Source of the DNA: Cenococcum geophilum 1.58
Lineage: Eukaryota; Ascomycota; Dothideomycetes; Gloniales; Gloniaceae
Direction: 5' to 3'
Assembly (NCBI GenBank): GCA_001692895.1
Contig: KV748211.1
Coordinates: 62,001-126,000, forward strand
Length of the DNA stretch: 64,000 nt
This document shows, piece by piece, positions 1-64,000 of the stretch. A program made the position numbers and the translations under genes. A model generated the notes under the pieces. The model was not told the origin of the DNA, ran no database searches, and was given only the letters and a program-made list of their open reading frames with translations. Numbering within the stretch: the stretch's first letter is position 1; every line of letters starts with the position of its first letter.

Positions 1-77
1 ATTAGTAATATATATAATACCTATAAGTTAAAACAAAGTGACCGGAATAGGAAGATATACTATATAAAAGAGGGGTA

Positions 78-234
78 AGATAACGTAGTTAACGGGGTTT
101 TGACTACTCCCCTAGTTATAACCATTTAGAACTTTTATTAGTTATTTTCCACTAAATTAATATTTTAGCTTACTTTAATTTTCTAAATAGTTATAACTAG
201 GGGAGCGGTTAAAACCCTATTAGCTATATTAGCC
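78..234. repeat. Foldback (MITE-like) inverted repeat
   Basis: Two arms of about 50 bp face each other around a roughly 50-bp AT-rich loop. The left arm contains GGGGTTTTGACTACTCCCCT and the right arm is its near-perfect reverse complement, with AGGGGAGCGGTTAAAACCCT. Mismatches are transitions. No coding potential is seen. It could be a small non-autonomous DNA transposon or a palindromic relic; no target-site duplication was resolved. Confidence 0.6.
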
Positions 235-629
235 TATATATTTTCTAGAATATTTTAAGTCCTTTATATCTTTATAAACCTACTAAACTAGTCTAGGTAT
301 TTAGGTATTTTTAAACAATTTTTAAGTTTTGCGAAGCTATTGCGATTACTTAAAAATTATAAGATAACTATATTAGTATAATAAGAGAACTTATATTTTA
401 AAGCTATTAAGAGTAAAGAACTATTTTATTAAAGGCCTCTTATTTTTAACTTTTATTTACTAATAAAATACGCTAATACCTAGACTTAGTTTAGTAGGCC
501 TATTAGTTTTTATATAAGTTAGCAAGAGATAAAGATCTAAGAAAGTATATAATACTTTAAAAGCTATAATAAGCGTAGTTGTTATTAAATTAAAGCAACT
601 ATTAATGGTACCGCTTATTACTTATCCGT
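235..629. other. AT-rich stretch without recognisable gene
   Basis: Strongly AT-biased sequence rich in TA steps and in-frame stops on both strands. I see no gene, RNA or mobile-element signature. It may hold the eroded 5' region of the HET relic that follows. Confidence 0.4.
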
Positions 630-3409
630 ATAGGTCCCTTAAATACTTTAAGTATATAAATCGAATAATAGGGGCCTTTTAACTCGTTAGTGTTAACGCT
701 TTTATTAACCCTCCTCTCTTTATACCGCCGTTAATTAAAATATATAAATATCCTATAATTATCTAGGGCAGAAATATAGCGTACCGAAGTCTGCTAAACG
801 GCCTTAACGGGAATAGGTATATATAATATATCGCCATCTCCTATATCTAGGACTACGCCGATAAGGTCGATAATAAAATAAATATTATACCTATGCTAGA
901 CAAGTTCTATGTTAATATTAATCCTAATAAAAATAGGAATGATAAGAAGCCGCTAAGCTAGAAGGGCCTTATATAGGTGGCTTATATAGTGAAACTCTGG
1001 GGAGTAGACTACTTCTAGCTAGACTTTTTATGCCTTGACTAGAAGGAGAAGACGCAGCTGGGCAATAGGAAGGATAAGGAGAAAAAGCTTCTAATCTGTA
1101 TAATGAGCGACATCTACAAGCTCGCATGGAATGTCGTGGTCATGATGCACGGCATGGGCCTTGTCTACGATCTCGACACGCCCTCGGCTTAGATGGATCG
1201 CGCCTAGACCTTATAGGAGACCGTCGTTAACTGGAAGTGGACCTTTATCTACGTCCGGTGCCCAAATACCTAGAGGAGGACGGTGACGGACCCGTCGGAC
1301 CTAATAAAGAGGTACGTGTTTTAAAAGGTGACGAGGGTGGATCCGGGCCAGCCCGGCACTAGCCTGTTCCTAGTTAGTATAGCTGATCTCCTAGACCTAG
1401 TCGATATAAGGCTGAAGCCGCCGGGTATAAAGTCGTCCAGGGTAGCGGTTCTTAACGGTATAGTTGGTGCGATAAAGACGCCCTACCGGCCTAGCGACTC
1501 GCCGCGGCGGGCGCTGCGGGCGGCTATCGCGGCCAACCTATATATTAAGTACACAGGAGTATGGCGGAGTATGTTTATGCGCGTATCGTCGCAGCTGGTA
1601 GACGTAGTGTATAGTATTATGGGTATCTTCGGGCTGTAGATTGACCCGTACCGTAAGAGCCGCGAGCTGAAGTTCGTGTTTAACGACCTGGCCCGTAAGA
1701 CTGCCGCGGTATCCGGCATCGGCCCCGGGTGGCTGGCCATCGGTGGCGTCGCTAGGAGCGACATCCCGCGTAACTCGGCATTGGGAATTGTGTTCCGCTT
1801 CCCGTATAACGAGGACGCAGGCGAGAAAGGCGACAACAAGCCGCCTAAGATGAGATTTACGAACAGCCGCCATAAAGAGTGGGTGGGCTACTACGTAGAC
1901 GACTTGCAGTACTTCCTCTACCGTTTCGACATCAAGTTCCTGACCCAGTTGCACCCGCATATTATTAATGCTACTATGCTGTCCGTCACGAACCTGAATA
2001 CTAAGCTCCCCTAGACTCTGCCGGCCCCGGGCGGCATCACGACACGCACTATGAATTGTTATCGGGCGCAATGCTATATTGGCTCTATGTACGGGAAGGT
2101 CGTATATAACTGCAACCTGGATAACCCTAAGCGGCGCGGTATTAAGGCGGTGCTGGTCGGCGAGGTAGGCGATATGCGCAACTACGGTGTGAGTATTAAG
2201 GTCCGTAGGACTAGGGTTAACAGGACTAACTTTAAAGGCTGGAAGTTCCTGCTGTTTTTGCAGTACTTAAACAAGGCCTGAAAGGTGGTGGGCGATGGCG
2301 TCTTTTATGCGAATAGCGGCTGGAGCGTGCTAAGGGGCTTAAACCGCGTTATCTTTATAATGGGCTAGGGGGCCCAGCAGGACATTGATAAGTGGCCGAC
2401 GAGAAGTACCAGCTGGTTGGACCAACGCACCATGATAATGCAGCTGAACTATGGCATTGACTCCTTAGAGGACTGGAGAGTGTCTAGGGAGCGTAAGAGA
2501 GTTATTACCTGGTTCGGGCTTAAGGTAAGACATTAATTCGCAGTGATATATGTACGTACTAGTAATGACCGGCAACTGATCTCTCCCTCCTAGGGCTACA
2601 AAACTGCCACTCGAAGTTGGAAGAAATGCTAGATGCGTCTCGATATCTCCAACATGCTAGGCGACGATAACGAAGACGAACTTAACGCCCAGCTCGCGAT
2701 ACAGCGCTCTATAGTAGCAGTGTTAACGCTTGCGCCCTGGGGCCAGTTCCCCAGGACATTACAGATATACACACCGTACCCCCTAATCGACGAGGGCGAA
2801 ATGCTAGTGGTACTGAGCTATAATAGATGGACTAAATCCGAGTACGCGGACCTAGCTAAGGCTGGCGTCGACAGCATCTTGATTCCGCAGACCAGGCCTA
2901 ACCGCATTAGCGTCGTCCACTATTTCGCACAAATTGAGTTCGGTGAGTAGGTTATATACCTTATGATAAGGCCGCACAAGAGGACTAAGAAGCCGTTCTG
3001 GTAGATATACGTGGTGCCGTACTCGTGGGGGCCTGGCGTAGGCCGCAAGTTCGAGAACGCCGGGTATATCGCTAATAACCACACCTTTACCGCGCCCGGG
3101 CCGGGCCAGCCGGCGCCGTTTAGGGCTGGAATGAATCCGATCGCGCCGGGGGAGGACGCGTTTTGGGCGATGCATAGGTGGCGTACTAGTGATAATTGGA
3201 TGGCCAGCTAAAGGGAACTGCAGGCCAGGGGGATTCCGGTCACGGGGCGCAATGTTTACGCGTTGGCGAAGGAGAAGATTGCACAGGGGCGGCCGGCTTG
3301 GTAATTGTTGACGGGGTGGATGGAATTCATTGTCTGGTGGAAAGGTGGGAAGTGGTATGCGTGGAAAGCGAGGAGACACTGGCTTTTTAGTTCGTTAGTC
3401 GCGATATAA
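630..3409 (+). pseudogene. HET-domain (heterokaryon incompatibility-like) gene relic
   Basis: HET proteins act in the cytoplasm in self/non-self recognition and trigger incompatibility cell death. One frame can be followed from about 630 to a TAA at 3407-3409. It begins with an AISY-type start of the HET domain near 830. The second block, LDFLCLDQ followed by KEKKL, lies at about 1015-1100, and RA-TLQE lies near 1200-1225. The conserved C-terminal block VWRSMFMR...VDVVYSIMGIFG (about 1558-1638) closely resembles VWRSMWLR...DIVYSMMHLL in the HET-ankyrin gene at 9.3-13.5 kb, so the two are paralogues. A probable intron runs from GTAAGA at about 2524 to CTCCCTCCTAG ending at 2594. The frame is broken more than ten times by RIP-like changes, so it is not functional. 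GC content is higher than in the flanking DNA. I recognise no second effector domain. The family call is firm; the 5' end is uncertain. Confidence 0.7.
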
Positions 3410-4299
3410 AAAGCAACCACTATTTTATGGATAGGGAGACAGATTCTACAATTGTTTATGACTGGGATTTCTTCCCGTAATATCGTATCTATAAAGGAAT
3501 TATCCAAACTTTTCTAATAGGAATATTTGCGGACCGGGATTTTTAGTATTTAGGTGAGTTCGAATATACGTTCGCGGACGAGTAAAATGTGGCTCAATAT
3601 GATCTATAGGCAGGATGAGATAAGCACTCAATTCCTTGGAATCGAAAAAGATGGCAGATTGTGTTGCGAGAATTCGATGTCGATTTCCTAGTGGTGGTTG
3701 TTAAGGAGGGGCGTTGATGTACGTTGGAAGACGCGACGCGAAGAAATACGTTTGAATTCCCGCCATCTCACGTAATATCCTCGGCAACGCTACTCCGCCC
3801 CTTTCCTCCTATATTTAAGCGACTTAGAGCCTATACTACTTATCCACGCGTAAAAGATCCCATTATGTCTTCAGCTTTATACACTTTTAGTTCCCACGCA
3901 CCGTCGCACGCCTCAAAAGCTAATTAATAAGCTCTATACCGTATATAGTTTGGTATTCTAGGCGTCAAGTCAGCTCTAAGCAATAAGCTGCGAGCGCGCT
4001 AAGCGCGCTAAGAAAGTTCGGATAAGGGAAGATCGTATATTTACAATTTTTGATTAGAACTCGTTTAATATTAAATCCTTGTATATACTGCCTACCTAAA
4101 CCTTATAGAGCCATGCTTTCGCGGCGTTAATTAGTAGTAGCGTCGTTGCAGCTGCCCTGGAGCTTGTTTATGCAGTAGTTCTAAACCCCTAAGTATAAGT
4201 ATAAGCCGTCACCCAAATCGTATATAGAGCCTTTACTAGCGCAGAGCTTTATACAGGAGTTTTAAATTAACTAGTATACGTATAATCCTCAATCTAACT
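3410..4299. other. Intergenic stretch, little recognised
   Basis: The part 3410-3900 is less AT-biased than its surroundings and holds only short open frames with no recognisable motif. The part 4000-4300 probably belongs to the 5' end of the piggyBac relic that follows. No terminal inverted repeat or TTAA duplication could be assigned. Confidence 0.35.
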
Positions 4300-6440
4300 A
4301 GCCTATAGAGCTTCTACCTAAGTAGGCTACTGTTATATAAGGCAAGGAGCAAGTACAGGAGGATAAGACTAAGGAGGACGGGTTTTGTGCCACGATTATA
4401 CCGCGTAGGCAAGCTGCTAGTGGTGAGGACGATTTGGGTAATGAGGATTAAATTGATAATACAACGCTGCCTTAGCTGTTAGTAGATGAAGTAGAGCAGC
4501 TAGGCCTTCCGTCGGTGCCTACTAATTGGCAACTACTACTACATGTTTCTATAGAGCCTCTATACGTCGTCAACCTCCTATATAAGCTCTATATTGCTGC
4601 TTAGCGCGCTAGTAAAAATATTAACCTCGTTTCTACTATTAGCAGCGCCTCCCCTACTGCTAATACTAATTCCTTTACTAAGCGCGATAAGCTATACGAT
4701 CGTTAAGCTCACTGCTTAGTCACTAATCGTTAAGATCTAGAATCGAGTGAGGGGTATAGGAGTGGGTAGGACCTTCCTAGGCAAGTCTTCCTGCTCTTTT
4801 TTAGCTAACTAATCTTCTATCTACTCGCTACTAATACGAATCTCTATGCTGCTAAAAAGGACGCTAACGGAATTAACTAATTGGGACGCTATGTAGGTAG
4901 ACAAAAGCTTATCTAGAGGGATATATCGGCCGGCGAATTAATGATTTGGATAGGCTTAATTATCTATATAGGCGTCTTTCGGTAGAAGCAGCCGCGTAAT
5001 ATCTGGTAACAAGACGACGAATAGCCTATACACGCAATTAGTTCCTTTATGCCGCGCAGTTAATAGAAGCAGATTAAGCGCTACTTCTATATATTAGCTC
5101 TAGAGCTTAGTAATACTAGAGAGCATATATACGCCAAAATCGAGCCTTTAACGTTGGCGCTGGGCGAAGCTTTTTGACGCTATGTAGTGCCTAGCTCTAT
5201 AGTATCTATTAATAAGATAATGGTAAGGTTTACTAGTAGATCTAGCTATAAGATTAAGATACCGGGTAAGCCAATTCCTAAAGGATATAAGATTATAAGC
5301 CTTTGTTAATATAGCTACTATTTTAGCTTTATATTTAGTAGCGGAATAGACGGTTTTTATTACCTACCGCGCTAAATAGAGCTTACCGATATTATCCTTA
5401 ATCCTACATCTAAAGCCGTCTTCTACCTCTACCGCCAGCTGCCCCTATAAGCTTATTAATTCTGCCTATTTTATAACAACTTCTTTAGTAATATTCGACT
5501 ATTTAGTGCACTTTAACGGATTAGAATTGCTGCCTGCGGAACTACTTATTTGAATTTAATTAATTATCCGGCGGTATATAAAACGGTAAATAAAAGGAAA
5601 GCAAGACTGCTATTTAACCTTATATCTGGCGTAGTAGTAAAAGACATACTCTTAATTGTCTGGTAGGATAAGAATCTAGTTCGTTTCTTAACGACTGTAT
5701 ATACCTACAGCTTAGATAACGTTAGTAAGGTTAAGCGGCGTCATCTATAGCTATATAACTCCTTCTTTAAGGATCTAGTTGCTCGTATATAGGGGGAGGA
5801 AGCTAGGAAAAAGCTAACGCTGCTGCGTTTATTAATTGACTATAACAACTAGATGGGCGGAGTTGATATATATAACTAGCTTTAAAGCTACTATACTACT
5901 CAGATTACCTTAGTACGTAATTAGATGCCTCTATTCTTTTAAGCGCTTAACGCGGCCGTAATTAACGCCTACCTTATAAGCAAGACACTATTTAAGATGT
6001 TAAAAAAACGGTTCCTAATTAACCACTGTTAGTTCCGCATTCGGCTGGCCTGGAATCTTATTATTAAGGGTAGTAAATTAATGGGAGCTATAGATAAGGA
6101 AGTATAAGACCTTATATAATTAACGGTACGCCCAATATCTAGTTAATATTAAGCTAGTGTAGGTCCTAGCTATAAGAACAGCGGCACTAGAAGAAGCGAC
6201 TATGTTATATTAAGCACGCCTCTACCTTATATACGTCTTCTAGGCAAGCCTTACCAACGCTAAACAGCCTACTTAAAGACGCAGGGCTTTAAAACAATGC
6301 CTTATTGCTAGTTCTACAGGTAGAAGAAGGTATAGAGGGTCACGATTAAAGCACGTCAAACGGTCACTGAGTGCTTGACGTGCTTAAAGCCTCTATATAA
6401 GGACTGCTTTAGGGACTTCTATAAGTAGCCAAATTAATAA
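4300..6440 (+). pseudogene. PiggyBac-type (DDE_Tnp_1_7) transposase relic
   Basis: PiggyBac transposases cut and paste DNA at TTAA. From about 4800 to 6400 one frame gives the family order. There is an N-terminal LLATNTNLYAAKKDANG block (about 4815-4865). The first catalytic block VSINKIMVRFTSRSSYKIK lies at about 5200-5260 and is followed by PGKPIPKGYK. A CLFYNNFFSN block is near 5463, then YKTVNKRKA (about 5576). The last catalytic block, DYNN-MGGVDIYN, lies at about 5838-5876. A Cys-rich tail (ECLTCLKPLYKDCF, about 6368-6410) fits the family's C-terminal zinc finger. The first and second acidic residues are read as Asn, as expected from G-to-A change, and stops are TAG/TAA throughout, so it is dead. 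The N-terminal 150 or so residues are poorly defined. This is a plain DNA transposon, unrelated to the Gypsy cluster downstream. Confidence 0.8.
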
Positions 6441-7419
6441 CTACTTTTTAAGCACCTTCCTAATATTCTATAGTAGTAGAGGTGGTGGATAAGATCCTAT
6501 TATATAGCCTTTTAGTCTATTATATATATAAGTTACTACTATATATATTAAAGTACCCTATCTACCGCTAGATAAATACTTAGGTATTAAGTATCCCCTA
6601 TAATGTTTGAGTTTTAGCGGTGGGGCTAGCTAAAGTTAAACGAGTAAGGGTACGGGCGATACCTAGTAATTAGCGCGCAGCCTCTATTAACTGCTAAGGA
6701 CGCTAGGTGTTAATAAAGACACTATAGGATTATTCCTTGTCCTTTTCTTTCTAGTGGTTTCTTTAGAATATTAAATAAATAATAGCTTTAAAACCAAGAA
6801 ATAAAGTAAACAACTAGTTCTCCCTGTAAATATATATTTAAGCGACCCCTATATTAAGCGAGGATAAGAAATCCTATTTTATTTTATCTAAAGTTCTAAT
6901 TGTCCTTGCTTTCTTTAACCTTTAGAATAATAGCGTCTAGGAAGTTATAAGGAAGATATGATGATTATCCTCTCTTTTATAAACATTTGAATAATAATTC
7001 AATTGCAATTGTATAGTACAAAAGATCAGGCGCTACCTCGCTTAGAGATTATAGTATTTTTTCTCATCTTAAGATATACCCCGCTTACTCAAATTCCAGA
7101 ACAAGGATCCCTACCTCTCTAAATTGATCGAACTTACATTCCACCCGCGATCCGAGCAAGTTTTTAGATGTGTATCTTAAGATATGCACCTATTTCTAAC
7201 TCATGTGCAGGTATATAAGCGACACCAAATACTAAGCCTACCCAATCCCATCAACCTGCGGTAAATACTCCACTACTATAAAGTAGAAGGAAAGATAACA
7301 TCTAATCAATTCTATCTGTCTTACTTCATGCTTATAGATCCCTGGATAATATACATTAGCGAAAACAAGTTCCAAATCGGTATTCTGCTACGAAGACGAC
7401 AGTAAATTAAAGCCCGAGA
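6441..7419. other. AT-rich stretch without recognisable gene
   Basis: No conserved motif was found on either strand. The 3' terminus of the piggyBac element should lie in the first few hundred bases but could not be located. Base composition becomes less extreme after about 6950. Confidence 0.35.
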
Positions 7420-8430
7420 GATTTGGGCATGGACTAAACGCTAATTTCTAATAACGTGTTCGCAATGAGCGGTTCACAACTGGCGTTTAAGGGAATTACG
7501 GTAGTTGTGCATTTAGAAGCTATGCTATATGCATATTTCTAGCGACGGGTAAGGAATTATGCTTAAGACCAGCTTTTGCTAAACTAACGCTGGCGCAAAG
7601 GCTCTAGGTTTAAGAACTCGGAAGGGTAATTACTAGGGGTATTATGTTGAGAGACGGAAGGATATTGTAAAAGCACCTATATAATACATCACCGTAAATA
7701 TTAGCGCGTTAAATATAAGGATGTTAAGTACGATTGCGTTTTATATTTGCGTAAATTTAAGGCCCCACTACCCCCTGCCGAATGGTATCGTAGCTTTAGG
7801 ATAGAGGATCGTAAGGGAGAAGAGATAGATAATTGTTGATTTGTGATTACGGTTTATAAACACGTTTTTAGGAAGAGTTACTTGTTAGAGTAGCTCGAGG
7901 GAAAAAAGGTCTTGTCCCTCTTACCGATAAAACTTACTCTAACGCAAATAGAGTGGGAACCTCTAATCTCCGGCGGCTAGTAAGCATATAGAGGGTTTGT
8001 CAAGGGAGAGAAAGACCCGGATATAACCTTTTAAAGTTTAATAGGTTTGATCTATTACCACGTTATAACTAGAAGAGGAGTAGAGAAGTAGAAAAGGGGT
8101 ATTAGAGAGAGGCTATGGCTTTCTTTATAAGTATATGGTTCGATAAAAGAACTCCCTAAAGCTAGAAATAAGGTAGGTAAGATATAAATTTAGAAGAAGA
8201 GTAAACTTTATATTAGAAGATAATCTTCGTTCTACTTAATAGTTTCTCTATCTTAATAGGCAGAATAGCGTTATAGTAATAGGAAGCGATTAGGAATAAG
8301 ATTTATTAACTCGTAATTTATATTGCGAAAAGAAAATATAAACGTAGGTATTGTACTAATAAACCAGTTTATATTAGCAGGCGGGGCTCTCTTTTATAGT
8401 TGAAATTCCACCTCGGCGTTAAAAGGTCTG
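7420..8430 (+). pseudogene. Unidentified degenerate protein-coding gene
   Basis: A single frame can be followed for about 330 codons with protein-like, charged and aromatic-containing sequence. Examples are MSGSQLAFKGITVVVHLEAM (from an ATG near 7466), KFKAPLPPAEWYRSFRIEDR (about 7746-7805), KKVLSLLPIKLTLTQIEWEP (about 7906-7965) and ITRRGVEK (about 8065-8090). About a dozen stops interrupt it, mostly TAG or TAA where Gln or Trp codons are expected, as in the other RIP-damaged genes here. I do not recognise the family. It has no signal peptide or obvious membrane segment. It lies alone between the piggyBac relic and the HET-ankyrin gene. It could be a former host gene or transposon cargo. Confidence 0.45.
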
Positions 8431-8560
8431 AACTCTTGTCCGCTTTTATATAGTGCTTTTAGTAATTTAAGGCGAAGATGTAATTCTAATGGTATTACCT
8501 AGCTTATCCTCTGCGGTATATATCCTAGCTAGGCGTATCTCCTCTTTGAGAGTTTTAGTA

Positions 8561-8845
8561 GGTGGCCTCTTCTTTAGATTTTATCCAATCATCATCTTAT
8601 TCTTCATTGCCGACCACTGAAAAAATCTGTTATTTACTAGATGATGACGGTTAAGTTAGCATGTATATTCCTCCCTTAAATGGCACCGAGCATCCATCCT
8701 TCCCTTATATTGGGATTGCTATAAGCAATTCTTCCTTATACGGCACTAAGCTCTGCATTGATTATTTTCTATTGCCGTCCATAGTCCTAAGCCGCTGCGG
8801 CTTTTACCTGGGTCGCCTACGGCATAGCTTAGGATAGGTGGCCGA
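8561..8845 (+). pseudogene. Short unidentified coding relic
   Basis: About 95 codons with only one or two stops read as protein-like sequence, including LPTTEKICYLLDDDG, YIPPLNGTEHPSFPYIGIAI and SSLYGTKLCIDYFLLPSIVL. It has normal amino-acid diversity compared with the AT-rich noise around it. No family is recognised. It might be a 3' exon of the relic ending near 8430 or a separate fragment. Confidence 0.3.
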
Positions 8846-9313
8846 TAGGCATAGTAGCAGGACCATTTCCCAGGGATAGAAACTCCCTGCAACTTACCTA
8901 GAGTAGATAATGTTAGCTTTAGTGCTAATTATCCTAATACGTGCTCGCGGACTTTAATACAAAGACAGCCTATACCGCTAAAGGTAGATCTTGACATCTA
9001 AACTCTCTTACACCTCACTTTGTAAAAAGTATCTTATTAATCACTTTCGGTCCTAGTTAAAATCCGAGTTAGAATTGGTTCCCTATAGAGGGCCTATATA
9101 TGAGTTAGAATCTATTTCCCGCCCTCTATCGTCTAGAAGGATCGCAGCGTCGCCATGTCTCTATATTGGAAGAAACTCCCATACTAGAGCCTCAAATTCG
9201 TGATTCGGGTGCGTGATATGTGCATTTAGTTTGCATATAAAGCAGTAATCGAAGTCATTATATGTAACGCAGTGGAAGCGGCTTCTATATATATCCTAGA
9301 AGTTTAATAGCCG
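8846..9313. other. Region 3' of the HET-ankyrin gene
   Basis: No gene recognised. It should contain the 3' untranslated region of the minus-strand HET-ankyrin gene, but no clear polyadenylation signal can be singled out in AT-rich DNA. Confidence 0.3.
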
Positions 9314-12300
9314 TTAGAGCAGCTTAAAGAATTTTGTTGAGATGTAACGTACAAGCCAGCAGCCATCGCATTGGCACTTATGGTACTTTTGGCCTGGTCC
9401 CACCGCAGCCGTTATAGTAAGTCTAAGACCGCCGAGGTTCGCGGCTAGCTTGGTATCGGCTCCTAATGCGGACAGAAGGGTATTGTTTTGGTGAAACACG
9501 GCTATGGCATACGGTGTCCATTGGCCCGGCGGCGTTATGGTGGCGACGGTTGTCTCGCTTATTCCGCTGTCGAGCAGTAGGCGGACTATAGCAACATCGC
9601 CATTCCGGCTTGCCTAGTGCAGAGGTGACTAGCCACCGGATCCCGTTGGCCCGGCAGCGTAGAAAGGGAGAGCTCTCCGCACTATGTTAATGGAGGAGCT
9701 GCGAGCAGCGTAATGCAGGAGTCCGTCTTGTTGTCGGTCGGTAGTATGGGGAGTTAGGCCTTTCGAAACGAGGAGCTCTAGAACGTCGAGACGGCCAGTT
9801 TGAGCTGCTAGGAGAACTGCGTTCCGGCCCTACGGGTCAACTACAGTGATATTAAACTGGTAAGCGCCGACAAGTAGCTGCAGTGCCGGATAGCAGCCTT
9901 CCTCCGTCAATACTAAGGGCAACTCGCCAAAAACAAGTTGCCGAGCATCAGAGTCGGCAATGGTGTCGAGGAGTAGTGTTATGACATCGTAGTGGTCTTC
10001 GAATGCGGCGATCGTGGCAGCATAGTTCCCTTTGTTGTCAACCATTGTAGGATCAGCACCGTTTTCTAGGAGTAGCTTGACGAGCCTAATATGGCCACCA
10101 GACGCAGCCAGGTGTAGCGGTGTACAGCCTAAACCATCGACGGCGAGGAAGTCAGCGCCCGCCTGGAGGAGTGCGTGGGCTACTTGGATATATCCCTTTA
10201 CCGAAGCTAGGTGCAACGCTGTTTGTCCATCCATGTCTTTGTTAGTGGGCTGTACCCTCTCGAGAGGCGCCCAGAATTCGAGGCAAAGTGCAGTGTGTCT
10301 GGAAACCATTTGGTGAGGTCCTCACCGACTTGCAGTTCCGGGCGGCCTGCGGGAATTCTGTCCGAGGTCGCTCCGTTATTAAGAAGTAGCTAAGGTATGG
10401 AATACATGTAAATGGCTTCGGCTACTATTGAAGCTGCCATTAAAGCAGATCCATAATAGCCTCCTTTCGCATTTACGTCGGCTCCTCGATTGATTAGCAG
10501 CTGGGCGATGTATACCCCCACGTCCAAAACATTAGAAGCTCGCTTATGCAGGAATCCTGCGACTGCTGCTTGCAATGCATTGTAGAAGTGGCCTCCCTTG
10601 GCGTTAACCTTAGCGCCGTTATTGAGGAGGATCTCGCACCTTAACGACTGTCTGCAGTACGCAGCCTCCTGCAGCGCCGTAGCGAATGACCCACCGCTCT
10701 GGAGGTTGACATCTGCCCTGAGTGCTAGCAGAGCGCGAAACATTTTTGTACTGCCGTAGCGGCAGGCCATCTGCAGGGCGCTGCGGCAGAGCCACCTATT
10801 GCCGTGGGTGATGACCTTTCCGGCAGTGCTGTTGACGTCTACACTGTGTTTTACCAGCAACTCGGCCAGTTCCGGTGGAGGATGGTCGAGTGTATGGAAT
10901 ATGGCCATTAGAGGCGTGCCGTAAATTCCACCAGCGGCGTTAGGGTTCGCGCTATAGTCCAGTAGGAGTTGGACAAGCGCCTTATTGTAGCGTCGCCTCA
11001 CTGCAGTTTGTAAGGCGCTGCCCTCGGGCCCAATATTCGCATTAACGTCTGCGCCTCCCTCCACGATAAGCATGCGAGCCACGGTGTTTAGTTTGAGGAG
11101 GCAGGTCGCCTGTAATGGGGTCCTATACCATCGCCCTGTAGCTTCAAGTTTAGTAGAATGAATCTGCGCTGGCATGTTGGCGTCAGCGCCACTGGCCAGT
11201 AGTAACTCGACTATTCGTAAGTTTTGATGGCAGCAAGCGGTGAGCAAAGGCGTACTATTAGTTGCCCTGAGCTGAGCGTTTATATTGGCTCCTAGTTTGA
11301 TCAGCCGCGATGTCCTCTGTGCGTCACCATGAGCTGCCGCTTCGCTAAGGGCAGCGTCCAGATCTTTCACATTATCGTTGTCGTTCAGCGGCGGCTGATA
11401 CTTTGTTGCGTTTGAACAGGTGCATTCTACTGGGTTCTTATTTGTACTTCCTGCGCCGACGCGGAGATGTCTTCTCTTCGTCTTGGCAGAGACGTTGGAA
11501 GCAAATAGCGGTTCAGTTAACCAGCCGACCCCAGTCTTCTGCCACGTGCCCGTCTTCTTTTCTAAAAAGAAGATAAAAGGCTCCGAAGACTGGTCGGTGC
11601 CACCTAAGGTCCCGGCTTGCGAGTGGTCTCCGACGATGACTACCAAGCTGCCTACGTGGCCTTTGAAATGGCAAGTTGTGTTGACTGAATATGCAGATAG
11701 GCAAGATAGACTCAATTGGACCTCATGGAAAGAAAGGCTCTCGAGGTCTAATTCTTCAGGGTTATGCCCTGAGATTTCATTGATGTCTAGAATTAGGGCG
11801 CATATAAGATGCCCATCTGTCACCGATGAATCCTTAATATCGATGTCGAAGGTCGAGCAGAAGAAATCCCCGTTGTAAACAATCTTTGATGCGGGGACCA
11901 CGGTTCCCCTAAATGAGATTGTAGGTTCCTGGTGTGAATGGAAGTCAGGGTAGAGGGGTATCAGCCTAGAATTGGGACGAATCGGGATATAGTAGCCTAT
12001 CGTGAGCCATGCAGGGGCAGAACGGGTTTTGTCGACTAGTTCGAAAATGAGCTCTTCCACGGATCTTTTATAGTCCACATTAATCCGTGTGTTTAGGAGA
12101 TGCATCATACTGTAGACTATATCCTACGCTCTTGTGGAGGTCCGCAGCCACATGCTTCTCCAGACAGAACTATATCCGACCTCCGCGTCAATGCTGAGGA
12201 AGGCTGGCCTGACGGCGTGTTGATCCCGGGAGCCCAGGTCCCTGGCAGCACCTTGTAAATAGCCGCCACCCACAACATTGGCTGGCGTTGATGGGCTGAG

Positions 12301-13509
12301 TTCTAAGTCTTCGCCTGAAGATGAATCTGAGAGATTAGGAGGGAAGCTGGAGGACGTCGCATTTCTTCCAGTAGAAGAATGGTCAGGAATCTAGGCCGAA
12401 TCCCAGCCAGGCTGAGAAGAGTAGCGGTCCTTATTACTTTCGTCCGATTCCCATCCGGAATTGGAGGACAGCTCGTTAGGATCACTGATCGACGACGATC
12501 GAGAGCTATTCTGGTAATTATTCTCACGGGGCGGCAAGGTGCCGATGACTAAAGCAAGAGCTAAGATTGAGGCAGCGTTGCTGCCTAGACAGAGGACGCG
12601 CGACCTTACCTCGTGCTGGCGGGTTCCAGTGCCATCTTCTGCCATTAGTGTTCCCTCTCCCAGCTCCTCGAGGGGACCGTGCCCGACGACAGTTTCCAGA
12701 GGAGCTACGGCGATGGCACCGATACCTTGAGGGCGTCGGCGGCACCGCAGCTTGGAAAAAAAGGAAAACGAGCCCGGAAGAGACCAGTTAACCAGGACGT
12801 AGCTAGGGTAGCCCAGTGTGGCCTCTTGGAAGGTCCAAGCGCGGCTAATCTACGTTGACGGCTGGTCGAAGTTCTGAGCGGCAATAATGCCACCCGGCAT
12901 GACGATGACCATGGACGCGTGGAGGTAGATCTTGGCCATGTTGAAGATCTGCAGCTTCTTGTCCTTGGGTGACACCTGGTTGAGGCACAGGAGGTCTAGC
13001 TAGAGGTACTCGCACCGGTGCGCGCGGGTAGCGAGGGCGGCCTGTACTAGGCCTAGCCAGCTGATGGTATGCAGTTCCGGCTAGTTGATAGTATGCGGCT
13101 CCGGCTTCTTGCTGCGGATGCGTAGTGGCCTGTTGGCCTCCTGCGCCAGGCGGGCGGCGTCTGCGCTTGGCGCCCAGACGTGCGAGATGGCGGCGTACTT
13201 GGGCCACTGCCGCCCTAGGGCCCCTTTGAGCCGCGTGGGATCGTCGCGGGGCCACGCCGTCCAGCCGGTCCATTTAGTGAGGTCGATAGTACTAGAGCCG
13301 TGGTAGTTGGAGGCTAGGAGCCTCTTGACTGATACGAGGCGGAGAGCCCCATTGATGCTGCTCCTGTTATCTAGATAAGACACTGTAATATCCTGGCCCT
13401 CGGAGTATATGAAGATGACTTTACTCTTAAGCTTAGGGAGCGCGGCGTCCTCTCGCGCTTGTTGGACTTGGGGAGGGGTGCTGCGCCGTCTAAATCTCGG
13501 CCTGGTCAT
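9314..13509 (-). pseudogene. HET-domain plus ankyrin-repeat gene (incompatibility/NLR-like), degenerate
   Basis: Several open stretches line up into one gene of about 1400 codons starting at the ATG at 13509. The N-terminus carries a HET domain: WPKYAAISHVWAP (about 13175-13213), YL-LDLLCLNQVSPKDKKLQ (about 12947-13006) and RAWTFQEATLGYPSYVLVNW (about 12793-12852). A Ser/Asp/Glu-rich linker follows (about 12300-12520). Next is the HET-family block SVWRSMWLRTSTRA with DIVYSMMHLL (about 12085-12160). About ten or more ankyrin repeats follow (about 11370-9550), for example STPLLTACCHQNLRIVELLL and GCTPLHLAASGGHIRLVKLL. The C-terminus has a small Cys/His cluster, YHKCQCDGCW (about 9345-9375). HET with ankyrin repeats is a known fungal architecture for non-self recognition, with the repeats presumed to sense a ligand. 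The longest unbroken piece is 572 codons. The gene is interrupted by roughly nine in-frame stops and one change of frame. Its GC content is high for the window. It is a paralogue of the relic at 630-3409. Confidence 0.75.
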
Positions 13510-14270
13510 AGCGAAGCCAGAGAGTGGGATGATGGGATCTTAATAACCGATTTAACGTTTTGTATAAAGAAGGACTTATAAAAAGGAAGATGGAAAAATA
13601 ATTGAGGTGTTGCGAGAATTCTTATCTGGATCTGGCAATTGGCTGCGCGATTAATGTGACAGAGTCGCATTATTACGTATTACGTAATACAGGCGGTGTG
13701 GGCTGGCAGAACTAGATGTGTTCTAGTAGAGTAGTCAACCAGTTAATTAATCCATCCACTGGCATTTCGCACTCCCCTAGTATATTGACCAATACCCTAG
13801 CGGAGTTAACAATACCAGTTAATTAATTAATTAACTGGCCTAGTCTTGGAGTTTTACTAGTATATTTATTAATACTCGGATATAAGACTTATTATAAATA
13901 CCTAAATCTAATATTGATTAATACCTTAGGGGAGTAGCTAATACTAGATCTAATATAAGGTTATTTCTACCTAACTAGGGACTTATTAATATTAGACTAA
14001 AGCCTTATTTTAAGATATTAAATAAACTACTAGGATAGTCCTTAATATTAAAAATAAATATATTAGCTAGTCCCTTAGGATATTAATTAATCTATTAGGG
14101 GACTAGTTAATATATAGCTAGTTTAGTGTCTTAATTGCAAGTAGTAATAAAGCTATAACCACCTAATTATCTTAATAGCTTTCTTTTCTTTATTCTCCTA
14201 TATTATATAGCTTTTAACTTGTTATTCTAATTTAAATTAATATTTTAAGATTAAATAATTTTAATAACTT
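13510..14270. other. AT-rich intergenic with recurring short motifs
   Basis: No gene recognised. Upstream of the HET-ankyrin start the sequence repeats TTAATTAA and variants of CCCTAG/CTAGGGG next to TTAATA several times between 13740 and 14110. This suggests a decayed tandem or palindromic repeat. A promoter for the HET-ankyrin gene should lie in 13510-13700 but cannot be defined. Confidence 0.35.
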
Positions 14271-14271
14271 T

Positions 14272-14770
14272 AAATGGCTCTAGTATATATATTAAGACCA
14301 ATTAAAATACTACGCCAAAGCCCCTTACCGGTAAATTTATTCCTAGATAAACTAAAGAAAAAGTTCTTTAATTATATTACTAAACCTAGCTATATATATA
14401 AGGCTTATTTTAAGCCTAATAAATAGATAGAAACCTAGCCTTATTATAATAACCCAAAAATTAAAGTAAAAATACTAGGCCTTTATAACCTTAAATACTT
14501 TACCCTTAAGAACTATAAGTTAATTAGAAATAGGCTTTACTATTACCTTAATAGTACTTATACTAACCCTTAATACGCTATGCCCTAGAATGAAGTCTAT
14601 AATATTATTATTAAGGAATATCTTTATAACGGGTCAAGACCTAGTTTATATACTTAACTAAAGGCCTTTACCTAGTTATATAAGTAAGGACTAGTCCTCC
14701 GTTATATAACTTGCCCCCTTTAGTTAATAGGGCAACTACGCGTCTTGCAGGAAGCTCGGACAGCTAAAGG
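14272..14770 (+). pseudogene. Unidentified short degenerate ORF
   Basis: From an ATG at about 14272 one frame runs about 165 codons with few, mostly TAG or TAA, stops. It reads MALVYILRPIKILRQSPLPV, later KILGLYNLKYFTLKNYKLIR, with many Lys and Tyr residues. No family is recognised. It lies just outside the 3' end of the minus-strand Gypsy F. It could be a host gene fragment, or part of that element's flank. Confidence 0.3.
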
Positions 14771-14799
14771 AACACGATTTTCTTCTTCCTTTCTTTTCT

Positions 14800-15056
14800 T
14801 CTCTCCTTAGTGTTAGCGACTTAGTCAATTAAGGCACGAGTACGGCAAGAGGGTCGCGCAAGCCTGTATAATTAGATTGTCTATAAACGAGGATTTAAAG
14901 CTAAAGAAAGGAAAGGAGAAGAATAAAAGCACCGCTTAAAGTTATATATAATCTTCTGGTTACGTAATAGCAATCTGACAGCAATTTGCCAGTACTGTAA
15001 TATTACCCCCCCTTTAAAAAAGCCTGCCCTTAGGCTTTATATGTCCGTATTACACC
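14800..15056 (-). mobile_element. Gypsy element F, 3' end (LTR plus polypurine tract), left part
   Basis: At 15003-15030 lies the reverse complement of a polypurine tract very like the one in front of element A's right LTR (AAAGGGGGG type, beside AAGCCTAAGGGCAGGC). So a minus-strand LTR element ends here, with its LTR to the left. The LTR terminus is at about 15002 and its far end is unclear. Element A starts at 15057. The other side of F resumes at 52402 with a chromodomain-end sequence, as expected if A inserted into F. Fossil; the left boundary is approximate. Confidence 0.5.
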
Positions 15057-15267
15057 TATAACGGCGCTATTGCACATTACCTGCCAAATTCCGCTATATT
15101 TTGCTAACCTGCGATTGGCCCGCCTAAAGCTAGCGCCTTAGCGGCTTACCCTATATATTTATTTACATCGGTCCTAGCGACCCCTTTTCCTTCTCTTTAG
15201 CTTAATATCTTCGTAATATAGCATTCGTTTAAGCTTCGGTTCTAAGGCATTTATTTAAGCTGTGACA
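15057..15267 (+). repeat. Left LTR of Gypsy element A
   Basis: The 211-bp LTR (TATAACGG...GTGACA) is preceded by the target duplication ACACC at 15052-15056. The partner LTR at 52191-52401 is also 211 bp and is followed by ATACC. The two LTRs differ at about 21 positions, all transitions, with no indels. Confidence 0.85.
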
Positions 15268-17824
15268 TTATACTAAGCTCACCCTATATTGCCTAGGAAG
15301 GCCTTAATAATATCCCACCCTAAAGAAACTTCGTTTGCAACAACGCATTAACGCGCTATACTTAGATACTAAAACAACTCTATATTACCTGGGAAAGCCT
15401 AGATAATATCTTACCTTATAAACTAGATAGGACTAGACTTATACCTTTAGAATTAAAACCAAAGTATATAATACTAACAAACCTTAAAAAGCTAATAATG
15501 GCACCTAAAGTAAGCTTATTTAAGGGGGCTACCTCTACCCGAGAGGAACCTAAGATTTAATTAGGATTAGAAATTAAAGATAATAATAATATTATAGACG
15601 TACGCGAGTAGATTCGCGCCCTTGTAGCTAGCTAGGAAGCCGATTATCTTAAAGTAAAAAATATATAAGAGACCCTATAAGAGATCCTAAAAAGCCTCGC
15701 GGCCTTATAAAATAGCCTAGCTTCCCCTTTTTAAAGCCCTAGCTAACCTATTTACTCTACTAAATATAATATAATAGGGAGTACAGATATAATAATGAAG
15801 TAATTAAAGTCCGTTAAGCTTCTTAACCCCCTACTACTATTTAACGGGATAGACCTTACTTTTAAGAATTAGAGGATTTAAGTATAAGGAAAGCTCCGCG
15901 TTAACTATAACTATTTCCTTTCTAAAAAAGCTAAAATGCTTTACCTCTTTAGTTAAACCACCAGGGACACATAACGGCACCTTTAAGCCAAGTTTAAGGA
16001 TAACTCCCCTATCTAATTTATATTTATTAATAAGATAATATAGTACCTAGTAGCTATTTATATTAACCCGAATAAAGTATAAGATGCTCGTTATAACTAT
16101 AATCGCCTAATAATAAAACCGAATTAACCCTTTATTAAATTTTAGACTTAATTCCTATACCTTACAGGAGAAGGCTAGGTTCCCCTTAAAAACTACTAAT
16201 TAAACCTATATAATAAGCTAACAATCTAGCTATAAGAAAAGATCGCTATAACCTTAAATAACCTACTAACCTATAAAAGACTCGCAGCTTATTACCTATT
16301 ATTAGACTTAAAACTAAAGCGGATTAACGCCTCCCCTAATTAGTAGAAGCGACTCTATAATAATTAAAACTCACTAGCTATACCTATAAAAGCTAGAGTA
16401 AAAAGATAAGTTACGACTGCTCTTATACTAAAGGCGGTTATAACTACGCACTAGCGAGCCTCGCCTAACTAGTTACGTACTACGCCATTAACTAGTATTT
16501 ACCGCAATACTCTAATTAACACTACCTTAGCTATATGCTATAACTATAATAAGTAAGGTTACTTTACTTTATCCTACCCGGAGCTAAAGGATATAGGCGA
16601 TATTAAGGAGATAGAAAAAAGAGAAATGTCTAATAAGTTAGGAAAAGAAGAACCCTAGAGAAAGACTCCCCCTAAGGGTACCCTATTAATCTTAAAGAGA
16701 TTAATCTTAGTTAGTTAATAGGTGGAAAGCATTTTACGGTTTTATATATAGTATCTTAAAATAGATATAGAGTTAATATAACCGCCCTTATTAACACTAA
16801 AGTAAATAGCTTTGCCTTTATAAATACTACCTATACAAATAATGTTACTAAATTTCTAAATATAAAAGCTATTTAACTAGAGAAGCCTATTTAGGTAAAA
16901 GGCTATAACGACTAAGCCGGTTAGCCTATTACCTATATCTTAAAGTTACATATCGCTTTTAACGGATAACGCTAATATAGTATCCCCTTTTGCATCCTAG
17001 ACCTAGGGTCCTATAATATAATCCTTAAATAAAAATAGATATCCTATTTTAATATTTGGTTAAATATATAATAAAGATAGTTTATCTAGCTAGAGGATAG
17101 ACTAAGGTTGCCCTCCTTTATTAGGGAGATTTAAACTAACTATAAGATACTAGCCGTAAGGGCTAACCCTATCTACTAGTAGGATGTCTGGGCCTGTAAC
17201 CTAGCCTTTACCTAAAAAGACACCCGCCGCGAAGCTAAAAAGAACTCTATACTAATAAAGATACTCTCCTAAAGCGCTATATTTAAAGAGGACTCTATAT
17301 ATAGAAGCGGGATAGATAGTAATATAGATAATATCTAAATCGTATAGATCTAACCGGTATAGAAAAGAACGTATTAATAGGATATAAGGGATAACCTTTA
17401 AAAGATATAATAGGAGCTAAAAGGAGTAATAATAACGCCAGTACCTTAGAAGTCCCTAAAGTTATATACGCCCCTATTATTAGGCAACCCCCCTACTATA
17501 GATATTGCTATAATTAGCGCTATAGTATTCTACTTTAATATATACCGGAAGGATAATAAGGTCTTTATAATGAGCCTATATAAGATTAACTAAATTATTA
17601 ATAATAGAGAGGAAAGGCCAGCTAAGGAAACCAATAAGGAACCAGTTAAACGCCTCCTTTTTATTATTTATATAGACTATAAGGATGCATTCTTAAAGGC
17701 GGCCTTAGATAAGTTACCCCCCTACTAGATATATAATTATAAGATTTAATTAGAAGCCAATAACTCGCTAGGCTATAGCCCCCTCTACTATTAATTAATG
17801 GATAAGCTAAAAGTAATAAAGTAG

Positions 17825-18118
17825 NACTTAATTAANAACCTAGATAAAGGGTTTATNGAGCTAAGTTAAGCCCCTTTTACTTCTNCTATNCTNTTNNTAA
17901 AAAAGCCTAATAGAGGCCTTTGTTTTTATATTAACTATTAAAAGCTAAACGCTATTACTTAAAAGGACTAGTATCCTATTCCTTTAATTAATAAAACCCT
18001 TATATATCTAAGCTAGGTAAAGATCTTTACTAAACTTAATATCCGNNAAGCTTTNTACTAAATTANNATANACCCTATATNTAAAGATTTAANAACNTTN
18101 NNTACCNNNTATAGTTCN
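17825..18118. other. Cluster of ambiguous bases (N) in element A
   Basis: About 24 single or paired N calls lie within 300 bp of the reverse transcriptase region. The equivalent part of sister copy B (36020-36071) also holds N calls. This pattern points to uncertain consensus between repeat copies, not to a gap. Confidence 0.8.
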
Positions 18119-18769
18119 TATAAATATAAAGTTCTTCCTTTTAGACTAATAAACGGACTGGTTACGTACTAAAGGTATATAAATAATGTTCTTTTTAATT
18201 ACCTTAATAAATTCTGCATAGCATACCTAGACGATATTCTTATATACTTAAACAACGAACTTAAGTATTAAGTTTATATTAAGAAGGTCCTAGAGAGATT
18301 ACAGAACGTGGGCTTATAAGTAGATATTAAGAAATGCGAGTTTAGGGTGAAATGTATAAAATACCTTAGGTTTATTATAACTACGAAAGGAATTAAGGTC
18401 GACCCTAAGAAGGTAGAGGTAATCCGTAACTAAAAGCCCCCTTATATAGTAAAAGGAATCTAATCCTTTCTTAGTTTTTATAACTTCTACTATTAGTTTA
18501 TCTATAACTATAGAATTATAGTAAAACCTCTTATATGACTAACTAGGAAGGATATGCTTTTTATCTTTAATAATAGCTATATAAAAGCCTTTAAAGAGAT
18601 AAAGGATTAGCTTATCTCTTTCCTAATTCTTTATTACTATAACCTAGACCTTAAATTAATGCTAAAAACGGATGCCTCTAATAGGGTTATAGCGGGAATC
18701 CTATTACAGTTATATCTAGACGGTAAATAGTACTCTATAGCTTTCTTCTTAAAGATAATAGACCCGGCT

Positions 18770-18807
18770 TATCAGGATTTTTTTTAAGTATGTTGTTGCA
18801 GTTTATG
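18770..18807 (+). repeat. Left terminal inverted repeat of G
   Basis: TATCAGGA followed by a T run and AAGTATGTTGTTGCAG. It pairs with the right terminus, where the same block reads AGGCACGTTATTGCAG. The differences are G-to-A and C-to-T. A nearby GGCAATTTGCTGCG (about 18810) starts the subterminal motif series. Confidence 0.7.
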
Positions 18808-19111
18808 GCAATTTGCTGCGAAACGTGCAAAACGTATAATTTAAGTAGTTATATATGGTCCTTACTAAGTTGCGCAAACCACACATTCCGTAATAAGTTT
18901 TTAGCATTTATAAGCAAACTGCGGCAAAATGCCTAAACGCCAAACTAATACCAGTATCTCCTACTCTGTAAATAAAAAGCGTACTATTAGTACAATATAT
19001 ATAAACTACTCCAATTATATGTTCTATTTACTATTTTAATAATATATAAACTATACGGACTATATAGTATTTACATCGCGTAATAACCAAGTTACTATAT
19101 ATATAATTTTT

Positions 19112-19151
19112 TATAGATTGCTATAGATTGCCACAGATTGCTATAGATTGC
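19112..19151 (+). repeat. Four 10-bp tandem repeats near the left end of G
   Basis: Four consecutive copies of TATAGATTGC, the third reading CACAGATTGC. The complement contains GCAATCT, the core that recurs near the other end of G. It may be a transposase-binding subterminal repeat, as known for CACTA-like elements; this is inference. Confidence 0.55.
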
Positions 19152-19179
19152 CTTCAAAAATATATTTATATTATAACTA

Positions 19180-21110
19180 CTATATAAAATAGCTACTTCT
19201 CTAAACCTATAATAGACCACAAAGCATTTGCCTTGCCTAGCCCCTTTTCTACCCTTGTTCTAAAGATATCTAGATCCTTATTATTAAATAGTATAGACTT
19301 AACCCCTTTTCTAATAGTATACTAAAGACTTACATTAGGTTTAGCCCTAAGCGTCTTTCTAAATAGCTTAACTGCAACTATTAACTGTTTGTAATTCTAT
19401 TAATATAGTATATTAATAGTACGTTTCCGATTCCGTAATTTTATACCTTTAAAGATAAGCTTATAGATATTATTTCCGAAATTATTACCAGCGCCACTAT
19501 CCTTATCTATATCTTCTCCACTATTTATACTGGCATTATTACCTGTGTCCGCTCTATTATATTTGTTACTACCCTTTCTTATACTATTCTTATTATCCCT
19601 ATTGCCACCTAGAGCTATATCCGTTCCATTATCCGCATCGCCATCTTTATCTATATTAACTCCACTATCTCTATTACAACACTTATTTATATTAATCCCG
19701 CTATCTATACCGCTATTAGGGTCGCTAATATCGTTAGGCCTACTACCTTAGTAATTAGTACTGTGGTCAGTTTAATTAGGCGACATATTATAGGGTATAT
19801 TAGGCTTAGTAACAGTACTAGAAGGGCGGAAGGTGTCTAGGTTTAAGGAAAGGGACGCGTTATATACCTAGATATAAGTATTAATCCAGAACTATTATTA
19901 TAAGTAGTTATATACCAGTAAAAGTATATTAAAGCGCTACTTATTAAATCCTGCGTTATAGTTAGAGTCTAGGTTAGAAAGATTATTAAGACTATATTTA
20001 AATAGATTTGGAATTACTTATATAGTAGAGTTGTTACCATATATAGTTACTTAAAGTCTCTTTAAGATGCCCTGTTATAAAAGCCCTAAAATCCGGTTCT
20101 AGCGCTCTATTAACTAATCTGCCTATATAGCCTTTATCCGTTCCTATATAGCTAATATTAGAGTTAGTTACGGTATAGCCTAGATAGTTAGAACGAGGGT
20201 AAAGAAAGAATAAATTACTGTTCAGTTTGGCACCTACTTTAAGCTTTTATTAGATAAAACTACTACTTTTCCGTTTATTAATAACGTGGCGGATTATTAT
20301 ATAAATTAGTGTAACAGCCCCAGGGCTAATTAGGCGTAGAAAGTGCTATATATCTATACTAAACCCAAATCGCCACTTTCCCTTAAAGAATAACTTAGAA
20401 AGACTAGCTATAATAACCAGTACTATAAAGCGGGATTTCTCGCCCTATAAATAGTTAGGAGGGTACCAAGGTAATATAGCTATGCGTACTATCTTAAAGT
20501 ATTAAAAGTCATTAATATGGAGTAGCTCTTCTACTTTATTAATTATTTCCTACTTAGAGAGATTTCTAAATAAGTACTTAGCCTTTATATAATCTTATAT
20601 ATGCCTTAACAGGTAAAACCAGAACTCGCTAATGCTATTATATATCTATTTTATGTTAGTATATATAGAAGTAATAAGAGGTAGCTTACTATATAATATA
20701 TTAATGGTAACGGCTCTTATATAGCCTCGCTAGAACCGTCGCCTTTAAAAACCCCATTATACTCTACTGCTTTATCCTATATAAAATCTATCGTCTTTTC
20801 CAGAGTTATTATATTCCCTTCTAGCTATAGTATAAGAGAAAGACCTTTAGGAGCCTTACCTAATATTACAAATATTAGAAAGAAGCGCACGGCAGCTTTT
20901 ACTATTAGTTTATCCGTAGGTTTTAATTTAGGTTTACTGCTATATATTACTCCTTACTATCTTCTAACTGCATCTATACTATATTAAGACTTCCGCGGTT
21001 TTTTACCGCGTATAGGCGCTATATAAAACGACTTAGCTATAGAGTTATCTTCAGCACTAGAGATAAGCTCTTAGGTAAAGGGATAGTAGCATTAAAGCCG
21101 CTTATTAGGG
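19180..21110 (-). pseudogene. Unidentified cargo gene of G with Asn/Gly/Asp-rich linker
   Basis: On the minus strand a protein-like frame runs from about 21110 to 19180, about 640 codons, with one apparent frame change near 20050 and many TAG/TAA stops. Early segments include SIAKSFYIAPIRGKKPRKS (about 21040), KPTDKLIVKAAVRFFLIFVI (about 20890) and GTLLTIYRARNPAL (about 20430). Then come KGKWRFGFSIDI (about 20370) and GYTVTNSNISYIGTDKGYIG (about 20135). A low-complexity acidic stretch follows (about 19500-19720), rich in Asn, Gly, Asp and Ser, such as DKDGDADNGTDIALGGNRDN. The C-terminus is basic (LRNRKRTINILY, about 19430). I do not recognise the family. It is convergent with the plus-strand relic downstream of it. 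Confidence 0.45.
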
Positions 21111-21649
21111 CGATTTAGGACTTATAACTACTATTAAAGTATTAGCGGGTATAAAGGGATAGAGTCTATATATATAGATTAAGAGATTCTTTATCTGAAC
21201 TCTGCTGGAGTTGTTAACAATGCGCTCTTCCCTAGGGTATTAGGCCTCCATCTTCTTTAGAATTGCTATTTATATTTAACTAATATTTTAGGATACCATC
21301 TCTAGATACTCTATCGCCATATATAGCCGTCTACTAAAGTTAGCTGCATACTACCGTATATATACTATTTATAGTACTTTAGCCTAACTACCGTTTGTGT
21401 ATACATTTCTAGATTCTTCTTACACTAGTAGTACTATTTCTTTTACCTTTACTTTAGTCGTAGGTATATATTAATATTTTAAGCAGTTATATAGAGGGTA
21501 GTCTATACCTTATTCCCCTTAAAAACTATAGTTATATTCTTTTAAAATAGTAGAGGTTAGTAAACCTTTGGTATAACTAATATAGGAGAAGTTAAAGAAG
21601 TTAATAAAGATATAAAGATAAAGTATAATATTTTTAAATTATATATTTG

Positions 21650-22500
21650 CCGGTATAGATACAGTTAATAAAATAAAGGAGTAAAGGGGCAGATTTTAAT
21701 ATTCTGCTAGAGAGCTTAGGCCTATTACCAGCCTATTTAGGGTAAATTATAACAGATTGCCGTATTATCTTGCCGTTAGATGCGTAATATTAAGAATTCC
21801 TACTAATAAGCAAGCACTAGAGCTAATCTTTACGGGTAAGAGCGTTATAACTGCCTATAAAAACGTAAGAATTTAACCAATTTATATAGATATGGCTAAC
21901 CTTTTCTGGCGATTTAGTAGGTTAATACTACTTAAGCAGTAAGTGCTTAATAATTCTCTTCCCTCGTTAAGACGTACTTTAGAGCTTCTATTTATACCTA
22001 GTTAGCCTATAAATATACCCAAGACGTAGAGTTAGTTTAATCGCGCTATTTCCGCCTTTTACTACCTAAAATCTCCCTTAGAGTATATTAGTTTAGGCAA
22101 TAAGCTAATAAAGTCGTTTTATGTTTAAAACTTAAGGAGAGCTTTTATAGAGGAGCAATATAAGGCTATTCTATATATTAAGAAGCGATAATCGTAAAGA
22201 TTGGCTATTAATTTAGCCCTAAGCGTTAATAGAGTTAATATACTCGATTGCGAACAGATAGAAAAAGCTCAGACAATAAAGGTAGAGATTATTACGAAAA
22301 TTAAGCCTATTAAAGAAAAAAGTGCAGTAAATTAGAAGAGAAAGGCAAAAGAGGGGGGGGTTATTATACTACTCTGCTAATATAAAATCCGCTAAAATAC
22401 GTATAGCTAGGCAGCCTCTTACTCTAACGAGCCTATCTACTACTTAATTTACCTATATATCGGATATACCGCCTCCGCCTTTAAGCCAACTAACGGCTTT
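21650..22500 (+). pseudogene. Unidentified cargo gene of G, basic C-terminus
   Basis: The plus-strand frame reads as protein for about 280 codons with scattered TAG/TAA stops. Segments include SARELRPITSLFRVNYNRLP (about 21698), ALELIFTGKSVITAYKNVRI (about 21817) and ISLGNKLIKSFYV (about 22087). The C-terminal part is helical and charged, with EQIEKAQTIKVEIITKIKPI (about 22254) ahead of KRKAKEGG (about 22340). No domain is recognised with confidence. The helical, Lys/Glu-rich tail resembles C-terminal parts of some DDE transposases, but no catalytic block is visible. It lies between the minus-strand cargo gene and the transposase 3' end. Confidence 0.35.
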
Positions 22501-25500
22501 TTTAACTTCTTTCTATCTTGCCTTATTTTATAGCTAATTTGCCTAGATTTCTAGAGGTTAAATATACCGGATTCCCTATTAATTACGTTAGCCGTTTTTA
22601 TTTTTATTTTTGTTCTAAGGCCTCCTATAAGTTAATTAAAAGCTTAGTTTTAGATTTTTATTTCTTTACAAACTTATCTACGCGTATGCTATTAATCTAA
22701 AGAAAATCGTTATTATAGAATTGATTGTATATATCCCAATCTGTATACAAGTTTATTTAGAATGTTCTTCTTTTATCTAGCGAAGTTGGTATTAGTTATA
22801 TAGGTCTCTTAATATAGGAAATGTTATATATTTAGTGGCCATCTAAGTTTTATCTATTTTACACTATATTTATAGGAAATCGTTCCACTTTAATTATCCC
22901 ATTAAAAGGATTTACCTTGCCTCTATTATATGGACGGAATAGCTTAAAAAGTGCTCTATAGTATACTTAGTATCTACTATTTTCATCTATATAATTTAAG
23001 TCCTATACTAATACCAGCAATTCTAAACGGGTAGCCCGCGTTCCCTTTATTCTATCTAGTGCATTCTTATATTTTTATATAAGAACTTAGTCCCTTTATA
23101 AGGCAGTAATCTGCATCTAGACTAGGTTATAGCGTGCCCGTACTTTATATAGTCGATTAAGATTACGGGAGTCTTTACCGCGTCGAATATAGCATATTAT
23201 AAAGTAATAAATACTAATAGGTAAATCTTATACCTAGGCTGCATCCCTTTTAAGGCGCTTAACGTCTAAATTTATTGCTTATATACTATTAACTCGCTTA
23301 TAACATTCCCGTATAAACAAGGCTAGTTTTATAATAAATTTATTAATACCTAGCCTAGTCTAAATTTCGCAGGCTCTGCGCTATAAATTTAGGTTTATTC
23401 CGCATATAGAAAGCATTTAGTTAGTTAACTGGCAGTAATTCTATCTATACGGCTTATCTGTTAGGTTAACTATGCCTAATAATAATATAATGTATAAATC
23501 TTCTATAGTATTAGCTGCTAGTATTAGCTTTATATTTTCCTATAGCTTTATCTCTTATATTACTATAGTATTTATTAATTCCGTATTAAGATAAATTATT
23601 TACTCTTTATACCCTTTACGCTTATTTAATCTTTAATAGAAATTCTTTTAAGAAATATATGCCCTTTCGCTATACTCTGTTATAATTCCTATTAGGGCGC
23701 CAAATATATAAATTATCTCCGGATAGTGGGAAATTGTATAGAGTTTAGGTATATTAAAATTAGGTAGGTTTTTGTCATCAGGTCGGTACGGTAAAAACGC
23801 CTCTTTAGTTTTATCTATTTAATATAATGCAGCTTTAAGATATTTAATCGTATCTTTATTATATAATTTATATTCGGCTAATAATGTAAAGTTAACTATA
23901 GCATAAATAAATAGCATTGCCCCCTTATACCTATATAGTAACGGTACCACAACTAGTACAATCTAATAAAGAAGGGACTTATACATCTTTCTAGTCTATT
24001 AGCTTAACTCTATAAAGTTATTCCACCTAATTATACCCTTAAAGGGTTTAACCTTGGCGAATTATGCGGTTAGAAGATGTTTTACCCTATCCTTAGCAGA
24101 TAATAGGGTTTTTATACCACTTTAATTAGTTATTAAAACCCTCCCTTTTCCTTTCTTAATATTAAGCAGTAGTGCCTAAAGCTAGCTTATTAAATACTTT
24201 ATAACGCCTTTATATAGTTAATATAATAAATTAGGGGCTATTATAGCGTATATATCCGCTATATAATAGGACTAAGTAAAATTTTAAATTAGCCTAATAT
24301 ACTTAGGGTCGCTGCGATCTAGCTATAAGTTTTACTATTATTTAAGTTGCTTAATAGTTAATTTATACGTCCGTCGCGGCTATTTGCCGGATATAGTGCT
24401 TAGTAGGTTACTTTATTTATAAGGCGGTATATAATATATTATATAGTATTGCCCTAATTTTACTCCTATTAATATAATCTACTTTTTATAGTCTGCTATA
24501 AACCTAGTAAGTATAGGGTAATATTGCCGGATAAACCTATCTACGTATCGCATTAGTATACCCCGCCTAGTAGCGCGTTTAAGGGCTAGTTTTTATATTA
24601 ACTTAAATACTTACATACTACTAAGGTAAATACTTACGTTTAAACATAATACTTATTATTTAATAGTATGCATCTAGTTTGTTTATCCGGTTACTTAGTA
24701 AGTCTATAGGTATATAACCTAGCAGAAGCATTACTGGCCTGCTAGCTATACGTTAAGTCTTTAATAGGATATTAAGTATTATAATATAAACCGGATACGC
24801 CTTTTTATCTCCGGATAGTATAGTTAGCTTAGTTTAGTCGCTACTAGGTATTACCATAATAGCCGTCGTACTATTAGGTAATTAATCTTAGATCTTCTAT
24901 TAACGGTTAGCTGTATATGCCTCGTTATATACTTTATTACCTTTTATATTATCTTTAAATAGGAAATAACTGATTAGGAAGGCCACTACGCTAAGTATAT
25001 TACGGTAGTATATCTTTAGGTTTTTGCCATATATATTAAGTTCTATAATTCGCCAGCTCTTATTGCTTATACCTTTAGAAATAGAATATAGTTTTATCTT
25101 AACTTCTTTTGTATTTTAGTATAATATATATCCATCCCTTATATTTTTAATATAGGGGTCTTATAGCCACGCGTTTATTTCTTTTACTAATGTACTATTA
25201 CGTACCTACTAGGCAACTTATGCCTATTCTACAAAGCTTATAAAAGGATAGAATATATTATTATCTTTATTTATTCCATTTACTAGCTGGCTAGGCCTTA
25301 GTAGGTAGTTATAATCTGCAGTAGACTGCTAATTAGAGTTCCCCTCCGGGTAGCTAAGCAGGGTTCCTATATAGCGGCCAGTCACTTTATAATAAGTTTA
25401 GGTATAAAAGATATTTAAGGTAGAGAGGCTTATTACCGTATAACTGCGCGTTTTAGTACTAATTGGTTATTCTACTAGTGCTATATAGCTTAGCTCCTTT

Positions 25501-25643
25501 GCTAATATTAAGCCGGTATTTCCTATAATAGTTAGTAAAATATTTTTAATAGCGGTGTTAGTTGCTATAAGGTCGTGTACCCATTATTCTATAGTAAATT
25601 TGTCGTCTTTATATATATCTGCTTAAGCCTAAATTATAGGGTA

Positions 25644-27477
25644 ACGTGTTCTGCGGGCAAGCTGCCCATACGGGCATCCTGCCCACCTGCCCCACTACCG
25701 AGGGCAAATAATGCGAATTACTCAACCACAAATAATTGTATTTAGTGTAGCTATCTACTAGCTAGTTGCCTGCCGTCTAGGACACGTACGTGCCGTATGT
25801 TCTGTTGATTTGCACATGCTGCACTTGCATAGGGCTCGTTACAGTCGCTCTGCCTCTGCCGCTGCTGCCCCTCCTGCTATACCTTGCTAAGCAGCTTGTG
25901 CATAAGAGGCCCCTTCTGCTCCTAATAGAACACCTCCTCTAGCTATATACGTGCGCTTCTTTGCCCTCTTCCTTTTCTGGCGGTGGTTTTCCATATGTAG
26001 CCTCTCATTTTCAACTGCAAGTAGTATAGCGCTTAACATCGCCATTTCACACCCCTTAACAAGCTGGCTAAGCGCTTACTCTGTTGGACTTGGTGGGCTA
26101 TACGTACGCCGCTTAAGACAGCGCCTTATTAGGGCTGTTTGCTGTTATAATTCAGCAATATTGTGAGGTGTTTCAGCGGTCCAGGATACATTCGATGGTG
26201 GACGAGGTGGTGGTGTCTGATATTCAGTATGTAGCTGCGATAGCACGCGATCGGGGCTGTATGGAACAAGACCAGTAGCTGCAAATCCTGCCTGTATATT
26301 GTTTTGATGCAGCACTATTTGTCTAGCCTGCCTATACAGCGGTAAGAATTCGTGTTTATCTATATAATTAACACCGCGACCCATAAGCTGTTCGACAAGG
26401 TGTCCATAGGCCTGCTTTAGCGGCGAGAAACAGCCTATATCAAGAGGCTGCAGTATATGCGACGAATGCGCTGGCATATAGATAGTAATAATCTTACGAT
26501 CTAAGCAGAATTGATTGAATTCGGCGTTAATATGGCTGCCGTGGCCGTCCAGTATAAGCAGCCGATGCGTGCCAACAGTGCGATCCTTTGTATACTTATG
26601 GAATAGATTTAGCCAGGTAAGGCCAATCTCATTTGTTGTCTAGCCATTCTTACTAACACCAATCAACCAGTCGTGTGGAATAATATCGTTCTCGTACTAA
26701 GCAGCTTAATGCATTACTGCTTCAAAGATAACCAGCGGTGGAATAGCGCCCCCCAATGCATTAATACACTCGATAATTGTAACCCATTCTCGATTACCTG
26801 GCTATACTATTCTAGGCCGGCCAGCCCTATTAGTTCCAGTAACAACCTTTACAGTTGTAATAACGCCCATTTAAAAGCCAGTCTTATTAAAATTCCAGGC
26901 ATCTTTATTAAGAATCCTATATTATATCTTTATATCTTAAACGCGTTTAAACTAGCCCCAGATAAGCACAGGATCCTCGCATTTAGCACGCTGATAATCG
27001 TATTTGCGATTCCATTTAGATTATAGGTCGTCGTGGCGCTTAATAAAGTCGTATACCCATCGCTCACCAACTGGTGGTGAGCTAGGGTGCTGGGTAGCTA
27101 GCAGGCTAGCCATCTGCCGTACGGTCGCGATTCGTGGTGACATACCGCGTTGATCCATTGATAGAATCCACTGCTTAAGGCTCTCTTCTTGTGCTAGTGT
27201 AAGACGGCGATTTGGTGCAATAGAATCGCGTTTTAGTTTAATGCCCTTAACGCGTAGCCGGGCGGTACTCCGGGGCACATCGTACGTAGTAGTAGCGGCT
27301 CTAAAGCTTCGAAATTGGCCTTGCTTGTGGGCTTGAATAGCTAGATCAATTCTGCCCTCTTTGAAAAGGGCTTCTTGCTATTGTGGTGTAGGCATTAAGG
27401 TGGTAGTTAAGCAGCGCGTCGCGTGTATGATGGGGTGGGCAGGATGCCCGCATGGGCAGCTTGCCCGCAGAACACGT
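25644..27477 (-). mobile_element. Fot1/pogo-type DNA transposon with perfect TA duplication
   Basis: This 1834-bp element has inverted repeats of about 45 bp, ACGTGTTCTGCGGGCAAGCT at the left and its complement at the right, with one or two mismatches. It is flanked by TA at 25642-25643 and 27478-27479, the Tc1/mariner/pogo target duplication. It sits inside the 5' part of the Plavaka gene. It is markedly more GC-rich and less mutated than its host element, so it is a later arrival. Size, repeats and duplication match Fot1-like elements. Confidence 0.92.
25722..27395 (-). pseudogene. Pogo-family (DDE_1) transposase, 557 codons, stops but no frameshift
   Basis: A single uninterrupted register of 557 codons runs from ATG 27395 to TGA 25722. 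The N-terminal helix-turn-helix and CENP-B-like DNA-binding region covers about codons 20-125 (VPRSTARLRVKG, LTLAQEESLKQWI, GERWVYDFIKRH). The DDE catalytic domain follows: NFNKTGF, where NFDETGF is usual, then LLILDGHGSHI (second Asp), then HILQPLDIGCFSPLKQAYG (third Asp). Near the C-terminus is a C-x2-C-x4-H-x4-C knuckle, CSMCKSTEHTARTC, a feature of some fungal pogo proteins. About 15 stops, mostly TAG or TAA, plus the changed first catalytic Asp show inactivation by G-to-A/C-to-T change with no indel. It could still be a substrate for an active relative in trans, as its ends are intact. Confidence 0.9.
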
Positions 27478-28089
27478 TAGACATTATCCTATTAGTTAAG
27501 ATAGTCTATACTTATAGCTTTATAATATAGCTTATATCGCGCTAATCTACCTAAGGTAGATATTGTATGCTTACATTTAGGGCACTAGCGATTTATTAAG
27601 CCTATTATAATAATAACAAATGCGGCTCCTTATATTGTTATTAAGATTAGATAGGTATACCTAAAAAGGGCAGTAAATTGTATAACTAATCTAATGGCCG
27701 TAATCTGCTGCTAGCTATCCTAATAACTAACCATAACGCCTTACTTCTTTTAAATTGTAAGTTAAATATACTAAGTAGCATATTATCCTAAGCGCTAATA
27801 GTATATAAAGCAGTATTATATCCTACAGTACCTATTATAATTAATTTATAACCACCAAAACATTTATAAACCTTTAATCCCGCGTCCCTCGCTAACACTA
27901 TATCTACCTAGCATAGTAATAATATAATTAGATAGTATATATACTATAGAGGAGGCATAGTATAAGTCTATTAGTAAAACTCCTAGGAAGGATAAGCGGA
28001 TTATATCCGGGTTTAGTATTAGCAGCGCTCGTTTATATAAGATTAAAGGGGTAGTTAAGGACATTATAAATAAGAGCAATATAATATCT

Positions 28090-28720
28090 ATACGCTTCTA
28101 AGACTAAATAAATTACGCCATTTAAAGTAAGATTATAGCCAAAATCGTTAATTAAATCCTAGAGTCTAGTAACGCTCTAGTTAAATAGACTAAGGAAGTG
28201 GCCTAATATCTTCTTACTCGTACTTAGTTAAATATGCGTAAGAAAGCTAGCTGGGCTAGTGCTAAATCAGGACTTCGGTATAGAGCTACAAATTCTACTA
28301 TAGGGTACCCTTATATAGAGCCTTAAAACGTATATTAATCTCTTTTACCTAAATATGTTAATAAATATAACGTTTAGGGTTTTATAATCTATATATATCG
28401 AGATCTAGAGAATATACCACGGTTTATAATTTATACAGACTTAAGTGCTAGTCTACTTTAAACTAACTTAGTAAAAGGGTGGATAAGTCTTTTAAATTTT
28501 CCTAAATTTCTTAATATTGCCTAGGACGCTAGAGTTAATCTAAAGACGGAGGAGTTATAGGTAGATATACTAATAATTATACTAGTTTAGAATGTGGGAC
28601 TTTTAAAGTATATAATATAATAAACGCTTAAAGCCTCTAAGGATATAATTGTTTTTGTAGTTGCGAATATACGCGGTATATAGTAGTAGTCCTTATAGCC
28701 TTAAATCTAATACTCTTTAG
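28090..28720 (+). pseudogene. Unidentified cargo gene of G
   Basis: About 210 codons of protein-like plus-strand sequence with TAG/TAA stops. Segments include LNMRKKASWASAKSGLRYRA (about 28230-28290), RDLENIPRFIIYTDLSASLL (about 28401-28460), VKGWISLLNFPKFLNIA (about 28471-28521) and LKASKDIIVFVVANIRGI (about 28630-28680). The family is not recognised. It is transcribed away from the Plavaka transposase, whose 5' end is at about 27595, so a shared promoter region at 27600-28090 is possible. It precedes the first helicase unit. Confidence 0.4.
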
Positions 28721-29289
28721 AGTCTTAATTATTCACTAGGAGTCCTACTTAAAAGGGTATATTAAAGCGGTCTTAATTAAGCTAAAACATTGATTTTAGG
28801 CAGGTAAAATATCCTAGGCGTATTAACCCTCGTTCTTAGATTACATATTCTAATATACTTCTAACTCCGCCTATTATACTAGTTATTTATAAAGAATATT
28901 TTTTATAACTAGAGGAAGCATATTTAGCGGCAATTTACTATAGCAAATTGCCCTTTAACGCGTGCGCGTTATATTTCATTAGTAAGAGTATTTACCTTAG
29001 GCTTATCCACTTTACTTTATACTCTTTACCTCTACTACCTTAACCAACTCTTGCACGGCGCCTCTACACAACATTAATTAGTTAATTAATTAGTTTAACC
29101 GCTAATTGCTGCTTTAAGCTACGACTTGCTTCCTAAAACTACGGCAATCTGCCTAGCAGATTAACTCTTATAATTGGTTTATCTTACTTACCTACTTTAG
29201 ACCTGCACCTTTACTAAACACTAACTAGATTCTTCTACTTTTATATAACAACGCTCTACTCCTTCTTTATTCTATCTTAGTATCTTTAT

Positions 29290-32200
29290 ATATTATAATA
29301 AAGGACTCGGATATTATAAAGGGATAGAATATTAATACTTATCGCCTTAAGGAAATTAAGAGATACAATCCTAGATAACACATAAGAGGCCAGGCTTAAA
29401 AAATCCACGTTTTATACTCCAAAGATAAAGTGCCACGCGATTAGTTTATTTAAAAGATTTCTAGCGACTTACCTAAGAAGGAACGTGCTTTAAACAGCTA
29501 GTTTAGATAGGCTATTATTCCTTTTATGTTATCCTAGAGAACTAATACTACTAAACGGCAAAATAATATAAAGTTAGAACCTAGAAGTTAGAGTTAAACC
29601 TAATTTAAACCTATAATAACGCTAGTATATACATTTGCTTCCAAGCCAATCTCTAAATTACACGGTTTTACATCACTAAATAAGCCGTTCTTACTTAAAA
29701 ATATAACCTTTTAGTTTTAAAGAATAAACCTAATTACCTAAAAGCACTGTAGAGCTTTATATAGTCTATAAATTTTAAAAGGCAATATAGAAACTCTAAG
29801 AGTTAAAGAAATTAGTCTCTGGCTATTTTAAGAGGTTATAGCATTAGTAGGTTTTATTTTAGACAAGGATAAAATTACCTAGCTTAACGTGGTTACTAAT
29901 AAAGAGGTTTATATTACCTAGTAAAGGCTATTATAAGCCGTATTTTAGTAGTATATACTATATAACGGGGGCAGAGTGGAATGTATACTTAAGAGTACGG
30001 ATTATAAGTTCCTTTAATAATATTTAGCTATCTATATACTAATAATTGCAGCTAAGCATTTAATTATAAAAGTACCGTACTAATTACTAAATAAGTAGGG
30101 TATAAACCCTCCTAGAATTACCGATACTCTAACCCACCAGTATTCGCGCACTAAGGCCGCACTTAAGAAACGGTAGAAGATTACGCCTAAGCCGATCTAC
30201 AAGCACTTAGATATTAAGTTTATTAATAAAGACAGCGAGAATAAGAGCGATGCTTTACCTATCTTATTAATACGCAGCGGCATTCTAAGTCTACTAAGTC
30301 TAAAGAAACGTAATTATAAAAGGGAGTAACCTACTAGAGGTATTTATGGGTAAACTATAGTAAACCGCGGTAAGCCGCTAGGAATAGCTGTAATAATCCA
30401 ATTATCTAGCCTATAGATAATCCTAATAATAATAGAGCACGGTAAGGGTAATTATAATACTCCCTAGAGCAAAACTACTTTATATTCCTAATTAGCTCAG
30501 ACTCTATATAATAATTTAAACTCTATATCCGTAAAAGCTTTCCTTAGTAAAACTATAGAAACTAATGCGATCTAAGATACCTTAGGTAAAAATGCGCTTA
30601 AGAATAATATAATCTAAGCTAAGGAGATATAGGTTATAATGCCTATTGCGTAAAGGTATAAGTATATAGTTATATAAAGTACATCTTAAATTAGACTAAT
30701 ATTAGCTCTTTTTAGATTTTAAGAGGCCGCTATAACTAAAGCAGGAGGTAAGGTTTAAGTAGTAAATATATAAACGTTCGGCTAAGCTATATAGAGTTCC
30801 TAAAAAGGCCGTCTTAATAAAGAACCTGGTCCTTATTCCTAGTAATAGGGTTTAAATCTAAAGTTTAAATCATTCCTATACTAGCTGTATAGCGTATCTA
30901 AGATATTCCACTAAGAGCGCACGCAACTAAATAGTGGTGTTTTTGCTAATGGTATAGGAATCAAAAAAATCGTAACCGCGTACTTAACTATTATTCTTAG
31001 TTACCACTATACTATAAACCTAGACAAAGTAGCCACTAATTAAGCGGCTAGGAATACGAATTAGTATCTATAGAAGGATAACTAAACTAAAGACGCTAAG
31101 TGTCCTAGCTAGGACAAGATACCTTTTCTATACTTATATATAAATTAAAACGCTATATCTATAATATAAAGACAGTATAGTGCAAATTTAGTTATTATAA
31201 TTCCAAGTATAATTACTAGTTAGAGAGATAATTATATCTTATTATTTAAGGACTTTACGCTTATAATAAAAGAGTAGACGCTACTACGGTTTATAATGTG
31301 CCATAAGACAGAAGATATATCTAAAGGAATAGCGCGACTAAACCCTTAGGAATAGCTTTAAATGGGGACTTTAGGGGACTAGTTAGATCACGATATAATA
31401 AATAATAGTCAGACTTTTATGGGTAAAAAAAAACGCCCTACTTATAGTTCTTTAACGGCCCCCTATAGAAGTATACAGACCATTATAACTACGCTCTTTA
31501 GCAGAATCTTATAGGATAAGTTTTATAATAAAAAAAATTAAGAAACTTATATTAACTAATTCCTTTATTCTTAAAAAAAAAGTGGTACCGCTATACCTAA
31601 GATTCTTTACCTAGGCTATTTCTAGCATAGTAATAGAGAATAGTGTTATAGATATATGCTGGTTTATTATAAGCGCCCTTAAAGATATAGATTGGGCAAC
31701 CGCTTAAGCTAACCTAGTATTTTTAGAAAATATACGTTTGCGGAAGTTAATAAAATAGCTAAACTATAGACCCAATTTTAAAGCAGGGAAGGAGTAACCC
31801 TAAAAGTGCCTTGCAGTTTACGATATATAAAGAATTAGTTAAGGTTAGTGGCCTAATTCCCGTAAATTTTCTTATTCGCCGTAATAGGGATACTATTAAC
31901 TTTAATAACTAAAAACTAAAAGCTGTCCCAGGCGAGCTCTAAATTTAATATATAAAGTATAATTATAAAACTAAAGAACTTAAATTCCTATATAGTATAG
32001 AAGGTGCAATAGTGTTAGAAATAGAAGAGGTATTTTAGCAGAAAATAGTCAAATGGAGAGAAGATGGTTCTCCTACTGGGAAAAAACTAGCACAAATGGC
32101 CAGCAGCTCCTTAAGCAGCTACTTTACGTGCTATAATGCAGTAATAACGCCCGGGTTACTTTTATAGAAGGATAGATTTAATAAGGATCTTCCGGATAAT

Positions 32201-32755
32201 AAAAAAAATAAACGTCTAGTCTAATACTATACCAACGCAGTTAAAAATCCTATTAAAAGTATCTTAGATTAGAATAAGGAGGAAATTCTTTATAACGACG
32301 CGAAGTTTAAGACACTTTTAGCTATCTATAAAGAAATTATAGCAGCACTATATATTAAAGACTATTGTAGCTAAATTTTTATTTATTAGGGCGGTATATA
32401 TACTAGTAAGTAGTAAAACACTCTATCTTTTTACCTCTTAATAATAGCACGCTTAACTAGAACTCTAAGTTAACACTTATTTTAGGCTTTAATTACTAAA
32501 TATAGTAAGGATGCCGTTGTATGCCTCCCTAGAGGAACACTACTAAAGTAAAAAGACTATATAATCTATAACTTATAGAAGTAGCTAAACGGACTATAAA
32601 TTCTCTTATAATTTCTAAAGGCTATTACAGAGGGTGTTACTATTAACGGCTTCCTGTATTAAAAGTGGAATTTTAAATAAGCTTAAGTTTAAGAAGAATG
32701 TAGATATAAATAGGCTTAGAAATTTAAAGAAGCAGCTAATGCAAATGTTATAGAT
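29290..32755 (+). pseudogene. SNF2-like (superfamily 2) helicase relic, copy 1
   Basis: SNF2-family ATPases move along or remodel DNA. In this copy the Walker A block is eroded: GVFANGIGIKKIVTAYLTI (about 30937-30993), against GIGTGK in copy 2. NLDKVAT follows. A motif Ia-like LVIIIPSIIT segment is near 31190, and a motif II region beside TPYL is near 31430. The N-terminal half (about 29300-30700) has no domain I recognise. Compared with copy 2, a segment of about 125 bp is missing near 32645, where copy 2 carries the motif VI-like sequence. Dense TAG/TAA stops make it non-functional. The helicase call relies mostly on copy 2 and on alignment between the copies. Confidence 0.5.
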
Positions 32756-32885
32756 TATAGTAGTGATATATTTTTAATCCTTTTAGCGCGGAATTAGGTA
32801 ATACGCTAGGTAGTTTACTGTAAATTCTTTTTTAGTGGAAGAAGTATAACAGACTATTATTTTTAGAATTAGGTAATAGAATGGG

Positions 32886-33096
32886 TGTTATAGCTTAAAT
32901 AAATGCCTCTAAACCAAAGCTTGAACGAATACTGTATTACAAAGATACTAAGCTAAAGAAAAGGAAAAGGGGTTGCTAGGACCGATGTAAACAAATATAT
33001 AAAGTAAGCCGCTAAGGCGCTAGCTTTAGGCGGGCTAATTATAAGTCGGCAGAATATGGTAGAATTTAGCAGGTAACGTGCGATAGCGCCGTTATA
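32886..33096 (-). repeat. 3' LTR of Gypsy B
   Basis: 211 bp, TGTTATAGC...GTTATA on the plus strand, next to the polypurine-tract complement (TTACCCCCCTCTTT). It is the same family as the LTRs of A. Confidence 0.85.
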
Positions 33097-36000
33097 TTAC
33101 CCCCCTCTTTAAAGAAAGCCTGCCCTTAGGCTTAGTTAGAAATAGGGTAGTACTAGGCTTATAAACATAGGATTATAAAATATAAGATAAGGAGATAAAG
33201 GGGATACGAGTATGTCTAGACTAAGTATAAAGGGCGATTATAGGCTAAGTGGAAGCACTAGGCTAGAAAGAGTAGCCGCTAAAAGTCTTAGCACGGATTT
33301 AACTAATTAGACAACTTTAACCGGTGGTCAAAGTTCCTAGATATTTAATATTTTACGGTACTGGCAGAAAACGGCAGAATATAGCAGAATTTGGCAGATA
33401 GCTGTATTAGGGCTTTAAGGCGTTTTTATCCCTATATTCTTCTAGTAACTTATTATCTTTATTATACTAGCATTCTATCTATTCGTCTAGGTACTTTAGG
33501 GGTTTAGGCGTATTAGAGTATTAGTTATAGAATTCTTTAAGCTTTTAGGGGCAGCCTATAAAGTTCTACATAGGGTACTAGGTTAGGTTAGGATTATAGC
33601 CCTTCTATTAGATACGGTATTTTAGCGTTCCCTATACTATCTTATAGGCCAGTATTTTATTAACCTTTTATTCGCTGTCACCGTTTACTTAAACTAGTAG
33701 GGGAGGCTTATTCTTTTATCTAGGTAATAGGTTGTTTATAGCTTTCTATAACTTATCCGGTAAGAAGATAGGGTAAACCTTAATTAAATCTAGGAGCTTT
33801 ATCTTGTATAAGTTGCCTATCTTCTTAAGAACCTTATACGGTCCTGCTATTTAGTAGTCTAGCTTACGGCTAGGTCGTTCGGTCTTCTAATTCCTTATTA
33901 TAACCTAGACTATATCGCTAGGGGTAAAATCGGGCTCTTGACGGTATTTGTTCGCCTGCTGTTCTATTAACCTTTAAGCTTTTTTTAGGTTCTTATAGGC
34001 TACTATCTAGGCCTCCTCTAATTATTTAGCGTACTATTAGGCCTTAGTATAGGATAGCTTCTCTTATATAGTCTAGGGTTCTTCTAGCCTTTTTTAGTTA
34101 AAGCTTATATGGGGTAAGTATTTTATTTCTAGCTAAATTAGGGCAAACCCTATGGAGTTATGGGGTAAGGTTGCTTGCACGTAGTTTATTAAGGGTAGTA
34201 GTTTAGACTAGTTGTCCTAGAAATAGTTAATAAAGGGCCTAAGCCTCTAGTCTAGGTACTAATTTATAATCTCTGTCTAACCGTCTATCTAGGGGTAATA
34301 AGCTGTAGAAAGCTTTAGCTTAATGCCTAAGATTTAGGTAAACTTATTCTAGAAGGCCGATATAAACTATAGTCTATAATTAGATATAATAGTATCTAGT
34401 AGTCCGTAGATTTGGTAGATATAATAAACATATAGCCAGGCTACCTCTTTAGCATCAATGTTCTTATAACAGGGAATTAAGAACGGGCGTTTACTAAAGC
34501 GGTCGACTATAACTATAACCATATTGTATCCGTTACGGTCCCTAAGTAGTTTATAAAAGTTTATAAAGATATACTACTAAGGGCGCTCTAGTATTAGGAG
34601 TGGCTTAAGTAGTCCTAGGGTCTTATCCTATGGGATTATAGCTCTCTAGCAGTCTTCGCAGTTCTATATATATTAATCGATATCTATAACCATTCTTGGC
34701 TAGTAGTAGCGGCAGTTAATGATTTTACGGGTCTTATTCTTGCTAGGGTGTGCCGTAGAGACTTAGTAATAAGCTTTGCGAATTAGTTCGGTCCGTAAAT
34801 TATCGACGTTAGGGATTATAAGCCGCTCCTAGTATAAAAGCAATCCTTCCTCTATCTTAAAATCGGGGTCTCCTTTCACGGCTTATTCGCGGAGGGCCCT
34901 TAGGGTATTAGTTATGCGGTTTGCAGTTAGGAGGCAGTTAATTAGCCCTATTAGCTTATCTAAGGACTCCTCTATTAGTGTTAGCTTGTTTTGCTAGGAG
35001 TCTAGCTCCTTAAGGATCCGCGGGTCAAGCTGTTTTGGATAGAGGAGGGCGCGCATCTAATATTAGGTCTTTAGCTTATCCTAGGGTCCTATATCTTGTT
35101 CTCTTTGGGTTAGGGCATTAGCCTTAGAGTTTTACTTACTAGAATAATATATAATCGTAAAGAAGAATTAAGAGAGTATTTCGGCCTACTAGGCCTATTA
35201 TTTAGTAAGCTGCTTTATAGTTATAAAGTACTCTAGGGCTTTATAATCTATATATATCTTAATCCGGGAATTTGTACCTTTAAGCTCTGCGCGCTATTAG
35301 GAAAGTAATTAAATAATAGCTAGAATTTCTTTATCGTGTACTTTGTAGTTATACTTAGCTAGGTTTATTATCTTTAAGAAGAAAGCTATAGGGTACTATT
35401 CGCTATCTGGATATAACTATAATAGAATTCCCGCTACGACCCTATTAGAGGCGTCCGTTTCTAGCATTAATTTAAGGTCTAGGTTATAGTAATAAAGGAT
35501 TAGGGAAGAGATAAGCCGATCCTTTATCTCTTTAAAGGCTTTTATACAGCTATTATTAAAGATAAAAGGCGTGTCCTTCCTAGTTAGTTATATGAGAGGT
35601 TTTACTGTAATTCTGTAGTTATAGATAAACCAGTAGTAGAAGTTGCAGAAGCTAAGGAAGGACTAGATTTCTTTTACCATATAAGGGGGCTTCTAGTTAC
35701 GGATTGCCTCTACCTTCTTAGGGTTAACCTTAATTCCTTTTATAGTCACGATAAACCTAAGGTATTTTATACGTTTTACCCCAAACTCGCATTTCTTAAT
35801 ATTAACTTGTAAGCCTATGTTCCGTAGTCTCTCTAGGACCTTTTTAATATAAACTTAATACTTAAGTTCGTTGTCTAAGTATATAAGAATGTCGTCTAGG
35901 TATGCCGTGCAGAATTCGTTAAAGTAATTAAAAAGAACGTCATTTATATACCTTTGGTACGTAGCCGGTCCGTTTATTAGTCTAAAAGGAAGAACTTTAT

Positions 36001-38857
36001 ATTTATAGGAACTATAATANGTACGGAANGTTNTTAAATCTTNNGATATAGGGTNTATCCTAATTTNGTANAAAGCTTAGCGGATATTAAGTTTGGTAAA
36101 GATCTTTACCTAGCTTAGATATATAAGGGTCTCGTTAATTAAAGGAATAAGATACCGGTTCTTTTAAGTAATAGCATTTAGCTTTTAATAGTTAATATAA
36201 AAACGAAGGCCTTTATTAGGCTTTTTACGAATAGGATAGGGGAAGTAAAAGGGGCTTAACTTAGCTTAATAAACCCTTTATCTAGGTTATTAATCAAGTA
36301 CTACTTTATTACTTTTAGCTTATCCGTTAATTAATAGTAGAGGGGGCTATAGCCTAGCAAGTTATTGGCTTCTAATTAAATCTTATAATTGTATATTTAG
36401 TAGGGGGGTAACTTATCTAAGGCCGCCTTTAAGAATGCATCCTTGTAGTTTATATAAATAGTAGGAAGAAGGCGTTTAACTAGTTCCTTATCGGTTTCCT
36501 TAGCTAGCCTTTCCTCTCTATTATTAATAATTCGGTTAATCTTATATAGGCTTATTATAAAGACCTTATTGTCCTTCCGGTATATATTAAAGTGGAACGC
36601 TATAGCGCTAATTACGGCGATATTTATAGTAGGGGGGTTACCTAATAATAGGGGCGTATGTAACTTTAGGGACTTCTAGGGTACTAGCGTTATCATTACC
36701 CCTTTTAGCTCCTGTTATATTTTTTAGAGGTTATCCCTTATATCCTATTAATACGTTCTTTTCCATACCGGTTAGATCTGTGCGATTTAGACGTCGTCTA
36801 TATTACTATCTATCCCGCTTCCGTATATAGAGTCCTCTTTAAACGTAGCGCTTTAGGAGAGTATCTTTATCGGTATAGAGTTCTTTCTAGCTTTATAGCG
36901 GGCGTCTTCTTAGGTAAAGGCTAGGTCACGGGCCTAGACATCCTACTAGTAGGTAGGGTCAGCCCTTACGGCTAGTGTCTTGCGGTTAGTTTAAATCTCC
37001 TTAATAAAGGAGGGCAACCTTGGTCTATTCTCCGGCTAAATAAACCATTTTTATTACATATTTAACCAGATATTAAAATAGGACATCTATTTTCGTCTAA
37101 GGATTATATTATAAGACCCTAGGTCTAGGATGCAAAAGGGGATACTATATTGGTGTTATCCGTTAAGAGCGATATGCAACTTTAAGATATAGGTAATAGG
37201 CCGACCGGCTTAGCCGTTATAGCCTTTTACCTAAACAGGCTTTTCTAGTTAGATAGCTTCTACATTTAGAAACTTAGCAATATTATTCATATAGGCAGTA
37301 TTTATAAAGGCGAAGCTATTTACTTTAGTGTTAATAAGGGCGGTTATATTAACTCTATATCCATTTTAAGATACTATATATAGAAACGTAAAATACTTTC
37401 CACCTATTAATTAACTAAGATTAATCTCTTTAAGATCGATAGGGTACCCTAGGGGGGAGTCTTTCCCTAGGGTTTTTCTTTTCCTAACTTATCTAACGTT
37501 TCTCCTTCCTCTATCTCCTTAATATTACCTATATCTTTTAGCTCCGGGCAGGACAAGGTAAAGTGACCCTACTTATTATAGTTAAAGCACGTAGCCGAGG
37601 CAAGGTTAATTAGAGTATTATAGTAAATACTAGTTAATGGTGTAGTATGTAACTGGTTAGGCAAGGCTTACTAGTATATAGTTATAACCGCCTTTAATAA
37701 AAGAGTAGTTATAACTTATCTTCCTACTCTAGCTCCTATAAGTATAGCTTGCGAGTTCCAATCGTTACGGAGTTACTTCTACTAATTAGGGCGGGCGTCA
37801 ATCCGCTTTAGTTTTAAGTCTAATAATAGGCAACAAGCTATAAGTCTTTTATAGGTTGGTAGGTTATCTAAGGTTATAGCGATCTTTTTTTATAGCTAGA
37901 TTATTAGCTTATTATATAGGTCTAATTAGTAGTTCTTAAGGGGGACCTAGCCTTCTCCTATAAGGTATAAGAATTAAGTCTAGAATTCGGTAAAGGGTTA
38001 GTTTAGTTTCATTATTAGGCAATTATAGTTATAACAGGCATCCCGTACTTTGTTTGGGTTAACGTAGATAGCCGCTAGGTGCTATATTATCTTATTAATA
38101 AATATAAATTAGACAGGGGAGTCGTCCTTAAACTTGGCTTAAAGGTGCCATTAGGCGTCCCCAGTAGTTCAACTAAAGAGGTAGAGCATTTTAGCTTCTT
38201 TAGAAAGGAAATAGTTATAGTTAACGCGGAGCTTTCCTTATACTTAAATCCTCTAATTCTTAAAGGTAGGGTCTATCCCGTTAGATAGTAGTAGGGGGTT
38301 AAGGAGCTTAACGGACTTTAATTACTTTATTATTGTATCTATACTCCCTAGTATATTATATTTAGTAGAGTAAATAAGTCGGCTAGGGCTTTAAGAAGGG
38401 AAAGCCGGGCTATTTTATAGGGCCGTAAGGCTTTCTAGGATCTCTTATAAGGTCTTTTATATATTTCTTACTTTAAGATAATCGGCTTCCTAGCTAGCTA
38501 TAAGGGCATAAATCTACTCGCGTACGTCTATAACGTTATTATTATCTTTAATTTCTAATCCTAATTAGATCTTAGGTTCCTCTTAGGTAAAGGCAGCTCT
38601 CTTAAATAAGCTTACTTTAAGTGCTATTGTTAGCTTCCTAAGGTTTATCGGTATTATATACTTTAGTTTCGATTTCGGGGGTATAGGTCTAGTCCTATTT
38701 AGCTTATAAGGTAGGATATTATCTAGGCCTTCCTAGGCAATATAGAGTTGTTTTAGTGTCTAAGTATAGCGCGTTAATGCGTCGTTGTAGACGAAGTTTC
38801 TTTGGGGTAGGATATTATTAAGGCCTTCCCAGATAAGGTAGGGAGAGCTTAGTATAA

Positions 38858-39068
38858 TATCACGGCTTAAATAAATGCCTCTGAACCGAAGCTTAAACGA
38901 ATGCTATATTACGAAGATACTAAGCTAAAGAGAAGGAAAAGGGGTCGCTAAGACCAATATAAACAAATATATAGGGTAAGCCGCTAAGGCGCTAGCTTTG
39001 GGCGGGCTAATTATAGGTCAGTAGAATATGGCAGAATTTGGCAGGTAATGTGCAATAGCGCCGTTACA
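38858..39068 (-). repeat. 5' LTR of Gypsy B
   Basis: 211 bp, TATCACGGC...GTTACA on the plus strand. It pairs with 32886-33096 and is followed by the target duplication ATAGG. Confidence 0.85.
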
Positions 39069-39073
39069 ATAGG

Positions 39074-40235
39074 CAGTATTCTGCAGTTTTACAGTTAGTA
39101 AAAGGCAAATACTAGATTTTTTTATTATAGAATTAAGTAATATACTCGGCGATGTGCCGCAGTTTTACGGCTAATGGAAGGTATATACTAAGTTATTTTT
39201 TATAAAACTAGGCAATATATCGGTAATATACTGCAATTCTTTTATTAATAAGAGAAGTGTACTATTTTGCTATTTAAGGAACCGGGTAATACGCGGGTAA
39301 TATATTATAGTGCTCCGTTAATAAAAGAAGCTGCTAGCTTGCGATATGGGAACCAGGTAATATGCGAGCTAATATTTAGAATACTCTACTTATAAGAGTA
39401 GCCTATAGCTTACGATATAGAAAATAGGTAATATATAATCGGATATATTACAGTGCTCTATTAATAAGAGATATCTGCTAGCTTATAATATAGGAACTAA
39501 GTAACGTATAATTAGATATATCGTAGTGCTCTATTAATAAGTGGCGCCTATTAGTTTACTATTTAAGGATCTAAGTAATACGCTAGGCTATATATTGTGG
39601 TGCTCTATTAATATAGTAAGTCTGCTAGCTTATAATATAGGAACTAGGCAATATACGAGCTAATATATTAAAATAATCTACTAATAGGCGACGACTACTA
39701 GCTTGCAATTTAAAGAATTAGGTAATATACCTAGCAATATACGGCAACTTCGTACTTAGTAATAGAAGTTTACTAGCTTACCGCTTAAGGAACTAGGTAG
39801 TGTGCTAGGCAATATATAGCAATTTCGCGCTTAGTAATAGAAGTTTGCTAGCTTATTACTTAAAGAACTAGGTAATATACTAGGCAATATATAGCAATTT
39901 CGCGCTTAGTAATAGAAGTTTACTAGCTTACCGCTTAAGGAACTAGGCGGTATGCCAGGCAATATATAGCAATTTCGCGCTTAGTAATAGAAGTTTATTA
40001 GCTTACCACTTAAGGAACTAGGCGATATGCTAGGCAATATATAGCAATTTCGCGCTTAGTAATAAAAGTTTACTAGCTTACCGCTTAAGGAACTAGGCAA
40101 TATATAGGCAATATATAGTAATTTCGCGCTTAGTAATAGAAGTTTATTAGCTTACTGCTTAAGGAACTAGGCGATATACTAGGCAATATAAGGCAATTTC
40201 GCGCTTAGTAATTAAAGTCTACTAGTTTACTTTTT
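39074..40235 (+). repeat. Tandem array of about 75-bp units after helicase copy 1
   Basis: Successive units carry AGGAACTAGG, GGCAATAT and GCAATTTCGCGCTTAGTAAT. In the best-preserved part (39750-40235) the last block recurs at about 39827, 39901, 39977, 40051, 40126 and 40201, a period of 74-76 bp. Older, more diverged units fill 39074-39700 and continue before Gypsy B at 32760-32880. No coding potential is seen. Confidence 0.8.
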
Positions 40236-40245
40236 AAGGTAGTAA

Positions 40246-40950
40246 TTATATTGGATTAGAGCTTCTGGCTAAAGTTATAATTAATATAAACTTTAGATCT
40301 AACTATTTAATTAGTAAAGCGGAGTAAATATAAAGTTAATATAGCTCTTAAAGCTTTAAATCTATACCTAATTTAAAATATAGCTAAGGAAAAATAAATT
40401 ACTAGTAACTCTATGCTTAATATAAGGCTAATTAGTAACTCCTAAAGCTCTACTACTAACTCGGTGTCTATTAAGGGGTGCATTAGCTATAAAATCTAGA
40501 ACACCCGCTTATTCTACTGCTGTTCTCTTTATACTAATATACGGCTTATTCTAGATATATACCCTAATCGCGATACTATAGTCGCGTTTATATACCTTAT
40601 AATATTATTATCTTAACCTTCTTAATTACGATAAGCCTGTTTCCGGGGGGTTTTTATAGAAGGTAGGTAAAGATATAGGAAACACCGATTGTAGAAAGGA
40701 TGTTAGTTAAGGAGGAGGCTCTATTACTATACTAAAGTAGGAAGTCGTAATAGAGGCTTAGTAGTATAGAGGGGCTCTTTTAAATTACTTACTAACGTTA
40801 ATTACGCATTAATATACAAAGTTAAATCTAGAGCCTTATTCTGGAGCCTTACTAAATAATTAACTAGATTATAAATTTAAATAAGCTATAGTAGTAGCCG
40901 CTACTAATTACAAAACGGGTAATACTAAAAGGCGTATAGATTAAACAGTT
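40246..40950. other. Spacer between first array and next cargo gene
   Basis: No recognisable gene. AT-rich, with short protein-like runs that cannot be joined. It separates helicase unit C1 from the next cargo relic. Confidence 0.35.
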
Positions 40951-40954
40951 ATAA

Positions 40955-42360
40955 TATAGAGGCGATTTACAACCGAATAGTGAGGAGCTTTAAGCTCTAT
41001 ATCCCTTTGTCTAGTAAAAGAAACTTTTTATATTAGGCGCTTTAGACGCTCCTACCTAGGTTAGTATACTGCGGGCACCCTAGCTAGCGTGATTTTATTA
41101 GCAAGCCTTACTAAAACGCGTTAACTTATAATGCCGATAAAATGCTACGGAAGGCCACTACCTATATATATATATATTTGAGGAAGTTAGGCAAAAAGTC
41201 GTAATATATAATATTATAACTATAGGTTTCTACCCTTCCTTTATTAACCAGCTGCCGATTATATAGGATAATCCTCCATTAAAGTCTTCCCCTGAATTAC
41301 TACCACCTATCCGCTTTATACGCGTTCTTAATATTAATAAAGATAAGCTTCCCTTTTAGATCTTACTACTAAATATTATCTATCTATTTATTACCTATTC
41401 TCTGCATTAGAACCAATTTCCCCTTAACTTAACTATATACCAGCCCTTAACCTATTTTTAAAGTAAATGTCGTAATAGTATATATACCAATAAGGAGTTA
41501 TAGATATCTTACACTAATTGGTTATTACAGATAAATAAAAACCCTAGGTATACAGCTACCCTAGCTAAGCGCACTAAGCGTCCCTATATTAAAAAGGCGT
41601 TATTAAAGAATAGAGATAGGACTACTAAGCTAGCTCTAAAGCCGCGAAAGAAAAAAGCGGCGGATAGTTGCTAAAAAGAGATTAGAGGGTTTCTAATTAA
41701 GTAGGAGAATAATAGTAAGGTAGCTAAAGCTATAAAAATAGCTTAGCTACCTGTTAAGATGCCTCTACTAACCCATTCTGTCCTACTAGCCGCTGGAAAT
41801 GCCGCTAGACGTGGTCTAGAGAGAACTAAGTTAAATAAAAACAGCGCCGCGGAGATGGCTGTTATAGAAACTAGAAAACTATAAAAGAGAGACCTCTTTA
41901 ATATTATAAGTTAGATGATCAGTTATATAAAGGAGGGGTAAAGTATTTTACAGACTACGTCACCCGCTAATTATTAGAATATTAAGAGTTTAAAGACAAA
42001 AATTAAGGAACTTTAAAAAGCTAAGAAGGCTTAAAATATATCAATCGTTAATCTAATCTGGGACGCTTAAGTAATAAAGTAGGACCATCTCTAAGGTTAT
42101 AAAACTATATTTATAACTAACCAAAGCGCATAATAATGTAAATTAGAGAAAGGTAATGTTTTAAAAGCTTTTGGTAAAGGACTAGCTTAAGGTTATAAGG
42201 GAGGACGTACTATATACGCCAAATAAGGTGTATTAAGTGCTATAAGTAGTTAAACGGTTTAACTAGCGGCTGTTTAATATAGAGGATTAATTAAGGGCGG
42301 TAGAGGAGGGCTTAAAGGAGGCTATAGTAAAGGCTTAATTAGCTTTACCTAGTCTCCTAT
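40955..42360 (+). pseudogene. Unidentified cargo gene of G, Lys/Arg-rich middle
   Basis: One plus-strand frame can be followed for about 460 codons. Segments include KKLFILGALDAPT (about 41020-41060), NATEGHYLYIYIFEEV (about 41145-41192) and NPPLKSSPELLPPIRFIRVL (about 41273-41332). A strongly basic middle follows, with AKRTKRPYIKKALLKNRDRT (about 41565-41624) and LALKPRKKKAADS (about 41634-41672). The C-terminal part contains LLTHSVLLAAGNAARRGLER (about 41766-41825) and a Gly-rich GYKGGRTIYAK (about 42193-42225). Stops are almost all TAG or TAA. I know no family with this order. The basic patch would suit nucleic-acid binding, which is only inference. It is followed by helicase unit C2 on the same strand. 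Confidence 0.5.
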
Positions 42361-42929
42361 TATAAAATAATCAAAATAATACGTAAATTCTATACTTAGC
42401 TAAGTTATTACCTTTTTATATAAGTAGCCTAGGTAGGGTTTACAAAGTTTAATAAACTAATAATTTAGTTTAGTTCTTAAATCTTAAAGATTATAACTAT
42501 ATAAGACTTATACTACCTAAGGCAATCTACTACAAAATACCGCTAAACTTAGTATTCTGCGTATTCACTAGAACTTCTTAATTTACCTTGCTATTAATAA
42601 GCATTAAATGACAGCAATTTGCCTACTAGTATTACTTAACTTTAATATCCACTTCCCCTAACTCTTTACCTCTACTACCTTAACTAACTCTCGCACGGCA
42701 CCTCTACGCGATATTAATTAGTTTAACCGCTAATTGCTGCTTTAAGCTGTAACTTACGCCCTAAAACTGCGGCAATCTGCCCGGTTAATTAATTCTTATA
42801 ATTAGTTTGTCTTACCTACCTACTTTAGACTTACACCTTTACTAAACACTAATTAGATTCTTCCGCCCTTATATAGCAACGCTCTACTTCTCCTTTATTC
42901 TATCTCGGTATCTTTATATATTACTATAA

Positions 42930-45900
42930 AGAACTTAAATATTATAAATAGATGGAAAATTAATGCTCGTCGCCTTAAGGAAATTAAGAAGATAATCTTA
43001 GATAGTATAATAGAGGCTAGGCTTAATAAAGTCGTGTTTTATACTGCTAAAGATAAAATACTACGCGATAACTTTATTTAAAAGGTTCTTAGCAACTTAC
43101 CTAAGAGGGAAGGTGTTTTAAAGAGCTGGTCTAAAGATACTATTATTACTTTAATGGTATCTTAGAGAACTAATGCTATAAAACGGTAAAATAAGTTAGA
43201 ACTTAGAAGTTAGACTTAAACTAAATTCAAACCTATAATAACGCTAGCGCCTACATTTACTCCTAAGTAAATCTCGGAATTACTAGGCCCTACATTATTA
43301 GGTAAGCCGCTTTTACTTAAAAATATAACCTTCTAATTGTAAAGAATAAACTTAACCACCTAAAACACCATAGAGCTTTATACGATTTATAATATTATAG
43401 AAGCTAACACAGAAACCCTAATAATTAAAGAAATTAGTTTCTCGCTATTTTAAGAGATTATAGCATTAGTAGGGTTTAACTTAGACAAAGATTAAATTAT
43501 ATAGGTCGATATTAAATCCCATAAGGAGGCTTATATTACCTAGTAAGGGGCATTATAAGTCGTATTTTAGCGATGCATACTATACTATAGAAGTAAAGTA
43601 AAATTTATACTTAAGAGTACCGATTATAAGTTCTTTTAATAACATCTAGCTATTTATATACTAATAATTACAGCTAAGCATTTAATTATAGAAATATTAT
43701 ACTAAATACCGCGTAAGTAAAGCATAAACCCTCCTAGTATTACCAATACCCTAATTCGCTAGTCTTTACGCGGTAAGCCTATATATAAGAAACGGCGGAA
43801 GACTACGTCTAAGCAGACCCGCAAGTACTTAGAGTACTTAGATAATAAGTTCATTAATAAAGACACTAAAAGTAAGAGCGATGCTTTATTAACCTTATTA
43901 ACGTACAGCAGCATTCTAAGTTTCTTAGGTTAGAAGAAACGTAGTTATAAAAGGAAGTAACCTGCTAGAGTATCTAAAGGCAAATTACGGCAAGCTACTA
44001 AGGACGGCCGTAGTAGTCTAGCTATTTAGCCTATAAGGGGTCCTAACAGTATAGAGGAGAACGAAGACAATTATAATGCTCTCTAAAGCGCAACCGCTTT
44101 AGATCCTAAACTAGCTTAACTATAGGTTATAACTATAGATGATCTAACTAGTAATATTATACAAATTTCTACAGAAGATAATAACCTAGAAGAAGAGGCT
44201 TTTAAAGATATAATAAACGAAGCTAATAGGGAGATAGAGGCAGCTAATTGTATTAAGTAAAGGTATAGGCATATAAGCATATAGAGTACATCTTAAATTA
44301 GACTAACGTTAGCTTTTTTTAGATTTTAAGAAGCCGCTACAGCAAAAGTAGGCGGTAAGGTTAAGAAAATAGAGCAGTAGATATATAAACGCTTAGCTAA
44401 GGTATATGGGGTTTCTAAGGGGGCCCTTTTAGGGAATAATATAGTCCCCGTTCCCTATAGATAGGGTTTTAATTTAAAGTTTAGAGCGTTCCTATACTAG
44501 CTATATAGTGTATCTAAGATATTCTACTAGAAATGTATAAAGCTAAATAATAGGGTTTTTATAGACGGTATAGGGACCGGTAAAATAGTAACCGTATACT
44601 TAACTATTGTCCTTAACTACTACTATGCTATAAACCTAGATAAAGTAGCTACTATTTAAGCGGCTTAAAATGCTATTTAATATCTACCAAAGGGCTATTA
44701 AGCTAGCAGCGCTAAGTGTCCTAGCTAGGATTAAGTGCCTCTACTATACTTATATATAAATTATAACGCTATATCTACAATATATAAATAGTATAGTGCT
44801 AGCCTAGTTATTACAGTTCTATATATTATTACTACCTAAAGAGATAATTATATCTTATTATTTAAAGATTTACCACTCGTAATGTAAGCGTAGGCACCGC
44901 TAAGAGTTGTAATATACTATTTAATAGTGGATGTTTCTCCGGGTATAGAGCAGCTAACTTTAAATAAGTGGCTAAAAATAGGAACGTTAGGAAACTAGAC
45001 CGCCTATAATACTTTAAATACTTATTAGGCTCTTATAGATAAAGCAAAAACCCCTTACCTATAGTTCTCTAATAGTGTCCTACTACTTAGAAAGGGCAAT
45101 TCTTTAGTTAGTACCCCGGCCGCCTTAGTAATAAGATTTATTATAATTATAATATTTAAATGCCTAAAACAGCGTATTATTAACAACTTTATAATTACTA
45201 AAAGTGTTTACCGCTTCTTATTTAGCGGTAAGCAAGAAGATAAAGGTTAGCAGTTAGTTAAGACTACGTTTTTTAGTAGGGTTTTATAGGATAAGTTTTA
45301 TAACAAGAAGAATAAAAAGACTATAGTTAACCAATTTCTTTATTTCTATAAAAGTACTATACTAAAACGCCTTAAATTCTTTATCTAGGCTATATTAGGG
45401 ACTCTAATAGAGAATAGTGTTATAGATATATGTTTGTTTATTATAAGTGGCCTTTTAGATCTAGATTAGGCAAGCGCCTAAGACAATAACATTTTTAAAA
45501 AATACACGTCCGTCAAAGTTAAAAAAAATAGTAAAGCTATAGAGTTATTTTTTAAAATAAGGAAAGAGTAACCCTAAAGGGGTCTTATAGTCTACGGTAT
45601 ATAAAGAATTAGTTTAAGTTGGCGGAGAAATACTTATAAACTTTAAAATTCGCTATACCTTAAATACTATTAGCTTTAATAGAAAAAAATTAAAAGTTAT
45701 TTTAGGCGCGCTCTAAACTTACTACCTAAACTATAAGTATAGAACTGTAGAAATTGAATTACTATAGGGCATAGAGAGTGCAATGACGTTAGAAATAGAA
45801 GAGGTATTTTAGTAGAAAATGGTTAAATAAAAAGAAGATGGTTCTCTTAAGGGGAACTAATCAGTATAAATAGCCGGTACCTCCTTAAGCACCTACTTTA

Positions 45901-48845
45901 CGTGCCGTATTATAGTAATAATGCCTAAGTTACTTTTATGGAAGGATAGATATAATGTAACCGACTACCGACACTGTGCTGAGACACAAGATNACCGCTT
46001 GGAAGGATCCAAGACTGCGTCAACGCCACCCTATATATTGATTGCAGATCAATATTGCTTGCAGATCACTGTTCCCATTTCAGTTGCCTATCACCTTTTT
46101 ATGTCTTATTTCCTCCACCTTCTTCGTGTATATATAGAGGCTTTAGAGCTGCATTTACAATTAAGTCGTTTACTCTTTCCTACACACTGCAAAGCTTATA
46201 GTTATAAGCCCGGATCGCACTGCCTGCTAAGCAATTACCTAAATCGCACTACCTGTTGCACTATCTTAATCTACTACCTTATTTAAGAAGTCACTACTTC
46301 TACCACCTTTACAAGTGTATTGAGCTTCTTCCAGGTACCTCTCTTGTACTTATAATTACCCTTAAATATTAAACGAACGGATAATTAACGCTAACGGACA
46401 ATTAACGCTGACGGACGAACAAACTAATGAATTAAATTAAAGCTTCGGAACGTTAAAATAAGGTTCTACTAAGACGCCAATTAGACCCTGCCTAACCTAT
46501 TAAAATCCTAAAAATAACAACCACAAATGAATTAAAAGTTAATCTCATCCTTAACGAGCCATCTAATTGGATCCTATAGTTCTTTATTATTTAAGATATA
46601 GCCAAAACGAATAAGATATGGCGATATATTGACCCGTCCAAGAAGAAAGATAAGCTTCCAACGCTAGAACTACTGAAACGGCCTACACCAACGGACGTAC
46701 GACCTATGGCTATATTAATAACCCAGCTAGAACAAGACCAATTCGCTATCTATAACTAGCTCTATTCCGAATACAAAGACGATCTCCGTATACACGAGAA
46801 GCGAGAATAGGCTATCAATAATATCAGCAACTATATCGTTCGCTCGATGTTAGTAGCCTACCTTCCCCTTATTAACGGCCTAGATTCGGTCTACGAACGG
46901 CTTAAAGCACTTAAGAAAGCGCTTACCCCTACCACCTTAGGTTAAAAGCACGACGTCCTTAATTAATACACGGCTTTAAAAGCCTATAATATAACACAGA
47001 GTATTAATAAATGGTTAAGCAGCTGGCGGAACATCTATAAACTTGCTAAGCAATTAGACCTACCAGACGTGCAAAGCTTTAGGCCTTACTACGACTTCGT
47101 TCAAGCAATTAAGCCTATCTCTTCTAGCTTCGTAGGAGCTCTAGAAGTAGACCTTATTCGCAAGGAACGCAAGGGTAAAGTAGCCCTATCTATTATTGAT
47201 CTTATTAAGGAATTTAAGGAGCACTATTATATGCAGCAACAAGCGTCTCCTACCACTACTGCTAACTACTCTGCATTTGCAACATTTTAAAATAATTCCC
47301 CTGTCTTACTAATAAAGATATGCCTCTGTAGTAAAGAACACCTATTTTAGAAATGCCAATATCTAATTAAGAGCCTAAGACCCTATGGGTGGGTACCTAA
47401 TAAGAAAATATAACAACGAATTAATAAAAAGCTTATAAAATATAAGAGACTTGCTGTTGCTATTAAGAGAGCATAAAAGGAGGCTTCCTAGAGGATGCCT
47501 ACTACCACTATTAATGATTAGATTATTGAGATCTGATTTCCTCTTTAAATACAGTCTCCTAAGAGGCTAGAGAGGACACCTCTTTAAATATAGTCTCCTA
47601 AGAGGCTAGAGAGGACATATCGTTAAACATAGTCTTCTAAGAGGCTGGAGAAGATACCTTTTAAATATAGTCTCCTAAGAGGCTATGGAGGATATCTCTT
47701 TAAACACAGCTCTATATCCAGAGATATAAAGCTAGGAATAACCATCTTACCCTATTCCTTTGCTACTCCTAATTTGTATCCAAATTTCCTATTTTTTGAT
47801 ATAGTCTCCACCTTCATTTTTATTTTCTATAGCTTTAACTACACCGTTAAATCTGGGGGGGTGTATAACCGACTACCGACACTGTGCTAAGACATAAGAT
47901 TACCGCTTGGAAGGATCTAAGACTGCGTCAACGCCACCCTATATATTGATTGCAGATCAATATTGCTTGCAGATCACTATTCCCATTTTAGTTGCCTATC
48001 ACCTTTTTATATCTTATTTCCTCCACCTTCTTCGTGTATATATAGAGGCTTTAGAGCTACATTTACAATTAAGTCGTTTACTCTTTCCTACATACTGCAA
48101 AGCTTACATATAATAAGGATCTGCTAAATAACGACAAAATTAATATATAAGCGAAATTTCACGCAAAATTAATTAAATCTCCTATTAGAAGCATCTTAGA
48201 TAAAAATAAGAAGGAAATTCTTTACGGTAACACAAAATTTAAGGCGCTTTTAGTTATCTATAAAGAAGTTATATAATTAAAAAACGTCGGGGGGTATTAT
48301 AGTAAGGTTATTATTGGCACTGATTTTCTAACTATTAGGGCAGTATATATAGCAGTAAGTAATAAAACACTCTATTTTTTTACCTTTTAATAGTAGCTTG
48401 CTTAACTGGAACTCTAAGCTAATACTTATTTTAGGCCTTGGTTACTAAATATAGCGAGGACGCTGTTATATATCTCCCTGGAGGAATATTGCTAAAGTAA
48501 AAAAACTATATTATCTATAACTTATAGAAGCAGCTAAGTGGACTATAGATTCTTTTATTACCTCTAAAGGCTATTATAGAGGGTATTACCCTTAATAAGG
48601 TATACTTTATTATGCTTATAGAGCTTAATCTATTCTTTAGTAAATAGGAATAGTTTATATACCACATTTACTAAATTAGCTAAAAAAAACCCTCTTATAA
48701 TAGCATATATTTTGTATAACACGGCTTCCTGTATTAAGGTTAAAATTCTAAATAAGTATAAGTTTAAAAAGACCGCCGCGGATAAGATATTAGATGTAGA
48801 TATAAATAAGCCAGGGAGTTTAAAGGAGTAGCTAGTAGAAGTGCT
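42930..48845 (+). pseudogene. SNF2-like (superfamily 2) helicase relic, copy 2, interrupted by D1
   Basis: This copy shows the helicase motifs best. Walker A is VFIDGIGTGKIVTVYLTIVL (about 44553-44612), followed by NYYYAINLDKV. A motif Ia-like segment ends in RDNYILLFKDLP (about 44840-44875). The motif II position reads IDKAKTPYL (about 45035-45062), where DEAH-type IDEAHTPY is expected. A conserved IENSVIDICLFIISGLLDLD block lies at about 45408-45467. After D1 (45956-48108) the C-terminal lobe includes a motif VI-like stretch with YFIMLIELNLFFSK and QKKPS-like sequence (about 48600-48690). SNF2-type spacing between the two lobes fits. Stops are frequent, so it is dead. The duplicated gene is an unusual passenger for a Plavaka element. 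Confidence 0.55.
45956..48108 (+). mobile_element. D1, gag-only Copia-like LTR element (non-autonomous)
   Basis: Fossil LTR element of 2153 bp. The LTRs are at 45956-46200 and 47862-48108 (TGTAACCGAC...AAGCTTACA) and an exact TATAA target duplication flanks them. The internal part codes only for a Copia-type Gag (about 46450-47400, with NWIxWFF-like start and a C-x-C-x3-H-x4-C knuckle near 47320-47355). A polypurine tract with seven G precedes the right LTR. No protease, integrase or reverse transcriptase is seen, so it depended on another element. The LTRs are nearly identical and the damage is light, so it is among the younger insertions. One ambiguous base lies at 45993. Confidence 0.85.
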
Positions 48846-48849
48846 CTAG

Positions 48850-49665
48850 CGAGGTATTTTTAATATTTTAGCACAGAATTAGGTAATATGCTAGGCAATT
48901 TGCCGCAAAGTTTTATCTTATAAAAGAAGTATACTAGGCTATTATTTTAAGAATTGGGAAATATAGTAGGCAATATACCGCAGTCTTATAGCTAATGGAA
49001 TGCATATGCTAGGGGTTTTTTTTAGTGGAATAAGTAATGTTTCTTAGTAATATACTACAGTCTTACAGTTAATAGAAGGCATATTAGGTTATTTTTTATA
49101 AAATAGGGCGATATATCGGTAATATGCCGAAATTCTTCTATTAATAAGATAAGTTTACTATCTTACTATTTAAGGAGCTAGGTAACGAGCGACCGGATAT
49201 ATTATAGTGCTCTATTAATAGGCGATAACTACTAGCTTACTATTTAAGGACCTAAGTAATACGCTAGGCGATATGTTATAATGCTTTATTAATATAATAA
49301 GTCTACTAGCTTGCGACGTAGGAACTAGGCAAATACGAGCTAATATATTAGAATATTTTACTAATAATAGGCGTCGCTTACCAGCTTGCAATTTAAAGAA
49401 TTGGGCAATATACCTAGCAATATACTGTAACTTCATGCTTAGTAATAGAAGTCTACTAGCTTACCGCTTAAAGAACTGGGCATATACTAGGTAATATACA
49501 GCAATTTCGCGCTTAATAATAGAAGTTTACTGGCTTGCCGCTTAAGGAACTAGGCGATATGCTAGGCAATATACGGCAATTCTATACCTAATAATTGGAG
49601 TATACTAGGTAATATATAGCAATTTCGTATTTAATAAGAGAGCTCTACTAGCTTACCCCTACGGT
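48850..49665 (+). repeat. Tandem array of about 75-bp units after helicase copy 2
   Basis: Same repeat family as 39074-40235. Units contain GGCAATTTGCCGCA, GCTAGGCAATAT and GCAATTTCGCGCTTAATAAT, about ten or eleven units in all. The array lies just inside the right terminus of G, a position usual for subterminal repeats that bind transposase; that role is inference. Confidence 0.75.
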
Positions 49666-49711
49666 TATACTTCCTATACATTAGTTATAGTAGCTAGTTA
49701 TAGCGGCTAGG

Positions 49712-49927
49712 CATTAGGATTTTTTTTAGGCACGTTGTTACAGCTAAAAGTTAGGGTCTGCTTAACTTAGCAATTTATAGCGATTTACTACAAATACGCA
49801 GGCTACCCATATATGTTTATAGCAAATCGCTATAAATCACCGCAAATCGCCAAAATCGCGACTTAAGCGAGTTAAGCAGACCCCAATTTTTAACTGCAAT
49901 AACGTGCCTAAAATTTTTTTCCTAATA
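49712..49927. repeat. Foldback at the right end of G: inverted duplicate of the terminus
   Basis: CATTAGGATTTTTTTT followed by AGGCACGTTGTTACAGC opens this segment, and its reverse complement (GCAATAACGTGCCT...CCTAATA) closes it. GGGTCTGCTTAACT appears in both arms, and the inner parts also pair (ATTTATAGCGATTT). The arms are about 90 nt with one arm about 40 nt longer. It looks like a complete miniature element of the same family placed at, or forming, the right end of G. Confidence 0.75.
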
Positions 49928-52190
49928 CTAAGTGTAACTATAAAGTATATAATAAAGAAATACTAGTTATTATTTAATTACTCTCTTAATAGCGTGTAGA
50001 GCTTAAAGGTATAAACTCCTGGATTAAGATATATATAGATTATAAAGCCCTAGAGTACTTTATAACTATAAAGTAGCTTACTAAATAATAAGCCTAGTGG
50101 GTTAAAATACTCTTCTAACTCTTCTTTATAATTATATATCGTTCTAGTAAGTAAAACTTTAAGGCTAATACTCTAACTCAAAGAGAATAAGATATAGAAC
50201 CTTAGGATAAGCTAAAGACCTAATATTAGACGCGCGCCCTCCTTTATTTAGAATAGCTTAACCTATAGATTTTTAAGGAGCTAAACTCCTAGTAAAACGA
50301 GCTAGCACTAATAGAGGAGTTTTTAAATAAGCTAATAGGGCTAATTAACCGCCTCCTAACTATAAACCGCACGGCTAACTCCCTAAGGGCTTTCTGCAAA
50401 TAAGCCATAAAAAAAGACTCCAATTTTAAGACGGAGGAAGGATTGCTCCTATACTAGGAGCGGCTTATAGTCCCTAACGTTAACAATTTATAAACTAAAC
50501 TAATCTGTAAAGCTTATTGCTAAGTCTTTATAGTATACCCTGGTAAGAATAAGACCTATAAAATTATTAACTACCGCTACTATTAGCTAAAAATAGTTGT
50601 GGATATTATTTAATATATATAGAACTGCAAAGACTGCTAAAGAGCTATAATCCTATAGGATAAGACCTTAGGACTACTTAAGCCACTCCTAATATTAAAG
50701 CGCCTTTAGTAGTATATTTTTATAGACTTCTATAAACTACTTAGGGACCGTAACGGATATAATATAGTTATAGTTATAGTTAACCGCTTTAGTAAACGCC
50801 CGTTTTTAATTCCCTATTATAAAAATATTAATACTAAAGAGGTAGTCCGACTATATATCTATTACGTCTACTAAATCTATAGACTACTAGATACTATTAT
50901 ATCTAATTATAGGCTATAGTTTATATTGGCCTTCTAAAATAAGTTTACCTAGATTCTAGGCATTAAGCTAAAGCTTTTTACGGCTTATTACCCCTAAACA
51001 GATGCTTAGATAAAGATTATAAATTAGTACCTAGACTAAAGGCTTAGGCCCTTTATTAACTATTTTTAGAACAACTAGTTTAAACTACTACCCTTAATAA
51101 ACTACGCGCAAGCAACCCTACCCTATAACTCTATAGGATTTGCCCTAATTTAGCTAGAAATAGGATACTTACCCTATATAAGCTTTAACTAGAAAAGGCT
51201 AAAAGAACCTTAGACTATATAAGAGAAGCTATTTTATACTAAGGCCTAATAGTACGCTAAACAATTAGAGGAAGCTTAGATGGTAGCCTATAAGAACCTA
51301 AAAAAAGCTTAGAGGTTAATAGAACAGCAGGCAAACAAACACTGTTAAAAGCCCGATTTTGCCCCTAGTAATATAGTTTAGGTTATAATATAGAATTAAA
51401 AGACTAAACAACCTAGCTATAAGCTAGAGTACTAAATAGCAGGACTATATAAGGGTTTTAAGAAGATAGGTAACTTATATAAGATAAAGCTCCTAAATTT
51501 AATTAGGGTTTACCCTGTTTTCTTACTAAATAAGTTACGAAAAGCTATAAACAACTTATTGCCTAGATAAAAAAACAAGCCTCCCCTACTAGTTTAAGTA
51601 AATAGTAATAATAAGTAGAAGGTTAACAAAATATTAGCCTATAAGATAGTACGGGGAATGCTAAAATACCGTATTTAATAGAAGGGCTATAATCCTAACC
51701 CAACCTAGTACCCTACGTAGAACTTTATAGACTACCCCTAAAAGCTTAAAGAATTTTATAACTAATACCCTAATACGCCTAAACCCCTAAAGTACCTAGA
51801 TAAATAGATGGAATGCTAATATAATAAAGATAATAAGTTATCGGAAGAATATAGGAACAAAAACGCCCTAAAGCCCTAATACAGCTATCTGCTAAATTCT
51901 ACTATATTCTGCTATTTTCTACCAGTACTATAAAATTTCAGATATTTAGGAACTTTAACCGCCGGTTAAAGTTGTCTAATTGGTCAGATCTGTGCTAAGA
52001 CTTTTAATAGCTACTCTTTCTAGCCTAGTGCTTTTACTTAGCCCATAATTGCCCTTTATACTTAGTCTAGACGTACTTATATCCCCTTTATCTCCTTATC
52101 TTATATTTTATAATCCTATATTTATAAGCCTAGTACTACCCTATTTCTAACTAAGCCTAAAGGTAGGCTTTCTTTTAAAAAGGGGGGTAA

Positions 52191-52401
52191 TATAACGGCG
52201 CTATCGCATATTACCTACTAAATTCCGCTATATTTTGCCAACCTATAATTAGCCCGCCCAAAGCTAGCGCCTTAGCGGCTTATCCTATATATTTGTTTAC
52301 ATCGGTCCTAGCGACCCCTTTTCCTTCTCTTTAGCTTAGTATCTTTGTAATATAGTATTTGTTTAAGCTTTAGTTCTAAGGCATTTATTTAAGCCGTAAT
52401 A
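52191..52401 (+). repeat. Right LTR of Gypsy element A
   Basis: 211 bp, TATAACGG...GTAATA, preceded by a polypurine tract (AAAAAGGGGGG) and followed by the target duplication ATACC at 52402-52406. Confidence 0.88.
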
Positions 52402-55400
52402 ATACCTATAGGGCATTTTTATCTTTATACTCTTCTGGTAATTTATCGTCTTTATTATGCTAGCACTCTATCTACTTATCTAAGTACTTTAGCGGTCTAG
52501 GTTTGTTAGGGTAGCGGCTATAGAACTTTTATAACTTATAGGGACTACCTATAAAATTCTATATAGGGTACTAGGTAGGGTCCGGATTATATCCTTTCTA
52601 ACTTACGTAGTACTTTAGTATTCCTCTTACAAGTCTATAGGCTAGTATTTCTTTAACTTCCTATTTATTATTACTATTAACTTAAATTAGTAGGGGTAGT
52701 TTGTTCTTTTATCTAGGTAATAAGTTATTTATAGCTTTATATAGCTTATCTAGTAAGAAAATAGGGTAGACCTTAATTAAATCCAGGAGCTTTACTTTAT
52801 ATAAATTGCCTATTTTCTTAAGGACCTTATACGGTCCTACTATTTAGTAGTCTAGCTTATAGCTAGGCTATTCTATCTTCTAGTTCTTTATTATAACCTA
52901 GACTATATCGCCTATAGTAAAGTTAGGCTCGCGCCTATACTTATTTGCCTACTACTTTATTAATTTCTAGGCCTTTTTTAGATTTATATAGGCTACCTTC
53001 TAGGCTTCTTTTAAATGTTTAGTATAATGCTAGGCTTCCTTATAAAATAGTTTTTCGCGTATAGTCTATAGCCCTTCTATTATTTCTTAGTCAAAGCTTA
53101 TATAGGGTAAGTACCCTATTTCTAGCTAGATAGGTATAAATCCTATAGAGTTATAGGGTAGGGTAGCCTAGGCGTAGTTTATTAGGGGTAGCAGTTTAGC
53201 CTAATTGTCCTAAAAGTAGTTAATAAAGGGTTAAAGTCTCTAGTCTAAATTCTAATTTATAATCTCCATCTGGCTATTTATCTAGGGGTAATATACTATA
53301 GAGAGCTTTAGCCTAATACCTAAGATTTAGGTAAACTCATTCTAGAAGGCTAATATAAACTATAGCCTATAATCGGATATAATAGTATCTAGCGGTCCGT
53401 AAATTTGGTAGATATAGTAGATATATAATTAGGCCGCCTCTTTAATATCAATATTCTTATAATAAGGGATCGAGAATAGGCGCTTACTAAAGCGGTTAAC
53501 TATAACTATAGCTATATTATATCTATTACGGTCTATAGGTAGCTTATAAAAATCTATAGAGATATACTATTAGGGGCGCTCTAGTATTAGGAGTGGTTTT
53601 AATAGTCCTAGGGTTTTATCCCGTAGAATTATAGACCTATAGTAGTTATTATAGTTTTATATATAGCGATTAATATCTATAACTATTCTAGGCTAGTAGT
53701 AATAGTTGCCAATAATCTTATAGGTCTTATTTTTTCTAGGGTAGGCTATAGAGATCTAAGTATGCGCTTTAGCAATAAGTTAAGTCTATAAGTTCTATTC
53801 CTTAGCTACTACTAGCCGTTCCTTATACTTTAGTAGTCCGTTTTTAAGAAACTATAGGCTAGTAACGCCCTTTACCTTTTTATAGTACTTTTATAATAAA
53901 GGGGCCGTATAATTTACTTATAGTAGCTTATTAATAAGGTTAAGTTCCATAGTATTAATAGGGTATATCTTAGCCTTTATAGGGTTTATATTTAGTTCTA
54001 CCTATATTTAGGGGTTAAGGTGCTCTAGTTATAGTAGTATCTAGGTCTATAATATAATCTTTACGGCTATCTAGTTATCTAGGTCTTGTTTACGCCTTAT
54101 AAGGGTATCTATACAGTTAGTTACGCCTAGCCTATATATAATTAAGAAGTTAAACTAGGATAGAATATCTACCTAGCGTACCTGCTAGGCTATAAGGGCT
54201 TTAGTTATTATAAAGTATTCTAAGGCCTTATAATTTAAAACTACCTAAATAGGTATAGGAGTCCCCTTTAGCTATATACACTAGTGCTAAAGGCTAGAAA
54301 TAATAGCCAGCATCTCTTTATTATAGATATAGTAATTTAGCTTAATATCTATTATAGTCTTTAAATAGTATATAATAGGATGCCATTCTCTATCTAGCTG
54401 TTTCTAGGAATAGATAGCAGCTATTATACTATTTAAAGCATCTGTTTCTAATATTAAGGGCCGTTTTAAGTAGAAATAGGCTAATAGCGGAGTAGAGACC
54501 AGCCGCTTTTTAAGTTCGTTAAAGGCCTTTTTATATATAGTATTAAAATAAAAAGGTTAGTTCTTTCTAGTAAGATAGTTTAGAGGCTAAGTAACCTTGC
54601 TATAGTCTCTAATAAAGTATTAGTAGAAGTTATAGAAACCTAGGAATAACTATACCCCCTTTATAGTCCTTAGGGGTTCCTATTAGTTAATTATAGCCAT
54701 TTTTTCTAGGTCTGCCTTAATTCTATCTATACTAATAATAAACCCTAAGTATTTAGTGCGCTTAATACTAAATTCTAACTTCCTAATATTAGCCTAGAGA
54801 TTAGCTTCGCGGAGCCATTATAGGACTTTATAGATATATTCCTTATATTCCAGTTTATTCTTAGAGTAAATTATAATATTATCTAGGTATACTATATAGA
54901 AGTCGTTAAGGTAGTTAAAGAGCACGTTATTTATATACCACTAGTATATTGCTAGTCCGTTAGTCAGTCTAAAAGGTAGTACTTTATATTTATATAATTT
55001 ATAGCGGGTCTAAAATATAGTAAGATCCTTAGATCTAGGGTTTATCTTAATTTAGTAAAAGGCCTAGCGGATATTAAGCTTTATAAAAATCTTAGTCTTA
55101 CTTATATAGGCTAGTATTTCCTTAAGTAAGGGCAGCGGATATTAGTCTTTGCGGGTTATATAGTTTAGTTTATAGTAGTTAATATAGAAATAGAGTCCGC
55201 TGTTAGGCTTTTTTATAAAGAGAATAGGTATAGTAAAGGGGACTTAGCTAGGCTTAATAAAGCCCTTATTAAGGTTATTAATAAGGTACTACTTAGTGGC
55301 CTATAGTTCGTTAGTAGATTGCTAGTAGAGGGGGCTATAGCTAAAGGTGTTTTCTTTATCTAGCTTAATTTTAATCTTATAGTTATACGGTTAGTAAGGT

Positions 55401-55703
55401 AGGAGTATATTAAATACTACCTTAGAGAATACATCCTTAAATTCCTAGTATTAGTAGAGTAGTTTCTATTCTACCAGCTCCTTATCTATAAGCTTACTTT
55501 CCCTACTAAGCTAGTTATAGGCTAGGGCTTCCTTATCTTTAATTATCCGATTAATTTTATATAAGCTAGTTATAAAGGGGATAGTATTAGGCTGTATTAA
55601 GTTCTAGTAGAATCCTATAGCGCTAATACAGTAAATATTAACTAGTGGGAGGTTTATAGGTTTCTTTACAGGCATTCCATAGACTATATTCTATAGTTAA
55701 GGG
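52402..55703 (-). mobile_element. Gypsy element F, pol region (right part), chromodomain type
   Basis: Fossil minus-strand Gypsy pol. Reading leftwards it has reverse transcriptase (about 55450-54750, with YLDNIIIYS near 54880), RNase H (about 54650-54150), integrase (about 53850-53050) and a chromodomain-like end with KGYNPDPT (about 52560-52680). It is related to but distinct from A and B. Its 3' end continues beyond A, at 14800-15056. Its gag and 5' LTR are not seen; element E begins where they should lie. Broken throughout; probably the oldest layer in the nest. Confidence 0.75.
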
Positions 55704-56090
55704 TTTATAACAGGACTAGCCCAGTTATAGTAGGAATATCTTAGTAAAACACTTAACAGATAAATTCTAACGCTTTAATCAAATTCTGCCAAATTCTACC
55801 AAGTCGATCAAATTCTGCTAAATTCTGCCAACTCAATCGAATTCCACCAAATTCCACTAATATAATGGAATTTAGTCAAAACCTGTTAAAACCCACGTGC
55901 GTTTATACCTATGTATCTACTACTAAAACTCCTAAATATTTAGTTATAAGCTTTTAATATTCCTTTCTCTTCTTTATATAATATCTTATTCTCTACAAGA
56001 GCTATATACCCTTAGGTTTAGATAGAATTTATATTATTCCTTTAAATTTTCCCTAAAGTCTCTTTATACCCTTATATTATGTTACGTTAA
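55704..56090 (+). repeat. Left LTR of Gypsy E
   Basis: It repeats at 63675-64000 with transition differences. It contains internal short repeats of AAATTCTGCCAAATTCTACC type. The 3' limit near 56090 is an estimate because the partner LTR is truncated by the window. Confidence 0.7.
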
Positions 56091-57320
56091 TATAACTACT
56101 ATTAAAATAGTAAACAACCTTAAATCCTACGCGTTAACTATAAGCATTATAACCCTAGTTAGGGAATAGTTAACTATAATATAAGAGGCCTTTATAGATA
56201 CCTTAGCTTAATAGTAGGCTGCACTAAAAGCCTAGCATTAATAATCGATAGAAGCACTCTGTAAAGAACTCCGTAATATCTAAGCACCTATATTAAAGAC
56301 CCTAATACTACCTATAAACAAAATCAATATAATAGTATTTAAGCCTAGCCCCTTAAACGCAAATATCAAACTAGTAATAGTAACTTAACCTATATCTATA
56401 ATAAATTTATTACCCATTATAAAATTAGAAAAGCTCCCTAATTCTCTAATATTTAATGGAAATTAAAATAACCTACGTCCCTTTATAACTAAGCTCCATC
56501 TTAAACTTTTAATAAACTATAACTAATACCCTACTAAAGCTAGTAAGGTTAGCTATAGAATATCTTAATTAAGTAAAGACGCTGCACGTACTATAGATCC
56601 ATTCTTCAATAACAGCACCTTTATTAATTTTAAAATCTTTATCTCTCTACTAGAACAAATATATAATAACGCCAGATGCGAATATATAGCTATTACTAAA
56701 CTTAAGAACCTACGATAACGGAACCGAGATTTTACTAGCTTCTTTTCGGAATTTTTAGGCCTTATTAGCGAGCTAGATTGGAATAAAGCCGCTAGAGTTA
56801 CTACTCTTTAATAAGCTATTTTGGATAAGATTAGAGCCTAGTTAGTAGGTAGAGAACTACTAAAAACCTATCCAAATTTACTATAATATGTTAATAAATT
56901 AATAAGGACCTTTAATATAATAAATAGACTTATTCTTTAAAGCCAACTACACCTTATATTTAAACCCCTACGAAACCAGTATATACCCTAAAGCGCGACC
57001 CTTCTCTAAAACATAAAAGCCCTATATATAACTCTATAGACCTTAATACTACTTAATTTTATATACCCTTAGGAACTAACAAATGAAGAACTTAAGCTAT
57101 AAATAGAGAATACTTCGGATATAGTAAAAAGGGATATATTTAAAGGAATTATCAAACCTACCCTTTTAAAAAGGTCCGCCGTAGCTCCTCCCAATCCTTA
57201 AATCATATATATTCTATAAATTATACTTAGATACTATAAAGCACTTTACCTTTAGTTAACTTAGAAAACAAATTATCTTAGGGCTAAGTTACGCCTTAGA
57301 ATAAAAAGTAGAAGAGTATA

Positions 57321-59785
57321 TATAAGCTTTACAGAGTATAGAAATGCATAAACGACTTAATTGTAAATATAGCTCTAAAGTCTCTATATATACACAAAGA
57401 AGGTGGAGGTAATAAGACATAATAGGGTAATAGGTAACTAAAATAGGAACAGTAATCTGCAAGCAATATTAATCTGCAATCAATATATAGGATAGCGTTA
57501 ACGCTGTCTTAGAGCCTTCCAAGACGGTAATCTTATATCTCAGCATAGTGTCGGTAGTCGGTTACACACCCCCCTATATTTGACGGTATAGTTAAAGCTA
57601 TAGAATATAAAATAAAAGCAGAAGCTACACCAAAATAGGAAATTTAGATATAATTTAAGAGTAGCAAGGGTAGGGTAATTATAAAGATATTGCGGATATT
57701 GCAAGTAGACAGAATTTTAGCTATAGGAAAATAGTGCTTAGTTAAATGGAAATTGCTTTAATTATATCTAAGATATCGTCTTAAAGTCTTTATAGTGTAG
57801 TGGTTTGATCTATTATTTAAGGTAGTCATTTAATCTGTATTTAAGGTAGTCAATTAATCTGTAATTAAGGTGGAACTTAAGGTAGTCATTTAATCTATAA
57901 TCGAGGTAGATCTTTAATCTATAATTAAGGTAGATCTAGAAAGCTACTTAATTGCATTAACGTGCTCATAGAAGCTGCTTAATCGCATTAACATACTTTT
58001 GGAATTTAAATAGAATTTAACTAGTGCTAAACATAGCAGCATAACTAGTCGGTGCTGTAGAAGGTGAGGTTTTAGAGTTAAAATTAATTATAGATTTTGC
58101 GTCCTTCTTTACTTCTAGTTCTTCTATGTCTTTTCGGACTTATTCGACTATACGTTTAACCTAGGGTATAGACGAGATTATTTTATCTATTTTCTTTTGC
58201 ATATATAGGTTTAGTCCCTATCCTTAAGGGCGCTTCTACTTAACAATATAGTAGCAGTCGTCGTATTGATGTATAAGGCCGCATATGCATTTCTTATGCC
58301 ATTACAAATTAGAATTATGGTTGGAATCTAAATTGAAATTTAAGTTATTTTAAAGGGTTGCAAATGCGGAGCTGTTGGCAGTAGTAATAGGGGCTACTTA
58401 CTACATATGGTAGTGCTCCTTAAATTCTTCAATTAGATTAATAATAGATGGTGCGTCTTTATTCTTCTATTCTTTATAAATAAGGTTTACTTCTAGTGCT
58501 CCTATAAAGCTAGAAGAGATTAGTTTAATTACTTAAATAAAATCGTAGTGTGGCCTATATCCTTATACGTCTAGTAACTTTAATTGCTCTATAAGCTTAT
58601 AAATGTTCCGCTAGCTATTTAACTATTTATCAATGCTCTGTTTTATATTATAGGTTTTTAAAGCCGTATACTAAATAAGAACGTTATGTTTTCGACCTAA
58701 TATAGTAGGGGCTAGTGCAGTCTTAAGTGCTTATAGCCGTTTGTATACTGTGTCGAGGCCGTTAATAAGTAGAAGGTAGGCTACTAATGTTAAGTAAACG
58801 ATGTAGTTACTAATACTGCTTAGAGCCTGTTTTTGCTTCTAGTATATACGCAGATCGTCTTTATATTTAGCGTAGAGTTAATTATAGATAGCGAATTAGT
58901 CTTGTTCTAGGTGGGTTATTAATATAGCCAGAGGTCGTATATCCGCTGGTTTAGGTCGTTTTAGTAGTTCTAGCGTTAGAAGCTTATCTTTCTTTTTTAA
59001 TAGGTCGATATACTTCTATACCTTATTGGTTTTAGTAGTGTCTTATACGATAAAGAACCATTAGGTCCAATTAGATAGCTAGCTAAGGATAAAGTTGACT
59101 TTTAATTCGCTCATGGTCGTCATTTTTAGGATTTTAACAGGTCAGATAGGGTCTAATTAGCGTCTTGGCAGAACCTTATTTTGACATTCCGAACTTTTAA
59201 TTTAATTCGTCAGTTCGTTCGTCGGTTGGTTATACGGTTAGGGGTCGTACGGTCGGGTTCGGTTCGATCAATGTTTAATATATTTGATGTTTAACGTTTT
59301 TAATGTTTAATATAATCAATGTTTGATATAATTGATATTTAATATGATCGATGTTCGACGTCCGTCCGTTTAGTATTTAAAGATAATTATAAGTACAAAA
59401 GCGGTACCCAGAAGAGGCTTAAAACACTTATAAAGGTAGTAGAAGTAGTGACTTCTTAAATAAGGTAGTAGATTAATGGTGCAACAGGTAGTGCGATCTA
59501 GGTAATTAGTTAGCAAGCAGTGCGATCCAGGCTTATAACTGTAAGCTTTACATAGTGTGGAAATGCATAAACAACTTAATTGTAAATGTAGCTCTAAAGT
59601 CTCTATATATACATGAAGAAGGTGGAGGTAATAAGACATAATGGGGTAATAGGTAACTAAAATAGGAACAGTAATCTGCAAGTAATATTGATCTGCAATT
59701 AATATATAGGATGGCGTTGACGCTATTTTAGAGCCTTCCAAGACGGTAATCTTATGTCTTAGTATAGTGTTAGTAGTTAGTTACA
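57321..59785 (-). mobile_element. D2, second gag-only Copia-like LTR element, inside E
   Basis: Fossil element of 2465 bp, same family as D1, minus strand. The 5' LTR is at 59540-59785 and the 3' LTR at 57321 to about 57568. The GTATA target duplication (57316-57320 and 59786-59790) is exact. The internal region codes for Gag only (about 59110-58230), with a C-x-C-x3-H-x4-C knuckle near 58250-58290. It is more mutated than D1. Confidence 0.85.
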
Positions 59786-62700
59786 GTATAAGTATCTAGG
59801 CTCTTCTAGCGCTAATATATAACACAACTCTCTTAATATACTTAGTAAAATTTAAATACTTAAAAAATAGAAGGAAGTATAAATCCTTATAGACAGCGGA
59901 GCTATTAGTATAGGCTTTATTAATATAAACTACGCAAAAACTTAATACCTAAATTTAAAGAAACTTAATAAGCCCTAAGGCCTATAAGGCTTTAACGGCA
60001 AACCCTTAATATATAGTAAACTAATACACTACGCTCTTATAAAATTGCGGATAGGCGAACACCTTAAATACATTTCCCTATTTATAATACTGTTAAAGCA
60101 TTATAAGGTAATACTTAGATATAGATAGCTAAAACAACATAACCCTTTAATTAGCTAGATTAAAGAAACACTAAAGTTCCATACAACCTACTACCGAAGT
60201 TATTACTTAAAAAACCATTTACCTTACAAATATATATACAACTATTCGAATTTAGAATAATATAAATTACCTTTGCTATAAACCTTAAACTAATATAATA
60301 AAGCCACAACTACCAATTATAGTAAAGAATGTAAAGATATTATATTAAAACCTCTTAAAATTCGTATAATATAGGCTGCGCCCTTTATCTTATTAGCAAG
60401 AAAACAAGACCATAAAATCTTTACTATAACGATAAAAGATATTAAGAAAGCGTTAGAACCAAAACAATATATTAACCCTTAACCTCTTATACCTAAAGAG
60501 TATTATAATCTAATTAATAAGTTTAAAAAACAATTTATAAACTAACTACCTCTACACCGAGATAAGTATAATTTTAAGATAGAACTTAAGCCTAGTATAA
60601 TACCAAAGTTCGGTCCGCTATATGGTATATTATAAAAAGAACTGCTTATAATGCAATAATACCTTAATAAATATCTAGAAAAAGGATTTATTCGCCCTAG
60701 TTAATCTCTATTCGCCTTACTTATACTATTTATTAAAAAGCTAGGAGGAGGCTTAAGATTCTATATTGATTATTAAGCCCTAAATACAATTACAATTTAA
60801 AACTAATATCCAATTCCCCTAATTTAAGAGACGCTTAACTATTTAGCGAAAGTATAGTACTTTACGAAGCTTAATATAGTCGCCGCCTTTAATTTAATTT
60901 ATATATATAAAGGAGATAAGAAATATATAGCTTTTCGTATATAATAGGGACTATTTAAATACCTAGTAATACCATTTAGCGTAAAGAACGGTCCTGGTAT
61001 GTTTTAGCAATATATTAATAATATACTTTATAAATTCCTTAATATATTTATTACTGTGTATATTAATAATATCTTAATCTACTTGTCCTCGCTTTCTAAG
61101 TATTAGAAATATATTAGAATAGTCCTTAAACGCCTATAAGATGCGGGCTTATAATGCGATATTAAGAAATGCAAGTTTCACGTATTAGAAGTTATATACT
61201 TAGGCTTAATTATATCCCGTAACAGAATTAAAATAAACCCTAAGAAAATCGCTACGATTGTGAACTAGGGAAGCCTTAGCAATATATAAGATATTTAAGG
61301 ATTTCTAGGATTTGTAAACTTCTATTAACGATTTATTAACTGCTTCTTAGAAATTACCTAGCTATTAGTAAACCTAATAAAAAAGAATATAAAATTTAAA
61401 TGGACCGCTAGATATAAATAAGCTTTTAATAACTTAAAATATCGCTTTATAACTACTCCAATCCTTACCTACTTTAACCCTAACATTAAATGTATTATTA
61501 AAATAGACTCGTCCAATTATACACTAGGGGGAGTATTATCGCAATACAATAAGAACGGCGAGCTACGTCTAGTAGCCTTTCTCTCCTAGAAACTCGCCCC
61601 TACTAAATTAAACTATAAGATATATAATAAGGAACTACTTGCGATTATTAGATGCTTTAAACAATAGCGTTCTAAGCTTAAAGGATTGTTATTCCTAATA
61701 TACGTATTAATGGACTATAAGAACCTATAGTACTTTATAACTATAAAGCAATTAACGCAGCACTAAATTCGTTAGGCCGAATACCTCTTATAATTTAACT
61801 TTAAGATTATATACTAACTGGGTAAACTTAATTAGAAGCCTAACGTATTAATATAATAATTATAGGACTTACCTACAAATGCTTTAGATAAACGGATTAT
61901 AAATTAATTACGGATCTTATTACCCCCTAAACATTTTTAAAAAACTATATCCTATATTCCTAGATATAGAACTTAATAAAAATAAATTAGAAGTTAATAA
62001 ATAGGAAATAGAAATTAATAAGCTAATGGAATATAAATATAAGAATAATATATAGATAATAGATATAATAAAAGCGATTTAAATAGGAAAACGACAGCAT
62101 AAGGATATTATACTCGCTAAATACGAAATTTAAAATAATTGATTGTACTATTAATAAAAGATAGTAGTTCTAAATTCCAAACCTTTACAATTTAAGATAC
62201 TTAATTTCATATACAACTTCCCTATAGTAGGGCATCGTAGCTATATAAAGACTTATAAGATTATTTAATAAGTATATTATTAGCCTATAATATATAACTA
62301 TGTATAAAAATACATTTAAGTATATAGGATGTGTATATATAGAAAAACCTCTTATATAAAGAAGTAAGGAGTACTTTAACTACTACCAATCCCAATGCAA
62401 AGATAGCGCGATATCTTAATTAACTTTATAGTCGACTTGCCTAATAGTAACGGGTTCACAAATATTATAGTAGTTATTAACCATTTTATAAAAATGAGAC
62501 ATATAATACCTATAGACTTAATTAACGCAATATTAGTAGCCAAATATTTCGTTAAGCACGTCTTTAAGCTATACGGACTTTCTAACTTAATAATATCCAA
62601 CTATAGAAGTTAGTTTATTTTAGGCTTCTAGCAAGCAAATAAAAAAATAATTAAGTATTTAAATACAACTCTTGACTATATTTTATCTAGAAATAAATAG

Positions 62701-63674
62701 TTAAACTAAAATTGTAAACGCGATTATAGAATAATACCTATAAATATACTGCTCCTACCTATAAGACGACTGGGAAAAATAGCTGCCTTTAGCTAAGTTT
62801 ACTACAAATAATACAATAAATATATTAATAGGCGTAACGCTGTTCTACGCGACCTATAAATAAGACCCTTAACTTAGATTTAAACTATAACCCGAAATTA
62901 ATATAATAGGACCTATAATTAAACGGATCCAGTTAATTAACGCGTATAACTTCACCAATTAAATAAAGCAATTGATGGAACTATTATAAAGTAAATTAAT
63001 AAACGCTTAAATAGTATAGGAATGGCATATAAATAAAGAACAAGCTCCTGTATAGGACTTTAAGAAAGGTAATATAGCTTACCTAAATACACGAAATATA
63101 CGGACTTAACGGCCCTTAAAGAAACTTAATTAGAAGTTTATGGGCCTATACTAAATTAAGAAGAAACTAAGCCCATACGCCTATAAGCTTAAATGCTAAC
63201 TAAGATAAAAATACACTTAGCGTTTTACGTAAGCTTATTATAACCTTTAAAAGATAATCCTATAACTCGCGAAGTGCTACTACTACCTCCTATAATTGTT
63301 AACAACGGTAACGGTTCTTACTTTATTAACTTAATTAATAATATATAATAGAAAATACGATCTAAACGATTTAAACTTCTTGTTAAGTGGGAAGGATATA
63401 AAATATAAACTTGGGAAACCTATAACTGGATTAAGGCTAATACGCCTTCTTTAGTAAAAGAGTTCTATAAGGACTATCCTTTATAGCCTACTCTAGCTAG
63501 ATAAATACGATATAAAGGCAAATAACTACTACCTAATATAAAGACACGAAATACAATAGTAGGAAACTTAAAATTAAAAAAAAACTTAAACTCTATTATA
63601 ACGCTTATAAGGCAATAAGGTATAAATTCTTAACTAAATTAAATTGTTTTAGACCTTTAACTAAAGGGGGGGGG

Positions 63675-64000
63675 TACTATAATAGGACTAGCCCAGTTAT
63701 AGTAGGAATATCTTAGTAAAACACTTAATAGATAAATTCTAACGCTTTAATTAAATTCTGCCAAATTCTACTAAGTTAATTAAATTCTGCTAAATTCCGC
63801 CAACTTAATTAAATTCTACTAAATTCTACTAATATAATAGAATTTAGTCGAAACCTATTAAAACCTATATGCGCTTATACCTACGCATCTACTGCTAAGA
63901 CTCCTAAATATTTAGTTATAAGCTTCCTATATTCCTTTCTCTTCTTTATATAATATCTTATTCTCTATAAGAGCTATATACCCTTAAGTTTAGATAGAAT
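63675..64000 (+). repeat. Right LTR of Gypsy E (truncated by window)
   Basis: It begins TACTATAATAGGACTAGCCC directly after the polypurine tract and matches the LTR at 55704 to its last base in this window. Confidence 0.8.

Follow-up and report, generated by a model that had tools for sequence, protein, structure and literature searches.

The window, a stretch of 64,000 nucleotides of contig KV748211.1 of Cenococcum geophilum 1.58, very probably holds one copy of a family of giant cut-and-paste transposons of the Plavaka lineage, about 21 kb in length and with PlavakaB-like ends. This reading is built on the ends, the 2-bp duplications, the empty sites, the collinear copies, the matches to the Plavaka and DUF6532 profiles and the SNF2-type C-terminal lobe. 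The stretch 18770-49927 is a single DNA transposon lodged in a Gypsy retrotransposon (Gypsy A). Gypsy A occupies 15057-18769 and continues from 49928 onwards, and the insert is flanked by CT on either side. Gypsy B, which lies inverted at 32886-39071, is unbroken at the site matching the insertion point of Gypsy A. The left terminus at 18770 reads TATCAGGA(T)n...GTTGTTGCAG, and the right terminus, which ends at 49927, reads TATTAGGA...GTTATTGCAG as the reverse complement. Both are degraded forms of CATCAGG: the window copy reads TATCA..TAATA, the full form CATCA..TGATG is present at both ends of copy C3, and C-to-T or G-to-A forms are present at one or both ends of the other copies. The total span of 31,158 bp is reduced to approximately 20,985 bp when the nested Fot1 element (~1.84 kb), Gypsy B (~6.19 kb) and an LTR-like element (~2.15 kb) are subtracted, and the uninterrupted copy C23 is 21,027 bp long. 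The sequence-only reading of this DNA had proposed a giant Plavaka-type transposon of about 21 kb that has terminal inverted repeats at 18770 and 49927 and precisely interrupts Gypsy A, and the termini, the CT duplication and the size agree with it. Rfam gives no match anywhere in the window. The features are listed in Table 1.

Table 1. Positions in the window of the transposon, its genes and its nested inserts
Feature	Position	Strand	Remarks
Target duplication CT, left copy	18768..18769	.	In Gypsy A
Left terminus TATCAGG...	18770..18802	+	CATCAGG, CATTAGG or TATTAGG in other copies
Probable second part of DUF6532 gene	19112..19867	-	Gly/Asn/Asp-rich stretch, then basic region; 83% identical to C23
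DUF6532 (PF20149) part of second gene	20001..20729	-	Coordinates transferred from C23 by copy alignment
Plavaka transposase, second part	22586..24592	-	PF18759 positions 195-325 and C-terminal region
Plavaka transposase, first part	24624..25639	-	PF18759 positions 41-187; open segment resumes at 27480-27629 past the Fot1 insert
Nested Fot1/Pogo-type transposon, outside the unit	25642..27479	.	46-bp inverted repeats, DDE_1, HTH_Tnp_Tc5; missing in six copies
Unit 1, decayed SNF2 duplicate	~29004..32885	+	Frameshifted, without motif VI region
Nested Gypsy B, outside the unit	32886..39071	-	207-bp LTRs; missing in six copies
Array 1, 73-75-bp tandem repeats	39070..40239	.	
SNF2-type ATPase, N-terminal part	42746..45574	+	Motif I (IGTGKT) and motif III (AILGTxIENGVIDIYWFI), read by eye, without profile match
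SNF2-type ATPase, middle part	45618..48387	+	Split in window copy by LTR-like element
Nested LTR-like element, outside the unit	45957..48105	+	241-bp direct repeats, 96% alike; missing in six copies
SNF2-type ATPase, C-terminal lobe, motifs V-VI (QEQFIYRIYQISQENP)	48435..48849	+	Frame lost at the end of the lobe in window copy
Array 2, 74-75-bp repeats, subterminal	48887..49660	.	
Right end block	49712..49927	.	Inner inverted terminus CATTAGG at 49712, outer terminus at 49927
Target duplication CT, right copy	49928..49929	.	

Dozens of copies of the element family are present in the genome. Six further copies, each read from end to end, align collinearly with the window copy at 88.5-89.4% identity across 20.3-20.7 kb; they have the same genes between ends of the same kind, and none of them contains the three nested inserts. 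The 2-bp duplications match in 14 of the 15 copies for which both ends were read; they are TA in eleven copies and CT, AT and TT in one copy each, and the single mismatch is TG/TA. The right ends of C53 and C91 each offer two motif candidates, and the candidate inside the end sequence of the family was chosen. Empty sites, which the sequence-only reading had proposed as a check, are found for four of six insertions, such that the joined flanks match sequence elsewhere that spans the junction. All copies examined are ruined, mostly by RIP-like mutation, and none is intact; the two-state columns of seven copies comprise 4,619 transitions versus 240 transversions. The left end of the window copy is unusually diverged from its relatives, with transversions of 8-11% versus 0.9-1.0% in the body, and the ends therefore seem to have been exchanged between elements.

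The helicase region is found at 38 loci, into which 43 matches were merged, five of them being second pieces of loci already present. The left end is located upstream on the same strand at no fewer than 32 of these 38 loci, the window included, when approximately 0.7% per locus is expected at random. Among the matches listed, a Plavaka match on the expected strand accompanies at least 27 loci, a DUF6532 match on the expected strand at least 15, and either a left end or a Plavaka match in the expected arrangement at least 33. These counts drew on 40 of 58 left-end, 31 of 123 Plavaka and 16 of 76 DUF6532 matches.

The Plavaka profile of Pfam (PF18759), against which the sequence-only reading had suggested its Plavaka-type transposase be checked, matches the minus strand of the window in two frames, at 24684-25019 (E 3.3e-14) and 24188-24583 (E 1.7e-9). 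The scores are, in the same order, 53.3 and 37.8 bits in the window, and they are 75.9 and 58.8 bits in C23 (E 4.4e-21 and 6.8e-16), all above the curated cut-off of 26.3. The stretches SSDxT, ADYxEQ and NFNIPKLxxISHYPEI...E are retained. According to the available part of PMC12730594, Plavaka transposases carry two motifs, C(2)C and H(3-4)H, in the region from the second D to the last E, and PlavakaB elements have the termini 5'-CATCA..TGATG-3' and target duplications of 2 or 3 bp. What may be the histidine pair, H(3)H-like in spacing, reads KLYxISHY/YY in the decayed copies, with Y(3)H in some and Y(3)Y in others. The cysteine pair is not visible in the decayed transposase copies, possibly because it has become Tyr through RIP. 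The termini of the element, with their full form in C3, and its 2-bp duplications are of PlavakaB type. Judged by profile, termini and duplication length, the element is classed as a Plavaka, probably of PlavakaB type. Elements that are CACTA/EnSpm in the strict sense have 5'-CAC..GTG-3' termini and 3-bp duplications, as far as the available part of the same source describes them; with its CATCAGG ends and 2-bp duplications, the element does not belong among them.

The SNF2 gene was recognised by multi-copy alignments. When a six-copy profile of the C-terminal lobe is compared with PDB at E values up to 1, all seven sequences retrieved are SNF2 proteins (RAD5 at E 0.0023, the other six at 0.22-0.44), with Snf2/Rad54 and DDM1 among them. 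RAD5 is the single match (E 0.088) when stops are replaced by X. Helicase_C of Pfam is matched in the lobe of four of six members (best E 0.00097) and of two of seven in a second set. These matches assign the C-terminal helicase lobe to the SNF2 type. The N-terminal part gives no match in PDB and none to an SNF2 model in Pfam, and its AlphaFold model is uninformative (mean pLDDT 32). No SNF2 match is obtained with Pfam at E up to 1 in the six frames of 18770-32886 and 39072-49927, and the genome matches of PF00176 (SNF2_N) do not extend to the SNF2 loci of the element. An NTP_transf_7 match (best E 0.0048, below the cut-off) is put down to chance. The sequence-only reading had described two SNF2-like genes, of which the right one (42746-48849) is upheld and the left one turns out to be a frame-broken duplicate that lacks motif VI.

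Stops shared by all copies occupy 27 of 1,233 codon columns in the SNF2 frame, the fewest of the six frames (the remaining plus frames have 75 and 94, the minus frames 66, 90 and 36). Transversions, the substitutions on which the codon comparison of nine RIP-mutated copies was based, fall in this frame on third, first and second positions 38, 36 and 29 times; the third-position enrichment is not significant (p 0.25), so that selection on the SNF2 frame is not proven. The density of transversions per kb is 6.9 in SNF2, 6.8 in Plavaka and 11.3 in unit 1; when the window copy is excluded, the region between the units is at 2.4, below SNF2 at 3.8. The phase of the transversions between unit 1 and unit 2 gives no codon signal (100/99/103). 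An SNF2_N stretch (PF00176) is located 11.5 kb from a Plavaka match at C4:5.27 Mb, and the two are oriented to each other as in the element. This distant relative, at C4:5.28 Mb, matches 111 residues around motif I of the SNF2 of the element, with 31.5% identity and a best E of 3e-10, and gives no match to the C-terminal rows of that SNF2.

One of the gene relics that the sequence-only reading had left unidentified contains DUF6532, which is matched by Pfam in the corresponding stretch of C23 (E 2.9e-14, 53.9 bits versus a cut-off of 24). Pfam does not match the stretch 19112-19867 by itself, where plus-strand frames likewise score as open. DUF6532 lies beside a second Plavaka family, with the two about 15.3 kb apart, in at least 33 of 60 DUF6532 matches, a count for which 60 of 76 DUF6532 and 67 of 123 Plavaka matches were used. 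The same reading had held that the additional genes are cargo that moved as one unit. The six collinear copies agree with one unit, but "cargo" is perhaps a misnomer: DUF6532 also lies by the second Plavaka family and a distant SNF2 relative lies near another Plavaka match, so that both may be components of the lineage. The one mention of DUF6532 in the open-licence literature searched, in a Ganoderma comparison, groups it with KDZ, Plavaka and other domains only in parasitic or symbiotic fungi. Reading frames were sought with the commonest residue per codon column, and such displays represent the sequence of no actual copy. Apart from the arrays, the highest values in the shared-stop scan belong to the genes for Plavaka and DUF6532 and to the right SNF2 unit. 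Because the arrays, whose alignment is poor, reach up to 14.2, and the SNF2 antisense strand and the left end score as well, the scan is a guide, not a proof. The lesser segments at reference positions 3045-3912 (5.1, 6.1) and 13579-15216 (4.5, 4.2) have no Pfam match, and unit 1 has no segment above 4.

The element might alternatively be a composite, in which a small Plavaka of normal type, made up of the left end and the transposase, took as its right end a terminus of a separate short inverted-repeat element further along, enclosed DNA of the host or of another element (SNF2 and the arrays), with SNF2 as passive cargo, and was then amplified. The right 146-235 bp are indeed bounded by an inner and an outer terminus like a complete miniature element, in ten of ten right ends and also in the window and C23, and short inverted pairs of the right end occur elsewhere in the genome. 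The non-significant third-position enrichment in the SNF2 frame would also suit passive cargo. However, passive cargo has no need of the fewest shared stops in that frame, and the SNF2 relative at C4 is found at similar spacing near another Plavaka match. A motif scan of the element reveals no convincing internal relic of a right end. Eight short inverted pairs that were fetched (L060-L067) show no matching 2-bp duplication: the motif is found at both ends of one pair, and its flanks are TT/TA. Three of these MITE-like pairs share a flank, which may mean that they belong to a larger repeat. A composite origin is considered unlikely.

The two SNF2-plus-array blocks are arranged in tandem and are 75% alike, as they would be if they were transposons in their own right, inserted into or beside a Plavaka. 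Both blocks, however, are identically placed in the seven full-read copies, and they lack flanking ends of the type of this family, to which the scan was limited. Helicase units with their own boundaries, which would speak for such insertions, were not seen; six of the 38 helicase loci are without a left end among the matches listed, and at least 33 of the 38 have a left end or a Plavaka match arranged as expected. Independent blocks are considered very improbable. Duplication of a segment carrying a chance cluster of transposon relics, without transposition, would account for the stops that abound in all copies examined, but it is contradicted by the defined ends, the matching 2-bp duplications, the differing flanks and the empty sites, and can hardly be credited at all.

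If the window holds a giant Plavaka transposon, its DDE transposase would have excised the 21-kb unit at the CATCAGG ends, and the unit would have been inserted mostly into TA dinucleotides. The spread of the element would date from a time when its genes were still open, and repeat-induced C-to-T mutation would have ruined its copies later. The block of SNF2 and array was probably duplicated in tandem, after which the left block decayed. The 75-bp arrays close to the right end are candidates for repeats that bind proteins. Most likely, the SNF2 ATPase worked for the element against the chromatin of the host, whether it opened copies that had been silenced or removed nucleosomes from the ends; other PlavakaB elements similarly carry a TET/JBP dioxygenase. 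This anti-silencing role of SNF2 is an inference. It is conceivable, though somewhat doubtful, that a giant Plavaka lineage carries an SNF2 remodeller (nearest PDB match RAD5) and DUF6532 as standing parts of transposition, a counter-silencing kit parallel to TET/JBP. In that case, SNF2 and DUF6532 would be hallmarks of the lineage, and DUF6532 would gain a mobile-element context. The results suggest that a set of helper genes of their own travels with some Plavaka elements. Irrespective of this, they provide a 21-kb transposon that bears an SNF2-type ATPase and has documented boundaries, target duplications and empty sites, and the domain of unknown function DUF6532 gains Plavaka as a recurring neighbour. 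TET/JBP genes carried by transposons have been suggested to overcome silencing (PMC12730594, available part), and an SNF2 remodeller in a TET/JBP-bearing transposon lineage would represent a second anti-silencing route and makes the idea testable. No mention of Plavaka and SNF2 together was found in the open-licence literature searched.

AcademH and KolobokH are likewise DNA transposons that encode a helicase, and they are tied to DEAD/Helicase_C domains in the available part of PMC10799480. The only transposase matches in the Pfam scans of the element are those of Plavaka and of the nested Fot1-type element, and in view of the Plavaka transposase an AcademH identity was rejected. Starships have as their hallmark a DUF3435 tyrosine recombinase at one end; no DUF3435 match is found with Pfam in the six frames of 18770-32886 and 39072-49927, and a Starship identity was rejected. 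Starships resemble the element as giant cargo-moving elements of Pezizomycotina, but they are classed by their tyrosine recombinase (PMC12134995, available part), whereas the element is marked by terminal inverted repeats and 2-bp duplications and encodes a Plavaka transposase. The enlarged En/Spm (CACTA) elements of Chondrus crispus (16-20 kb, four to five ORFs; cited in the available part of PMC6431247) likewise belong to the wider CACTA clade as large DDE transposons with extra genes, but they come from a red alga, and the likeness is one of size and gene number. In the six-frame scans of the two stretches named above, the element gives no match to a TET/JBP dioxygenase, unlike TET/JBP-bearing Plavaka, although decay could mask one. 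The PlavakaB elements of Agaricomycotina (Kojima 2025, PMC12730594), as described in the available part of that paper, share with the element the CATCA..TGATG termini, the duplications of 2 (or 3) bp and the Plavaka transposase, and some of them bear an extra chromatin gene, TET/JBP, as the element bears SNF2. By these descriptions, the element is set apart from them by its SNF2-type ATPase and DUF6532, its 73-75-bp arrays, its size of about 21 kb and its RIP-like mutation.

The insert interrupts Gypsy A at 18769/49928, as read from the window sequence, and the intact target is kept in Gypsy B, an inverted and uninterrupted paralogue of Gypsy A. The target carries a 2-bp CT duplication (...AGCTAAG... 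becomes ...GGCT / insert / CTAAG...). Inverted repeats are located at the insert ends, TATCAGGA(T)n..GTTGTTGCAG and TATTAGGA..GTTATTGCAG. The genome (177.19 Mb, 162 contigs; the window is C36:62001-126000), taken as fungal on account of its transposons and its mutation pattern, was searched at the DNA level, giving at least 58 matches to the left end, at least 88 to the right end and at least 43 to the right helicase region, and with the PF18759 profile, giving at least 123 matches. Six further copies, named here by contig, were read at full length in addition to the window copy. All six are collinear with the window copy over the region matching window 19112-49607; towards the extremities, the last few hundred bases give weaker or partial alignments. 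The three elements nested in the window copy (see the table) are missing from all six. They are 88.5-89.4% identical to the window copy over 20.3-20.7 kb. The uninterrupted copy, C23, is 21,027 bp long, and C4 and C31 are 21,381 and 21,395 bp long; C26 (22,266 bp), C19 (27,988 bp) and the window copy (31,158 bp) contain larger insertions.

Among the matches listed, 32 of 38 helicase-region loci, window included, have a left-end match no more than 60 kb upstream on the same strand, for which the chance expectation is about 0.7% per locus. A Plavaka match on the expected strand accompanies 27 of these 38 loci, a DUF6532 match on the expected strand 15, and either a left end or a Plavaka match 33. 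Among the same matches, the left end is not found at six of the 38 loci, nor the helicase region within 90 kb of six of 40 left ends, which is not proof of absence. The helicase regions of C29, C64, C60, C39, C25 and C140 form a subfamily (85-86% alike); in C29, C64 and C60 the right-end match lies about 5 kb past the helicase region, compared with about 2 kb usually.

Matching 2-bp flanks are detected in 14 of the 15 copies with both ends readable: TA in eleven, CT in the window copy, AT in C3 and TT in C80. The mismatch is C4b, with TG on one side and TA on the other. This count does not include C48, C13 and C33, whose right end was not found at its predicted place, C32, in which the left end was not found, or C41 and C37, for which the sequence retrieved covers one end each. 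The termini are CATCAGG..CCTGATG or C-to-T/G-to-A forms thereof. The 85-base flanks of six copies, once joined, were matched against all fetched sequences and the window; a sequence running across the junction with a single copy of the duplication was found for four insertions (window, C31, C4 and C19), and the empty sites of the window, C4 and C19 insertions lie in Gypsy A or B. No empty site was found among these sequences for the C23 and C26 insertions. This pattern of ends, duplications and empty sites is that of insertion and speaks against segmental duplication as the source of the copies.

Over 101-279 aligned bases, the left end of the window copy (18770-19112) shows 8-11% transversions relative to those of the six other copies, compared with 0.9-1.0% for the body. 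The left-end divergence is far above the body divergence, and therefore an exchange of ends between elements or subfamilies seems to have occurred and is likely, as judged from these alignments. In all ten right ends read, as well as in the window copy and C23, the last 146-235 bp form a right-end block whose inner side carries an inverted terminus. The main rival explanation is that the element was born by the joining of the ends of two elements, and both this inner terminus and the exchanged-looking left end leave room for it. Short inverted pairs of the right-end sequence are present elsewhere in the genome (C52, C59, C11, C22, C58 and C6); in the pairs read, no matching target duplication was seen.

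Coordinates of nested elements, the right-end block and examples of the second family (window positions unless a contig is named)
Feature	Position	Remark
Nested Fot1	about 25642-27479	in the window copy only, compared with six further copies
Nested Gypsy B	32886-39071	absent from six further copies
Nested LTR-like element	45957-48105	absent from six further copies
Right-end block of window copy	49712-49927	resembles a miniature inverted-repeat unit
Second giant Plavaka family, example	C16:947768-963958	DUF6532 and Plavaka on opposite strands
Second giant Plavaka family, example	C30:1374123-1390617	DUF6532 and Plavaka on opposite strands
Second giant Plavaka family, example	C49:851693-868118	DUF6532 and Plavaka on opposite strands

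Across seven aligned copies, two-state columns comprise 4,619 C/T or A/G columns and 240 transversions. About half of the transitions lie in CpA/TpG contexts, and the (CpA+TpG)/(ApC+GpT) ratio of the element is 0.48. These features are the signature of repeat-induced point mutation. In the body, transversions separate any two copies at 0.13-1.03% of positions, so the copies were almost identical when mutation set in. Every listed PF18759 match contains stop codons inside the Plavaka match. The nested Fot1/Pogo-type transposon, with 46-bp inverted repeats that are 98% complementary and a GC content of 47%, lacks RIP-like depletion; it is a recent arrival within the Plavaka gene region. The nested LTR-like element, for which the frames covered by the Pfam scan yield no match, and another at 57317-59785, outside 18770-49927 and in the opposite orientation, both have direct repeats of about 240 bp.

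PF18759 (Plavaka) matches two minus-strand stretches in the window (E 3.3e-14 and 1.7e-9). In this family of about 21 kb, the domain is split by an intron-like break of about 100 bp, and the conserved D, D, H-like and E regions can be made out across copies. A frame that was open in the ancestor should show few columns in which every copy has a stop. On this premise, the top sense segments outside the tandem arrays, in alignment (reference) positions, are 15969-20234 on the plus strand (window 42.7-48.8 kb), and 7177-3940 (Plavaka) and 2047 down to the left end on the minus strand. The third gene carries DUF6532 (PF20149; E 2.9e-14, 53.9 bits, cut-off 24), its second part being less certain.

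The plus-strand gene is of SNF2 type. By eye, motif I reads DGIGTGKTVT, motif III AILGTxIENGVIDIYWFI and motifs V-VI ILLLSLKAIIEGITLNKxYFIMLIELNPSFSKQEQFIYRIYQISQENP. With stops as X, a C-terminal profile of seven copies matches only RAD5 in PDB (E 0.088). With TAA/TAG as Gln, a six-copy profile gives seven PDB matches at E<=1, all SNF2 proteins, the best being RAD5 (E 0.0023), followed by Snf2/Rad54 and DDM1 entries (0.22-0.44). Pfam Helicase_C is found in two of seven and four of six members of these sets, respectively. The N-terminal part gives no PDB match and no SNF2 Pfam match, and a PF00176 search of the genome (72 matches) did not reach the helicase loci of the family. All-copy stops occupy 27 of 1,233 codon columns in the SNF2 frame of nine aligned copies, versus 75 and 94 in the other plus frames and 66, 90 and 36 in the minus frames. 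Two indels common to both second-subfamily copies are 3 and 6 bases long; single-base differences are also present, one of which recurs in an A-run and another of which is seen in one copy. Transversions at codon positions 1/2/3 number 36/29/38. The third-position excess is not significant (p 0.25), so that purifying selection on this frame is not demonstrated; transversion density across element regions gives a mixed picture. The left unit is a duplicate of the right unit (75% alike), from which it differs by 302 transversions spread evenly over codon positions. It has no strong coding segment in the shared-stop scan and lacks the motif V-VI stretch.

A second Plavaka group is matched in a single frame, without the break. 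Among the matches listed, 33 of 60 DUF6532 matches outside the family of about 21 kb have an opposite-strand match of this group no more than 35 kb away on the expected side, and in 18 of these 33 the spacing is 15.0-15.5 kb; the wrong-side control gives 3. Therefore, by match positions, two giant families of this genome combine Plavaka with DUF6532. At C4:5283598 there is a PF00176 match (24.7 bits; 26.3 with in-frame neighbours; cut-off 24.9) at a distance of 11.5 kb from a Plavaka match at C4:5271674; the two are oriented to each other as in the family of about 21 kb, and thus Plavaka with SNF2 is possibly present in two giant families. The translated C4 relative matches the element SNF2 in three of five rows (best E 3e-10), with 31.5% identity over 111 residues around motif I; the C-terminal rows give no match to it. 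This locus is possibly a third giant family. The SNF2 relative there (C4:5283200-5286400) is less decayed. More stop-riddled SNF2_N matches are found at C75, C71, C72, C36:7153 and C100:6354, several with a 202-aa open frame and some near contig ends; these are perhaps a separate repeated SNF2 family.

Among open-licence papers (titles, abstracts and passages) on Plavaka, DUF6532, and giant or helicase-bearing transposons, no such element was found; none of these papers brings up Plavaka together with SNF2, and DUF6532 turned up in one. In the passages of PMC12730594 on PlavakaB, these elements have CATCA..TGATG ends and 2-3-bp duplications, and the element agrees with both features and also matches the Pfam Plavaka profile. 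It falls outside the strict EnSpm/CACTA definition in the same passages (CAC..GTG, 3 bp). Some PlavakaB elements carry TET/JBP genes according to these passages (PMC12730594), and the element differs from them in giving no TET/JBP match. Of the systems compared, the nearest in size are the Chondrus En/Spm families, described in the relevant passages of PMC6431247 as 16-20 kb long with 4-5 ORFs.
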